Source: a virus
Virus record (IMG/VR): IMGVR_UViG_3300021407_000034
Coordinates: 1 to 33,277 of that record
Strand: one strand, 5' to 3'
Length of the DNA stretch: 33,277 nt
Shown: positions 1 to 33,277 of the stretch, in pieces
Numbering within the stretch: position 1 is the stretch's first letter
Layout of the letters: each line of letters starts with the position of its first letter
The notes under the pieces: model-generated
The model's input: only the letters and a program-made list of their open reading frames with translations
Databases searched by the model: none
Told to the model about the DNA's origin: nothing
Program-made: the position numbers and the translations under genes

Positions 1-1767
1 AATCCCACGGATCAAGACGGCCCGCCAGCGCCACCGGCCCCGCCGCCGAAGCCCAAGGTCGAGCAACCACAGGTAGGTAAGCCGTACCCCACGCCCCCGC
101 AGCCGAAGCCGATCATGATCGACCCGCCGGACGTCGCGCTCCTGAAAGCGTTCTGGGATGAGCCGTATCCCGGCATCAGCTTCAAGACGATGCGCGAGAA
201 GCTGCGCGATGACCTTGAGACCACGGGCAACGCCTACCTCGAAGTCATTCGTGACGCCAAGGGCCGCATCGCGCTCCTGAATCCGATGGATTCGAAGCTG
301 ACGCGCTTGATCAGGCACGATGACTTGCCGGTCGCCGTCAAACAGACGGTTAACCGCACGGGCGTGCCCGGCGACGACCAAGACATCATGGTGCTGGTGC
401 ACGAGCGCCGATACGTGCAGATCATCGGCCTCAACGCCCGCTTCTTCAAGGCGTACAAGGCCACGCGCAACTTGAACGCGCAAACCGGTATCTGGGAAAC
501 CGAGTCCATTGAGAAGATCCCGCCGCAGAACGTGGCGACCGAAGTCATTCACTTCATCAAGGACCGCGACGTCCTGACGCCGTACGGTATCCCGTCGTGG
601 ATCAACCAGATGCCCAGTGTCATGGGCAGCCGCAAGGCCGAGGAACTGAACCTGGAGTTCTTTGAGCACGGCGGCGTGCCCCCGGTCATGGTCTTCATCC
701 AAGGCGGTACCTTGAGTGCGTATGCGCGCAAAGAGCTGAACGAGTACCTTGCTGGTGCCGCAAAACTCAAACAGCGCGGGGTGATCTTGGAGATCGCGCC
801 GAGCGGTGGCGACTTGAACAGCGCCAGCCAGGTCAAGGTCACGACTGAGAAGTTTGGTGATGCCGTCGGCAACGACAGCAAGTTCGAGAAGTACGACGAC
901 AAGTGCACGTCGCGCGTGCGCATGGCGTTCCGGTTGCCGCCGTTGTTGATTGGGTTGAGCGACGACTACAACTACGCGTCATCGCAGACCGCGTATATGG
1001 TCGCCGAAGAACAGGTGTTCAGCGTCGAGCGCAACAAGTTCGACGAGATCATCAACAGTACGATCATGAAAGAGCTGGACCCGGACGGCACGTATCGGTA
1101 CAAGAGCAAGCCGATGACCGCCAAGTTCTTGGACGAGCAAATCAAGGCCCTGGCCACACCCAACTTGAAGGCGACGGGCGAGAGCCTGATCGAAGCCGTC
1201 AACGACATCGCGGGCATGAAGCTGGTGTATGACCCGAATGCCGTGGTCGCGCCGCCGGGTGGCGCACCCTCCCCCAATCAAAAGGGGAGCGAAGGCAAGA
1301 ACATGGCCGGAAGCGGCGCTGGTGCCGGTGGCGCGGCGACCGGTGCTGGCGGTGGCAGCGGTCAGAGTCCGGGATTCGGCGGCGGCAACGTCGCCAAAGG
1401 CGAATGGCCGAATTCGATGAAGGTACAGGTCACGCGCTCCGGCAACATCAAGAAGCTGGACCATCACCTACTCACGGATTTGGCCAATGACATCGCCGAT
1501 CATCGTACGGGTGCCCGCACATTCCTGAAGTCGCACGTCGAGAACATGGAGGCGCTGATCCAATCGTTTACGCCCGCGCTCAAGCTGCTGTTCGAGGACA
1601 ACGTCGCCCAGCGCATCGCGAAGTTCACGAACGACCCCGAGGGCTCGCGGGAGCTGTTGGATTGCGCCAACGCCAGCTTCAAGTTGGCTAAGGCCACTCC
1701 CTCCAGTTCCACGGCATTGCCAGGACCCAGCAGTGCGATCCCTGTACGTAAGTCGCGATCTTCTTAA
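1..1767 (+). CDS. Phage portal protein (PBSX/HK97-type), 5' end outside window
   Basis: The reading frame is open from base 1, so the start lies to the left; the ATG at 115 is internal. The visible 588 residues contain portal-like segments such as GNAYLEVIRDAKGRIALLNP, VIHFIKDRDVLTPYGIPSWI and a late helical EEQVFSVERNKFDEII stretch, as in PBSX-type portals. The portal forms the dodecameric DNA-entry vertex and docks the terminase. A proline-rich stretch lies near the left edge. After the core comes a Gly/Ala/Ser-rich linker (about 1255-1390), then a helical C-terminal domain of about 120 residues (about 1410-1700) that is not part of a minimal portal. The gene ends in a Ser-rich tail overlapping the next gene by 35 nt. 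The portal call is firm; the C-terminal domain has no assigned role. Confidence 0.9.
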   Translation, partial: NPTDQDGPPAPPAPPPKPKVEQPQVGKPYPTPPQPKPIMIDPPDVALLKAFWDEPYPGISFKTMREKLRDDLETTGNAYLEVIRDAKGRIALLNPMDSKLTRLIRHDDLPVAVKQTVNRTGVPGDDQDIMVLVHERRYVQIIGLNARFFKAYKATRNLNAQTGIWETESIEKIPPQNVATEVIHFIKDRDVLTPYGIPSWINQMPSVMGSRKAEELNLEFFEHGGVPPVMVFIQGGTLSAYARKELNEYLAGAAKLKQRGVILEIAPSGGDLNSASQVKVTTEKFGDAVGNDSKFEKYDDKCTSRVRMAFRLPPLLIGLSDDYNYASSQTAYMVAEEQVFSVERNKFDEIINSTIMKELDPDGTYRYKSKPMTAKFLDEQIKALATPNLKATGESLIEAVNDIAGMKLVYDPNAVVAPPGGAPSPNQKGSEGKNMAGSGAGAGGAATGAGGGSGQSPGFGGGNVAKGEWPNSMKVQVTRSGNIKKLDHHLLTDLANDIADHRTGARTFLKSHVENMEALIQSFTPALKLLFEDNVAQRIAKFTNDPEGSRELLDCANASFKLAKATPSSSTALPGPSSAIPVRKSRSS

Positions 1768-2410
1768 CCCGGAGCCGCTGATCGCGTGGGCGAAGCTGCA
1801 AGGCTTCAAAACCTGTCTTCAGCCGTCGGAGATGCACGTGACCATCGTGTTCTCGAAGGGCGCGTTCGACGAGACCCAGGTCAAGCCCGATGAGAATGCA
1901 ATTAATTGCAGAGGCGGCTTGCGGTACGTGGCGGCGTTCGGTCGCGAGGTCAAGGATACTGCGGTCCTCGGATTTGAATGCGCGGAGCTGAGTGAGGACA
2001 ACGCCATGTACCGGGCCGCTGGCGCGACCTCCGACTTCCCCGACTACCGCCCCCACGTCACCATCACATTAAATATTCCGCCGGGGCTTGTGGTCGAAGA
2101 TTTGAAACCGTACGCTGGTGATCTACGTTTCGGCCCCGAGATTTGGGCCGACATCAAAGAAGACGGGAACAAGGGCAAAGTTGAGAAGGAAGAAGCCGGT
2201 GACGACGTTGGTGGCGGGCTGGGATCGACAAACCGTTCCCTCCAAAAAACCCGCAGTCATTCGCAGCAGTTACTCGCGGCGAAAGCCGACCTCACGCACG
2301 ACGACCTCAAAACCAACGGCGGGTTGCTGAACGCGGAGCAGGCGGGGGAGACCGGCGAAGTCCGCAGGCGCAAGCGCCGGGGGTTGATCGAGTGGATACG
2401 GAGGCGCTGA
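1733..2410 (+). CDS. 2H phosphoesterase-family protein (Acb1-like candidate)
   Basis: A 225-aa product starting at GTG 1733, seven bases after a CAGGA ribosome site inside the portal gene. Two HxT motifs are visible, H35-V-T37 in PSEMHVTIVFSKG and H108-V-T110 in YRPHVTITLNI. This pair defines the 2H phosphoesterase fold (RNA ligase/cyclic phosphodiesterase superfamily). Phage 2H enzymes include Acb1, which cleaves cyclic oligonucleotide signals of CBASS defence; phosphodiesterase activity here is inference. The N-terminus LYVSRDLLNPEPLIAWAKLQGF resembles 2H proteins I recall beside phage portal genes. Residues about 140-225 are a charged tail. Within it, residues 184-203 closely resemble the N-terminus of this phage's major capsid protein, and the end is strongly basic (RRRKRRG). 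A palindrome TGCAATTAATTGCA lies inside the gene at 1897. Confidence 0.8.
   Translation: MRSLYVSRDLLNPEPLIAWAKLQGFKTCLQPSEMHVTIVFSKGAFDETQVKPDENAINCRGGLRYVAAFGREVKDTAVLGFECAELSEDNAMYRAAGATSDFPDYRPHVTITLNIPPGLVVEDLKPYAGDLRFGPEIWADIKEDGNKGKVEKEEAGDDVGGGLGSTNRSLQKTRSHSQQLLAAKADLTHDDLKTNGGLLNAEQAGETGEVRRRKRRGLIEWIRRR
1897..1910. repeat. Palindrome TGCAATTAATTGCA (full copy 1)
   Basis: This is a perfect 14-bp palindrome inside the 2H phosphoesterase gene. It is read there as GCA-ATT-AAT-TGC (AINC), a different frame from the copies that encode LIA in signal peptides. Identical copies are at 20769 and 25636, with variants elsewhere. Confidence 0.75.
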
Positions 2411-2523
2411 TGTGGACCTGGCTCAAAATCATTGGCTTCACGGTGTTTGCCATAATCCTGGTCGGGATCTTGGGGCCATTCCTCATATTCTGGTACGAAT
2501 TGGTTAAGAATTGCGGGTGCTAG
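2410..2523 (+). CDS. Small single-span membrane peptide, 37 aa
   Basis: The ATG overlaps the stop of the 2H gene (TGATG), which indicates translational coupling. The product starts MWTWLKIIGFTVFAIILVG and is almost entirely one hydrophobic helix with a short KNCGC tail. It could be an inner-membrane peptide of the lysis or superinfection-exclusion type, but nothing in the sequence fixes a role. Confidence 0.6.
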   Translation: MWTWLKIIGFTVFAIILVGILGPFLIFWYELVKNCGC

Positions 2524-2552
2524 TTGACAAACGCAAGTTGAAGTGTGACGCT
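2524..2552 (+). promoter_or_regulatory. Repeated promoter-like box, copy 1 (variant TTGACAAACGCAAG)
   Basis: A consensus -35 hexamer TTGACA starts directly after the stop codon of the preceding gene and sits in the conserved TTGACAAACGC context. Seventeen bases later is GACGCT, which differs by one base from the TACGCT found at the same spacing in the copy at 16688. It lies 50 bp ahead of the start at 2574. Confidence 0.5.
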
Positions 2553-2573
2553 AGTCCGATGGAGGTAACTGCC

Positions 2574-2846
2574 ATGGGCACTAGAGAGTCTGATGCGACG
2601 GTGATGTTGGCGTATACCCTGCTTTACTCGGTTGCGGCTGCGCTCGCGATTGTCGCGTGGCTGCTTTATCACGCGGGAGCTGAGACATGGTTGGTGTTGG
2701 CGAAACTGTTTTTGTTCGTATTCCTAGTATGGCTGCTTGTGGTTTCACGGACGTCGCGGGCACGGTGGCCGCTGTATTACCGGGCGACACCGTCAATGTC
2801 GTTGACGGAGATGGTCAGGTATTCGCGCTCGCGCAGACGCGCGTAA
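2574..2846 (+). CDS. Small membrane protein with two predicted spans, 90 aa
   Basis: The start ATG 2574 follows a strong GGAGG site (2561-2565). A short polar N-terminus (MGTRESDATVM) precedes two hydrophobic segments, about residues 11-33 and 38-59, separated by HAGAET. A basic tail rich in Arg and Ser follows. Size and topology would fit a class II holin or a small inner-membrane protein, but no lysis gene is adjacent. The 3' 160 nt overlap the next gene in another frame, so one of the two may be shorter than given. Confidence 0.5.
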   Translation: MGTRESDATVMLAYTLLYSVAAALAIVAWLLYHAGAETWLVLAKLFLFVFLVWLLVVSRTSRARWPLYYRATPSMSLTEMVRYSRSRRRA

Positions 2847-2974
2847 ATTACAGCAGGCGTCGGGGTTGGTGCGTTCGTGCGCGCGATGCCGACCGTCGAA
2901 AGGCGGAGTTCGGGTACGTCGAAGTAGGGAGTGACGAGTGGACGTTCAATCTCCAGTGCCCGCCCAAGTCGTAG
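2687..2974 (+). CDS. Hypothetical SH3-like small protein, 95 aa
   Basis: The start ATG 2687 is preceded by GGGAG about 9 bases upstream. The N-terminal half (GETVFVRIP..., GTVAAVLPGDTVNVVDGDGQ) has the alternating beta pattern and PGD/DGQVF turns of SH3-like barrel proteins. The C-terminal half is basic and then acidic/aromatic. It overlaps the 3' part of the two-span membrane gene by 160 nt in a different frame, which is unusual for this phage. Function unknown. Confidence 0.5.
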   Translation: MVGVGETVFVRIPSMAACGFTDVAGTVAAVLPGDTVNVVDGDGQVFALAQTRVNYSRRRGWCVRARDADRRKAEFGYVEVGSDEWTFNLQCPPKS

Positions 2975-3153
2975 CCGCGCGCCGCGTCGGCCAGATCCTC
3001 GGCGGCTTCACGCAGGGCGTGGGGTTGGCGATGATGTTCGTGTTCTACGGCCCGCTGATCACGGGTGCGGTGATGGTGCTGATGCTATCGTGCTGGTTCA
3101 TCGTCACCCGGCACGCGGTCGAAAGCCACCGACAGGAGCCGAAATGCGAGTAG
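2938..3153 (+). CDS. Small membrane protein, 71 aa
   Basis: GTG start at 2938 with a GGGAG site just upstream, overlapping the previous gene by 37 nt. After a polar N-terminus with an RR pair, residues about 18-55 form one long or two short hydrophobic segments (GGFTQGVGLAMMFVFYGP, then GAVMVLMLSCWFIV). A hydrophilic tail follows. I recognise no family. Confidence 0.55.
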   Translation: MDVQSPVPAQVVAARRVGQILGGFTQGVGLAMMFVFYGPLITGAVMVLMLSCWFIVTRHAVESHRQEPKCE

Positions 3154-3242
3154 TTGCAGGGATTATGCTGGTGCTGTTGATTGCCCTGGTGTGGGCCATA
3201 CACCGACTTCGTACCAACATCAAACACAGGCCCGAAAGATGA
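3144..3242 (+). CDS. Single-span membrane peptide, 32 aa
   Basis: ATG 3144 follows a CAGGAG site. The peptide is one hydrophobic helix (VVAGIMLVLLIALVWAIH) and a basic tail ending HRPER. The stop overlaps the next ATG (ATGA), placing it in the same translationally coupled run. Function unknown. Confidence 0.55.
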   Translation: MRVVAGIMLVLLIALVWAIHRLRTNIKHRPER

Positions 3243-3601
3243 AATTAATTGCACTGTTATTGCTGACGGCGCTGTCGATGACGGCGTCGGCCGTCGAGTC
3301 GATGGCCGGAAACGTGATCATCGGCATCACCGAGTTCAACAGCGTCGGTCAGGGGACAATCACCATCGCGTGGTCACCGATTACCCCGGCCCCGCAAAAC
3401 TATCTCGTGTATCTCAGCGAACCCGGGTACGTGAGCATGTACGAGTACACGGAGCTGCCGGGCACGCAAACGCGATGGACCGTGAACTGGACGGTGCCAC
3501 TCGGCAAAACCCTATGTTTTACGGTAGCCGGTAAGACGTGGGGCGTGGTCGGCGAGCGCGCGGTTCCCGTCTGCCTCAAGATCGTGGCGAGCACTACATG
3601 A
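3239..3601 (+). CDS. Secreted protein with fibronectin-III-like beta domain, 120 aa
   Basis: The ATG at 3239 sits in an ATGA overlap. Residues 1-18 are a signal peptide (MKLIALLLLTALSMTASA). The mature part reads like a single Ig/FnIII beta sandwich: GTITIAWSPITPAPQNYLVY, then a Tyr- and Trp-rich middle and a CFTVAG...VPVCLKI end with two Cys that could pair. Such domains usually bind surfaces or other proteins; here it would act in the periplasm or outside the cell. Codons 3-5 (TTA ATT GCA) carry the half-palindrome that recurs in this phage. Confidence 0.6.
   Translation: MKLIALLLLTALSMTASAVESMAGNVIIGITEFNSVGQGTITIAWSPITPAPQNYLVYLSEPGYVSMYEYTELPGTQTRWTVNWTVPLGKTLCFTVAGKTWGVVGERAVPVCLKIVASTT
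3243..3253. repeat. Half-palindrome AATTAATTGCA in signal-peptide codons
   Basis: One arm and the centre of the TGCAATTAATTGCA palindrome, placed in codons 2-5 (MKLIA) of the secreted protein. The same codon choice occurs at 4091 and 18006. Confidence 0.6.
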
Positions 3602-3819
3602 GCGAGAACGTGATCGGTGGCAGAATTCTCGACAGCTACCACAACGACGTCACGCCGATTGTCGAGGCCCGGGAGCCCGCGCGACGTGCGCGCAAGATCA
3701 TCAGACGTCGTCGGTATCAGCGCCACCAAGCGCGGCTCGGATTCTATCGGCCACGGTTTTCGCACGCCGTGCTATATGGGCCTATGCCGGATTTTACGGA
3801 AGTTACGGAATTCGAATGA
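3598..3819 (+). CDS. Hypothetical basic protein, 73 aa
   Basis: ATGA-coupled to the secreted protein upstream. Residues 25-46 are dense in Arg (EPARRARKIIRRRRYQRHQA), flanked by a polar N-terminus and an aromatic/acidic C-terminus (PMPDFTEVTEFE). The basic patch suggests nucleic-acid or phosphate binding, but no family is evident. Confidence 0.55.
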   Translation: MSENVIGGRILDSYHNDVTPIVEAREPARRARKIIRRRRYQRHQARLGFYRPRFSHAVLYGPMPDFTEVTEFE

Positions 3820-4061
3820 TCAGCGCACCCCGAAGCCTGGGCGCGGGCAAGATCAAACGCATTCACGTCAATAAGCACGTGATCGCAAAGAACTTGAAGC
3901 ACGGCACGGATTTGCCAGCGATCAGCATTCAACACACTGGTGGCCCGACACCCGCGCGCGTAGTCGCGATTCATGGCCCCAGTCTTATGCGTAGCGACAA
4001 GCCCCTGAAATGCGGAGCCCGGGTCTACATCGAAACGACTGCCGAAATCACGTACGAGTAG
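3816..4061 (+). CDS. Hypothetical protein, 81 aa
   Basis: ATGA-coupled to the gene before it. The sequence is a mixed beta-type protein with no membrane segment or Cys motif, containing KIKRIHVNKHVIAKNLKHG and ending in GARVYIETTAEITYE. Family unknown. Confidence 0.55.
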   Translation: MISAPRSLGAGKIKRIHVNKHVIAKNLKHGTDLPAISIQHTGGPTPARVVAIHGPSLMRSDKPLKCGARVYIETTAEITYE

Positions 4062-4084
4062 ATTGGATGTGAGAACTTCAATGG

Positions 4085-4642
4085 ATGAAGTTAATTGCAA
4101 TCCTGCTGTTGGCGTCAGCGCCCGCGTTCTCGAACACCCTGCTTCAGGATACTGCGATCATCGCGTTGCGCGCGGCGCATGATAGCGCGACCGGGACCGT
4201 GGTCGAGCACGGGGGCATGCTCATCAAATCCGGCGACGACTACCGCTTCGTCGAACCCGCGCAAGGCGATGAGACTGGAATTCGCGTCGTAGACTTCAGC
4301 CAGTTGAAGGCTGGCGAACAACTCATCGGCACCTACCACACGCACTTGTGCATGGCCCACTACTACCACGGGCTTTTTTCGAAGCAAGATGTCATCGCCG
4401 CGTACCTTACCGGCGTCCCCGAGTTCATGCTCGATGAGTGCACGGGCGAAGTCCACGAATTCAATAGCCGCGTCGATCACGTGTGGGAGACGGGCGTGCC
4501 CTCGCATATCTTCGGCAAGGACTGCGAGAAGGTCGATATCCTGCTGCCAGTGGGCAGGGTCGTCGGCAACATCGGCGAGACCGAGGTCCTACGCGAAGCC
4601 GTGTACATCGACCCCTGTAAAAAAGATCCACCCGCTGCTTGA
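4085..4642 (+). CDS. Secreted JAMM/DUF4329-like metalloprotease-type protein, 185 aa
   Basis: Residues 1-16 are a signal peptide (MKLIAILLLASAPAFS). A JAMM-type metal site can be read: E41 in VVEHGGMLIK, H85-T-H87 in IGTYHTH, then S99 and D102 in GLFSKQD. This gives E...HxH-x11-S-x2-D, close to the canonical JAMM spacing. JAMM/DUF4329 proteins are zinc-dependent isopeptidases or peptidases, and a secreted form would act in the periplasm or outside. Four Cys in the mature part (88, 119 and two nearer the C-terminus) could form disulfides. The stop overlaps the next promoter box. Catalysis is inferred from the motif only. Confidence 0.65.
   Translation: MKLIAILLLASAPAFSNTLLQDTAIIALRAAHDSATGTVVEHGGMLIKSGDDYRFVEPAQGDETGIRVVDFSQLKAGEQLIGTYHTHLCMAHYYHGLFSKQDVIAAYLTGVPEFMLDECTGEVHEFNSRVDHVWETGVPSHIFGKDCEKVDILLPVGRVVGNIGETEVLREAVYIDPCKKDPPAA
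4091..4100. repeat. Half-palindrome TTAATTGCAA in signal-peptide codons
   Basis: Encodes Leu-Ile-Ala at codons 3-5 of the JAMM-like secreted protein, with the same nucleotide sequence as in the gene at 3239. Confidence 0.6.
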
Positions 4643-4667
4643 CAAACGCTAGCTAGTCGGTTACCGT
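4639..4667 (+). promoter_or_regulatory. Repeated promoter-like box, copy 2
   Basis: TTGACAAACGCTAG with -35 TTGACA (4639-4644), a 17-bp spacer and a -10-like TACCGT (4662-4667). It overlaps the stop codon of the JAMM-like gene. The next ATG (4674) is only 6 bases past the -10, so the transcript would be nearly leaderless. Confidence 0.65.
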
Positions 4668-4673
4668 TTGCGC

Positions 4674-4865
4674 ATGGAGATCGCGGGACACCCTTTTGAT
4701 CGCTACCACGCCCACGAATGGCAGGGGCAGCCGGGACCCGCGTACATCGAATACCTGGGCCTTGGCCATCCCGGCTACCGCCCTGAAACCCTGGAAAAAC
4801 AGAGGAAACGCCATGAGCGCCGACGTCATAAATCTGCATCAGCGGCTGTGGGACAAAGGTCGTAG
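4674..4865 (+). CDS. Hypothetical protein, 63 aa, possibly leaderless
   Basis: The ATG at 4674 has no ribosome site and starts where transcription from the box at 4639 should begin. The product MEIAGHPFDRYHAHEW... has a His/Tyr-rich N-terminal half and a very basic KQRKRHERRRHK stretch near the end. It overlaps the next gene by 53 nt in another frame. Alternatively, its ATGGAGA could be a ribosome-site remnant and the ORF not translated. Confidence 0.4.
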   Translation: MEIAGHPFDRYHAHEWQGQPGPAYIEYLGLGHPGYRPETLEKQRKRHERRRHKSASAAVGQRS

Positions 4866-5004
4866 CGGCGAATTGCCGATTGACACGCAAATCCATTTGC
4901 TGGAAGCTGCGTTCCGCAGACACCGCGAACGCCAGCGCGAGGACGTGGTGGCATTGAATTTGGACAGCTACTGGGAGACAGTGCCTCGGCATGACATCGG
5001 ATGA
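4813..5004 (+). CDS. Hypothetical helical protein, 63 aa
   Basis: ATG 4813 follows an AGAGGAAA site. The sequence (MSADVINLHQRLWDKGRSGE, then AAFRRHRERQRED) is strongly helical and charged. A long upstream extension of the same frame lacks a ribosome site and was not used. Confidence 0.55.
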   Translation: MSADVINLHQRLWDKGRSGELPIDTQIHLLEAAFRRHRERQREDVVALNLDSYWETVPRHDIG

Positions 5005-5159
5005 CTAGGGAGGCGTTATTCGGACTCGGGGTGCTGCTGGGAGTGGCAGTCGGGGGTCTGTTAGCGTTTTTACTGGCGATGTGGTTGGCGAATGCCTACT
5101 ACGAAGACCCGATGCCCACGCATCACTATTACCCCGAATGTTACCAACTCAGGAGATGA
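5001..5159 (+). CDS. Small membrane protein, 52 aa
   Basis: ATGA-coupled to the preceding gene. One Gly/Leu-rich span (LFGLGVLLGVAVGGLLAFLL) is followed by a His/Tyr-rich hydrophilic tail (PMPTHHYYPECY). Function unknown. Confidence 0.6.
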   Translation: MTREALFGLGVLLGVAVGGLLAFLLAMWLANAYYEDPMPTHHYYPECYQLRR

Positions 5160-5160
5160 G

Positions 5161-5310
5161 ATGAAAACCAAGCGCGAAATCGCGACGGTCGTGACCTTTA
5201 CCATCTTGACGTGGCCGGTGATCGTCATCGGTTTCGCGAGCGCGTTCGTGGCACACGCCTGGTGCGTGGGCGTCGAAGCCTACAAAGCGTGTTGGGGGGA
5301 GCCGACGTGA
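5161..5310 (+). CDS. Small membrane protein, 49 aa
   Basis: ATG 5161 follows CAGGAGATGAG. The N-terminal KTKREIA precedes one hydrophobic span (TVVTFTILTWPVIVIGFASA) and a short tail with two Cys. The GTG of the next gene lies inside its last codons. Function unknown. Confidence 0.6.
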   Translation: MKTKREIATVVTFTILTWPVIVIGFASAFVAHAWCVGVEAYKACWGEPT

Positions 5311-6182
5311 GCAAGGAAATCCGCAACGTCATCTCTGAGATCAACGACGTGCGCGTCTGCATCGCGCTCTATGCCATCGTCGATAAGCTGTGGCCAGAGC
5401 CCAAGGTCGAGGGTGCGAAATTCAAGGACGATCCCAGCACCCCGATTTGGGCACGGCTGAACTTACTCAGCCATCGGTTTCCCTACGACAGCAGCGTCGC
5501 GCAGATGCTGGTGATGGCCAGCACCATCGTAAAGCACGCGCCCGGTGGTGAGGGTCCGGTGAAGCGGCCGTTGCCCATGGGGTATTGGGGAAGGCGCATG
5601 TCAATGGCCCGAGACCTGGTGTCAAAGCTGCGTGCTGTCAACTTCGCGGAGTTGGCGAACGACGCCGAAGCGCAGTTCGAGCGCCGCGACATCGAGTTGG
5701 CCGATTTACGCTCGAAGTTGAGCGAAGCCCGTCAGACAGCCGACGACCTCGAACGTACTGTAGATGACTTACGCCGGGGCGCGAAGTTGGACCCGAAGTT
5801 CAAGGAGCTGTTGACGGAGAACGACAACTTGAACCGGAAAATAAAAGACTTGCAGGCGTTCATCGACAACAGTCAGGCTTCCCTCGAATCGGCGCACCGG
5901 GCCAGGGACACTGCCCTCGACGAAGCCGCTGATACACGCCGGTCTCTCGCCAACGTCGTCGAGGCCAATGCCCACGTCAACCGCATGCTGGAGACGATTA
6001 AGGCGTCGCGTCCAGCCACGCCCACGCATATCTGCGTTCTCTGTCACGCGGGGTGGATCGAGTTGCCGGACGCTCGCGGGTGGACGCTATGGAGCACGAC
6101 CTGTGGCCCCTGCTGCGACAACCCGCCAAAAGATTTGTGGGAACGCGTGATCAAACCAATTCGAGCATCAGAGAGGATTTGA
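5307..6182 (+). CDS. Coiled-coil protein with C-terminal zinc-ribbon, 291 aa
   Basis: GTG start at 5307 (GTGA overlap) after GGGGGGAGCC. Residues 1-125 are a globular helical region; about 130-235 is a long heptad-rich coiled coil (QFERRDIELADLRSKLSEAR, ENDNLNRKIKDLQAF). The C-terminus has two Cys pairs, CVLC and CGPCC, about 25 residues apart, consistent with one zinc site. It is the largest gene in the first accessory block and could be a scaffold- or adaptor-like protein. No specific family recognised. Confidence 0.7.
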   Translation: MSKEIRNVISEINDVRVCIALYAIVDKLWPEPKVEGAKFKDDPSTPIWARLNLLSHRFPYDSSVAQMLVMASTIVKHAPGGEGPVKRPLPMGYWGRRMSMARDLVSKLRAVNFAELANDAEAQFERRDIELADLRSKLSEARQTADDLERTVDDLRRGAKLDPKFKELLTENDNLNRKIKDLQAFIDNSQASLESAHRARDTALDEAADTRRSLANVVEANAHVNRMLETIKASRPATPTHICVLCHAGWIELPDARGWTLWSTTCGPCCDNPPKDLWERVIKPIRASERI

Positions 6183-6184
6183 AA

Positions 6185-6373
6185 ATGGATTATCTCAAGA
6201 ACTTGATCGTGGGCGAAGACGGCCAGATCCAGAACCAACACCAGATCCAAGTGCAGACACAGACGAATACTGTGCAGGCACCGGAGATCGACCCCGGCCA
6301 AGGGGTGGCCGCGATCACGTTGCTGGCCGGGGGCCTAGCCGTGATTCTGGGCCGCAAACGCAAGCGTGCTTGA
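6185..6373 (+). CDS. Small protein with PEP-CTERM-like tail anchor, 62 aa
   Basis: ATG 6185 follows an AGAGGA site. After a Gln-rich hydrophilic half (GQIQNQHQIQVQTQTNTVQ) comes APEIDPGQG, one hydrophobic span (VAAITLLAGGLAVILG) and a terminal RKRKRA. The order PE-motif, span, basic cluster is that of exosortase PEP-CTERM sorting signals. No N-terminal signal peptide is visible, so it may only be a tail-anchored peptide that resembles them. Confidence 0.55.
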   Translation: MDYLKNLIVGEDGQIQNQHQIQVQTQTNTVQAPEIDPGQGVAAITLLAGGLAVILGRKRKRA

Positions 6374-6689
6374 CATACGCAAACTCGCGGCGACCGTCCT
6401 CAAAGTCTCACGCGAGATGGGGGGCGACCGCATTGAGACCAAAAATCAACTTGAACTTGCTGCCGGTCTCTTGCTAGAGTTGGCGGGCGACCCCAAACCT
6501 GCCGAGAGGCTGCCGGTTTCAGCTTCGCCTACGAAGGCCACGACAGAGGCTGTTAACTCGGCAGGTGCGGGGCCGCGACTTATTCTGAGTCTTGACGAGA
6601 CCCCGCTGGCGCTGCGCGAGGGCGCGCGCTACGTGATTCGTGAAGAAGCGATTGACGATACCGACTACACCCGCCCCGACCTGGAGTAA
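6366..6689 (+). CDS. Hypothetical protein, 107 aa
   Basis: GTG start at 6366 overlapping the previous gene by 8 nt; its ribosome site is weak. The first 40 residues are helical (KLAATVLKVSREMGG, NQLELAAGLLLELAG), followed by a Pro/Ala/Thr linker and an acidic C-terminus. Unknown family. Confidence 0.5.
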   Translation: MLDIRKLAATVLKVSREMGGDRIETKNQLELAAGLLLELAGDPKPAERLPVSASPTKATTEAVNSAGAGPRLILSLDETPLALREGARYVIREEAIDDTDYTRPDLE

Positions 6690-6692
6690 ATT

Positions 6693-7634
6693 GTGAAGCG
6701 ATTGATATTAATTGCAGCGCTCGCGCTGTGTTCGACCAGCGCATTCGCCTGGGACTGTTCGATTTGGACCTCGAACGTACCCGGCATGGAGTGCTACAAA
6801 CCCCCGACCGATCCCGGAGCCAGTGCCAATGCCAACGCGACCTCGAACCAAAGCCAAGGCCAAACTCAGGGTCAAGGACAAGCGCAGATTGCTAAAGGCG
6901 GCAACGCGACTTCTGCGGCGACCGGGGGCACAGCTACCGCAGGCGGTGGTGCTGTTACTGGGTCTGGAAATTCGACGACCACCAACACCAATACTGCGCA
7001 AGGGGGAACAGGTGGTGCTGGTGGGAATTCTCACCAAGGGCAAAACCAGAGTGCGACTGCGAGCAATACAGGCAACAGTCAAATCAGTTCTAGTTACGTC
7101 GCCGGAAGCGCACCGGGAGTGGTGCTCCCCAACCAGCTCATCCTCGGCTGCGGTAGTGCGGGCTCTGCGGGAGGCTCGAATGTACATGGTGCAGTAGCCA
7201 TGGGATTTGGGTGGACGACCAAAGACTGCTACGACTACATCGACGCCCAAGCCAATTTGGCAGTCGGCGACTACCAGACTGCTTGCGAGATCCTGCACTC
7301 AAATCCCGCCACCGAGCGCGCGCGGAGGCGCGGAGCGAAGATCGCAGACTGCGCGTTACTCGTCCAACGCGTGGAATACGTTGACCAATGCGGACCCCAG
7401 TGCAACGCCGAAGTCCTGTTGAGAATCGAGCACGCGATAGCCGAGTACATTGAGACGCATCCGACCCCCGAGTGCCCGAAACCCAAACCCCATCACTCAC
7501 ACGTAACGTGCAAAATGCAGCCGGTTATTAACGTGCCCCCGGCAACCGTCGTGCAGCCGTCGAAGATTGATGTGGACGTCAACGTCAAACAAGACCGCCG
7601 CACGCCGGGCCTCGACGCGCCGCCGCCGCGATGA
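6693..7634 (+). CDS. Secreted Gln/Asn/Gly/Thr-rich low-complexity protein with Cys-rich C-terminal domain, 313 aa
   Basis: GTG start at 6693, eight bases after GGAG. Residues 1-19 are a signal peptide (MKRLILIAALALCSTSAFA). About residues 42-140 are a disordered stretch of Gln, Asn, Gly, Thr and Ser (SNQSQGQTQGQGQAQ and similar). A globular part follows (GVVLPNQLILGCGSAGSAGG, then helical segments with several Cys), ending in a Pro/His-rich tail. The architecture fits an exported surface or periplasmic protein; no function can be assigned. TTAATTGCA lies in codons 6-8. Confidence 0.65.
   Translation: MKRLILIAALALCSTSAFAWDCSIWTSNVPGMECYKPPTDPGASANANATSNQSQGQTQGQGQAQIAKGGNATSAATGGTATAGGGAVTGSGNSTTTNTNTAQGGTGGAGGNSHQGQNQSATASNTGNSQISSSYVAGSAPGVVLPNQLILGCGSAGSAGGSNVHGAVAMGFGWTTKDCYDYIDAQANLAVGDYQTACEILHSNPATERARRRGAKIADCALLVQRVEYVDQCGPQCNAEVLLRIEHAIAEYIETHPTPECPKPKPHHSHVTCKMQPVINVPPATVVQPSKIDVDVNVKQDRRTPGLDAPPPR
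6708..6716. repeat. Half-palindrome TTAATTGCA in signal-peptide codons
   Basis: Encodes Leu-Ile-Ala in the signal peptide of the low-complexity secreted protein. Confidence 0.55.
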
Positions 7635-7762
7635 CGCGCATGATTGAGATAGGGGTGACGGTTGCCCTCAGCCTGGGCTTTGCCATTGCCATGTGGCGGC
7701 ACGATTACGGCGTCGCGACGTTGTGTGGGTTCGGGCTCGTGATACTGGCGTTCCTGGTGTGA
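7631..7762 (+). CDS. Small two-span membrane peptide, 43 aa
   Basis: ATGA overlap with the secreted protein. Two hydrophobic stretches (IEIGVTVALSLGFAIAMW and VATLCGFGLVILAFLV) are split by RHDYG. It ends GTGTGA, which sets the start of the next gene. Function unknown. Confidence 0.55.
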   Translation: MTRMIEIGVTVALSLGFAIAMWRHDYGVATLCGFGLVILAFLV

Positions 7763-8046
7763 TTAATCCCGTATGGCAGCGGAGATTCGAGCGGTTTCAT
7801 GCCGCCAATCCCCAGGTCTATGAGGCGTTCGTCGAGGCCGCGCGCACGCTCAAGGCGCGGGGCTACGTCAGATACTCATCAGTTACCATATTCTGTAAAA
7901 TACGATATGACCGTGACGTTTCGACAGACGGGCATCGCTACAAACTCAATCAGAACTTCCAGCCGTCTTACGCGCGCCTGGCAATGGTCAGGGAAGCCGA
8001 CCTCAAAGACTTTTTCCCGACACGTGAAAGACTTGACAAACGCTAA
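7759..8046 (+). CDS. Conserved phage hypothetical protein (VWxRFERFHAxNP family), 95 aa
   Basis: GTG 7759 in a GTGA overlap. The sequence VWQRRFERFHAANPQVYEAF, then YSSVTIFCKIRYDRDV, KLNQNFQPSYARL and DFFPTRERL matches a protein type I recall from many phages and prophages. No function is established to my knowledge. Its last codons overlap the promoter-like box at 8033. Confidence 0.7.
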   Translation: MINPVWQRRFERFHAANPQVYEAFVEAARTLKARGYVRYSSVTIFCKIRYDRDVSTDGHRYKLNQNFQPSYARLAMVREADLKDFFPTRERLDKR

Positions 8047-8061
8047 CTGATGTCGTAGCCT
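8033..8061 (+). promoter_or_regulatory. Repeated promoter-like box, copy 3
   Basis: TTGACAAACGCTAA with -35 TTGACA (8033-8038), a 17-bp spacer and TAGCCT (8056-8061) as -10. It begins inside the 3' end of the upstream gene and lies 31 bp before the start at 8093. Confidence 0.7.
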
Positions 8062-8071
8062 TGGGTTGAAG

Positions 8072-8080
8072 TTAATTGCA
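8072..8080. repeat. Half-palindrome TTAATTGCA in a leader
   Basis: Lies between the promoter box and the start at 8093 and runs straight into the ATGGAGACG ribosome-site leader. It is noncoding if the 8093 start is right. Confidence 0.55.
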
Positions 8081-8092
8081 TGGAGACGGGCG

Positions 8093-8305
8093 ATGATTCT
8101 CGAAGGCATTACACGACACGGGAAAAACCGGGTCCGGGAACAGGGCGCGGAATGGCGCGTTATCCAGATCGCGGTCGGTGTCCAGTTCAGTGCCGAGCGC
8201 GGACCCTGGTTCCTCCTGCAATCTGTCAAATCCCCGCAGCACATGCGCTGGGTTCACGATAAACACGACGAGCACTTCCGCATCGTCAAACGCGAGGCCG
8301 CATGA
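8093..8305 (+). CDS. Hypothetical protein, 70 aa
   Basis: The start ATG 8093 is six bases after GGAGA. A longer form from TTG 8066 would swallow the leader and is less likely. The product (MILEGITRHGKNRVREQG, then FLLQSVKSPQHMRWVHDKHD) looks like a compact alpha/beta protein rich in His and Trp near the end. Family unknown. Confidence 0.6.
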   Translation: MILEGITRHGKNRVREQGAEWRVIQIAVGVQFSAERGPWFLLQSVKSPQHMRWVHDKHDEHFRIVKREAA

Positions 8306-8460
8306 ACAAGTCACTCATGGATCAGTTGGCGGCGTTGACCGCTGCCCAGCAGTTTGAATACCGGATGGCGCGCGAGAGTGGTGCCAGTGTCGCGGCGGCG
8401 ATTGAAGCCGCGCTCAAGTCCTCACGCACCCAGGATCGGGCATGCGCAAGCGCTGCATAA
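8302..8460 (+). CDS. Hypothetical helical protein, 52 aa
   Basis: ATGA-coupled. Ala-rich helical sequence (QLAALTAAQQFEYRMARESG, ASVAAAIEAALKSS). Its 3' end overlaps the next gene by 19 nt. No family recognised. Confidence 0.5.
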   Translation: MNKSLMDQLAALTAAQQFEYRMARESGASVAAAIEAALKSSRTQDRACASAA

Positions 8461-8627
8461 AGTGCGGGGCCATGATCCGGGATTACGGCAGGTGCCCGGC
8501 ATGCGCCGCCGCCCGCCAAGACGCTGATCGACGCGCACGTGGTGCCGAGACCGCGACGGAGCGCAGTCAGTGGCTGCACGAGCGCCTACGCGACCCCACG
8601 CACCCGCAACAGGAGCTGTCACTATGA
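8442..8627 (+). CDS. Zinc-ribbon microprotein, 61 aa
   Basis: The N-terminal CIKCG...CPAC is a four-Cys zinc ribbon (residues 5-21), followed by an Arg/Glu-rich helix. It is one of many CxxC microproteins in this window. It starts inside the preceding gene and its stop overlaps the next ATG. Confidence 0.6.
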   Translation: MRKRCIKCGAMIRDYGRCPACAAARQDADRRARGAETATERSQWLHERLRDPTHPQQELSL

Positions 8628-9043
8628 AAGAAAAAACCCCCGAGGAAATCGTTGGTGCCGCCATCAACAAGGCGGCGGGCAAGAATTTGCTGGACACCCC
8701 TCTGCCTCCGGGATTGGAAGAAGCCATTGACGATGCCGTTGCCAAAGTTGAATCCCTTGGCGGCGGTTTCACCAAGATCACGATGCCCGCGACCGCCGGG
8801 CACCTGGTGAAGGTCGGCGACGGTCCCGTGAAGTTCCCGTTGATCGTGTTCTATGACAGCCAGAGCCACGGCAAGCGCAGGTACTGGCAGAAGGTGGACC
8901 TCGCGACGCTGAAGCCGGTGTGGGTCTACGACATCGCCGACGCCCTGAGATTTGAGAATGTGGAGCACGCGCTTACCGCTGCCGCGCTCGCTGGCAAGAA
9001 CCGATACGCGGCCAAAGTCCGAAGCCTGGAGAGTCTGACATGA
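8624..9043 (+). CDS. Hypothetical protein, 139 aa
   Basis: ATG 8624 after AGGAGCT. The N-terminal 45 residues are helical; the rest is mixed, with KFPLIVFYDSQSHGKRRYWQ and LKPVWVYDIADALRF. No catalytic motif is visible. Coupled to its neighbours on both sides by 4-nt overlaps. Confidence 0.6.
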   Translation: MKEKTPEEIVGAAINKAAGKNLLDTPLPPGLEEAIDDAVAKVESLGGGFTKITMPATAGHLVKVGDGPVKFPLIVFYDSQSHGKRRYWQKVDLATLKPVWVYDIADALRFENVEHALTAAALAGKNRYAAKVRSLESLT

Positions 9044-9246
9044 CCCTCAACTTACCGACGCCCGTCATCCATACGTCGTTCGAGAACCCGCCGATCCCCA
9101 TACGCTGCATGGACTGGAGCGCGGTCACCGACAACTACGACTGCGATTGCGACGAACACGGATATTTCAGCACGCACCCGGTCGGGCGCGGCGCCACGGA
9201 GCAGGAAGCAATTTTCGATTTGATCGAGCAACTGGAGAACCCATGA
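9040..9246 (+). CDS. Hypothetical acidic protein (HicB-like pattern), 68 aa
   Basis: ATGA-coupled. DWSAVTDNYDCDCDEHGYFS then GRGATEQEAIFDLIEQLE gives a beta-beta-alpha pattern like small HicB-type or DUF1902-like folds, which is only a resemblance. No HicA-like partner is adjacent. Confidence 0.5.
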   Translation: MTLNLPTPVIHTSFENPPIPIRCMDWSAVTDNYDCDCDEHGYFSTHPVGRGATEQEAIFDLIEQLENP

Positions 9247-9968
9247 AAGAGCCGGTGGCACCGACGATTGAGAAGGCGCAGACGGGTAATTGCAAGCCCC
9301 ACGACCTCTACCGGCATCCGGCGTACGGCACGGTCACGCTCACGCATCCGACTGGCGGCAACAGCAAGATGTTCGGCAGCGAAGTCGGGCACATGGGCAC
9401 GGTCAGGATCGAGATCAAACACGCGGAGCTGCATCGCGACCTCAGCCGCGACTGGATTCATGGGCATCAGCCGATACTGTGCTTCGAGATGACGCATTCG
9501 CAGTTCGCGGCGTTCATCACGGGCGTGGGCAAAGGCGAAGGCACCCCCGTCACCCTCAAGTACGCGGCGTCCGGCCACGCCGAGGAAATTCCGCAGATCG
9601 CGTGGAAGGCCAATACCCAGGACCTGTTCCGCGCCGAGATCAAGGCGATGGCCGGGGACTCGCTTGACGAGATCAATAAAGGCATTGCCCAGCTCAAGGA
9701 AATGGTTGAGACCAACACCATCACCAAGACGCGGCTGAAGGCGATTGTGCACGACATGGAGATCCGGGCACAGAACGCGCCCAGCAACATGGCGTTCGTC
9801 GTCAAGAGCGCGGAGGAGGCGTTGGAGAAGGCGACGGACCACGCCAAGATCGAAGTCGAGGCGTTCATCGACGTCCGCACCAAGGCACTGGGGCTGCAGA
9901 GCCTGGAACAGCTCGTTCAGATCGAAAGCCCGAAACTTGAGATGCGCGAAGGCCCGGAGGAACAGTGA
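9243..9968 (+). CDS. Conserved phage hypothetical protein with helical C-terminal half, 241 aa
   Basis: ATG 9243 after GGAGAACCC. Residues about 25-75 (HPAYGTVTLTHPTGGNSKMF, GSEVGHMGTVRIEIKHAELH, RDLSRDWIHG) resemble a recurring phage protein of unknown function. The middle MTHSQFAAFITGVGKGEGTP belongs to the same pattern. From about residue 120 the protein is a long helix with coiled-coil character. Probably cytoplasmic. Confidence 0.7.
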   Translation: MKEPVAPTIEKAQTGNCKPHDLYRHPAYGTVTLTHPTGGNSKMFGSEVGHMGTVRIEIKHAELHRDLSRDWIHGHQPILCFEMTHSQFAAFITGVGKGEGTPVTLKYAASGHAEEIPQIAWKANTQDLFRAEIKAMAGDSLDEINKGIAQLKEMVETNTITKTRLKAIVHDMEIRAQNAPSNMAFVVKSAEEALEKATDHAKIEVEAFIDVRTKALGLQSLEQLVQIESPKLEMREGPEEQ

Positions 9969-10156
9969 GCACCAACCACACCCAATTCCAGATGCTGGTG
10001 AAGGAAAACGCACAGCTCCGCGAGAAGATTGCGCGGCTGGAAAAAGAGCGCGATGCCTACGGCACAGACCTGGCGTTGGCCGAATCCCGACTCGAAGCCG
10101 CTGGCGTGGGCCTGGAGCTGGTTGACTTGATTCAAAGGATAGTTGACAAACGCTAA
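9965..10156 (+). CDS. Coiled-coil peptide, 63 aa
   Basis: GTG 9965 in a GTGA overlap. The sequence QMLVKENAQLREKIARLEKE is a textbook heptad coiled coil. The final residues (IVDKR) are encoded by the promoter box at 10143, as in the gene ending at 8046. Confidence 0.6.
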   Translation: MSTNHTQFQMLVKENAQLREKIARLEKERDAYGTDLALAESRLEAAGVGLELVDLIQRIVDKR

Positions 10157-10170
10157 ATAGCTGGTAAGGT
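10143..10170 (+). promoter_or_regulatory. Repeated promoter-like box, copy 4
   Basis: TTGACAAACGCTAA with -35 at 10143-10148, a 16-bp spacer and TAAGGT (10165-10170). The ATG at 10178 lies 7 bases after the -10, predicting a leaderless mRNA. Confidence 0.7.
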
Positions 10171-10177
10171 GCGCGAC

Positions 10178-10270
10178 ATGGAAGACTTAGAGCGATGGAC
10201 AAATTACGCGGCGATTGCAATTGGTTGCATTTGCCTGTGGATGATGATGTCGAACATGGGTGTTCAGTGA
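10178..10270 (+). CDS. Single-span membrane peptide, 30 aa
   Basis: The peptide starts MEDLERWTNYAAIAIG and continues into a hydrophobic CICLWMMMSNMG stretch. It has no ribosome site and directly follows the promoter box. The next gene starts in its stop codon (GTGA). The palindrome variant TGCAATTGGTTGCA (10216-10229) lies inside. Confidence 0.45.
   Translation: MEDLERWTNYAAIAIGCICLWMMMSNMGVQ
10216..10229. repeat. Palindrome variant TGCAATTGGTTGCA
   Basis: Twelve of 14 bases match TGCAATTAATTGCA; both outer arms are intact and the central AA is GG. Confidence 0.4.
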
Positions 10271-10716
10271 CCCGGAGTTGCCGCAACTGCATACACTCGA
10301 CCCATAACGGCGACATGCTCTATTGTCTGGTCGCCAATTCCCCGGCACATTTGAATCAAGCGCACGGGGTGTGCGCCCGGGTCTCCCACAGCTTGAAGGA
10401 AAATATGGAATGGGCCGCTCGCTGCCGCGTGCTCGCGGACATGTGCGATCACTACGTGGAGGAAGTCTATGTCGAAGAAGGAAAAGCGGGCGCAACGGGC
10501 TCGGGTCAAGGCCAAGACCAACCGCATCATGCGCAACCCCCTGGGCGCGCAACGACTACAGGTCGAGTCAGTGGTGCGCAAACTCAACAAAGTCGAGGCC
10601 CTCAGAGCATTGCGCAGGCAACTGCTGAAGCAGGCCCGCGTTACACGCGCAGCGCCGTCGAATGTCCAACTTGCGGGGACGATACCTGTGACGGAAGCCA
10701 CGCCGACCTCCGATAA
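10267..10716 (+). CDS. Cys-rich hypothetical protein, up to 149 aa
   Basis: GTG start coupled to the membrane peptide. The first 70 residues (TRSCRNCIHSTHNG, MLYCLVANSPAHLNQAHGVC) have Cys spacing typical of small zinc proteins and look genuine. From about residue 72 the frame becomes Gly/Gln/Thr-rich while the gene at 10469 runs in another frame; it ends CPTCGDDTCDGSHADLR. Either the two genes overlap for 248 nt or this one is shorter in function. Confidence 0.5.
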   Translation: MTRSCRNCIHSTHNGDMLYCLVANSPAHLNQAHGVCARVSHSLKENMEWAARCRVLADMCDHYVEEVYVEEGKAGATGSGQGQDQPHHAQPPGRATTTGRVSGAQTQQSRGPQSIAQATAEAGPRYTRSAVECPTCGDDTCDGSHADLR

Positions 10717-10816
10717 GCTAATGACCGGCGAATCCCGGGAAACGCAGTGCACACATTCCCGCAACATTAACGGCGGCTGTGACGTTCCCGGTTGCCCGGA
10801 GCCCGCCTGCTTATGA
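10469..10816 (+). CDS. Basic helical protein with Cys-rich tail, 115 aa
   Basis: ATG 10469 follows the strong site GGAGGAAGTCT. The N-terminal 50 residues are Lys/Arg-rich helix (MSKKEKRAQRARVKAKTNRI, KVEALRALRRQLLKQ), suggesting nucleic-acid binding. The tail holds four Cys (CTHSRNINGGCDVPGCPEPAC). It overlaps the previous frame extensively. Confidence 0.55.
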   Translation: MSKKEKRAQRARVKAKTNRIMRNPLGAQRLQVESVVRKLNKVEALRALRRQLLKQARVTRAAPSNVQLAGTIPVTEATPTSDKLMTGESRETQCTHSRNINGGCDVPGCPEPACL

Positions 10817-11004
10817 AGCATCGGGGTATGACCGTGACGATGCTACCCGAGATCCTGCGCGCCTCTAACATGGGCTTGAGCCCAAACGGGGTCGGCGCCA
10901 TACGCGTGGGCGCGGACATCGGCGTCGTCGTCGAGCTGAATGCGGCGCAGCGCGCGGCCGAGGAAAAGCGTCAGCGGAAACTAGCCAAGAGGGCAGGACG
11001 ATGA
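10813..11004 (+). CDS. Hypothetical protein, 63 aa
   Basis: ATGA-coupled to the gene before. The first half is uncharged (MTVTMLPEILRASNMG, GAIRVGADIGVVVEL) and the C-terminus is a basic helix (AAEEKRQRKLAKRAGR). No family. Confidence 0.5.
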   Translation: MKHRGMTVTMLPEILRASNMGLSPNGVGAIRVGADIGVVVELNAAQRAAEEKRQRKLAKRAGR

Positions 11005-11318
11005 ATTGGATCGAACACGCAATTATCTGGGTGCCCGCGATATCAGCGGGAGCCTGGGTCTGGTGGTATCTGCGACCGCGACCTCCCGCAGCGCCGAAGA
11101 TCCCCGAATTCAAGGCTCCGCCACTCACCGAGCCCGCGTGCCCGGACTGCGGCAGCGAGCGCTTTTTTCGGGGGCCGTGTGGCGGCATGAGCGTGAACCT
11201 GAAGTGCGTGGGCTGCGGTCACTTCTGGAACTGGATGGGGCCGTTGGGCTTCGAGCACATTGACAGCAAAGACCAGTATTTTGACCACGGCCGCGCGTAT
11301 CGGTTGTTCGAGCTATAG
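11001..11318 (+). CDS. Membrane-anchored zinc-ribbon protein, 105 aa
   Basis: The N-terminal span (AIIWVPAISAGAWVWWYL, residues about 7-25) is followed by a Pro-rich linker and a zinc ribbon, CPDCGSERFF...CVGCGHFWNW. An aromatic C-terminus follows. The ribbon would face the cytoplasm if the N-terminus is outside. Function unknown. Confidence 0.6.
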   Translation: MNWIEHAIIWVPAISAGAWVWWYLRPRPPAAPKIPEFKAPPLTEPACPDCGSERFFRGPCGGMSVNLKCVGCGHFWNWMGPLGFEHIDSKDQYFDHGRAYRLFEL

Positions 11319-11340
11319 CCGTGTGGATGGTGAACTATCA

Positions 11341-11754
11341 ATGCCTACCATGAAAGACCTCAAAGACCTGTGGGTTCCGCGCAAGTACCAGAAGACCGGC
11401 ATCCACCGATACTGCTCGCCGGGCTGCGGCGGTGATTGCACAGACGCCGCTCATCGCCTAGCCCGCCGCAACGCCAATCGCCTATGCGATGACCTAGGCC
11501 AGGGCTGGGAACCGCGCGTGTGGGAAAACTTGGGCTGGCATTACTCGGCGCTCAAAGGCCAGTGTCAGGTCTACGAGTACTACAGCGTCACCGGCAAACG
11601 CGCGGGCCACGCCGACCTCAGTGTCGAGGGCGTGCGCCAGTTCATTGCCGAGTGGTCAGGAGATCCTAAGAAGGGTGTGCGCAAGGTCGGGGAATTCGCG
11701 TTGACCGCTGCCCGTGTTTTGAACACGGCCATCGCCGAGGTCCTGTGGTCATGA
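11341..11754 (+). CDS. Hypothetical protein, 137 aa
   Basis: ATG 11341 is chosen; GTG 11326 and ATG 11350 in the same frame are possible, and no start has a strong ribosome site. The sequence has RYCSPGCGGDCTDAAHRLA near the N-terminus, an aromatic middle (WENLGWHYSALKGQCQVYEY) and a helical end. Four Cys near the front may bind metal. No family recognised. Confidence 0.6.
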   Translation: MPTMKDLKDLWVPRKYQKTGIHRYCSPGCGGDCTDAAHRLARRNANRLCDDLGQGWEPRVWENLGWHYSALKGQCQVYEYYSVTGKRAGHADLSVEGVRQFIAEWSGDPKKGVRKVGEFALTAARVLNTAIAEVLWS

Positions 11755-11927
11755 GCGAAGACCTGGATTACGACCAGCTCATCAGCGACTGCGAAAAGCG
11801 CGAGTCGAAGATGAGTGATTGGGAGCGCGAGTTCATCGACAGCGTCGCCACTAGACTTCGGCGCGGCGATAGCCTTACTATCCGGCAATGCCAAATCATC
11901 GAACAAATCTGGGAGAAGATCACTTGA
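11751..11927 (+). CDS. Hypothetical helical acidic protein, 58 aa
   Basis: ATGA-coupled. MSEDLDYDQLISDCEKRESK then REFIDSVATRLRRGDSLTIR with a terminal helix. The pattern resembles small phage helical proteins; no role seen. Confidence 0.55.
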   Translation: MSEDLDYDQLISDCEKRESKMSDWEREFIDSVATRLRRGDSLTIRQCQIIEQIWEKIT

Positions 11928-12064
11928 ACCTACGCCAGGACCCACCGAAGCCCACGGGATCAAATACCTGGTACGCCCGCGCCAAGCGCGAGCAGCAGCG
12001 CCGCGAAGCCATTCCGCTGCCGACGAAACCGTATAAGCCCGCGCGGACGCCGGACGATTACTGA
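11924..12064 (+). CDS. Small Pro/Arg-rich protein with TTG start, 46 aa
   Basis: TTG 11924 overlaps the preceding stop (TTGA) and follows GGGAGAAG, so the rare start is supported by context. The product (MNLRQDPPKPTGSNTWYARA, KREQQRREA) is short, basic and probably disordered. Confidence 0.45.
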   Translation: MNLRQDPPKPTGSNTWYARAKREQQRREAIPLPTKPYKPARTPDDY

Positions 12065-12225
12065 TGCTGTGGTTGGCGGTGTTGGTCCGAGGACTCGCGC
12101 GAACCCGCGCCAGCCGCTGCCGATACCTGGACTTCGACCTCAAGCGCGTCGGCGAATCCTGGCAGCCAGCGGCGATGTGCATTCTCAGAAGCGGCCACGA
12201 CGGAGGTCATGTGTATGAGTATTGA
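12064..12225 (+). CDS. Hypothetical protein, 53 aa
   Basis: The ATG shares its A with the preceding TGA. Basic, with two Cys (SRCRYLDFDLKRVGESWQ, AAMCILRSGHDGGHVYEY). It overlaps the next gene by 11 nt. Unknown. Confidence 0.4.
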   Translation: MLWLAVLVRGLARTRASRCRYLDFDLKRVGESWQPAAMCILRSGHDGGHVYEY

Positions 12226-12577
12226 AACCACGTGTCCGGTTTGCGGGCACAGCAGCACCGGCGTCGTGGTCATCGCGCGCCTGGAGATGAAAGAGGCCAC
12301 GGATTGGGCGTTGTGCGCGGCGCATCTGGAGATGTACGATCAAGGCTTTGTGGCGTTGGTCGAGGCCAAGGACACGAGCACGAAATCGGCCGACGGCACG
12401 CTCAAGCCCCAGGACGCGGTGAGGACCGGGCGCATTTGCCACGTCAAGCAAGACACGCTCATCTACCTCTTTGGCATGAAGTACGATCCCCGGATTCCGC
12501 TGATCTTCGTCGTGCCCGGGGTCATCGACAACATCAACCGCATGGTCGCCGAGAACATGGCGAGGAAGCCAAAATGA
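12215..12577 (+). CDS. Zinc-binding hypothetical protein, 120 aa
   Basis: Two in-frame ATGs (12209, 12215) exist; 12215 is chosen because it is 8 bases from GGAGG while 12209 is only 2. The N-terminal TTCPVCGHSSTG and a later C-A-A-H (ALCAAHLEMYDQGF) form a likely zinc site. The C-terminal half (ICHVKQDTLIYLFGMKYDP, IPLIFVVPGVIDNI) is hydrophobic but not a clear membrane span. Confidence 0.6.
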   Translation: MSIETTCPVCGHSSTGVVVIARLEMKEATDWALCAAHLEMYDQGFVALVEAKDTSTKSADGTLKPQDAVRTGRICHVKQDTLIYLFGMKYDPRIPLIFVVPGVIDNINRMVAENMARKPK

Positions 12578-12912
12578 CGATTGCGGAGTTACGAGCCGCT
12601 TTATTGCGCTATGGCAGACACGAACAGTTCTGCAAAGCCTGGCACGAGAACCGTGGACACGGTACGAGATGGACTGTCGATGAAGACTGCGACTGTGGTT
12701 TAACGAAAGCCTGTTCTCAATCCGATGTAGAGTCCGAGCGCAGGATCAGAACATGGCTAACGACCAGAGGGCCGTGGCGCGCGGAAGGACAATTCGTGAT
12801 CCGGGCAGACGGCACGAGTGTGTGTCGGGTGAACGGCATGGAGAGCGATGCGGCGCTAATCGCGGAAGCGGTCAACGCCAAGCACCCACCTGCCAGCGGG
12901 GAAGTGAAATGA
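12574..12912 (+). CDS. Hypothetical protein with Cys cluster, 112 aa
   Basis: ATGA-coupled. LRAALLRYGRHEQFCKAWHE and DEDCDCGLTKAC near the N-terminus resemble small phage proteins with H/C metal ligands. The C-terminal WRAEGQFVIRADGTSVCRVN then helix (AALIAEAVNAKH) is a typical tail. It ends PASGEVK, the first copy of a 17-bp repeat shared with the gene ending at 13473. Confidence 0.55.
   Translation: MTIAELRAALLRYGRHEQFCKAWHENRGHGTRWTVDEDCDCGLTKACSQSDVESERRIRTWLTTRGPWRAEGQFVIRADGTSVCRVNGMESDAALIAEAVNAKHPPASGEVK
12893..12909 (+). repeat. Direct repeat CCAGCGGGGAAGTGAAA, copy 1
   Basis: A 17-bp exact repeat of 13445-13461, at the end of one gene and serving as ribosome site for the next. Shorter relatives (CAGCGGAGG/AGCGGAGAGG) occur near the ends of three genes in between and after. 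Confidence 0.7.
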
Positions 12913-13253
12913 GCGAAGAAGTCAGCATCGGGTATTGGGGTTCCAATTTTGAGAAAGGTCTGCCAATGCCGGTGGCTGGAACGCCTCGCGTGGATCAAGC
13001 AAAGGTAATAGACCGCTTGAAAGTTGCAATGAAGACTGGCCATCTTGTTAGTTATCGTGGCTGGTCGAATTGTCGCTTATGCGGGAAACAGAATGGCAGC
13101 AGGGAGTTGGAGATTATTAGAGGATCAACCAAGTATCGAATTCCAGAAGGATACGTCCATTACCTAGAAGATCACGGTGTTGGATATGCCGATGACCTAT
13201 TGTCCGCGCTACGTTCAATGAACAGCGGAGAGGTTGATGTTCAAAAGACTTAA
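12909..13253 (+). CDS. Conserved phage-type zinc protein, 114 aa, AT-richer
   Basis: ATG 12909 directly after the repeat AGCGGGGAAGTGAA. The core NCRLCGKQNGSRELEI, then KYRIPEGYVHYLEDHGVGYA, resembles a phage protein type of unknown function. GC in lines inside this gene is about 43-47% by hand count against about 60-65% in the genes before, suggesting recent transfer. Confidence 0.6.
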   Translation: MSEEVSIGYWGSNFEKGLPMPVAGTPRVDQAKVIDRLKVAMKTGHLVSYRGWSNCRLCGKQNGSRELEIIRGSTKYRIPEGYVHYLEDHGVGYADDLLSALRSMNSGEVDVQKT

Positions 13254-13473
13254 ACGCATCGAAGCGCTTCTATCAGAGATGGTCGAGATGGAGCGCCGGG
13301 TCGAGGAAATTGTGCAGCGACGCGAGATTAGATATGCACTCTGGGATGCACGAGATGCGATTCCATGGAAGTGTCAGGCACCAGATTGCGCGATATCGTG
13401 GCCACATTCGCACACGATAGCCATGTTGCCGCCTGCATCTACTCCCAGCGGGGAAGTGAAAAATCATGTTTGA
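13237..13473 (+). CDS. Hypothetical protein, 78 aa
   Basis: ATG 13237 after GGAGAGG. An N-terminal coiled helix (LKRIEALLSEMVEMERRVEE) is followed by CQAPDCAISWPHSH, a possible C/H zinc site. It ends in the 17-bp repeat (PSGEVK). Confidence 0.5.
   Translation: MFKRLKRIEALLSEMVEMERRVEEIVQRREIRYALWDARDAIPWKCQAPDCAISWPHSHTIAMLPPASTPSGEVKNHV
13445..13461 (+). repeat. Direct repeat CCAGCGGGGAAGTGAAA, copy 2
   Basis: Second exact 17-bp copy, 552 bp from the first; again at a gene's 3' end and just upstream of the next ATG (13466). Confidence 0.7.
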
Positions 13474-13678
13474 ATCCCATATGCAGCCGAGTAGCAATGC
13501 GGATCGTGCCCGCATTCAAGAACTTATGGCGGCGCTGCGCAAAATACGCGCATTGCCGACATACAGCATCTCCCAAGGGATTTGCATCGACGCATCGCCG
13601 GATCGCTTGCTTAAAGCCGATGCGGTCTATCGAATCATTGACGACGCAATCGGCAGCGGAGGAACTAAGCGTGAGTAG
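13466..13678 (+). CDS. Hypothetical helical protein, 70 aa
   Basis: ATG 13466 overlaps the previous gene by 8 nt and uses the repeat GGGGAAG as ribosome site. ARIQELMAALRKIRALPTYS then DRLLKADAVYRIIDDAIGSG. No motif beyond amphipathic helices. Confidence 0.5.
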   Translation: MFESHMQPSSNADRARIQELMAALRKIRALPTYSISQGICIDASPDRLLKADAVYRIIDDAIGSGGTKRE

Positions 13679-13832
13679 CGGGTACAGCGAAATAAACTGC
13701 AATTGTTGCCACATTGTGCTGGGCTGGTCGAGATGGTCGAGAGGGATGCTCCCGCACATGCTGTGCGAAACCTGTTATCAAATGACGGTTGTCGAGGACG
13801 ACTCACAATCCAGCGGAGGCGAGAAGCCGTGA
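13671..13832 (+). CDS. Zinc-finger-like microprotein, 53 aa
   Basis: GTG 13671 within the end of the previous gene, preceded by GGAGGAACTAAGC. CNCCHIVLGW and CETCYQM form a C4-type pair. It ends SSGGEKP in another copy of the AGCGGAGG junction. Confidence 0.5.
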   Translation: MSSGYSEINCNCCHIVLGWSRWSRGMLPHMLCETCYQMTVVEDDSQSSGGEKP

Positions 13833-14044
13833 TTTGTCAGTACTGTAAAGAGGACTATGAAGATCGGCCGTCTGCAGCCAAGCTGCATAACAAGGCGTCT
13901 TGGTCATTGGTTATGCCGGATTGCATCAGATTCCCTTGCACGTGTCTCCCACATCAGGGGCCTTTCCATGTTGAGAGTTGCCCAAGACGGACTTATTGGG
14001 ATCGTGAGCTGAATCGTAGTTTAGGAGGCGATGGGCATGGATGA
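13829..14044 (+). CDS. Zinc-finger-like microprotein, 71 aa
   Basis: GTG 13829 in GTGA overlap. CQYCKEDYED at the start, then FPCTCLPHQGPFHVESC. No family assigned. Confidence 0.5.
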   Translation: MICQYCKEDYEDRPSAAKLHNKASWSLVMPDCIRFPCTCLPHQGPFHVESCPRRTYWDRELNRSLGGDGHG

Positions 14045-14252
14045 AATCTGCATCACATGCCGGTATCCAAAGAGCCAGCACAGGGCTATGGGGACGCCGC
14101 TTAGGTTCTGGTGTCCGCCACGACAGACAGAATTCTCGCCGTGTCAGCATAAGAACCGACAAGGGTGGGGCTCGTTCTGTAGCGACGGCACGAGCGATGG
14201 TCGTTCTACCTGCCTAGATTGCGGCCATGTAATCGAATGGAAGCCCACGTGA
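14037..14252 (+). CDS. Zinc-finger-like microprotein, 71 aa
   Basis: ATG 14037 is preferred over 14031: AGGAGG lies 8 bases before it but only 2 before 14031. CITCRYPKSQHRAMG and CLDCGHVIEW form two Cys pairs, with further Cys and His between. Last clearly AT-richer gene of the island. Confidence 0.55.
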   Translation: MDEICITCRYPKSQHRAMGTPLRFWCPPRQTEFSPCQHKNRQGWGSFCSDGTSDGRSTCLDCGHVIEWKPT

Positions 14253-14449
14253 ATCTGCCCGATGACCTCGTCGAGCGCCTGTATCGGCACCTGAGTGCTT
14301 GGGGTAATCCAGATGCCTATCGCGGGCCGAGGACCGGCGGCGTGCTTCAAGGGTGTCCGCGTGGGGCTCCGCCTACGCCAGCGAGAATGGCAGCGATTCA
14401 CAGACTCATGGCCAAACAACTTCGAGACGCAATGGACGACGCCACATGA
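14249..14449 (+). CDS. Hypothetical protein, 66 aa
   Basis: GTG 14249 in GTGA overlap; ATG 14237 upstream is an alternative. LPDDLVERLYRHLSAWGNPD, then a Gly/Pro loop and a helix (ARMAAIHRLMAKQLRDAM). Unknown. Confidence 0.5.
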   Translation: MNLPDDLVERLYRHLSAWGNPDAYRGPRTGGVLQGCPRGAPPTPARMAAIHRLMAKQLRDAMDDAT

Positions 14450-14601
14450 AGCGATTACGTAGATGGCTGTTTCGATGGTGCTTGCGTCACGAGACGGTGT
14501 CGGAGTGGGTGGACGATGTCCTCATCCCCGAGATCCGTCGCGCGCACTCATTCAAGACCGAATCCACGGGTGGCGCGAATCCGATCACCGGTGGCATGTG
14601 A
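14446..14601 (+). CDS. Small basic protein, 51 aa
   Basis: ATGA-coupled. MKRLRRWLFRWCLRHETVSE is a basic amphipathic N-terminus. It ends ...GGM inside the first copy of a 16-bp repeat. Confidence 0.45.
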   Translation: MKRLRRWLFRWCLRHETVSEWVDDVLIPEIRRAHSFKTESTGGANPITGGM

Positions 14602-14602
14602 A
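14587..14602 (+). repeat. Direct repeat ACCGGTGGCATGTGAA, copy 1
   Basis: Exact 16-bp repeat of 14700-14715. Each copy holds the stop of one small gene and the GTG start of the next (catGTGaa). Confidence 0.65.
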
Positions 14603-14714
14603 CGACGACAACGACGGCCGCGCGTGGCTCGTGTTCTTCATTTACGTGCTGGTGGTGGCGACGATCATCGCCGTCGGCTCGTTGCTGTCAAAGTCTCCTA
14701 CCGGTGGCATGTGA
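14598..14714 (+). CDS. Single-span membrane peptide, 38 aa
   Basis: GTG 14598 in GTGA overlap. Acidic start MNDDNDGR, one span (WLVFFIYVLVVATIIAVGSL), end SPTGGM in the second repeat copy. Confidence 0.5.
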   Translation: MNDDNDGRAWLVFFIYVLVVATIIAVGSLLSKSPTGGM

Positions 14715-14715
14715 A
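14700..14715 (+). repeat. Direct repeat ACCGGTGGCATGTGAA, copy 2
   Basis: Second exact copy, 113 bp after the first, at the end of the membrane peptide gene. Confidence 0.65.
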
Positions 14716-14773
14716 ATATGAACGCCGGGTCATTACCTACTTCTTGAGTGAAGTGTGGGCGTGGTGGGGTTAG
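14711..14773 (+). CDS. Possible 20-aa peptide
   Basis: GTG 14711 in a GTGA overlap opens MKYERRVITYFLSEVWAWWG. Only the coupling pattern and the repeat context support it; it may be untranslated. Confidence 0.2.
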   Translation: MKYERRVITYFLSEVWAWWG

Positions 14774-14776
14774 GCT
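14761..14776 (+). promoter_or_regulatory. Possible G-rich promoter-like element
   Basis: GTGGTGGGGT followed by TAGGCT resembles the motif found before the protease gene (21003) and the last gene (32464). It is 131 bp ahead of 14908. The rest of the 14774-14907 gap shows only a weak TTAGACT and a ribosome site (CCAGGAG). Confidence 0.25.
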
Positions 14777-14907
14777 AGTCCAGCCAGCCACGATAAAATT
14801 AGCCCGGTGTGATTATCCCCGCAGATCGCCGACAGGCAGCGGTTCTGTACTTCCACCGGGAGACCCGCAAGTGTTAGACTCCGGCCTTCCTCACCAGGAG
14901 ATCGACC

Positions 14908-15543
14908 ATGAAAAATTTGTTAGTCAAAGCGTTTGTTGCGGCCAGCTTGCTGGTGTTCGCGGGCGCGACCTTTGCGCAAGCCGCTCCCGCACTCCAAGGC
15001 ACCGTCACCTTAACCGCAGTCCCGACTTCGGCCAAGGGCAGCGTCGCCGCAGTCCTGACGTGGTCAACGACGCCCAACGCCAACGGCGTCGCCGCGTCGA
15101 GCTGCACCGCGAGCAACGGCTGGACCGGGACCCTCGCGACTTCCGGTACACAGACCGAGCCCGTGACCACGGTCACGACCACGTACTCGATCACCTGCAC
15201 CTGGAACGACTTGACAGCGGCCATGGTCTGGGTCAATCCGACCAAAGACAGCTCTGGGGCGACGTTGACGGATTTGACGGGTAACAACGTCTACACGGCG
15301 ACGTCGGCCACCGGACCCTGGACATTGGCCAAGGCCCTGACGCCAGCCGTTACCAGCTACCTGTTGACGGGATTGCCGGTCGGCACGAACTACGTCGAGG
15401 TCACGGCAGTGTCCGCGTCAGAGGGCGAGGGTTCGGCTTCGAACGTCGGCAGCAAAGTCAATGGTCCGGCGACGGCCTCGACCACGACCGTGGTCACGGT
15501 GATTGCAGTTCCCTTGGGTCCGAGCACCTTAGTCATCAAATGA
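14908..15543 (+). CDS. Secreted Thr/Ser/Ala-rich beta protein, 211 aa
   Basis: ATG 14908 follows CAGGAGATCGACC. The signal peptide is residues 1-26 (MKNLLVKAFVAASLLVFAGA, ending AQA). The mature part reads as two Ig/FnIII-like beta sandwiches: VTLTAVPTSAKGSVAAVLTW..., two Cys in SSCTASNGW/SITCTW, then YLLTGLPVGTNYVEVTAVSA, a typical FnIII G-strand end. It directly precedes and overlaps the MuF-like gene by 4 nt. An exported protein inside the head operon is unusual; it might decorate virions or the cell surface. Confidence 0.65.
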   Translation: MKNLLVKAFVAASLLVFAGATFAQAAPALQGTVTLTAVPTSAKGSVAAVLTWSTTPNANGVAASSCTASNGWTGTLATSGTQTEPVTTVTTTYSITCTWNDLTAAMVWVNPTKDSSGATLTDLTGNNVYTATSATGPWTLAKALTPAVTSYLLTGLPVGTNYVEVTAVSASEGEGSASNVGSKVNGPATASTTTVVTVIAVPLGPSTLVIK

Positions 15544-16670
15544 AGATTGGACACCGCGCCTTCCTCGACATCGAGCATGCGACAGCGCAGCCGGTGGTCG
15601 AGGCTTGGCGCAAGTACTTTTTGGGGATCGAGCACAACCTCAAGCGTGCAATTAATGTCAAAAATTGGACATTAGCCGGGTCCATTGTCGATTCCATCAA
15701 CACCGAGCACCTGGTCCTGGACCACGCCAAGCGCACGAACTTGTTGGCGACCGCCGCGCTGTTGCTCGGCGTCTCGCGGGTGCGCGAGATCCGCGACTAT
15801 CGGCTCAGCCCCGACAACGTCAGATCCGTGGGTAACGGCGTCACACAGTGGGGCTTTGTCGTGGGCCGGAACCTGGCGGCGACCGTGCGCAAGCGCCTAC
15901 ACGTCAAGATCGCGGCCATTGAACACGGGGTCAGGCAGAAGCCGCAGATCATCAAAGACGAGATCGAGCAAGAGCTGCAAACCGAGTCCCCCGAGATTTG
16001 GATGGAGGTCGAGGACCTGATGGAAGACGCCACGGAGTTCGGGGTGTCGATGTCCACGCTCGCCGCGAGCCTACTGACATCCCGGCTCTCGAACTACGGC
16101 GCGTTGAGCACGATGTACAGTGCAGGCGCCGAGCGCTACATGATCAGTGCGATCCTCGACGACAACACCTGCGACGTATGCGAGGCCCTAGATGGTCAAA
16201 TATTCCCGGTCGCCGACGGCGTCCGCCAAGCCACCGCCGTCATGGATGCCGAGGACCCAGACAGTCTCGCCGACATCGCGCCTTGGCCGGATCAAGACGA
16301 GGACAGTGTCAATTCTATACAGGACGCCGATGCTCAGGACCTGGTTGACGCTGGCCTACAACTGCCGCCGTACCATCCTTTTTGCCGGTGTATTACAGTG
16401 GATGTGGATGACGAAGAAGTGGCCGACGACAGCGCGAGTGCCGATTCCGCCACCGAAGAAGCGGAGACCGATGCCCCCGACTTAAGCGCGTCGGTGCTTG
16501 CGACGCTTTTGGGGTTTGCGACGGGGATCGGGGTCGGGGTAGCGCTCGGCGGCGGTGACCAGGAGCTGGAAGCTGCCGTAGATCAGGGCGAAGACCAGGA
16601 TGCCTACGACGAGGGTGAACCGGCCCAGCAACCCAAGAAGCGCAAGAAGCCGGTCGATCACACTCTGTAG
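15540..16670 (+). CDS. MuF/SPP1 gp7-like minor head protein, 376 aa
   Basis: ATGA-coupled to the secreted gene. The body is helical. At residues 197-225 comes the MuF signature AERYMISAILDDNTCDVCEA with C211xxC214 and DGQIFPV, completed by LPPYHPFCRC (275-284). This Cys/His arrangement marks MuF head-morphogenesis proteins, which sit at the portal and can be ejected with DNA. The C-terminus adds an acidic linker, a hydrophobic Gly/Ala stretch (SASVLATLLGFATGIGVGVA) and a basic KKRKK tail, which are extra to a minimal MuF. It lies 13.8 kb downstream of the portal gene rather than next to it. A diverged palindrome is at 15647. Confidence 0.8.
   Translation: MKIGHRAFLDIEHATAQPVVEAWRKYFLGIEHNLKRAINVKNWTLAGSIVDSINTEHLVLDHAKRTNLLATAALLLGVSRVREIRDYRLSPDNVRSVGNGVTQWGFVVGRNLAATVRKRLHVKIAAIEHGVRQKPQIIKDEIEQELQTESPEIWMEVEDLMEDATEFGVSMSTLAASLLTSRLSNYGALSTMYSAGAERYMISAILDDNTCDVCEALDGQIFPVADGVRQATAVMDAEDPDSLADIAPWPDQDEDSVNSIQDADAQDLVDAGLQLPPYHPFCRCITVDVDDEEVADDSASADSATEEAETDAPDLSASVLATLLGFATGIGVGVALGGGDQELEAAVDQGEDQDAYDEGEPAQQPKKRKKPVDHTL
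15647..15660. repeat. Palindrome variant TGCAATTAATGTCA
   Basis: Twelve of 14 bases match TGCAATTAATTGCA. It lies in the MuF-like gene and is read as GCA-ATT-AAT, the same frame as the copy at 1897. Confidence 0.45.
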
Positions 16671-16687
16671 TAACATAACGCATCCCT

Positions 16688-16716
16688 TTGACAAACGCTA
16701 ACTGGAGAGGTACGCT
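16688..16716 (+). promoter_or_regulatory. Repeated promoter-like box, copy 5
   Basis: TTGACAAACGCTAA, 17-bp spacer, then TACGCT (16711-16716). It is the only box lying wholly between genes here; downstream is a CATAGTAGA stretch also seen after the copy at 18497, then GAGGAG and the ATG at 16752. Confidence 0.7.
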
Positions 16717-16751
16717 ACAGCATAGTAGACCTTTCAACTGAGGAGTGTGTC

Positions 16752-17111
16752 ATGAAATTGCGACAACTGTTGATACCGATTGGGATGGTGGTGATGATGA
16801 TCGTGGCCACGGGTCCGGCGCGCGCCGCAGGGCCGCTGGCAGATGCCCTCGACGACTACGACTTCGCCAAGAAGGTGCTGGTGTCTCACGTCAATCTCAG
16901 GGACCGCGCGTGGACGTCGAACGTCAACGCCATGGACCGAGCCGAGTTCTGTAGCGCCTACCACCGCGTGATCCGTGCGTTCTTCAACATGCGCGACAGC
17001 GACGGCTACACGGCGTGGTTGAGCAAGACCCTGGGCTCAGCTTTCGACCTGGACTACGTCAATCAAGGCAGTGTCGAAGTTTACATATGCCATAGTTCAG
17101 GCGGCTATTGA
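16752..17111 (+). CDS. Secreted hypothetical protein, 119 aa
   Basis: ATG 16752 follows TGAGGAGTGTGTC. The signal peptide is about residues 1-25 (MKLRQLLIPIGMVVMMIVAT, ending ARA). The mature part is helical with two Cys (EFCSAYHRVIRAFFNMRDSD and YICHSSGGY). No family recognised; probably periplasmic. Confidence 0.6.
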   Translation: MKLRQLLIPIGMVVMMIVATGPARAAGPLADALDDYDFAKKVLVSHVNLRDRAWTSNVNAMDRAEFCSAYHRVIRAFFNMRDSDGYTAWLSKTLGSAFDLDYVNQGSVEVYICHSSGGY

Positions 17112-17119
17112 CAGGATGT

Positions 17120-17167
17120 TTGACAAACGCTAAACTGAAGCCGAATCGAAACAGCATGGAGACGAAA
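17120..17167 (+). promoter_or_regulatory. Repeated box copy 6 plus ATGGAGA leader
   Basis: TTTGACAAACGCTAAA at 17119-17134 but no clear TANNNT at 16-18 bp (17 bp gives GAATCG). The leader ACAGCATGGAGACGAAA follows, with the SAS-like ribosome site shared with 18560, 18882 and 19496. It could be a weaker promoter or an operator site. Confidence 0.5.
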
Positions 17168-17506
17168 ATGAATGTAGCGAAAGAGATCCTGGCCCAGCTC
17201 GGCGGCAACAAGTTTTGCGCGATGACCGGGGCCAAGCAGTTTGTGGGCACGGCCAACGAGCTGCGGTTCAAGTTACCGGGAGGCGGTGGTTTCGCGACCT
17301 CCGGCATCAACTACGTCGTCGTGCGCCTGGAAGCCAGCGACACCTACACCGTCGAGTTCTACCGCGTGCGCGCGATGAAGATGACTTTAGTCAGCAAACA
17401 CCAGGACGTTTACAACGACGCGCTCCAGAGCGTGTTCACGATGGCCACGGGCCTGTACACGAACCTGGGGAAGATTGTGATCAATGGAGGCCAGTTATCG
17501 GCTTGA
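17168..17506 (+). CDS. Conserved phage/plasmid hypothetical protein (AKEILAQLGGNKF family), 112 aa
   Basis: ATG 17168 is chosen, 7 bases after GGAGA; the in-frame ATG at 17156 overlaps that ribosome site. NVAKEILAQLGGNKFCAMTG, then NELRFKLPGGGGFATSGINY and DTYTVEFYRVRAM match a small protein I recall from many phages and plasmids. Its function is unknown to me. Confidence 0.7.
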   Translation: MNVAKEILAQLGGNKFCAMTGAKQFVGTANELRFKLPGGGGFATSGINYVVVRLEASDTYTVEFYRVRAMKMTLVSKHQDVYNDALQSVFTMATGLYTNLGKIVINGGQLSA

Positions 17507-17519
17507 TGAGGAGATTGAG

Positions 17520-17675
17520 ATGAGTAGCAGCAGATGGTTTTGCGGTTGGTTCGTGTATCGGGTAGGCAAGAACTACTACGCGACCAAGGCCGGGGCCAGC
17601 AGATTGACAGCATCCAGCAACTTCGGAATACGTCGGCAGATCGTTGCCCGGCGTCGGGAGGAATGCCTTGCCTAA
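17520..17675 (+). CDS. Small basic protein, 51 aa
   Basis: ATG 17520 after GAGGAGATTGAG. SSSRWFCGWFVYRVGKNYYA then ASSNFGIRRQIVARRREE. Aromatic N-terminus and basic C-terminal helix; unknown. Confidence 0.5.
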   Translation: MSSSRWFCGWFVYRVGKNYYATKAGASRLTASSNFGIRRQIVARRREECLA

Positions 17676-17859
17676 CAACACCTTCAAGGGCTGGGAGGTC
17701 GTGTATAACGGCTTCGCGCCGATCACCGGTCGCTACAAAGCCCGACGCCACGGCGTGACGATGTGCGCGGGTACTCGCGCGGGCCTGGAGTCGATGATCA
17801 CCAAGCGCAACCAAGACGAGCGCGAACGCCTTCACCTAGAAGCCGGACACCGACCATGA
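17668..17859 (+). CDS. Hypothetical protein with TTG start, 63 aa
   Basis: TTG 17668 is 6 bases after GGGAGGA and overlaps the previous gene by 8 nt; no ATG in this frame fits. PNNTFKGWEVVYNGFAPITG, RYKARRHGVTMCAGTRAGLE and a basic helix suggest a small alpha/beta protein. Unknown. Confidence 0.5.
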   Translation: MPNNTFKGWEVVYNGFAPITGRYKARRHGVTMCAGTRAGLESMITKRNQDERERLHLEAGHRP

Positions 17860-17996
17860 AAATCGTCATCTATCACGGCATCGAATGGGGCAGCCTCGTC
17901 GAGCGCGGCTGGGTCACTCACGAAGTCAGCGAGCCCTTCAACGGCGTTCGCATGGCCACCATGGTCTATGTGCCTCGTGGCTATTGGCGGATGTGA
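17856..17996 (+). CDS. Hypothetical protein, 46 aa
   Basis: ATGA-coupled. MKIVIYHGIEWGSLVERGWV then GVRMATMVYVPRGYWRM reads like a small beta protein. Unknown. Confidence 0.5.
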   Translation: MKIVIYHGIEWGSLVERGWVTHEVSEPFNGVRMATMVYVPRGYWRM

Positions 17997-18460
17997 AAGT
18001 CGTGAAATTAATTGCACTTCTGGCCGTAGTCTTGGTGTCCGTATCACATGCTGGCGTCCAGCAACCGGCAACCGATCCCGTCGTGTGCCTGGCGCGGAAC
18101 ATCTACTTCGAGGCGCAGGGCGAGGGCTACGAAGGCCGAGTCGCCGTCGCCCAGGTCACGATCAACCGCGCCATCACCATCGACCGCGTCTGCGATACCG
18201 TGTACTTCAAGAAGGTCAACGGCGCGGGTCACAAGGTCGCTGCGTTTTCATGGACCCTGGGCGCAGCCTGGCGCGCACGCGGGCCGATCAACGCCCGCGT
18301 CATGGATCAGTGTCAGGCCATTGCCCGCGCCGTGCTGGCGGGCGATATACGCGGGCATCTGGCGAACAACGTCACCTACTACCACACTCTAGGTTGCAAC
18401 CCAGGGTGGCACCACCACTTCGTCTGCCGCATCGGCAACCACCTGTTTTACTCGGGGTGA
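17993..18460 (+). CDS. Secreted SleB/CwlJ-type cell-wall hydrolase (Hydrolase_2), 155 aa
   Basis: GTG 17993 in GTGA overlap; a second GTG at 18002 is possible. The signal peptide is about residues 1-20 (VKVVKLIALLAVVLVSVSHA). The domain starts CLARNIYFEAQGEGYEGRVA, with the catalytic-type Glu at E40 in YFEAxGE, followed by VAQVTINRA, FSWTLG, AIARAVLAG, NVTYYHT, NPGW and IGNHLFY, all in SleB order. These enzymes cleave peptidoglycan glycan strands. With a Sec signal it could be the phage endolysin needing no holin channel, or a virion/periplasmic muralytic enzyme. No spanin pair or certain holin is adjacent. Confidence 0.8.
   Translation: MKVVKLIALLAVVLVSVSHAGVQQPATDPVVCLARNIYFEAQGEGYEGRVAVAQVTINRAITIDRVCDTVYFKKVNGAGHKVAAFSWTLGAAWRARGPINARVMDQCQAIARAVLAGDIRGHLANNVTYYHTLGCNPGWHHHFVCRIGNHLFYSG
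18006..18016. repeat. Half-palindrome AATTAATTGCA in signal-peptide codons
   Basis: Encodes LIA in the SleB-type signal peptide with the same bases as at 3243. Confidence 0.6.
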
Positions 18461-18496
18461 CATAATCCTGGGCACGATCAAAACTGTGAACTAGGT

Positions 18497-18526
18497 TTGA
18501 CAAACGCTAATTGACTGTGGCATAGT
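18497..18526 (+). promoter_or_regulatory. Repeated promoter-like box, copy 7
   Basis: TTTGACAAACGCTAATTG with -35 at 18497-18502. The best -10 is CATAGT (18521-18526) after 18 bp, a weaker fit than other copies. GTGAACTAGG upstream and the CAGCATGGAGATGGAAATG leader downstream are shared with the copy at 19433. Confidence 0.55.
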
Positions 18527-18559
18527 AGAGCCGTGGTCAGAAACAGCATGGAGATGGAA

Positions 18560-18772
18560 ATGAAGAACTGGGAAATTGAGATCATCAAGCACGGTGCCCG
18601 CTACTGGGGCTTCGTGGTTCGGAACCCAGAAGGCGGCAGCTACGGCAGCCACCGGCAGTCGATGATCGCTGCTAGGACTGAAGCCTTCCGCAGCGTTCCC
18701 CACGGCGCGAACTTTTCGCTCGTGATCAACGGCAAGACCATGGTGTCAGCCAGTCAGGAGTCAGCGTCATGA
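18560..18772 (+). CDS. Hypothetical protein, 70 aa
   Basis: ATG 18560, six bases after GGAG, is preferred over in-frame ATGs 18548 and 18554 that overlap the ribosome site. MKNWEIEIIKHGARYWGFVV then GSYGSHRQSMIAARTEAFRS is a small alpha/beta protein. Unknown. Confidence 0.6.
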   Translation: MKNWEIEIIKHGARYWGFVVRNPEGGSYGSHRQSMIAARTEAFRSVPHGANFSLVINGKTMVSASQESAS

Positions 18773-18867
18773 GCGCCGAAGTCCTGGTGTTTCGGTTTCC
18801 TGCCTACGCCTGCGCCTTGAGCCTCGCGTATGCGCTGTGGACCGTCGTCAAGTGTCTTGTGTTTTAA
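18769..18867 (+). CDS. Single-span membrane peptide, 32 aa
   Basis: ATGA-coupled. MSAEVLVFRFPAYACALSLA then YALWTVVKCLVF is hydrophobic throughout. The leader of the next gene starts at its stop codon. Confidence 0.45.
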   Translation: MSAEVLVFRFPAYACALSLAYALWTVVKCLVF

Positions 18868-18881
18868 GCATGGAGATGAAA

Positions 18882-19238
18882 ATGGAAAGACAATCATTTG
18901 CAGAGGCCGTGGCCGCGTTTTTGGCCTACGCCAGCAACGACTACCACGTGCAGTGGAAAGGTCACAACGCCAGCTTCGAGGTCGTCGTCGAGAAGGCCGG
19001 ACGCCGGTACACTCGCGTGATCCACCAGGAGCGGGACGCCAACGGCAAAGCCTGCCATCGCGGTTCCCACAGCTTTATCGTGATGGAGGACTACTTGACT
19101 CCCCAGGGCCTCAGCCTCAAGCAGGGCGACGTCCTCAAGTGTGCGAGCTGGAAGGCACCGGCCATGAATTTCGTGCGCTGCAACGTCTTCAACCAAGCCA
19201 GTTTCAAGGGTCATGTGCAGTGGACGGGCGTGTCATGA
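18882..19238 (+). CDS. Hypothetical protein, 118 aa
   Basis: ATG 18882 after AGCATGGAGATGAAA, the shared leader, here without a TTGACA box. SFAEAVAAFLAYASNDYHVQ, a beta-rich middle (HNASFEVVVEKAGRRYTRVI) and CASWKAPAMNFVRCNVFNQA. Could be a small enzyme-like fold, but no motif is diagnostic. Confidence 0.6.
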   Translation: MERQSFAEAVAAFLAYASNDYHVQWKGHNASFEVVVEKAGRRYTRVIHQERDANGKACHRGSHSFIVMEDYLTPQGLSLKQGDVLKCASWKAPAMNFVRCNVFNQASFKGHVQWTGVS

Positions 19239-19465
19239 TCCGCGTGTACTTCGGCAAGGCCGGAAGCGTGGAGTGCGTCTGCCACGAGTACGGCGACGGC
19301 TATCCGTGCGGGCCGCATCTGTGCTGCCAGCATAACGGCCAGAGCCAGTCGTCGCCGTGCGTCATCACGCGCACACGCGCGACCTGGGACGCGATTCGCG
19401 CTGCGCACATCAAAAAATGTGAACTGGATCGTTTGACAAACGCTAATTGTGGTGTTACTGTATAG
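19235..19465 (+). CDS. Cys-rich hypothetical protein, 76 aa
   Basis: ATGA-coupled. VECVCHEYGDGYPCGPHLCC gives five Cys and His in a row typical of metal-binding knuckles, with two later Cys. The last residues (LTNANCGVTV) come from the promoter box at 19433 being read as coding. Confidence 0.5.
   Translation: MIRVYFGKAGSVECVCHEYGDGYPCGPHLCCQHNGQSQSSPCVITRTRATWDAIRAAHIKKCELDRLTNANCGVTV
19433..19461 (+). promoter_or_regulatory. Repeated promoter-like box, copy 8
   Basis: TTTGACAAACGCTAATTG, -35 19433-19438, 17-bp spacer, TACTGT (19456-19461). It overlaps the 3' end of the preceding gene. The leader AATAGCATGGAGACGGAA leads to ATG 19496. Confidence 0.75.
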
Positions 19466-19495
19466 GCGTGGTTCGGAAATAGCATGGAGACGGAA

Positions 19496-19726
19496 ATGAA
19501 AAAGTTCAAAGTCAAGATGGTGGTCTCGGAGTCCGGGAACGCGGTTTTCGAGGCATTCGCCACCGCCAAAGAAGCCAAAGCCTTCGCCGCTGAGCGGCTG
19601 GCGGCGGGCGTGAAAGACGCCATCTACCTCGGCAATACCACGCAGAAGGCGAAAGACGCCTTGATGCGCTCGATGGGCCTAGTCAAGGTCCGGGGCGCGG
19701 TCTCGGGCTCGGTCTACTGGGAGTAA
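19496..19726 (+). CDS. Hypothetical protein, 76 aa
   Basis: ATG 19496 is 6 bases after GGAGA; the ATG at 19484 lies over that site. MKKFKVKMVVSESGNAVFEA then Ala/Lys helix (TAKEAKAFAAERLAAG). It looks like a compact beta-alpha protein. Unknown. Confidence 0.6.
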   Translation: MKKFKVKMVVSESGNAVFEAFATAKEAKAFAAERLAAGVKDAIYLGNTTQKAKDALMRSMGLVKVRGAVSGSVYWE

Positions 19727-19729
19727 GCC

Positions 19730-19957
19730 ATGGCCAAACTGAGTTACCAATTGACTCTCAAGGGCGCGCGGATGTCCCGCACCAAGAACATGAAGTTGGC
19801 CAGAAACCCGTCACTGAATTCGGCATCGCGGGCGTTCTATGTGACGCGAGCGCGGCGCGCGAATCGTCAGATAGTCAAACACCTGCGTCGGCTCACGATA
19901 GCGACGCGGTTGATAAAGGCAGCAGCAGCGCGGGTGCGCGCGGAGTACGCGTCATGA
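19730..19957 (+). CDS. Very basic small protein, 75 aa
   Basis: ATG 19730 after GGGAGTAAGCC. Rich in Arg/Lys (RTKNMKLARNPSLNSASRAF, RARRANRQIVKHLRRLTIAT). Likely nucleic-acid binding by charge; no family. Confidence 0.5.
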   Translation: MAKLSYQLTLKGARMSRTKNMKLARNPSLNSASRAFYVTRARRANRQIVKHLRRLTIATRLIKAAAARVRAEYAS

Positions 19958-20217
19958 GCATCGAGCTGAAGAAAAATTCGATCTACAGAGACGGCTGGGG
20001 CCGCGAGGTCTGGATCATCGGCGAGACCAAGAATTACCCGCAGTGGTATTGGTCGGTGCAGGGTGACTGGTACGAACGCGACACCGGCAAGATGCTGGGC
20101 TACCGCCGCGTCATGGTCAAGGACGAGCGCGGATTCTTGCAGGAGTCCGGCGAGCACTACGTCCACGCCGACGGCTACAGCAAGAACCTGGTGAGCTACG
20201 TGGGAGAGTACAAATGA
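19954..20217 (+). CDS. Hypothetical protein, 87 aa
   Basis: ATGA-coupled. Trp/Tyr-rich beta protein: NSIYRDGWGREVWIIGETKN, YPQWYWSVQGDWYERDTGKM. No motif assigned. Confidence 0.55.
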   Translation: MSIELKKNSIYRDGWGREVWIIGETKNYPQWYWSVQGDWYERDTGKMLGYRRVMVKDERGFLQESGEHYVHADGYSKNLVSYVGEYK

Positions 20218-20372
20218 CCTTCGAACAGTGGTGGGCTGAGCAGACATTCAATCCGCGATTTGGTAGGAATGATTTGGATGCGATCAAAGGCATAGCCAGA
20301 GCCGCATTCGCTGCCGGGCGCGCGGCGGAGCGCGAAGCCTACGCTGTTCGCGCCAACGGAGACCGAGCATGA
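20214..20372 (+). CDS. Small phage helical protein, 52 aa
   Basis: ATGA-coupled. MTFEQWWAEQTFNPRFGRND then IARAAFAAGRAAEREA. The FEQWWxEQ...A..AW/AGR pattern recurs in many small phage proteins of unknown role. Confidence 0.55.
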   Translation: MTFEQWWAEQTFNPRFGRNDLDAIKGIARAAFAAGRAAEREAYAVRANGDRA

Positions 20373-20752
20373 GCATCGAACGCATTCAGCCCGCCAGCGG
20401 GCAATACAACAAGGCCCCGACAGGGTTCCGCGAGATCACGGAGGGCGACTTCGCCCAGTCCGCGTTTTTCACCTACGGCTTCATGGGCGTCGAGCACCGC
20501 CAGATCCTGAATTGGCCACAACCGAAAGCGCCGATGCTGCACGCGCACATGTACCACCTGCACGACGGCACGGGCTTCGCCATGGTCAACGACTACTGGG
20601 GCAAAAAGGTCCGGTACTTCGTCTTCGGCTGCGAGCACGAGTGGGGCGGTGAGCTGACCGAGGCCGAGAAATCGGTTCCCGTCTATAACTGCACGACCAA
20701 GTACAAGTGCAAACTCTGCGGCTACTTCCAGCAGATCGACAGCAGCGATTGA
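20369..20752 (+). CDS. Hypothetical protein with C-terminal Cys cluster, 127 aa
   Basis: ATGA-coupled. The middle is His/Tyr-rich (LHAHMYHLHDGTGFAMVNDY). The end has C-T-T-K-Y-K-C-K-L-C-G-Y, a likely zinc site together with an upstream GCEHEW. Unknown. Confidence 0.55.
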   Translation: MSIERIQPASGQYNKAPTGFREITEGDFAQSAFFTYGFMGVEHRQILNWPQPKAPMLHAHMYHLHDGTGFAMVNDYWGKKVRYFVFGCEHEWGGELTEAEKSVPVYNCTTKYKCKLCGYFQQIDSSD

Positions 20753-20768
20753 CACGTGCTCGCGCGCG

Positions 20769-20782
20769 TGCAATTAATTGCA
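20769..20782. repeat. Palindrome TGCAATTAATTGCA (full copy 2), upstream of an ATG
   Basis: Perfect palindrome between genes, ending one base before ATG 20784 and occupying the place of a ribosome site. A TTGACA lies at 20749-20754, so the TTAATT centre could serve as a -10 at 19 bp, though that spacing is long. Confidence 0.7.
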
Positions 20783-20783
20783 G

Positions 20784-21002
20784 ATGGCGTGGACCTGGGC
20801 AACATCACTCAAACCTCAAGACGTGTGCAACGTCTGCCGCACGTGGCTTAAGACCCAAAACGGGAACGTCGTCCGATTCAACGAAAAGCTGTGGTGCGTT
20901 CCCTGCATCTTGGACGCCGGAACCAAGGCCCTAGGCAGTTCCCCGGAACCGGCCGTGGACTTTGACTTCAGTAAAGTCTGGGCGGGGATGCCCGGTCCCT
21001 GA
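20784..21002 (+). CDS. Zinc-ribbon microprotein, 72 aa
   Basis: ATG 20784 has no ribosome site; the palindrome sits immediately upstream. CNVCRTWL and CVPCILD form a C4 zinc ribbon about 24 residues apart. The C-terminus is acidic. It is the last gene of the second accessory block. Confidence 0.55.
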   Translation: MAWTWATSLKPQDVCNVCRTWLKTQNGNVVRFNEKLWCVPCILDAGTKALGSSPEPAVDFDFSKVWAGMPGP

Positions 21003-21019
21003 GTTGGGGGTGGTAGGGT
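21003..21019 (+). promoter_or_regulatory. G-rich promoter-like motif before the protease gene
   Basis: GTTGGGGGTGGTAGGGT directly after a stop codon and 33 bp before ATG 21053. A near copy, GTTGGGGGCGGTACACT, sits 31 bp before ATG 32512. TANNNT would be the -10; no normal -35 is seen. Confidence 0.45.
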
Positions 21020-21052
21020 TGTACCAAGCCGATTTATGACTTGGACCGCCCG

Positions 21053-21673
21053 ATGCACTCCGACACCGTTCAGATCAAGAAGCTAGACGCTGCCCGCCAA
21101 ATGATTTGGGCCGAGGTCTATGTGCCCATGGTCCCGGACTCGCAAGGCGACTTCTGCACTGCCGCCGAAATCGAGAAGACGGCGCACAATTTCATGCGCG
21201 GGCAGCGCATGTACAACGTAGACACCGAGCACAATCTCCAGAAAAACGAGACCTGTGTCATCGAGAGTTTCATCGCGCGCCCCGGCGATCCCGAGTTCCA
21301 GCCCGGGGCCTGGGTTGTGGGCATGCACGTGGTCGATCCCAAGACGTGGGCGATGATCGAGAAGGGCGAGATCAACGCGCTGTCGATGTACGGCAGCGGC
21401 ACGCGTGATGACGCGGTCATCGAGATCGAACTACCGGACGACGGCATCATCAAAGGCGAGACCCACGACTTCGGCGGCCACAAGCACACCTACGACCTCC
21501 AGTTCAATGAGGAAGGCAAGGTCGTGAAGGGCGAGACCAACGAGGTCACGGTCAACGGCGTCTCGCACAAGCACATCATCAAGGGCGGCACGATTACCGA
21601 GCCCGCTGCCGGTCACAGCCATCGCTATTCAGTATCTGACGCGCTCGCAGCGGTCATGGGAGCAACGAAATGA
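21053..21673 (+). CDS. XkdF-like prohead maturation protease (S78-type), 206 aa
   Basis: ATG 21053 is chosen (TTG 21041 is in frame). The first 120 residues match the XkdF/Peptidase_S78_2 pattern: AEVYVPMVPDSQGDFCTAAE, NVDTEHN with likely catalytic H60, VESFIARPGDPEF..., GAWVVGMHVVDPKTWAMIEK and EINALSMYG with likely nucleophile S111. Such proteases cleave scaffold and capsid N-termini during maturation. The C-terminal 80 residues add a His/Gly-rich beta stretch (THDFGGHKHTYDL, GVSHKHIIKGG, AAGHSHRY) of unknown role. It is ATGA-coupled to the 616-aa gene and 9 kb upstream of the capsid gene. Confidence 0.8.
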   Translation: MHSDTVQIKKLDAARQMIWAEVYVPMVPDSQGDFCTAAEIEKTAHNFMRGQRMYNVDTEHNLQKNETCVIESFIARPGDPEFQPGAWVVGMHVVDPKTWAMIEKGEINALSMYGSGTRDDAVIEIELPDDGIIKGETHDFGGHKHTYDLQFNEEGKVVKGETNEVTVNGVSHKHIIKGGTITEPAAGHSHRYSVSDALAAVMGATK

Positions 21674-23520
21674 CGTATTTGACACGCAGACTCCGGCTCG
21701 TGAAAGCCGACAAACCCAAGGACGCGCCCGCCGAGTCCCCGGGCCTCAAGGTGACGACCGACGACAACCCCGTCGGCGGCGTCCACGCGCACAAGATCGC
21801 GGGGCAGCTCATCGGGCACACGGTGAACGCCGTGGGCAAGGGCTGGACAGCGGTCCCGTTTTCTGGCCAGATCAAAGGCGGCTTCAACAAGCACGCCGAC
21901 GCCCAGCAGTACCTGGCCGATCAGCACGCGGAGAACATCAAAAACGATGCGCTCATGGAGCAGGCGGCGAAGCAGGCGGGGGGCAAGGTCAAGAAGGACG
22001 ATATCGAGAAGGGCGGACCAGGTAGCGGCCCGCGTAAGGGGGGTGGAAGCGGGGATTGGCATAGTAAGAGCAGACTCGACGGTGAGTCTGACGGCGCCTA
22101 CGCTGCGCGTCGTATCGCCCAGGAGCATATGAAAGACAACCCCGGCATGACCAAAGAACAAGCCATGGCTCATGAGAGCAAGAATTTTCAGACTGCCGTT
22201 GGCAAGCTATTCAAGGACGGCAACACCGAGGAAAATGCACCGGGCAACACCAAGGCCGCGAGCAGCTCGACGACGTCAACGTCGGTGGTATCGAGCACGA
22301 CCTCGACCGAAGATCAATTCCAGAAGTGGGACGACTATGACCCAGAGTACGTGGCAAAGCGGGAATTTACTGCGGCGAAACGCAAGGCAGACGCAAAGAG
22401 TGGCGCAGCTATGCCGGGAGGCGGCTACCCAATCGAGAACGTGTCCGACTTGCACAACGCCATCGAAGCCTATGGCCGTGCGAAGAATCCGGCTAAAACT
22501 AAGGCCCATATCAGATCGCGGGCTGCTGCACTAGGCGCGACCTCCGCCCTCCCCGATTCCTGGGGCAAGAGCGAGGACCTCGCCGAGATCGTGGCGAAGA
22601 TCGAGATGGAAACCGAGCGCGAGGCCGTGCAAAAGGACTGGCAGAAGTTCGACGAGGAGCGGGCGAAGGGCGGGCACTCGACGCAGGGCGTTGATCACGC
22701 GGTTTCCGGGTCTACTTACGGCGGCACGAATAGGCCCGGTGGCTCTCAATACGGTGCCGCCAAACAGGAGCCTGGCGCCTCGGGTTCCTACTCGAAAGAG
22801 AACATGGACAAGTATGTCGCCGGACTCCACGACGTCTCCGAGAAGCACCGCGCGGCCAATGGCGGCGGCGAAGCCTGGAAGAAGACGTTCGAGACCCGCG
22901 AAGGCGACAAGTGGAACAAAGTCATCGCGGTCTCCGGGAATTCACGCAGCGTCCACAGCTTCGTCAACCGCGACACCGGCGACATCCACTACCCCGCAGG
23001 CGCAAAGGGGCCGACTAAGCAGGTTCGCGGCAACATCGGCAGTCCGGCCAACGGCATGGAGGCCATTGGCAACAGCGGCCACGTGCGCTACCTCAAGAGC
23101 GACGGCATCAACGAGTGGTTGGCGGCGGCGCTGATCAAGGACGACGAGGAAGTGGGCGACGGCGAAGGCGACGAAGCCGGGTCCATCAAAAAGGATTGGG
23201 CGAAGTTCGACGCCGAGCGCACCAACGGTCACGCAAAAACGGCCCTGGGCCATTCCCTGGATACGCATGATGGTCGCGCCATCGGCAACAGCCGCAAAGC
23301 CATGGAGGCCACGGCCAAGGCCGGGGAAAAGAGCTATGGCATGAACCACGAGGCGGCGGCGCATGCGCACCTGGCAGCAGCGAAATACGCCAGTGGTCGG
23401 CAGGGCGACGCATTCAAGAAGCTGGCCGATGCCCACACCGCGCTGGCCAACGCGCACATCCCCCACGCCGCAGGCTCGAATTTCAACATTGATCACGCAG
23501 AACTTGACAAAGAGGATTAA
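21670..23520 (+). CDS. Modular head-associated protein, 616 aa
   Basis: Several segments can be told apart. Residues 1-110 are alpha/beta. A tag KGGPGSGPRKGGGSG is at 114-128, a type common in phage head proteins. A Ser/Thr linker spans 197-213. The motif GGYPIENVSDLHNAIEAYGR, IRSRAAALG, LPDSW (251-298) recurs in phage head/protease-linked proteins. At 322-336 and 508-521 are two copies of KDWxKFDxERxxGH. Between them, residues 375-476 form a domain with SRSVHSFVNRDTGDIHYPAG and KQVRGNIGSPANG, seen by recall in other phages. An Ala/His helix (AAAHAHLAAAKYASGR) closes. It probably belongs to the virion interior; processing by the neighbouring protease is inference. Confidence 0.7.
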   Translation: MTYLTRRLRLVKADKPKDAPAESPGLKVTTDDNPVGGVHAHKIAGQLIGHTVNAVGKGWTAVPFSGQIKGGFNKHADAQQYLADQHAENIKNDALMEQAAKQAGGKVKKDDIEKGGPGSGPRKGGGSGDWHSKSRLDGESDGAYAARRIAQEHMKDNPGMTKEQAMAHESKNFQTAVGKLFKDGNTEENAPGNTKAASSSTTSTSVVSSTTSTEDQFQKWDDYDPEYVAKREFTAAKRKADAKSGAAMPGGGYPIENVSDLHNAIEAYGRAKNPAKTKAHIRSRAAALGATSALPDSWGKSEDLAEIVAKIEMETEREAVQKDWQKFDEERAKGGHSTQGVDHAVSGSTYGGTNRPGGSQYGAAKQEPGASGSYSKENMDKYVAGLHDVSEKHRAANGGGEAWKKTFETREGDKWNKVIAVSGNSRSVHSFVNRDTGDIHYPAGAKGPTKQVRGNIGSPANGMEAIGNSGHVRYLKSDGINEWLAAALIKDDEEVGDGEGDEAGSIKKDWAKFDAERTNGHAKTALGHSLDTHDGRAIGNSRKAMEATAKAGEKSYGMNHEAAAHAHLAAAKYASGRQGDAFKKLADAHTALANAHIPHAAGSNFNIDHAELDKED

Positions 23521-23523
23521 CCA

Positions 23524-23934
23524 ATGAGCTATTTCAACAGAACCCGGCGCGCTGCCGTTGCCCAAGTCCTCAAAGGCGAGGTCCGGGGTGCCCCGGTCAC
23601 CGGCGACCGCGTGCAGTTGCTGAAAGGCGATTGCATGGTCGCGACGTCCAAAGCCAACAAAGCCAGCGGCCAAGCGTGGCAGTCCAATGCTCCCCAAGTC
23701 CAGCAGCAGGCACCGGCGGATGATGAGGTCAAGGCGCACAACGACGCCGCTTCAGCCCACGACGCCGCCGACAAAGCCCATGTCGAAGCCGGGAAGAATG
23801 CGCAGGCCAAGGGCGCGCACACCGTCGCCGCTGCCCACTTCCAGCAAGCCAAGCAGCACTTCCAGAGCAAGCAGCATCACGAGGCCATGGCCCGCGACAC
23901 GCAGGATGCCAAGGATCAGGGGTATCGGCAGTGA
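23524..23934 (+). CDS. Ala/His/Gln-rich helical protein, 136 aa
   Basis: ATG 23524 follows AGAGGATTAACC. The N-terminus is basic (YFNRTRRAAVAQVLKGE); residues 70-125 form a long Ala/His/Gln helix (AASAHDAADKAHVEAGKNAQ) like the C-terminus of the upstream 616-aa protein. Probably an internal or scaffold-type head protein. Confidence 0.55.
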   Translation: MSYFNRTRRAAVAQVLKGEVRGAPVTGDRVQLLKGDCMVATSKANKASGQAWQSNAPQVQQQAPADDEVKAHNDAASAHDAADKAHVEAGKNAQAKGAHTVAAAHFQQAKQHFQSKQHHEAMARDTQDAKDQGYRQ

Positions 23935-24140
23935 GCCGAGGGCCGCATAAGCGTGAGCCCGTGGGCAGCGGTACCTCGACCTCGCCCGAGGTCGCGCGCC
24001 GCAAATTCGTGTTGGCGTTGTGCGTGACGCTGGCGTTTGGGATTGGCTATCTCTGTGGCCAGTTCTCCAAGCCCCGCGTCATCATCAGTTTTAGAGCGCA
24101 CCCCCCGATCCCGCAGACCGGCTACGTCGAGCGGCTGTGA
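23931..24140 (+). CDS. Small membrane protein, 69 aa
   Basis: GTG 23931 in GTGA overlap. A basic N-terminus precedes one span (FVLALCVTLAFGIGYLCGQF) and a short outer tail. Unknown. Confidence 0.55.
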   Translation: MSRGPHKREPVGSGTSTSPEVARRKFVLALCVTLAFGIGYLCGQFSKPRVIISFRAHPPIPQTGYVERL

Positions 24141-24147
24141 GGCCGCT

Positions 24148-25059
24148 ATGTCGTTCTGGTTCCGTCAACGCCACGTACTGAGGAAGTACGACCCCGATCA
24201 GCCCCGAGACGCCCACGGGCGCTGGGGCAGCGGTGGCGTGTCCGTCAAAGAAGCTGAGGGCTTAATCGCGACGGATAGGGCCATCGAGCAGCGGGCGACG
24301 AAGATCGTCCAGAACTACGACCAAGCCAAGTCCGACTACAACCAGCTCAAGGATTCGAGAGGTGGTTCGATCTTGAACACGGACACCGCGCGCGAGCTAT
24401 CGCCTGATTACATGAAAGACCGGTCGCGCGCGGCGGCGGTCCACGAACCCAGCTCCGCGTTCATCAAAGAGCTGTATAAGGAAAAGCTGTCGGAGGCCCC
24501 GACCGGCGACAAACTCCCGCTGGTCCTGTTCACGGCGGGCGGTACGGGCGCGGGCAAGAGCACGGCGCTCGACAGCATTCCCGAGATGAAGGCGCTGAGC
24601 GATCACGCGCAGATCGTGTACGACACCAACATGAACACTTATGAGAGCGCGCTCAACAAGGTCAACCAAGCCCTGGACGCGGGCAAGGAAGTCCACATCA
24701 CCATGGTCCAGCGCGACCCCGTGGACGCGTTGGTGAACGGTGCCCTGAGCCGCGCCACGCGTCAGGAGAAGGACTTTGGCAGCGGTCGCACGGTGCCGCT
24801 GGCCGAGCACGTGAAGACGCATATCGGGAGTTCGACGACCGTCGAGCGCCTGGCCGAGCACTTCAAGAACGACGACCGCGTACAATTCGACTTAATCGAC
24901 AACAGCAACGGCAAAGGCGGAGCCAAGCTGGTGCCGATGTCTGAAATCAAGCACTACGACCGTGACGAGACTATCGCGCGCGTGCGTACTGCGTTAGAAT
25001 CGGAGCATGAAAATGGGCGAATCTCAGACCGGACCTACAAAGGCTTCAAAGACTATTGA
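24148..25059 (+). CDS. Zeta-toxin-like P-loop kinase with N-terminal phage tag, 303 aa
   Basis: ATG 24148; an upstream extension is less likely. Residues 12-27 (RKYDPDQPRDAHGRWG) are a tag motif common on phage head-associated proteins. From residue 123 the kinase core follows: LPLVLFTAGG and Walker A GGTGAGKST (131-139), IVYDTNMNTY, VHITMVQRDPVDALV, RTVPLAEHVKTH and VQFDLIDNSNGKGG. This order matches zeta toxin/PezT-like kinases, which phosphorylate UDP-N-acetyl sugars; substrate here is unknown. A 51-aa gene overlaps its 3' end. Presence among capsid genes with a head-protein tag suggests packaging in virions (inference). Confidence 0.7.
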   Translation: MSFWFRQRHVLRKYDPDQPRDAHGRWGSGGVSVKEAEGLIATDRAIEQRATKIVQNYDQAKSDYNQLKDSRGGSILNTDTARELSPDYMKDRSRAAAVHEPSSAFIKELYKEKLSEAPTGDKLPLVLFTAGGTGAGKSTALDSIPEMKALSDHAQIVYDTNMNTYESALNKVNQALDAGKEVHITMVQRDPVDALVNGALSRATRQEKDFGSGRTVPLAEHVKTHIGSSTTVERLAEHFKNDDRVQFDLIDNSNGKGGAKLVPMSEIKHYDRDETIARVRTALESEHENGRISDRTYKGFKDY

Positions 25060-25168
25060 CCCGGCGATGAAGGAGCGGTTGCGCGAATTTCATCGCAAGA
25101 TCGGGCAGTCGATGGTCGATACCTTGAACAAACGCAGCACCGAAAAAGTGCCACCGGCGAATTCGTGA
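25013..25168 (+). CDS. Small helical protein overlapping the kinase gene, 51 aa
   Basis: ATG 25013 lies 7 bases after GGAG; the ATG at 25007 in the same frame is too close to it. The product includes PTKASKTIDPAMKERLREFH then RKIGQSMVDTLNKR, mostly helix. It overlaps the kinase 3' end by 47 nt. Position would allow an antitoxin role, but no epsilon/PezA similarity is seen. Confidence 0.5.
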   Translation: MGESQTGPTKASKTIDPAMKERLREFHRKIGQSMVDTLNKRSTEKVPPANS

Positions 25169-25177
25169 GCGCGCGCC

Positions 25178-25633
25178 ATGTCATTCTGGACTCGCATGAG
25201 GAAGATGGATGCCCGAAAATACACTGATTCGGCAGATGCAAGAACTTCAAGACAGGCTTCAGAGTTTGTCACCCAACTCGCGGATGACCCCAATAAGCCA
25301 GGGTATAAAGTCAGTCCTATACCAGTGTATGGCGGGACAATTGGTCCAGTTGATCGGACAAAGTACTCGGTCCAGAATGTCAATACTGCCGACCTCCGCA
25401 CCCGGCAGCCTCACGTTGAAGCGGATCGAGTAAAGCGATTTGACAGAACCAAATTGCCAGCGGGAGACATGGCACATCCTCTGGTGATAGTGACCCGAGA
25501 CAACCAACTCGTGGTTGACAATGGCAATCATCGTGTGGCACACATGCTGGCGACTGGCGTGAAACGTACCAAAGCGAGGGTCATCCATGAGATACACGGT
25601 TACGGCGATCAAGGTCCTGGCACTAGCCCTTAG
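25178..25633 (+). CDS. ParB/Srx-like domain protein, 151 aa
   Basis: ATG 25178. The N-terminus MSFWTRMRKMDARKY resembles the kinase start MSFWFRQRHVLRKY. The C-terminal half has LPAGDMAHPLVIVTRDNQLV and VDNGNHRVAHMLATGVKRTK; the D-x-GNHR signature is that of ParB/sulfiredoxin-like folds (nuclease, CTPase or adaptor). Lines inside the gene are only about 47-50% GC. It overlaps the lipoprotein gene by 47 nt. Confidence 0.6.
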   Translation: MSFWTRMRKMDARKYTDSADARTSRQASEFVTQLADDPNKPGYKVSPIPVYGGTIGPVDRTKYSVQNVNTADLRTRQPHVEADRVKRFDRTKLPAGDMAHPLVIVTRDNQLVVDNGNHRVAHMLATGVKRTKARVIHEIHGYGDQGPGTSP

Positions 25634-25970
25634 TTTGCAATTAATTGCAGGCTGCGCGACGACGGGCGACGATCCTTTCGGCATACTCAAACTCCAGCGA
25701 CCGCGCGCCGACGGCCTCCCGCAGCTCGACGAAGAACAGGACACCGGCGGTCAAGGCGTCTACGACAAAGTCAACATGATGCAGAGGAACGCGAAGACCG
25801 GGCTGTGGGAGGATGTCGTGGTCAAGGTCATGCAATTCGACGGCTACAAAGCCGCGATGTGCTTCAAGTTGAAACCAGGAAAACGCGTTAACTGCTTCTA
25901 TATCCGAGACCAAACCAAGGACGTGATGTTCATGGACACCATCATCCAAGGCGGGTACCGCGAGACGTGA
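25587..25970 (+). CDS. Lipoprotein, 127 aa
   Basis: ATG 25587. A basic/hydrophobic signal (MRYTVTAIKVLALALSLQLI) is followed by lipobox I20-A-G-C23, predicting lipid attachment at C23. The mature part is acidic then beta-rich (TGLWEDVVVKVMQFDGYKAA, VNCFYIRDQTKDVMFMDTII). It could be an outer-membrane spanin or exclusion lipoprotein; no inner spanin partner is seen. The palindrome at 25636 encodes its LQLIAG. Confidence 0.65.
   Translation: MRYTVTAIKVLALALSLQLIAGCATTGDDPFGILKLQRPRADGLPQLDEEQDTGGQGVYDKVNMMQRNAKTGLWEDVVVKVMQFDGYKAAMCFKLKPGKRVNCFYIRDQTKDVMFMDTIIQGGYRET
25636..25649. repeat. Palindrome TGCAATTAATTGCA (full copy 3)
   Basis: Perfect copy overlapping the lipobox codons (CAA TTA ATT GCA) of the lipoprotein. 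Confidence 0.75.
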
Positions 25971-25992
25971 TTGGTTGCCCCAAAATGGGGGC

Positions 25993-26376
25993 ATGCAGTT
26001 CCCCAACAAAGTCTCGATGGTCGGCACGTATTTCGCGAGTTTCGACGACTGGCGAACTGCGGGGCCCGGGGCATTCACGTACTCGTGGCGGGATGATCCG
26101 TCGAAGATCGACGGCCTGTGGTGGAAAGATTGGTGGGGCGGGTATCACGTCGATGGTCACGGCAACATCGTCATCCAAGATCCGGCGTACGCGAATCGAC
26201 ACATACTGCCGTTCGTCGGCACCATGGACAATCACCCGAAGTGGAATTGGGACGGCAATATTTTGAAGCCCACGATCACGCCGTCGATACTCGTCAGCGA
26301 CCGCTACTACCGCGATCCCAACCGCAAGGAAGTGTGGCACGGACACCTAAAAGCAGGCGTTTTTGTCTCGTGCTGA
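25993..26376 (+). CDS. DUF6527-like phage protein, 127 aa
   Basis: ATG 25993 follows GGGGG. The C-terminal WNWDGNILKPTITPSILVSD then EVWHGHLKAGVFVSC resembles DUF6527 proteins (W-DG-PTxxPSI...H...G). The N-terminal half is Trp/Gly-rich (IDGLWWKDWWGGYHVDGHGN). A hairpin overlaps its ribosome site. Confidence 0.55.
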   Translation: MQFPNKVSMVGTYFASFDDWRTAGPGAFTYSWRDDPSKIDGLWWKDWWGGYHVDGHGNIVIQDPAYANRHILPFVGTMDNHPKWNWDGNILKPTITPSILVSDRYYRDPNRKEVWHGHLKAGVFVSC

Positions 26377-26485
26377 CGACAAACAAAAAATAATTTTGAA
26401 AAAGCTAGACAGCCTCATCATGAACGTGGCATTTTGTCAAGCCTGCCCGTAGTACCGCCGCTTGCCATGATGGAGACCGAATAGA
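26377..26485. other. Short intergenic gap
   Basis: The region begins with an A/T-rich stretch (caaaaaataattttgaaaaa) and ends in a ribosome site ATGGAGACCGAATAGA for 26486. There is no clear terminator. TTGACAAAATGC occurs on the - strand (26429-26440) without a matching -10. Confidence 0.5.
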
Positions 26486-27553
26486 ATGTACACACCGAAG
26501 GACGTCATCGACGAACCCCTGCACGTTGTCACGTGTATCACCAACACCGTTCGCTACAAAAGCCGGTGGAAACTGTACCGAGACTTTCAGCGCCATGTGC
26601 GCGAATCCGGCGCGATCCTGCACACGGTCGAAGCGGCGTTCGGCGAGCGCGATTGGGCACTTGAGGAGCACGCGGTGCACGACGGCAGCCCCAACATGCC
26701 CTGGAAAAGCGCGGGTCCGCCAAACGTCCCCAATCAAGGCCACGGTGTCTACACGCAATTGCGCATGGACCATTTGCAGGAAATCTGGCTCAAGGAAAAT
26801 CTGCTGAACATCGGCGTGAGTCGGCTGCCCGCGAACTGGAAGTACGTGGCGTTTATCGACGCCGACGTCCTCTTTACGCGCCCGGATTGGGTCTCCGAGA
26901 CCCTGCACCAGCTCCAGCACTATCACGTCGTGCAGATGTTCAGCGACGCCATCGACCTGTTCCCCGACGGCAGCCCGCAGCCCGGTGTCCAGCAAAAGGG
27001 CCATGCCTGGTGTCATGTCCACGGGATCTTGAACGATGCCGTCAACACGAAAACCGATGCCTACGGCCCCAAAGACACGAAATTGAGTGTGTCGATGAAG
27101 GGAGGCACGATGTACCGTCATCCGGGATTCGCTTGGGCATGGAGGCGGGAGGCGTTCAACGCCGTCGGCGGCTTGATGGACAAGGTCATCCTCGGCAGTG
27201 CCGACTGGCACATGGCCTGGGGATTGCTCGGCCGCATCGAGGAGACAATCAGTCGCCCGTTGACCGATGATTACCGCAAAATGTGCATGCTCTGGCAGCG
27301 GCGGGCCGTCGAGCACATCAAGTACAACGTCGGCTACGTCGCGGGCACGATCATGCACCAGTGGCACGGGCCGAAGCGGGCGCGCGGATACGCGACGCGG
27401 TGGAAGATTTTGGCCGACAACCACTACCAGCCGTCGATGGACGTGAAAAACGACTGGCAAGGGATCTTGCGGCTGACTGACACCAAGCCGCGCTTGCGCG
27501 ATCAGTGCCGTCAGTACTTCCGTCAGCGCAACGAAGACAGCATCGACCCATGA
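26486..27553 (+). CDS. Phage glycosyltransferase-like protein (GT-A DxD), 355 aa
   Basis: ATG 26486 after GGAGACCGAATAGA. The N-terminus has LHVVTCITNTVRYKSRWKLY as in GT-A type enzymes that start with a Rossmann strand. At 120-130 comes YVAFIDADVLF with D125-A-D127, the metal/nucleotide-sugar motif. Later GGTMYRHPGFAWAWRREAFN and ILGSADWHMAWGLLGR fit the acceptor half. It probably transfers a sugar from a nucleotide sugar onto DNA, a virion protein or a host glycan; the acceptor is unknown. Coupled to a small basic gene at 27550. Confidence 0.7.
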   Translation: MYTPKDVIDEPLHVVTCITNTVRYKSRWKLYRDFQRHVRESGAILHTVEAAFGERDWALEEHAVHDGSPNMPWKSAGPPNVPNQGHGVYTQLRMDHLQEIWLKENLLNIGVSRLPANWKYVAFIDADVLFTRPDWVSETLHQLQHYHVVQMFSDAIDLFPDGSPQPGVQQKGHAWCHVHGILNDAVNTKTDAYGPKDTKLSVSMKGGTMYRHPGFAWAWRREAFNAVGGLMDKVILGSADWHMAWGLLGRIEETISRPLTDDYRKMCMLWQRRAVEHIKYNVGYVAGTIMHQWHGPKRARGYATRWKILADNHYQPSMDVKNDWQGILRLTDTKPRLRDQCRQYFRQRNEDSIDP

Positions 27554-27705
27554 ACCACAAGCGCGGTAAACCGAAATCGGGCCGCGCTGGTTGCCTCATG
27601 TGCAAGCCCAATAAACACCAGGCCGCGAACAAGCTGAAACTGGGGCATCGGGGATTCGGCCCGATTCGAGCCCGGATTCATGCCAACACCGACCTCAAGG
27701 GTTGA
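27550..27705 (+). CDS. Small basic conserved phage protein, 51 aa
   Basis: ATGA-like overlap with the glycosyltransferase. MNHKRGKPKSGRAGCLMCKP then KLGHRGFGPIRARIHAN. The KPKSxRAGCLMCKP pattern recurs in small phage proteins; C-x2-C may bind metal. Unknown role. Confidence 0.6.
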   Translation: MNHKRGKPKSGRAGCLMCKPNKHQAANKLKLGHRGFGPIRARIHANTDLKG

Positions 27706-28136
27706 CGGTGATAGACTCAGGCTATTGTGAGTTCTGCGGTTTGCTGGTAGTCGGTCCCTGCGACAAGCCCGAGATCGCGGATAACTGCCGTAGGATGGAC
27801 GCTGTCAATGCCAAAGTGGACGAAAAGAACGCAGTCGGCCCCGGGGGTAACTGTCGGCGGGAAGACACCGCCGATCCCGGTGGGCGGACGCGACGCCCCG
27901 GGCCACGGTTTCGATCCGAAGAAGATTGTGCAGGCTCAAACGGCGGCACTGATGAAGGACGCGACGGTGCAGGGCGACAACAACTCCCCGGGTTTGAGTC
28001 CTGGGTTGGTTGGTGCTGGTTTCGCATGGCACAAGTTGCCGCAGCAGAAGCCGCTGAGCGAAAAACGAGCAGTGCCGAAGCTGATCACGGGGCCTTATCG
28101 CGTGTGCCCGTCGGCGTCGTGCGCGGCCCTGGATAA
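27702..28136 (+). CDS. Zinc-binding N-terminus ORF, extent uncertain
   Basis: TTG 27702 (TTGA overlap) or GTG 27708. The first 35 residues look real: GYCEFCGLLVVGPCDKPEIA, DNCRRMDAVN, a C4-type zinc knuckle. After 27808 this frame overlaps the well-formed gene there for 329 nt and becomes Gly/Arg-rich, as a shadow frame would. The true product may be short or frameshifted. Confidence 0.4.
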   Translation: MTVIDSGYCEFCGLLVVGPCDKPEIADNCRRMDAVNAKVDEKNAVGPGGNCRREDTADPGGRTRRPGPRFRSEEDCAGSNGGTDEGRDGAGRQQLPGFESWVGWCWFRMAQVAAAEAAERKTSSAEADHGALSRVPVGVVRGPG

Positions 28137-28383
28137 AGCCCAACAAGGAGGGGGTCCCGCGAACTTGGCCAAGGACTCGGCCGACACCGAGCCCACGACC
28201 GAGTACGACAACAGCGGCAGGCCGCAGTGGATGTCGAGCCCCGGTTACGGCGGCAAAGCCCCTGAATACCGTAGTCAGAAGCCGGGGGCCAACGGCAACA
28301 CCGACGAGCTGTTCAGCGAAAACATCAACGACAAGCCCCCCAAAGTTATCCCCGTAGACCCGGACGCCTACTACATCTGGTAG
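27808..28383 (+). CDS. Pro/Gly/Lys-rich hypothetical protein, 191 aa
   Basis: ATG 27808 after GGATGGACG. Low-complexity N-terminus (KTPPIPVGGRDAPGHGFDPK) then ALMKDATVQGDN, CPSASCAALDKAQQGGG and an acidic aromatic end (PVDPDAYYIW). It has the look of a structural linker or scaffold-associated protein. Family unknown. Confidence 0.55.
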   Translation: MPKWTKRTQSAPGVTVGGKTPPIPVGGRDAPGHGFDPKKIVQAQTAALMKDATVQGDNNSPGLSPGLVGAGFAWHKLPQQKPLSEKRAVPKLITGPYRVCPSASCAALDKAQQGGGPANLAKDSADTEPTTEYDNSGRPQWMSSPGYGGKAPEYRSQKPGANGNTDELFSENINDKPPKVIPVDPDAYYIW

Positions 28384-28391
28384 GTCTCGTC

Positions 28392-28408
28392 TTTGGTGGT
28401 TGTACCCT
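28392..28408 (+). promoter_or_regulatory. Possible G-rich promoter-like element
   Basis: TTTGGTGGTTGTACCCT, a looser version of the motif at 21003 and 32464, starting 10 bp after the stop codon and 38 bp ahead of ATG 28447. Confidence 0.25.
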
Positions 28409-28415
28409 GGGTTTC

Positions 28416-28429
28416 TGCAATCAATTGCA
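28416..28429. repeat. Palindrome variant TGCAATCAATTGCA
   Basis: Thirteen of 14 bases match the palindrome; both arms are intact. Intergenic, 17 bp ahead of ATG 28447. Confidence 0.6.
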
Positions 28430-28446
28430 AATCCACGGGTGACCGC

Positions 28447-30084
28447 ATGAAAGTCAAGATGAAAGGCTCGGAGCTGAAGAAGGTCGATATCGAATTCCTG
28501 TCGCTCGTGAAGCGCGGCGCCAATCGAGCCCCGTTCAAAGTCATCAAGGCCGAAGACGGCGGCACAGTCGAAAAGACGGGCCTCGTCGGAGCCGTCACCA
28601 AGTTCTTCCAGATGTCGGACCCCGCCGCGAAAGTCGTGGCGGTGTTCGTGGAAAAGTCGGCGCTGGCCAAGGCCGCGTCGAACCTGGCCGAAGCCGGATT
28701 CACGCTCGACGACTACGAGATGCAGGACGACTGCGTGGTCTTCAAGCAAGAGGGCTTCGACGACGCCCGCGAAGTCATCATGGTCAAGAGCGAGGCCACC
28801 ATCGGCTTCGCCGTCGCCAATGTCGGTAAGTTCGCGGACGTGTTTTGCGGCAGCCTCAGCTTCGACCCCAGTGTCGAGCAGACCGGGTTTTATCCCGGCC
28901 CCAATGAAGCGATGAAGGCGATGCAAGTCGCGATCAACGTCGAGAAGGCGGACTCCACCGAGACCCTCGACGCCTTTCACGCGTACTCGAAGCAGATTAC
29001 CAAGGCTTTGCCAAACGCTATCGCCAAGTTTGAGGCGGCTCAGCGCGGCTTTGGAAGTGGTACAACTGATTCCAGTGAAGTTGCGAAAGCGGCTTCAGCC
29101 ATCGCCGAGTTGATTCTGAAGGACCCGCATCCGGGTCGCAAAGGCGCGAAGGATCAAGCCGAAGCCCAGACGGGCTCCAGCTCCGACGCCGAGAACCAGA
29201 ACCCGGGTGGAAGCACGACTTCGGAGTTGCCCGGGAACGCGGACGACTCGCCTGATGACGAGAACCAGCGGAAAGCCTCGGCGGCGAAAGCCAACCAAGG
29301 CGGAAAGACGATCAAAGAGGACCAGACAATGACCAAAGCAGCAGAGGCTTCTTCGAGCAGCACGTCCAGCACCACCACCAGTGAAGTGGAGAAGGCGGGC
29401 AAAGGTGCATCATCGTCCTCGTCCAGCTCCTCGACGACCACGTCGGAGGACGGCAAGTACAATTTCAACAAGACCGCGAAGCCGGTCGTCGTCAAGAGTG
29501 GCGGCAAAGAATTTCATCTCGCGGTCAACACCGCGACCGGTGCCGTGATCAAGTACACCCCCGGTGCCAAGATCCCCGAGGGTCACACGACCATGACCGA
29601 GGAGTGGGAACAGGAAGGCAGCAACGGCGACAAGAACTTCAACACCGACGGCAACAACAAGGGCAAGTCCGCTGACCCTGGCACCCAAGCCGACAACGAG
29701 CTGAAGCACACCGGAGCCGGTGGCCTGAAGAAGGAAGACTTGGAGGCACTCGTCACGACCATGCAGACACTGCCGGGTTTGGTCGAGGCACTCGCAAAGT
29801 CCATCGCAGCGCAGGGTGAAGTGTTGAAAGCACAGAACACGCGCCTGGAAGCCGTCGAAAAGACTGCGGCCGGTGCCGTGAAGAAGGCTGAGGAAAAGAC
29901 GGTCGTGCACATCGGCACGAACTACGATTCGGCCTACGAAAATTTGGGTGGCGGCGCGAAGCGCGTGGTGAAGGGTGAGACCCGGACCCGCGAACAAGTG
30001 GCCAAGGCCCAGTTCCCGGAGAGAGTGTGGGAAGGCGCGTTGAGCGCGCTGGAATCGCACATCCCCGGCGTTGAAAGTGTTTGA
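28447..30084 (+). CDS. XkdF N-domain-like/scaffold candidate, 545 aa
   Basis: ATG 28447; the longer GTG 28393 form would cover the palindrome. The N-terminus LKKVDIEFLSLVKRGANRAP then FKVIKAEDGG matches the start of XkdF-type proteins (FISLV...AN..PF.I.K). About residues 60-200 are alpha/beta (two ferredoxin-like halves). A Ser/Thr/Gly/Glu-rich middle (about 230-350) includes runs of Ser and Thr. The C-terminal third is helical (LKKEDLEALVTTMQTLPGLV, EALAKSIAAQGEVLKAQNTR), typical of scaffolds. It directly precedes the capsid gene, so a scaffold role is the best inference. Confidence 0.65.
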   Translation: MKVKMKGSELKKVDIEFLSLVKRGANRAPFKVIKAEDGGTVEKTGLVGAVTKFFQMSDPAAKVVAVFVEKSALAKAASNLAEAGFTLDDYEMQDDCVVFKQEGFDDAREVIMVKSEATIGFAVANVGKFADVFCGSLSFDPSVEQTGFYPGPNEAMKAMQVAINVEKADSTETLDAFHAYSKQITKALPNAIAKFEAAQRGFGSGTTDSSEVAKAASAIAELILKDPHPGRKGAKDQAEAQTGSSSDAENQNPGGSTTSELPGNADDSPDDENQRKASAAKANQGGKTIKEDQTMTKAAEASSSSTSSTTTSEVEKAGKGASSSSSSSSTTTSEDGKYNFNKTAKPVVVKSGGKEFHLAVNTATGAVIKYTPGAKIPEGHTTMTEEWEQEGSNGDKNFNTDGNNKGKSADPGTQADNELKHTGAGGLKKEDLEALVTTMQTLPGLVEALAKSIAAQGEVLKAQNTRLEAVEKTAAGAVKKAEEKTVVHIGTNYDSAYENLGGGAKRVVKGETRTREQVAKAQFPERVWEGALSALESHIPGVESV

Positions 30085-30126
30085 TGGTTTGATCAGCAAT
30101 CACCTGACGAAAATAGCGAGGATATT

Positions 30127-31095
30127 ATGACGAGCAATGCAGAACTGATTCGGAAGGCTGATCTAGTCATCAGCGAACTGAGTTCCAACGGCGGTCTCTT
30201 GAACCCGGAGCAGAGCAATGCGTTCATTCGCAAGTTGCTCGTGGCCCCGACGATGCTCGCGCAAGTCCGGCGCGTGACGATGTCGGCTCCGATTCGGAAG
30301 ATCAACAAAATTTCCTTCGCATCGCGCATTTTGAATGCTGGTTCAGGCGGCACGGGTTCGTACCCGACTGCCCTGGCCAGCAACCAGCGCGCGGCTGCGA
30401 CCACCGAGCAGATTCAGCTCCAGACTCACGAAGTCATCGCTGAAATCCATCTGCCGTATGACGTCATCGAAGACAACATCGAAGGCGGCAACGTCGGTAC
30501 CTTCAACGAAGGCGGTAACCCGCCGATGGCCGGTGGCTTCCGCGACACCATCGTGACGTTGATTGCCGAGCGCGTGGCCATCGACCTCGAAGAACAGGCC
30601 CTGAACGGGGACACTTCGAGCGCCGATCCCTACCTCGCGCAGACGAATGGCTACCTGAAACTGATTCAGAGCAACATCGTCGATGCCGGTGGTCAACAGA
30701 TCAATCGCACGATCCTGAAGAACGCGATGAAGACGCTGCCCTCGCAGTATCGTCGGAACCGTGCGGCCCTCGCCCACTTCGTGTCAACCGAGCAAGAGAT
30801 CGAGTATCGCGACACCATCGCGAACCGCGAGACCTCGCTGGGTGATGCACAGCTTCAGAGCACGGCTCCGGTATACGCGGCAGGCGCACCGGTGGTCGGC
30901 GTGCCTCTCATGCCGGGATCGAGCGGCATTCTCACCAACCCCCTCAACCTGATCTTCGGTGTCCAGCGCGACATCATGATGGAAACCGACAAGATCATCA
31001 CGCAGCGCGTCTACGTCATCGTGGTCACGGCTCGTGTCGCCATCCAGATCGAGGAAGAACTGGCGGCGGTGGAGTTGATCAACCTCGCGACCTAA
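30127..31095 (+). CDS. Major capsid protein, HK97-fold, 322 aa
   Basis: ATG 30127 after GCGAGGATATT. The N-arm ELIRKADLVISELSSNGGLL, NPEQSNAFIRKLL is typical of capsid proteins I recall with ...GGLLNPEQ..., followed by APIRKINKISFASRIL, an E-loop-like region, and a P-domain/A-domain with LPYDVIEDNIEGGN, LIAERVAIDLEEQALNGD and VGVPLMPGSSG. It forms the icosahedral shell. Followed by an intrinsic terminator. Its N-arm is copied in the 2H phosphoesterase tail. Confidence 0.85.
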   Translation: MTSNAELIRKADLVISELSSNGGLLNPEQSNAFIRKLLVAPTMLAQVRRVTMSAPIRKINKISFASRILNAGSGGTGSYPTALASNQRAAATTEQIQLQTHEVIAEIHLPYDVIEDNIEGGNVGTFNEGGNPPMAGGFRDTIVTLIAERVAIDLEEQALNGDTSSADPYLAQTNGYLKLIQSNIVDAGGQQINRTILKNAMKTLPSQYRRNRAALAHFVSTEQEIEYRDTIANRETSLGDAQLQSTAPVYAAGAPVVGVPLMPGSSGILTNPLNLIFGVQRDIMMETDKIITQRVYVIVVTARVAIQIEEELAAVELINLAT

Positions 31096-31130
31096 GCGAA
31101 GTTGCTTGATTCTTGGGTGATGCTGTATTA

Positions 31131-31167
31131 GGGTGTGGATCGTAACTGGTCCACACCCTTTTCTTTT
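31131..31167 (+). terminator. Rho-independent terminator after the capsid gene
   Basis: A 9-bp perfect stem GGGTGTGGA/TCCACACCC (31131-31139 and 31150-31158) with a 10-base loop, followed by TTTTCTTTT. It is 36 bp after the capsid stop and would end or attenuate the head transcript. Confidence 0.85.
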
Positions 31168-31180
31168 ACCCCGAGGCTCT

Positions 31181-31549
31181 ATGAAGAAGATCATTTTGAC
31201 TGGCTGCAAGCGCTACAACCAGAACGGTGAGTTGTTCCTGGATAAGGACAACGGCGGCAACCCCGAGGTCTATGCCCTCGACGACGCCCGCGCCGACTAC
31301 CTCCTCGCGCAATTCGATCACAGCACTGGCTTCAGTTTCTTCGAGCTGTACCAGGGTGCGGAAGCCGGTAAGACCCCGTCCAAGATCAAGGACGAGGTCC
31401 GTGAGCACAATGTCAATGTCGGCCCCAAGCCGCGCCAGCAGAACGACAGGCGCCCGCGCAGCGAACGCCCCGGCCGCGCTCCCAAACAGGTAGCGGACAA
31501 CCCCAAAGCCAGTGGCCCCATCGAAGACACCGACGCCGTCACGGTATAA
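31181..31549 (+). CDS. Hypothetical post-capsid protein, 122 aa
   Basis: ATG 31181 after CCGAGG. The N-terminal 65 residues are folded (MKKIILTGCKRYNQNGELFL, ADYLLAQFDHSTGFSFFELY); the rest is basic and Pro-rich (RQQNDRRPRSERPGRAPK). It occupies the place of small head decoration or completion proteins, but no similarity is certain. Confidence 0.55.
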   Translation: MKKIILTGCKRYNQNGELFLDKDNGGNPEVYALDDARADYLLAQFDHSTGFSFFELYQGAEAGKTPSKIKDEVREHNVNVGPKPRQQNDRRPRSERPGRAPKQVADNPKASGPIEDTDAVTV

Positions 31550-31552
31550 TTT

Positions 31553-31747
31553 GTGTCGCTTATCGTCGCGCACCGGCACTGCCGAGTGTGCGGGGACGAG
31601 TTCGTGCCGAAAACGGCAAAGCAAGAGGTCTGCACCATAGGGTGTGTGTACCACGATCCCCGGCATCATCGCGGAGCCGAGAATCGCGAGCACCAACGCG
31701 AGGTCTGGGAGCTACGGAAGCACAAGAATGGAAATTGGGGACGCTGA
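31553..31747 (+). CDS. Zinc-finger microprotein, 64 aa
   Basis: GTG 31553; ribosome site weak. HCRVCGDEFVPKTAKQEVCT, I-G-C-V-Y-H-D-P-R-H-H gives a C4/H-type zinc finger like small HNH-associated or FCS-type fingers, but no HNH core follows. Overlaps the next gene by 20 nt. Confidence 0.55.
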   Translation: MSLIVAHRHCRVCGDEFVPKTAKQEVCTIGCVYHDPRHHRGAENREHQREVWELRKHKNGNWGR

Positions 31748-32462
31748 CTTCGACTCAGCGGCTGCACTGCTCCAGTCGCTTTCCCAGAACGTGGACGAGT
31801 TCACGCTTGCCCGCAACCGTAAGACAAACGCTAAATTGCCGAGGCTGCATCAGGGCTGGCGTGGCATCGAAGAAGTGGCGTTGCTCGGCGGTGGGCCGTC
31901 GATGATCTTGGACTGGGAGTTGATCAAGGACCTGAAGGGCAGAGGCGTGACGATTGCCACGGTCAACGGTGCCCACAAGTGGGCGAACGACTCCCTGTTC
32001 TGGCCCAGCTTCCAGTTCGTGGTCGATGCGCGCCCGCTCAACGCCAAATTCACGCATCCGCCGACGCCCGGGACCTGGTATGTGGTCTGCGATCACTGCG
32101 ATCCCGCGATCATCGACGGCATACCCCCCGGTCATCTCTATGTGTGGTCGGTCAAGGACTTCAAATGCGGGAGCACGGTGATGTTGTGCGCGATCCCCAT
32201 CCTCAAGTGGATGGGCGTCAAGAAGCTGCATTTGTTCGGGTTCGACTCGTGCATGCCCTATGACGAGTGCCACCACGCATACCCGCAGCCGGAGAACGAC
32301 GCCGACCCCGCGATTTGGACCGAGATCAATGATCGCTGGTTTTTGTGCACGCGGTGGATGATGCAGCAGGCGGAGGAGTTCCTGGAACTGCGGCGGGATT
32401 GGGGCGACTTCACGATCTACGGCAACGGGTTGCTCGCGCACCTGATGAAAACCACGCGCTGA
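31728..32462 (+). CDS. MptE/DUF115-like protein, 244 aa
   Basis: ATG 31728, 8 bases after GGAAG; upstream extension lacks a ribosome site. EEVALLGGGPSMILDWELIK (residues 49-68, GGGPS 54-58), VTIATVNGAHKWA, FQFVVDARPL and CGSTVMLCAIPILKWMGVKK, LHLFGFD follow the DUF115/6-hydroxymethylpterin-pyrophosphokinase-like (MptE-like) fold. Phage and bacterial relatives are often linked to glycan or nucleotide-sugar steps; the reaction is unknown here. GACAAACGCTAA, the core of the promoter box, lies inside at 31823. Confidence 0.65.
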   Translation: MEIGDADFDSAAALLQSLSQNVDEFTLARNRKTNAKLPRLHQGWRGIEEVALLGGGPSMILDWELIKDLKGRGVTIATVNGAHKWANDSLFWPSFQFVVDARPLNAKFTHPPTPGTWYVVCDHCDPAIIDGIPPGHLYVWSVKDFKCGSTVMLCAIPILKWMGVKKLHLFGFDSCMPYDECHHAYPQPENDADPAIWTEINDRWFLCTRWMMQQAEEFLELRRDWGDFTIYGNGLLAHLMKTTR

Positions 32463-32463
32463 A

Positions 32464-32480
32464 GTTGGGGGCGGTACACT
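32464..32480 (+). promoter_or_regulatory. G-rich promoter-like motif before the last gene
   Basis: GTTGGGGGCGGTACACT starts one base after a stop codon and ends 31 bp before ATG 32512; it is the near copy of 21003-21019. Confidence 0.45.
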
Positions 32481-32511
32481 CAAGGTCATCCCCAGTCGAG
32501 GAGGACTGACC

Positions 32512-33277
32512 ATGATGGACTTGACCAAGATCAAACTCGGTAAGCACGCGCCCGTCTACGACCGCCGCACCCCTCGATTCGCGAATTACATCGACTCCGC
32601 GATCATCGACAATCCCCCGGCGACTCTCGACTTCAGCGCAAAACTGTCGAATCTCGGGATGATGTTGAACGATACCCTCGGCGATTGCACGTGTGCGGCC
32701 GTCGGCCACATGATCCAGACATGGACCGCTAACGCCGGTACCCAGGTGATTCTGCCGGATGCCGACATCGAGACGCTGTACGAGAAGTCATGCGGCTACG
32801 TCCCCGGCGATCCCAGCACCGACCAAGGCGGCGTCGAGGTCGCGGTGCTCCGGTACTGGCGCGACAGCGGCATATTCCCGGGGCACACGCTCGCGGGTTG
32901 GTGCAACGTCAGCGCAGGCAATCACACGCAGATGAAGCAGGCGCTTCAGCTCTTTGGCGCGATCTACATCGGCGTCGATCTTCCGCTGACCGCACAATCT
33001 CAGAGCGAGTGGTCTGTGGTCTCGACGACCGGCGACGGCGCCCCCGGGTCCTGGGGTGGGCATGCGGTGCCGATTGTCGGGTACGATGCCGACACCGTCA
33101 CCGTCATCACCTGGGGCCAGCTCTTGAAGGCGACGTGGGGGTTCTTGGACGCGTACTGCGACGAGGCCCACGGGCCGTTGTCCGCGAACTGGATCGAGAA
33201 GGACGGCAAGACCCCGGACGGGTTCTATTGGACTAAGTTGAAGGCGGACCTCTTGGTCCGTGAGGCGGCGATGGGCG
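32512..33277 (+). CDS. Papain-like cysteine-protease-type protein, 3' end outside window
   Basis: ATG 32512 (or 32515) follows AGGAGGACTGACC. The frame is open to the right edge (255 codons visible). MLNDTLGDCTCAAVGHMIQT has the oxyanion-type Asn/Gly and the likely nucleophile C59 with a helix after it; GGHAVPIVGYD supplies the catalytic His; TVITWGQLLKATWGF follows as the third element of papain-like peptidases. Phages carry such proteins near head or tail genes, perhaps as virion proteases. Activity is inferred; C61 next to C59 is an alternative nucleophile. Confidence 0.65.
   Translation, partial: MMDLTKIKLGKHAPVYDRRTPRFANYIDSAIIDNPPATLDFSAKLSNLGMMLNDTLGDCTCAAVGHMIQTWTANAGTQVILPDADIETLYEKSCGYVPGDPSTDQGGVEVAVLRYWRDSGIFPGHTLAGWCNVSAGNHTQMKQALQLFGAIYIGVDLPLTAQSQSEWSVVSTTGDGAPGSWGGHAVPIVGYDADTVTVITWGQLLKATWGFLDAYCDEAHGPLSANWIEKDGKTPDGFYWTKLKADLLVREAAMG

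Follow-up and report, generated by a model that had tools for sequence, protein, structure and literature searches.

A repeated TTGACA-containing box with sigma-70-type promoter geometry in a tailed-phage genome fragment and its relatives

The early promoters of phage T4 are, in the part of the source that was available (PMC2988021), many copies of one sigma-70 promoter that precede early genes and have a consensus extending beyond the -35 and -10 hexamers. The T4 middle promoters combine a conserved element around -30, the MotA box, with a host -10 in what is known as sigma appropriation (same partial source, PMC2988021). T4 early promoters match the -10 consensus excellently and include UP and TGn elements, and in the middle promoters the MotA box replaces the -35. 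In the Cluster A mycobacteriophage L5, the operator/stoperator sites overlap a TTGACA -35, and the cognate immunity repressor of Cluster A sites is a monomeric two-domain protein. Cluster A sites are described in the accessible text of PMC9283540 as asymmetric 13-14-mers that are oriented with transcription and lie in promoters and short intergenic gaps. Corndog-type phages (Cluster O) carry, according to the available portion of PMC4351075, dyad repeats scattered in over 30 copies, of which roughly one in three lies within a gene.

The DNA analysed here, called the window, comprises all 33,277 bp of one IMG/VR record, and a 14-mer occurring in it, TTGACAAACGCTAA (the box), is like each of the first three systems in some respects. 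Like the T4 early promoters it is a repeated promoter-like sequence, but its extra conserved block lies directly downstream of the -35 and its -10 is weak. Unlike the T4 middle promoters it keeps the -35, TTGACA being unchanged in all eight window copies. With the Cluster A sites it shares asymmetry and orientation with transcription, and with those of L5 the overlap with TTGACA, but nearly all copies of the box are promoter-like. The 17-bp palindromes of Cluster O (Corndog) are not like the box; they are like a separate palindrome, TGCAA-N4-TTGCA (see below), and differ from it in sequence, length and phage group.

The capsid, portal, MuF and protease of the window belong to families of tailed phages. 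By capsid, the nearest isolated phages among the 20 records listed were Stenotrophomonas phages DLP_3/DLP_5, Rhizobium phage RHph_TM16 and Vibrio phages, with about 48-54% amino-acid identity. The box-plus-leader pattern was found in three further records (viral_contigs). The final 1,284 bp of G001 (41,551 bp) recur without a difference as the start of the window. This shared end marks G001 as an adjoining part of this phage's genome, or of the genome of one of its strains. Two relatives, G2 (31,282 bp) and G3 (13,889 bp), have 63-80% identity to G001 where they could be matched. There are ten boxes in G001 and eight in the two relatives (three in G2, five in G3). A looser pattern search brought up three more contigs, only one of which (L239, also called G004) resembles a relative. 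The single match in genome_contigs, to a Bacteroidota MAG, is probably due to chance (9 matches at up to two mismatches vs 16 for the control).

All eight same-strand copies of the box reported in the first-pass annotation were found at their positions on the + strand, six of them exact (Table 1). This is far above chance: allowing up to three mismatches the window has 12 matches, and 100 dinucleotide shuffles had a mean of 1.75 and a maximum of 8, none reaching 12. The shared strand alone says little, since all 56 predicted genes of the window lie on that strand. The four further matches at up to three mismatches (6370, 25259 on the minus strand, 29008 and 31821) do not look like members, as they have neither TTGACAAACG nor a good -10 in the right place. 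The five TANNNT hexamers announced with the boxes are also present with spacers of 16 or 17 bp. The copy at 18497 has a different hexamer, and those at 17120 and 2524 are without a good -10; near the former a second TTGACA at 17108 pairs with TAAACT (17131-17136) over 17 bp. Leaders similar to the one listed in Table 1 occur at 17148-17172, 18540-18564 and, without a box, at 18862-18886. An Rfam search of the window gave no match.

Table 1. Coordinates of the boxes and associated elements in the window
Positions	Strand	Element	Details
2524..2537	+	Box variant TTGACAAACGCAAG	Two mismatches; SD-preceded ATG 50 bp past box start opens a 90-codon ORF
2547-2552		Poor -10, GACGCT	After box 2524
4639..4652	+	Box TTGACAAACGCTAG	One mismatch; its TAG ends the upstream 111-codon open frame
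4662..4667	+	-10, TACCGT	17-bp spacer; box 4639
8033..8046	+	Box	Exact
8056..8061	+	-10, TAGCCT	17-bp spacer; box 8033
10143..10156	+	Box	Exact; its TAA terminates predicted gene 9965-10156
10165..10170	+	-10, TAAGGT	16-bp spacer; box 10143
16688..16701	+	Box	Exact; directly 3' of the MuF gene (15540-16670)
16711..16716	+	-10, TACGCT	17-bp spacer; box 16688
17120..17133	+	Box	Exact; standard distance holds GAATCG, no good -10
18497..18510	+	Box	Exact
18521..18526	+	-10, CATAGT	18-bp spacer, TG before it; box 18497
19433..19446	+	Box	Exact
19456..19461	+	-10, TACTGT	17-bp spacer; box 19433
19476..19500	+	Conserved leader	With Shine-Dalgarno, GCATGGAGA..ATG

Collecting all occurrences of TTGACAAACG in reading-strand orientation from the window, G001, G2 and G3 gave 26 boxes (8, 10, 3 and 5, respectively). 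As this exact 10-mer was used for selection, the first ten columns of the set are invariant by construction, and their invariance was not counted as evidence. Across the set, conservation begins at TTGACA, reaches the thirteenth base, falls, and returns only as a -10. The free columns 10-12 (C, A or T, A), which lie outside the selected part, are invariant in 26/26 and thus above any -10 column. The -10 columns sit at one fixed distance corresponding to a 17-bp spacer, with the first T present in 18, the A in 24 and the last T in 20 of the 26 boxes (columns 23, 24 and 28, counted from 0; naive binomial tails 2e-7, 1e-14 and 2e-9), and in 3 to 6 of the 26 the -10 is weak, misplaced or absent. 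In the same four sequences TTGACA continues as AACGC in 26 of 52 cases on the same strand vs 0 of 21 on the opposite strand. The fixed -10 distance and this linkage bear out, as far as sequence can tell, the earlier suggestion that the box is a promoter element which reaches well beyond the -35 hexamer and would drive accessory genes in the window. The arrangement, -35 and -10 hexamers with a spacer of 16-18 bp (TANNNT at 16-17 bp in 5/8 window copies), is that of sigma-70-type promoters.

In a leave-one-out weight-matrix scan the 26 boxes scored 14-40. Five other sites reached at least 11 (window 6370 and 29008; G001 32749 and 35064; G2 25664), and shuffled sequences had 0, 0, 1, 0 and 1 sites at this level. 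A generic promoter scan of positions 1-20000 found 6 promoter-like sites vs 6.3 in shuffles; the evidence therefore rests on the box and not on generic scores. Taking the geometry as a whole, we consider it probable that the boxes form a single class of promoters and are not simply binding sites for a protein.

An SD-preceded start of an ORF of at least 30 codons lies within 130 bp of 21 of the 26 boxes, compared with 31% of random positions, so that most boxes stand upstream of same-strand genes, as sigma-70-type promoters do; the remaining five failed this Shine-Dalgarno-plus-start test. Box starts fall outside predicted genes in 20/26 cases, though 83% of the sequence is predicted to be coding. 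The claim that all window copies precede small genes stood for six of the eight; those at 4639 and 10143 did not pass the test, yet ORFs start at 4668 and 10195. No copy precedes portal, MuF, protease or capsid, in agreement with the first-pass annotation, and the window boxes are followed by small genes that sit as insertions among portal, MuF and protease. Boxes in G001 stand before small genes, before a MerR-family regulator and before a 153-codon gene; the last of these follows a DnaB-like gene, whose position was taken from the comparison with DLP5. Another gene behind a box in G001 is similar, in sequence and in location, to the TM16 gene for pyruvate phosphate dikinase. No match in the phage collection was found for a 631-aa protein of G001 that is likewise box-driven. 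G2 is free of boxes over its first 23 kb, which holds putative tail-type and lysis-type genes as judged by size and order. In DLP5 and TM16 the head genes are close together.

The idea of a separate regulon embedded in a structural region proved too narrow: G001 has ten boxes before non-structural genes, including the MerR-like regulator. Since the boxes of G001 precede such genes and the first 23 kb of G2 is free of them, the box looks like the general non-structural (early-type) promoter of the phage. An explanation purely by the stop codon or the encoded peptide was rejected: one frame of the box encodes (x)-D-K-R-stop, and by gene model 4/26 boxes terminate the gene before them, but exact copies also occur outside genes, and thus the peptide does not explain the box. 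Overall, the copies, their fixed geometry, their placement at genes and their conservation support promoters at the sequence level; a separate regulon is not supported.

The search for TTGACRAACG-N12..14-TANNNT (-10 at 16-18 bp) covered 60 records, comprising the phage's own group, two isolated phages and some of the longer capsid/terminase relatives. The pattern was present in 13/30 and 3/30 records, i.e. in 16 of 60, with 61 matches vs 1 for a reversed control; when the five records of the phage's own group (window, G001, G2, G3 and G004) are set aside, it occurred in 11 of 55. The motif search in relatives proposed earlier thus showed recurrence of the shorter core with its -10. G014 has an altered box, TTGACGAACGG, accompanied by a -10 and a TTGGAG leader. 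In DLP5 and TM16, which are among the nearest isolated phages, the pattern was not found; DLP5 has instead CTTGC-type -35s, similar -10s (TATTCT, TACGAT) and an CAATGGAGTGA leader. A literature string search for the box returned no phage paper among the matches listed, a search on Delepquintavirus/DLP5 promoters no promoter study of these phages among the matches listed, and the portions of the papers on intergenic motifs that were available held nothing similar to the box.

We infer transcription, polymerase type, timing and a second reader along the following lines. The host housekeeping (sigma-70-type) RNA polymerase would read the promoters, with TTGACA as the -35 element and TANNNT as the -10 after 17 bp; transcription would start about 7 bp past the -10, and a GGAG ribosome site in a short leader would precede the gene. 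Used again and again along the phage genome, this promoter would serve non-structural genes, namely regulatory, replication-side and small accessory ones, among them the blocks that interrupt the order portal, MuF, protease. The AACGCWA(A) directly downstream of the -35 element would be under selection, its first two A's reflecting a general preference of such promoters, and CGCWA would be the mark of a second reader, e.g. a repressor or activator of the phage that would occupy roughly -29 to -22.

For CGCWA we lean slightly towards a second reader over contact with RNA polymerase, because the columns C-W-A vary less than the -10 in the 26 boxes. That the polymerase alone reads the whole box, as an 'extended -35' suiting the host sigma factor in the manner of strong early phage promoters and with no second protein, has somewhat less than an even chance of being correct. 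It agrees with the suggestion, in the available part of PMC2988021, that the extra consensus of T4 early promoters suits the host polymerase. In 116 other viral contigs, each of which holds the exact 14-mer (masked) and which are hence no random sample, TTGACA is followed by AA in 34/71 cases with a strong -10 vs 62/707 without; this enrichment of TTGACAA before strong -10s is what polymerase preference would give, and AACG comes next in 4/125 promoter-like sites of these contigs. By these counts the AA is general; CGCWA is what sets the present phages apart. Besides the low variability of C-W-A, a further point against polymerase alone is that G014 has substitutes for the bases behind AACG and G016 keeps them only loosely, a pattern that a co-evolving reader would be expected to leave. 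A phage sigma factor was rejected as the reader, no Sigma70_r4 domain being found in the 10 phage records searched (control genomes 14/14 positive), a result that also fits polymerase alone. The search for a DNA-binding regulator did yield a MerR-like one in G001 (10306-10734; Pfam PF00376, 3e-10), itself behind a box, but it does not track the box: its family, phrog_19880, is conserved in 14/26 records with and without boxes, and it was accordingly rejected as box reader. The MerR-like protein of DLP5 is gp059. A protein search for relatives of the G001 regulator returned only G001 itself.

A phage repressor that binds the asymmetric 14-mer and blocks initiation and elongation in the lysogen, as in Cluster A mycobacteriophages, is quite unlikely to account for the box. 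The analogy, raised in the first-pass annotation, stands in so far as the sites are asymmetric, oriented with transcription and located where genes meet, and by gene model four of the 26 overlap the stop codon of the preceding gene; the relatives DLP3/DLP5 are temperate according to the accessible text of PMC7326821. It does not extend to the many non-promoter sites of Cluster A: only about 3/26 boxes are without a plausible -10, and a -10 at fixed distance is unexpected for sites that block elongation. Moreover, the wider distribution is already shown by a different element, the dispersed palindrome. Recent duplication of promoter-leader cassettes, spread by recombination and conserved merely through recent copying, was already disfavoured and is highly improbable. 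In one pair, 19431-19521 and G001 23030-23121, an identity of 73% extends over promoter, leader and gene start, but conservation falls sharply at the box edges, and the box is kept in relatives with no more than 63-80% DNA identity where they could be matched.

The palindrome TGCAA-N4-TTGCA was brought out by de novo k-mer counting. Exact copies number 5 in the window, 4 in G001, 4 in G2, 2 in G3, 31 in DLP5 and 16 in 100 kb of TM16, compared with a mean of at most 0.2 per sequence in shuffles, and they lie within genes and between genes. Some relatives have other palindromes (TCCAA-N4-TTGGA in L140, L147 and L154; GCACTTAAGTGC in L158), and in 25 unrelated contigs no comparable palindrome was found, the top counts of 1-3 being near those of shuffles. 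In DLP5 a stoperator or operator role would fall to the TGCAATCAATTGCA sites. By its distribution it is the palindrome, and not the box, that appears stoperator-like. DLP5 was recovered as a phagemid, according to the available part of PMC7326821. A more far-reaching possibility, which we regard as unlikely, is that two dispersed codes operate at once, a phage protein reading CGCWA beside the intact -35 and the genome-wide palindrome acting as stoperator or KorB/ParB-like operator in a plasmid prophage state; this would amount to an unrecognised lysogeny and timing system in Delepquintavirus-like phages.

For this little-studied group of siphophages (about 80-120 kb), the box would provide a ready map of promoters and hence of operons. 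CGCWA beside an intact -35 would be a sharp, testable sequence for finding a new phage regulator, and the palindrome may show how relatives that persist as plasmids, such as DLP5, silence their genes.

IMG/VR record 3300021420_000075 (41,551 bp) ends in 1,284 bp that match the start of the window (1-1284) without a single difference. Because of this identity, that record is, as judged from the sequence, an adjoining piece of the same phage as the window or of a strain of it.

The palindrome TGCAA-N4-TTGCA is present in five exact copies in the window, versus 0.2 expected, and the form TGAAATTAATTGCA also occurs (see the table). It was found 31 times in Stenotrophomonas phage DLP5 and 16 times in Rhizobium phage RHph_TM16, and some relatives carry other palindromes.

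In the window, a GCATGGAGA-type leader at 18862-18886, before gene 18882, has no promoter box (TTGACA with an AACGC extension) upstream. At 17108-17136 an extra TTGACA (17108) precedes the 17120 box by 12 bp and pairs at 17 bp with a TAAACT located within that box, which itself has no good -10. The related viral record L174 has its own version of the box and a conserved leader resembling ACACCACAACC, and in the viral records L134 and L135 a direct repeat is clustered next to TTGACAAACGCAAG boxes. DLP5 contains 13 CAATGGAGTGA leaders (e.g. 29112, 48735 and 85569), the majority of them downstream of putative promoters with CTTGC-type -35 and TATTCT-type -10 elements.

Positions of dispersed repeats and box variants
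Feature	Record	Positions
TGCAA-N4-TTGCA, exact	window	1897, 10216, 20769, 25636, 28416
Palindrome, form TGAAATTAATTGCA	window	3240, 18003
Box version TTGACGAACG(G/C)	L174	1457, 1720, 4402, 6369, 6879, 11446, 11965
Direct repeat TTAACATAATGC beside TTGACAAACGCAAG boxes	L134	1100-1362, 4000-4027
Direct repeat TTAACATAATGC beside TTGACAAACGCAAG boxes	L135	162-474, 1568-1670

In DLP5 and RHph_TM16 the portal, MuF and protease genes are close together, whereas in the window they are separated by blocks of small genes (1767-15540 and 16670-21053).

What the first reader, a model, noticed from the sequence alone, without database searches (positions are those of the whole stretch)
24148..25059. Zeta-toxin-like kinase carrying a phage head-protein tag
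A Walker A GGTGAGKST kinase core follows the RKYDPDQPRDAHGRWG motif seen on phage head-associated proteins, between protease and capsid genes. Zeta/PezT kinases poison peptidoglycan precursor synthesis. Packaged in the head and injected, such a kinase would be a virion-delivered effector (early host takeover or superinfection block).
Basis: partly seen in the sequence, partly recalled or inferred. Interest (0 to 1): 0.75.

Follow-up and report, generated by a model that had tools for sequence, protein, structure and literature searches.

The report
Phage-head zeta kinase with overlapping partner
A bacterial virus carries, among its head genes, an enzyme built like a cell-wall-poisoning toxin and bearing a short tag typical of phage head proteins, and a tiny conserved gene read in another frame across its end probably makes the protein that keeps it harmless until the virus infects the next cell.

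Summary
Window 24148-25059 (+) encodes a 303-aa zeta-toxin-family kinase (Pfam Zeta_toxin 1e-10, above cut-off). It belongs to the "rewired" ng_zeta1 subclass: AlphaFold pLDDT 91; structural Z 28.7 to ng_zeta1 against 12.5 for the next fold; the catalytic Asp (D79) lies before the P-loop.

The RKYDPDQPRDAHGRWG tag is not chance. In viral contigs it joins portal or MuF head domains (or earlier modules) to ADP-ribosyltransferases, zeta kinases, topoisomerase IB, nucleases and other effectors. In two relatives it directly precedes this kinase inside 1,450-1,540-aa multi-module proteins. Over 300 viral loci encode relatives, standalone or embedded in 660-3,100-aa proteins.

A 51-53-aa ORF overlaps the kinase's 3' end in the +1 frame (25007/25013-25168). 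It is conserved in 52/53 non-redundant relatives, even nested out of frame inside long polyvalent genes. It shows purifying selection (pN/pS about 0.2), Shine-Dalgarno-preceded starts, and no known family. I read it as an antitoxin or chaperone protecting the producer cell.

Virion delivery, UDP-sugar phosphorylation and inhibition by the small protein are inferred. Injected zeta-like kinases were predicted in 2017; the subclass, the tag survey and the overlapping gene appear new.

The parts
24148..25059 (+). zeta-toxin-family kinase gene, 303 aa, ng_zeta1-like subclass
   Evidence: Pfam PF06414 1e-10; PDB profile match 2.7e-18; AlphaFold model pLDDT 91.4; Z 28.7 to 6eph
24181..24228 (+). N-terminal head-protein tag RKYDPDQPRDAHGRWG (residues 12-27), predicted disordered
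24382..24384 (+). codon of D79, aligned with catalytic Asp56 of ng_zeta1, upstream of the P-loop
   Evidence: alignments; invariant in the 52-row alignment; Asp56 role from PMC5923241
24538..24564 (+). Walker A P-loop GGTGAGKST, K137 aligned with ng_zeta1 K115
24751..24789 (+). stretch from R202 to R214; both Arg invariant; R214 aligns with ng_zeta1 Arg181, R202 is an inferred counterpart of Arg175
25013..25168 (+). overlapping +1-frame small gene, 51 aa (53 aa if started at ATG 25007), candidate antitoxin or chaperone
   Evidence: +1 frame open in 52/53 relatives, profile transfer and pN/pS 0.20; second set 27/29; SD control; model is one helix
25002..25005 (+). GGAG, Shine-Dalgarno-like, 7 nt before ATG 25013
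   Evidence: sequence; enrichment test
21041..21673 (+). XkdF-type head maturation protease (context)
   Evidence: Peptidase_S78_2 3e-24; phrog_15223 protease
30127..31095 (+). major capsid / virion structural protein (context)
   Evidence: phrog_1623 9.7e-94; 54% identical to DLP_3 major capsid protein

Best explanation
The gene pair is a virion-delivered kinase effector plus a translationally coupled inhibitor. The kinase is made late with the head genes. Its N-terminal tag, also found on portal-, MuF- and effector-bearing proteins, recruits it to the procapsid (inferred). A 51-53-aa protein started inside the kinase's 3' end in the +1 frame binds the kinase as an extended peptide plus one helix and keeps it silent, or folded for loading, in the producing cell (inferred, by analogy with ng_epsilon1). 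After injection with the DNA, without fresh inhibitor, the kinase uses ATP to phosphorylate UDP-amino sugars (probably at C4'-OH, as ng_zeta1 does), draining peptidoglycan and LPS precursors so that host wall synthesis stalls early. Shown here: family and subclass, conserved catalytic residues, association of the tag with head proteins and effectors, head-gene and fusion context, and coding status and conservation of the small gene. Inferred: packaging, injection, substrate, inhibition.
For: Kinase: Pfam, PDB profile, structure Z 28.7 to ng_zeta1, invariant D79, K137, R202, R214. Tag: pre-tag segments carry portal/MuF, post-tag segments carry effectors, neighbouring ORFs do not; the tag precedes this kinase in L143 and L144. 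Context: between protease and capsid; standalone relatives beside terminase/portal; many relatives are domains of long polyvalent-type proteins. Small gene: +1 frame open in 52/53 relatives against 3-29 in controls, cross-validated profiles, pN/pS 0.20 and ATG enrichment, SD 46/83 against 19/214, second set 27/29. Precedent for the delivery idea in PMC5512222 and for a non-globular inhibitor in PMC5923241.
Against: No proteomics or assay. The small protein has no detectable similarity to any PDB chain, ng_epsilon1 included. Residues contacting the lactyl group of UDP-MurNAc are not kept (Asn75 has no counterpart, Lys59 is Arg82), so the substrate may differ. The tag's function (docking, cleavage, linker) is unknown. 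Most untagged relatives show that the tag is not required by the kinase family. The tag scan was truncated, and about seven of its ten zeta hits come from one related group.
Confidence: 0.6

Rival explanations
1. Ordinary toxin-antitoxin module used inside the infected or lysogenic cell (maintenance or superinfection exclusion), not packaged; its place among head genes is incidental. Two marine virome papers read viral zeta toxins this way.
For: Toxin-like kinase with an overlapping small gene; zeta toxins in marine viromes read as post-segregational killing (PMC8940887, PMC5332604).
Against: Head tag, place between protease and capsid, relatives embedded in long multi-domain phage proteins and beside terminase/portal.
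Confidence: 0.17
2. The kinase is injected but acts on another small molecule, such as NAD (like AvrRxo1) or a nucleotide signal, as counter-defence rather than as a wall poison.
For: AvrRxo1 is the second-best fold (Z 12.5); UNAM-contact residues are not all kept; the same window holds an Acb1 anti-CBASS gene.
Against: ng_zeta1 is far closer (Z 28.7, profile E 2.7e-18).
Confidence: 0.15
3. The overlapping small protein is not an inhibitor but a loading chaperone or virion adaptor for the kinase.
For: Same conservation data; kept wherever the kinase is embedded in phage polyvalent-type proteins, so an assembly role is possible.
Against: Toxin-type enzymes usually need inhibition during production; ng_epsilon1 is a similarly non-globular inhibitor.
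Confidence: 0.2
4. The +1 ORF is an alternative C-terminus reached by ribosomal frameshifting, not a separate gene.
For: Always in the same relative frame and always overlapping the kinase end.
Against: ATG in 49/53 against 9-34/53 in control windows and SD enrichment of 55% against 9% point to independent initiation; overlap length varies.
Confidence: 0.05

Closest known systems
ng_zeta1/ng_epsilon1 of Neisseria gonorrhoeae (PDB 6EPG/6EPH/6EPI; PMC5923241)
   Same: Same rewired kinase fold, catalytic Asp before the P-loop, conserved Lys and Arg; inhibitor there is a non-globular chain, and the small protein here is predicted extended plus one helix.
   Different: Phage-borne, head-tagged or embedded in large phage proteins; no C-terminal OB domain; partner overlaps the kinase's 3' end in +1 and has no detectable similarity to ng_epsilon1; UNAM-specific residues not all kept.
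Zeta-toxin-like kinases in polyvalent proteins and MuF fusions (Iyer et al. 2017, PMC5512222)
   Same: The same idea of an injected zeta-like kinase weakening the wall.
   Different: Here a standalone tagged protein of the ng_zeta1 subclass; the overlapping partner gene and the tag are not described in the passages read.
Streptococcal epsilon/zeta and PezAT
   Same: P-loop UDP-sugar kinase superfamily, Pfam Zeta_toxin.
   Different: Different topology (Z 10.9 and below); those antitoxins are three-helix bundles (PMC5923241).
AvrRxo1-ORF1/ORF2 of Xanthomonas
   Same: Injected kinase with a small partner and a related fold (Z 12.5).
   Different: Type III effector of another subfamily with a different substrate (own knowledge: NAD).
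Head-packaged effectors such as T4 Alt and MuF-toxin fusions
   Same: Effector enzyme placed among head components and predicted to enter with the DNA.
   Different: Different enzyme; no virion detection yet; carries a coupled small partner gene.

Membership tests
Zeta toxin kinases (Pfam PF06414) | Profile score above the curated cut-off | tested here: met
   41.9 bits against 22.3
Zeta toxin kinases (Pfam PF06414) | Walker A Lys, catalytic Asp and conserved Arg present | tested here: met
   K137, D79, R202, R214 invariant in 52 rows; aligned with K115, D56 and R181 of ng_zeta1
ng_zeta1 subclass | Rewired topology with catalytic Asp N-terminal to the P-loop | tested here: met
   structure Z 28.7
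ng_zeta1 subclass | Phosphorylates UDP-sugars at C4'-OH | not testable with these tools
   needs a biochemical assay
ng_zeta1 subclass | UNAM-contacting Lys59 and Asn75 | tested here: not met
   Lys59 is Arg82 and Asn75 falls in a gap; bears on the preferred sugar, not on the fold
Epsilon/zeta toxin-antitoxin module | Adjacent small antitoxin gene | tested here: inconclusive
   A conserved overlapping small gene exists, but its function is untested
Epsilon/zeta toxin-antitoxin module | Antitoxin sequence related to epsilon / ng_epsilon1 | tested here: not met
   Profile of 49 rows finds no PDB chain at E 10 or better; distant relation of so short a protein cannot be excluded
Tagged phage head / polyvalent effector proteins | Tag found beside portal or MuF domains and effectors | tested here: met
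Tagged phage head / polyvalent effector proteins | Several domains in one polypeptide | tested here: not met
   The window protein is a single kinase domain plus tag; relatives L143 and L144 are multi-module
Tagged phage head / polyvalent effector proteins | Present in virions | not testable with these tools
   needs proteomics

The most novel reading that the evidence does not exclude
Virion-delivered zeta kinases carry their immunity gene hidden in the +1 frame across the toxin's end. When the toxin domain was built into giant virion proteins, the immunity gene stayed nested out of frame inside them, so that producer cells are protected while recipients receive toxin alone. A short QPRDxxGRW tag marks interchangeable cargo modules for phage heads generally.
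Probability: 0.5. Interest if true: 0.85.

Novelty: new variant of a known kind. Interest (0 to 1): 0.72.

Why it matters
Injected zeta-like kinases were a 2017 prediction without a partner or an experimental handle in the passages read. The overlapping gene gives a direct two-gene test (toxin alone against toxin plus partner) and would explain how phages make a wall poison without killing the factory cell. The small gene is not annotated in the one public phage genome checked (MW202577), so conserved genes nested out of frame in large virion genes may be widely missed. The tag could be used to find further virion-delivered effectors.

Tried and rejected
Thymidylate kinase, as annotated for the relative in MW202577: rejected by structure and profile. 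Generic P-loop, polynucleotide or adenylate kinase: much weaker structural matches (Z about 9 or less). Tag as chance: 0 in 100 shuffles and over a hundred phage occurrences. Tag BLAST in annotated phages was uninformative because the query is short; a literature search for the tag gave nothing relevant. Small ORF as chance overlap: rejected. A test of +1-frame conservation by mean pairwise score over all embedded pairs was uninformative (29.4, 29.5 and 30.2 for frames 0, 1, 2); only the closer pairs favour +1. A scan from the distant MW202577 kinase found no relatives. Folding the kinase fused to its partner was not attempted because no contact output is available.

Full report
Observation. 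Window 24148-25059 (+) encodes 303 aa with RKYDPDQPRDAHGRWG at residues 12-27 and GGTGAGKST from residue 131. The tag pattern occurs once in the window and never in 100 shuffles. The gene lies between an XkdF-type protease (21041-21673) and the major capsid gene (30127-31095). The capsid protein is 54% identical to that of Stenotrophomonas Delepquintavirus DLP_3. There only two genes separate protease and capsid, so the kinase region looks like an accessory insertion in a conserved head module. The record itself is a 33-kb virus record.

Family. Pfam Zeta_toxin matches at 1e-10, above the curated cut-off, in two pieces (profile 10-34 and 90-180). Only ng_zeta1 is matched in the PDB by sequence (4e-7 for the single protein, 2.7e-18 with a 52-row profile). 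The AlphaFold model is confident (mean pLDDT 91.4) except for the tag region (blocks covering residues 1-30 have mean pLDDT 39-59). Structurally ng_zeta1 is far ahead (Z 28.7, 255 residues, rmsd 2.3); AvrRxo1 follows at 12.5 and streptococcal zeta at 10.9. In ng_zeta1 the catalytic Asp56 precedes the P-loop because of topological rewiring, and the enzyme phosphorylates UDP-sugars at C4'-OH (PMC5923241). D79, K137 and R214 of the window protein align with Asp56, Lys115 and Arg181. D79, K137, R202 and R214 are invariant in the 52-row alignment. Asn75 has no counterpart and Lys59 is Arg82, so the exact sugar is left open.

Tag. In the tag-bearing ORFs, 69 pre-tag segments are dominated by portal and MuF domains, with some Acb1. 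The 127 post-tag segments give ADP-ribosyltransferases (13), Zeta_toxin (10), topoisomerase IB (5), ART-PolyVal (4), nuclease toxins, glutamine deamidases, GNATs, PBECR, InPase, pesticin and SAM lyase. A control of 127 untagged ORFs from the same loci gives terminases, portals, capsids and methylases, with none of these effector families among the 25 listed of 45. Caveats: the scan is truncated, and about seven of the ten zeta hits come from one related group with canonical topology. In L143 and L144 the tag, or a variant of it, precedes successive modules of 1,454- and 1,536-aa proteins, including this kinase at 44-47% identity. L142 is a standalone tagged relative between terminase and portal.

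Relatives. 302 viral loci encode relatives, of which the best 80 were read. They are standalone (274-395 aa), beside terminase or portal genes where tested, or embedded in proteins of about 660-3,104 aa. The family is nearly absent from bacteria (3 of 369 genomes in one class, counting the seed) and plasmids (1 record, 25% identity). Iyer et al. 2017 already predicted injected zeta-like kinases in polyvalent proteins and MuF fusions (PMC5512222).

Overlapping gene. The ORF 25007/25013-25168 overlaps the kinase end in the +1 frame. In the relatives the +1 frame across the kinase end is open in 52 of 53 non-redundant cases, against 16 for +2 and 3-29 in windows within the kinase. This holds for kinases with their own stop and for kinases embedded in long ORFs, where the small gene is nested out of frame. 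Profiles built only from sequence past the kinase end transfer between the two sets at E<0.01 only in +1: 12 of 14 solo genes and 14 of 39 embedded. Pairs of standalone genes show pN/pS 0.20 past the kinase stop. ATGs are enriched (49/53), and 46 of 83 have an SD-like motif upstream against 19 of 214 elsewhere in the kinase and 36 of 452 background. A second set, fetched with another query, kept the ORF in 27 of 29 distinct tails; the other two look frame-disrupted. Among embedded pairs the mean score over all pairs does not separate the frames, but closer pairs favour +1, and frame 0 there is a Gly/Ala/Arg-rich linker. The family (about 58 aa) has no convincing Pfam or PHROG match and no PDB match and is predicted as an extended segment plus one helix (pLDDT 78). 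ng_epsilon1 likewise binds as an extended, non-globular chain whose helices cover the ATP site. Six tagged ORFs with canonical zeta kinases also have a 38-52-aa ORF overlapping their end in +1.

Interpretation. The simplest account is a packaged, injected UDP-sugar kinase with a translationally coupled inhibitor or chaperone that protects the producer. Kinase class, tag association and small-gene reality are shown. Packaging, injection, substrate and inhibition are inferred. Novelty lies in the subclass assignment, the tag survey and above all the overlapping gene; the general idea of an injected zeta-like kinase is not new.

Noticed in passing
window 1733-2410 (+): Acb1-type anti-CBASS protein (PF23474, 3e-26) overlapping the end of the portal gene; Acb1 also turns up next to the tag in other phages.
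   Followed up: partly
window 15540-16670 (+): MuF-domain head protein (PF04233, 2.4e-8), far from the portal gene.
   Followed up: no
L018, L021, L035, L051, L121, L125: Tagged ORFs ending in zeta kinases with canonical topology also have a 38-52-aa ORF overlapping their 3' end in +1, so a coupled small partner may be general.
   Followed up: partly
window 24148, 25178, 23524, 21670 (starts): Neighbouring head-region proteins begin alike (MSFWFRQRHVLRKY, MSFWTRMRKMDARKY, MSYFNRTRR, MTYLTRRLR), perhaps a shared N-terminal signal.
   Followed up: no
window 21670-23520 (+): 616-aa protein with a DUF7717 domain, a GGPGSGP motif and a repeated KDW.KFD.ER motif, perhaps another kind of module tag.
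   Followed up: no
window about 2400-20900: Some 18 kb of mostly small unassigned ORFs lie between portal and protease, where Delepquintavirus DLP_3 has one gene.
   Followed up: no
L143 and L144, C-terminal ends: Both multi-module tagged proteins end in a shared tail (SATSGLTAYGNT followed by a Lys/Arg-rich stretch).
   Followed up: no
window 26486-27553 and 31644-32462: A weak glycosyltransferase-2-like protein (E 0.21) and an MptE-like protein (8.8e-10) on either side of the capsid gene.
   Followed up: no
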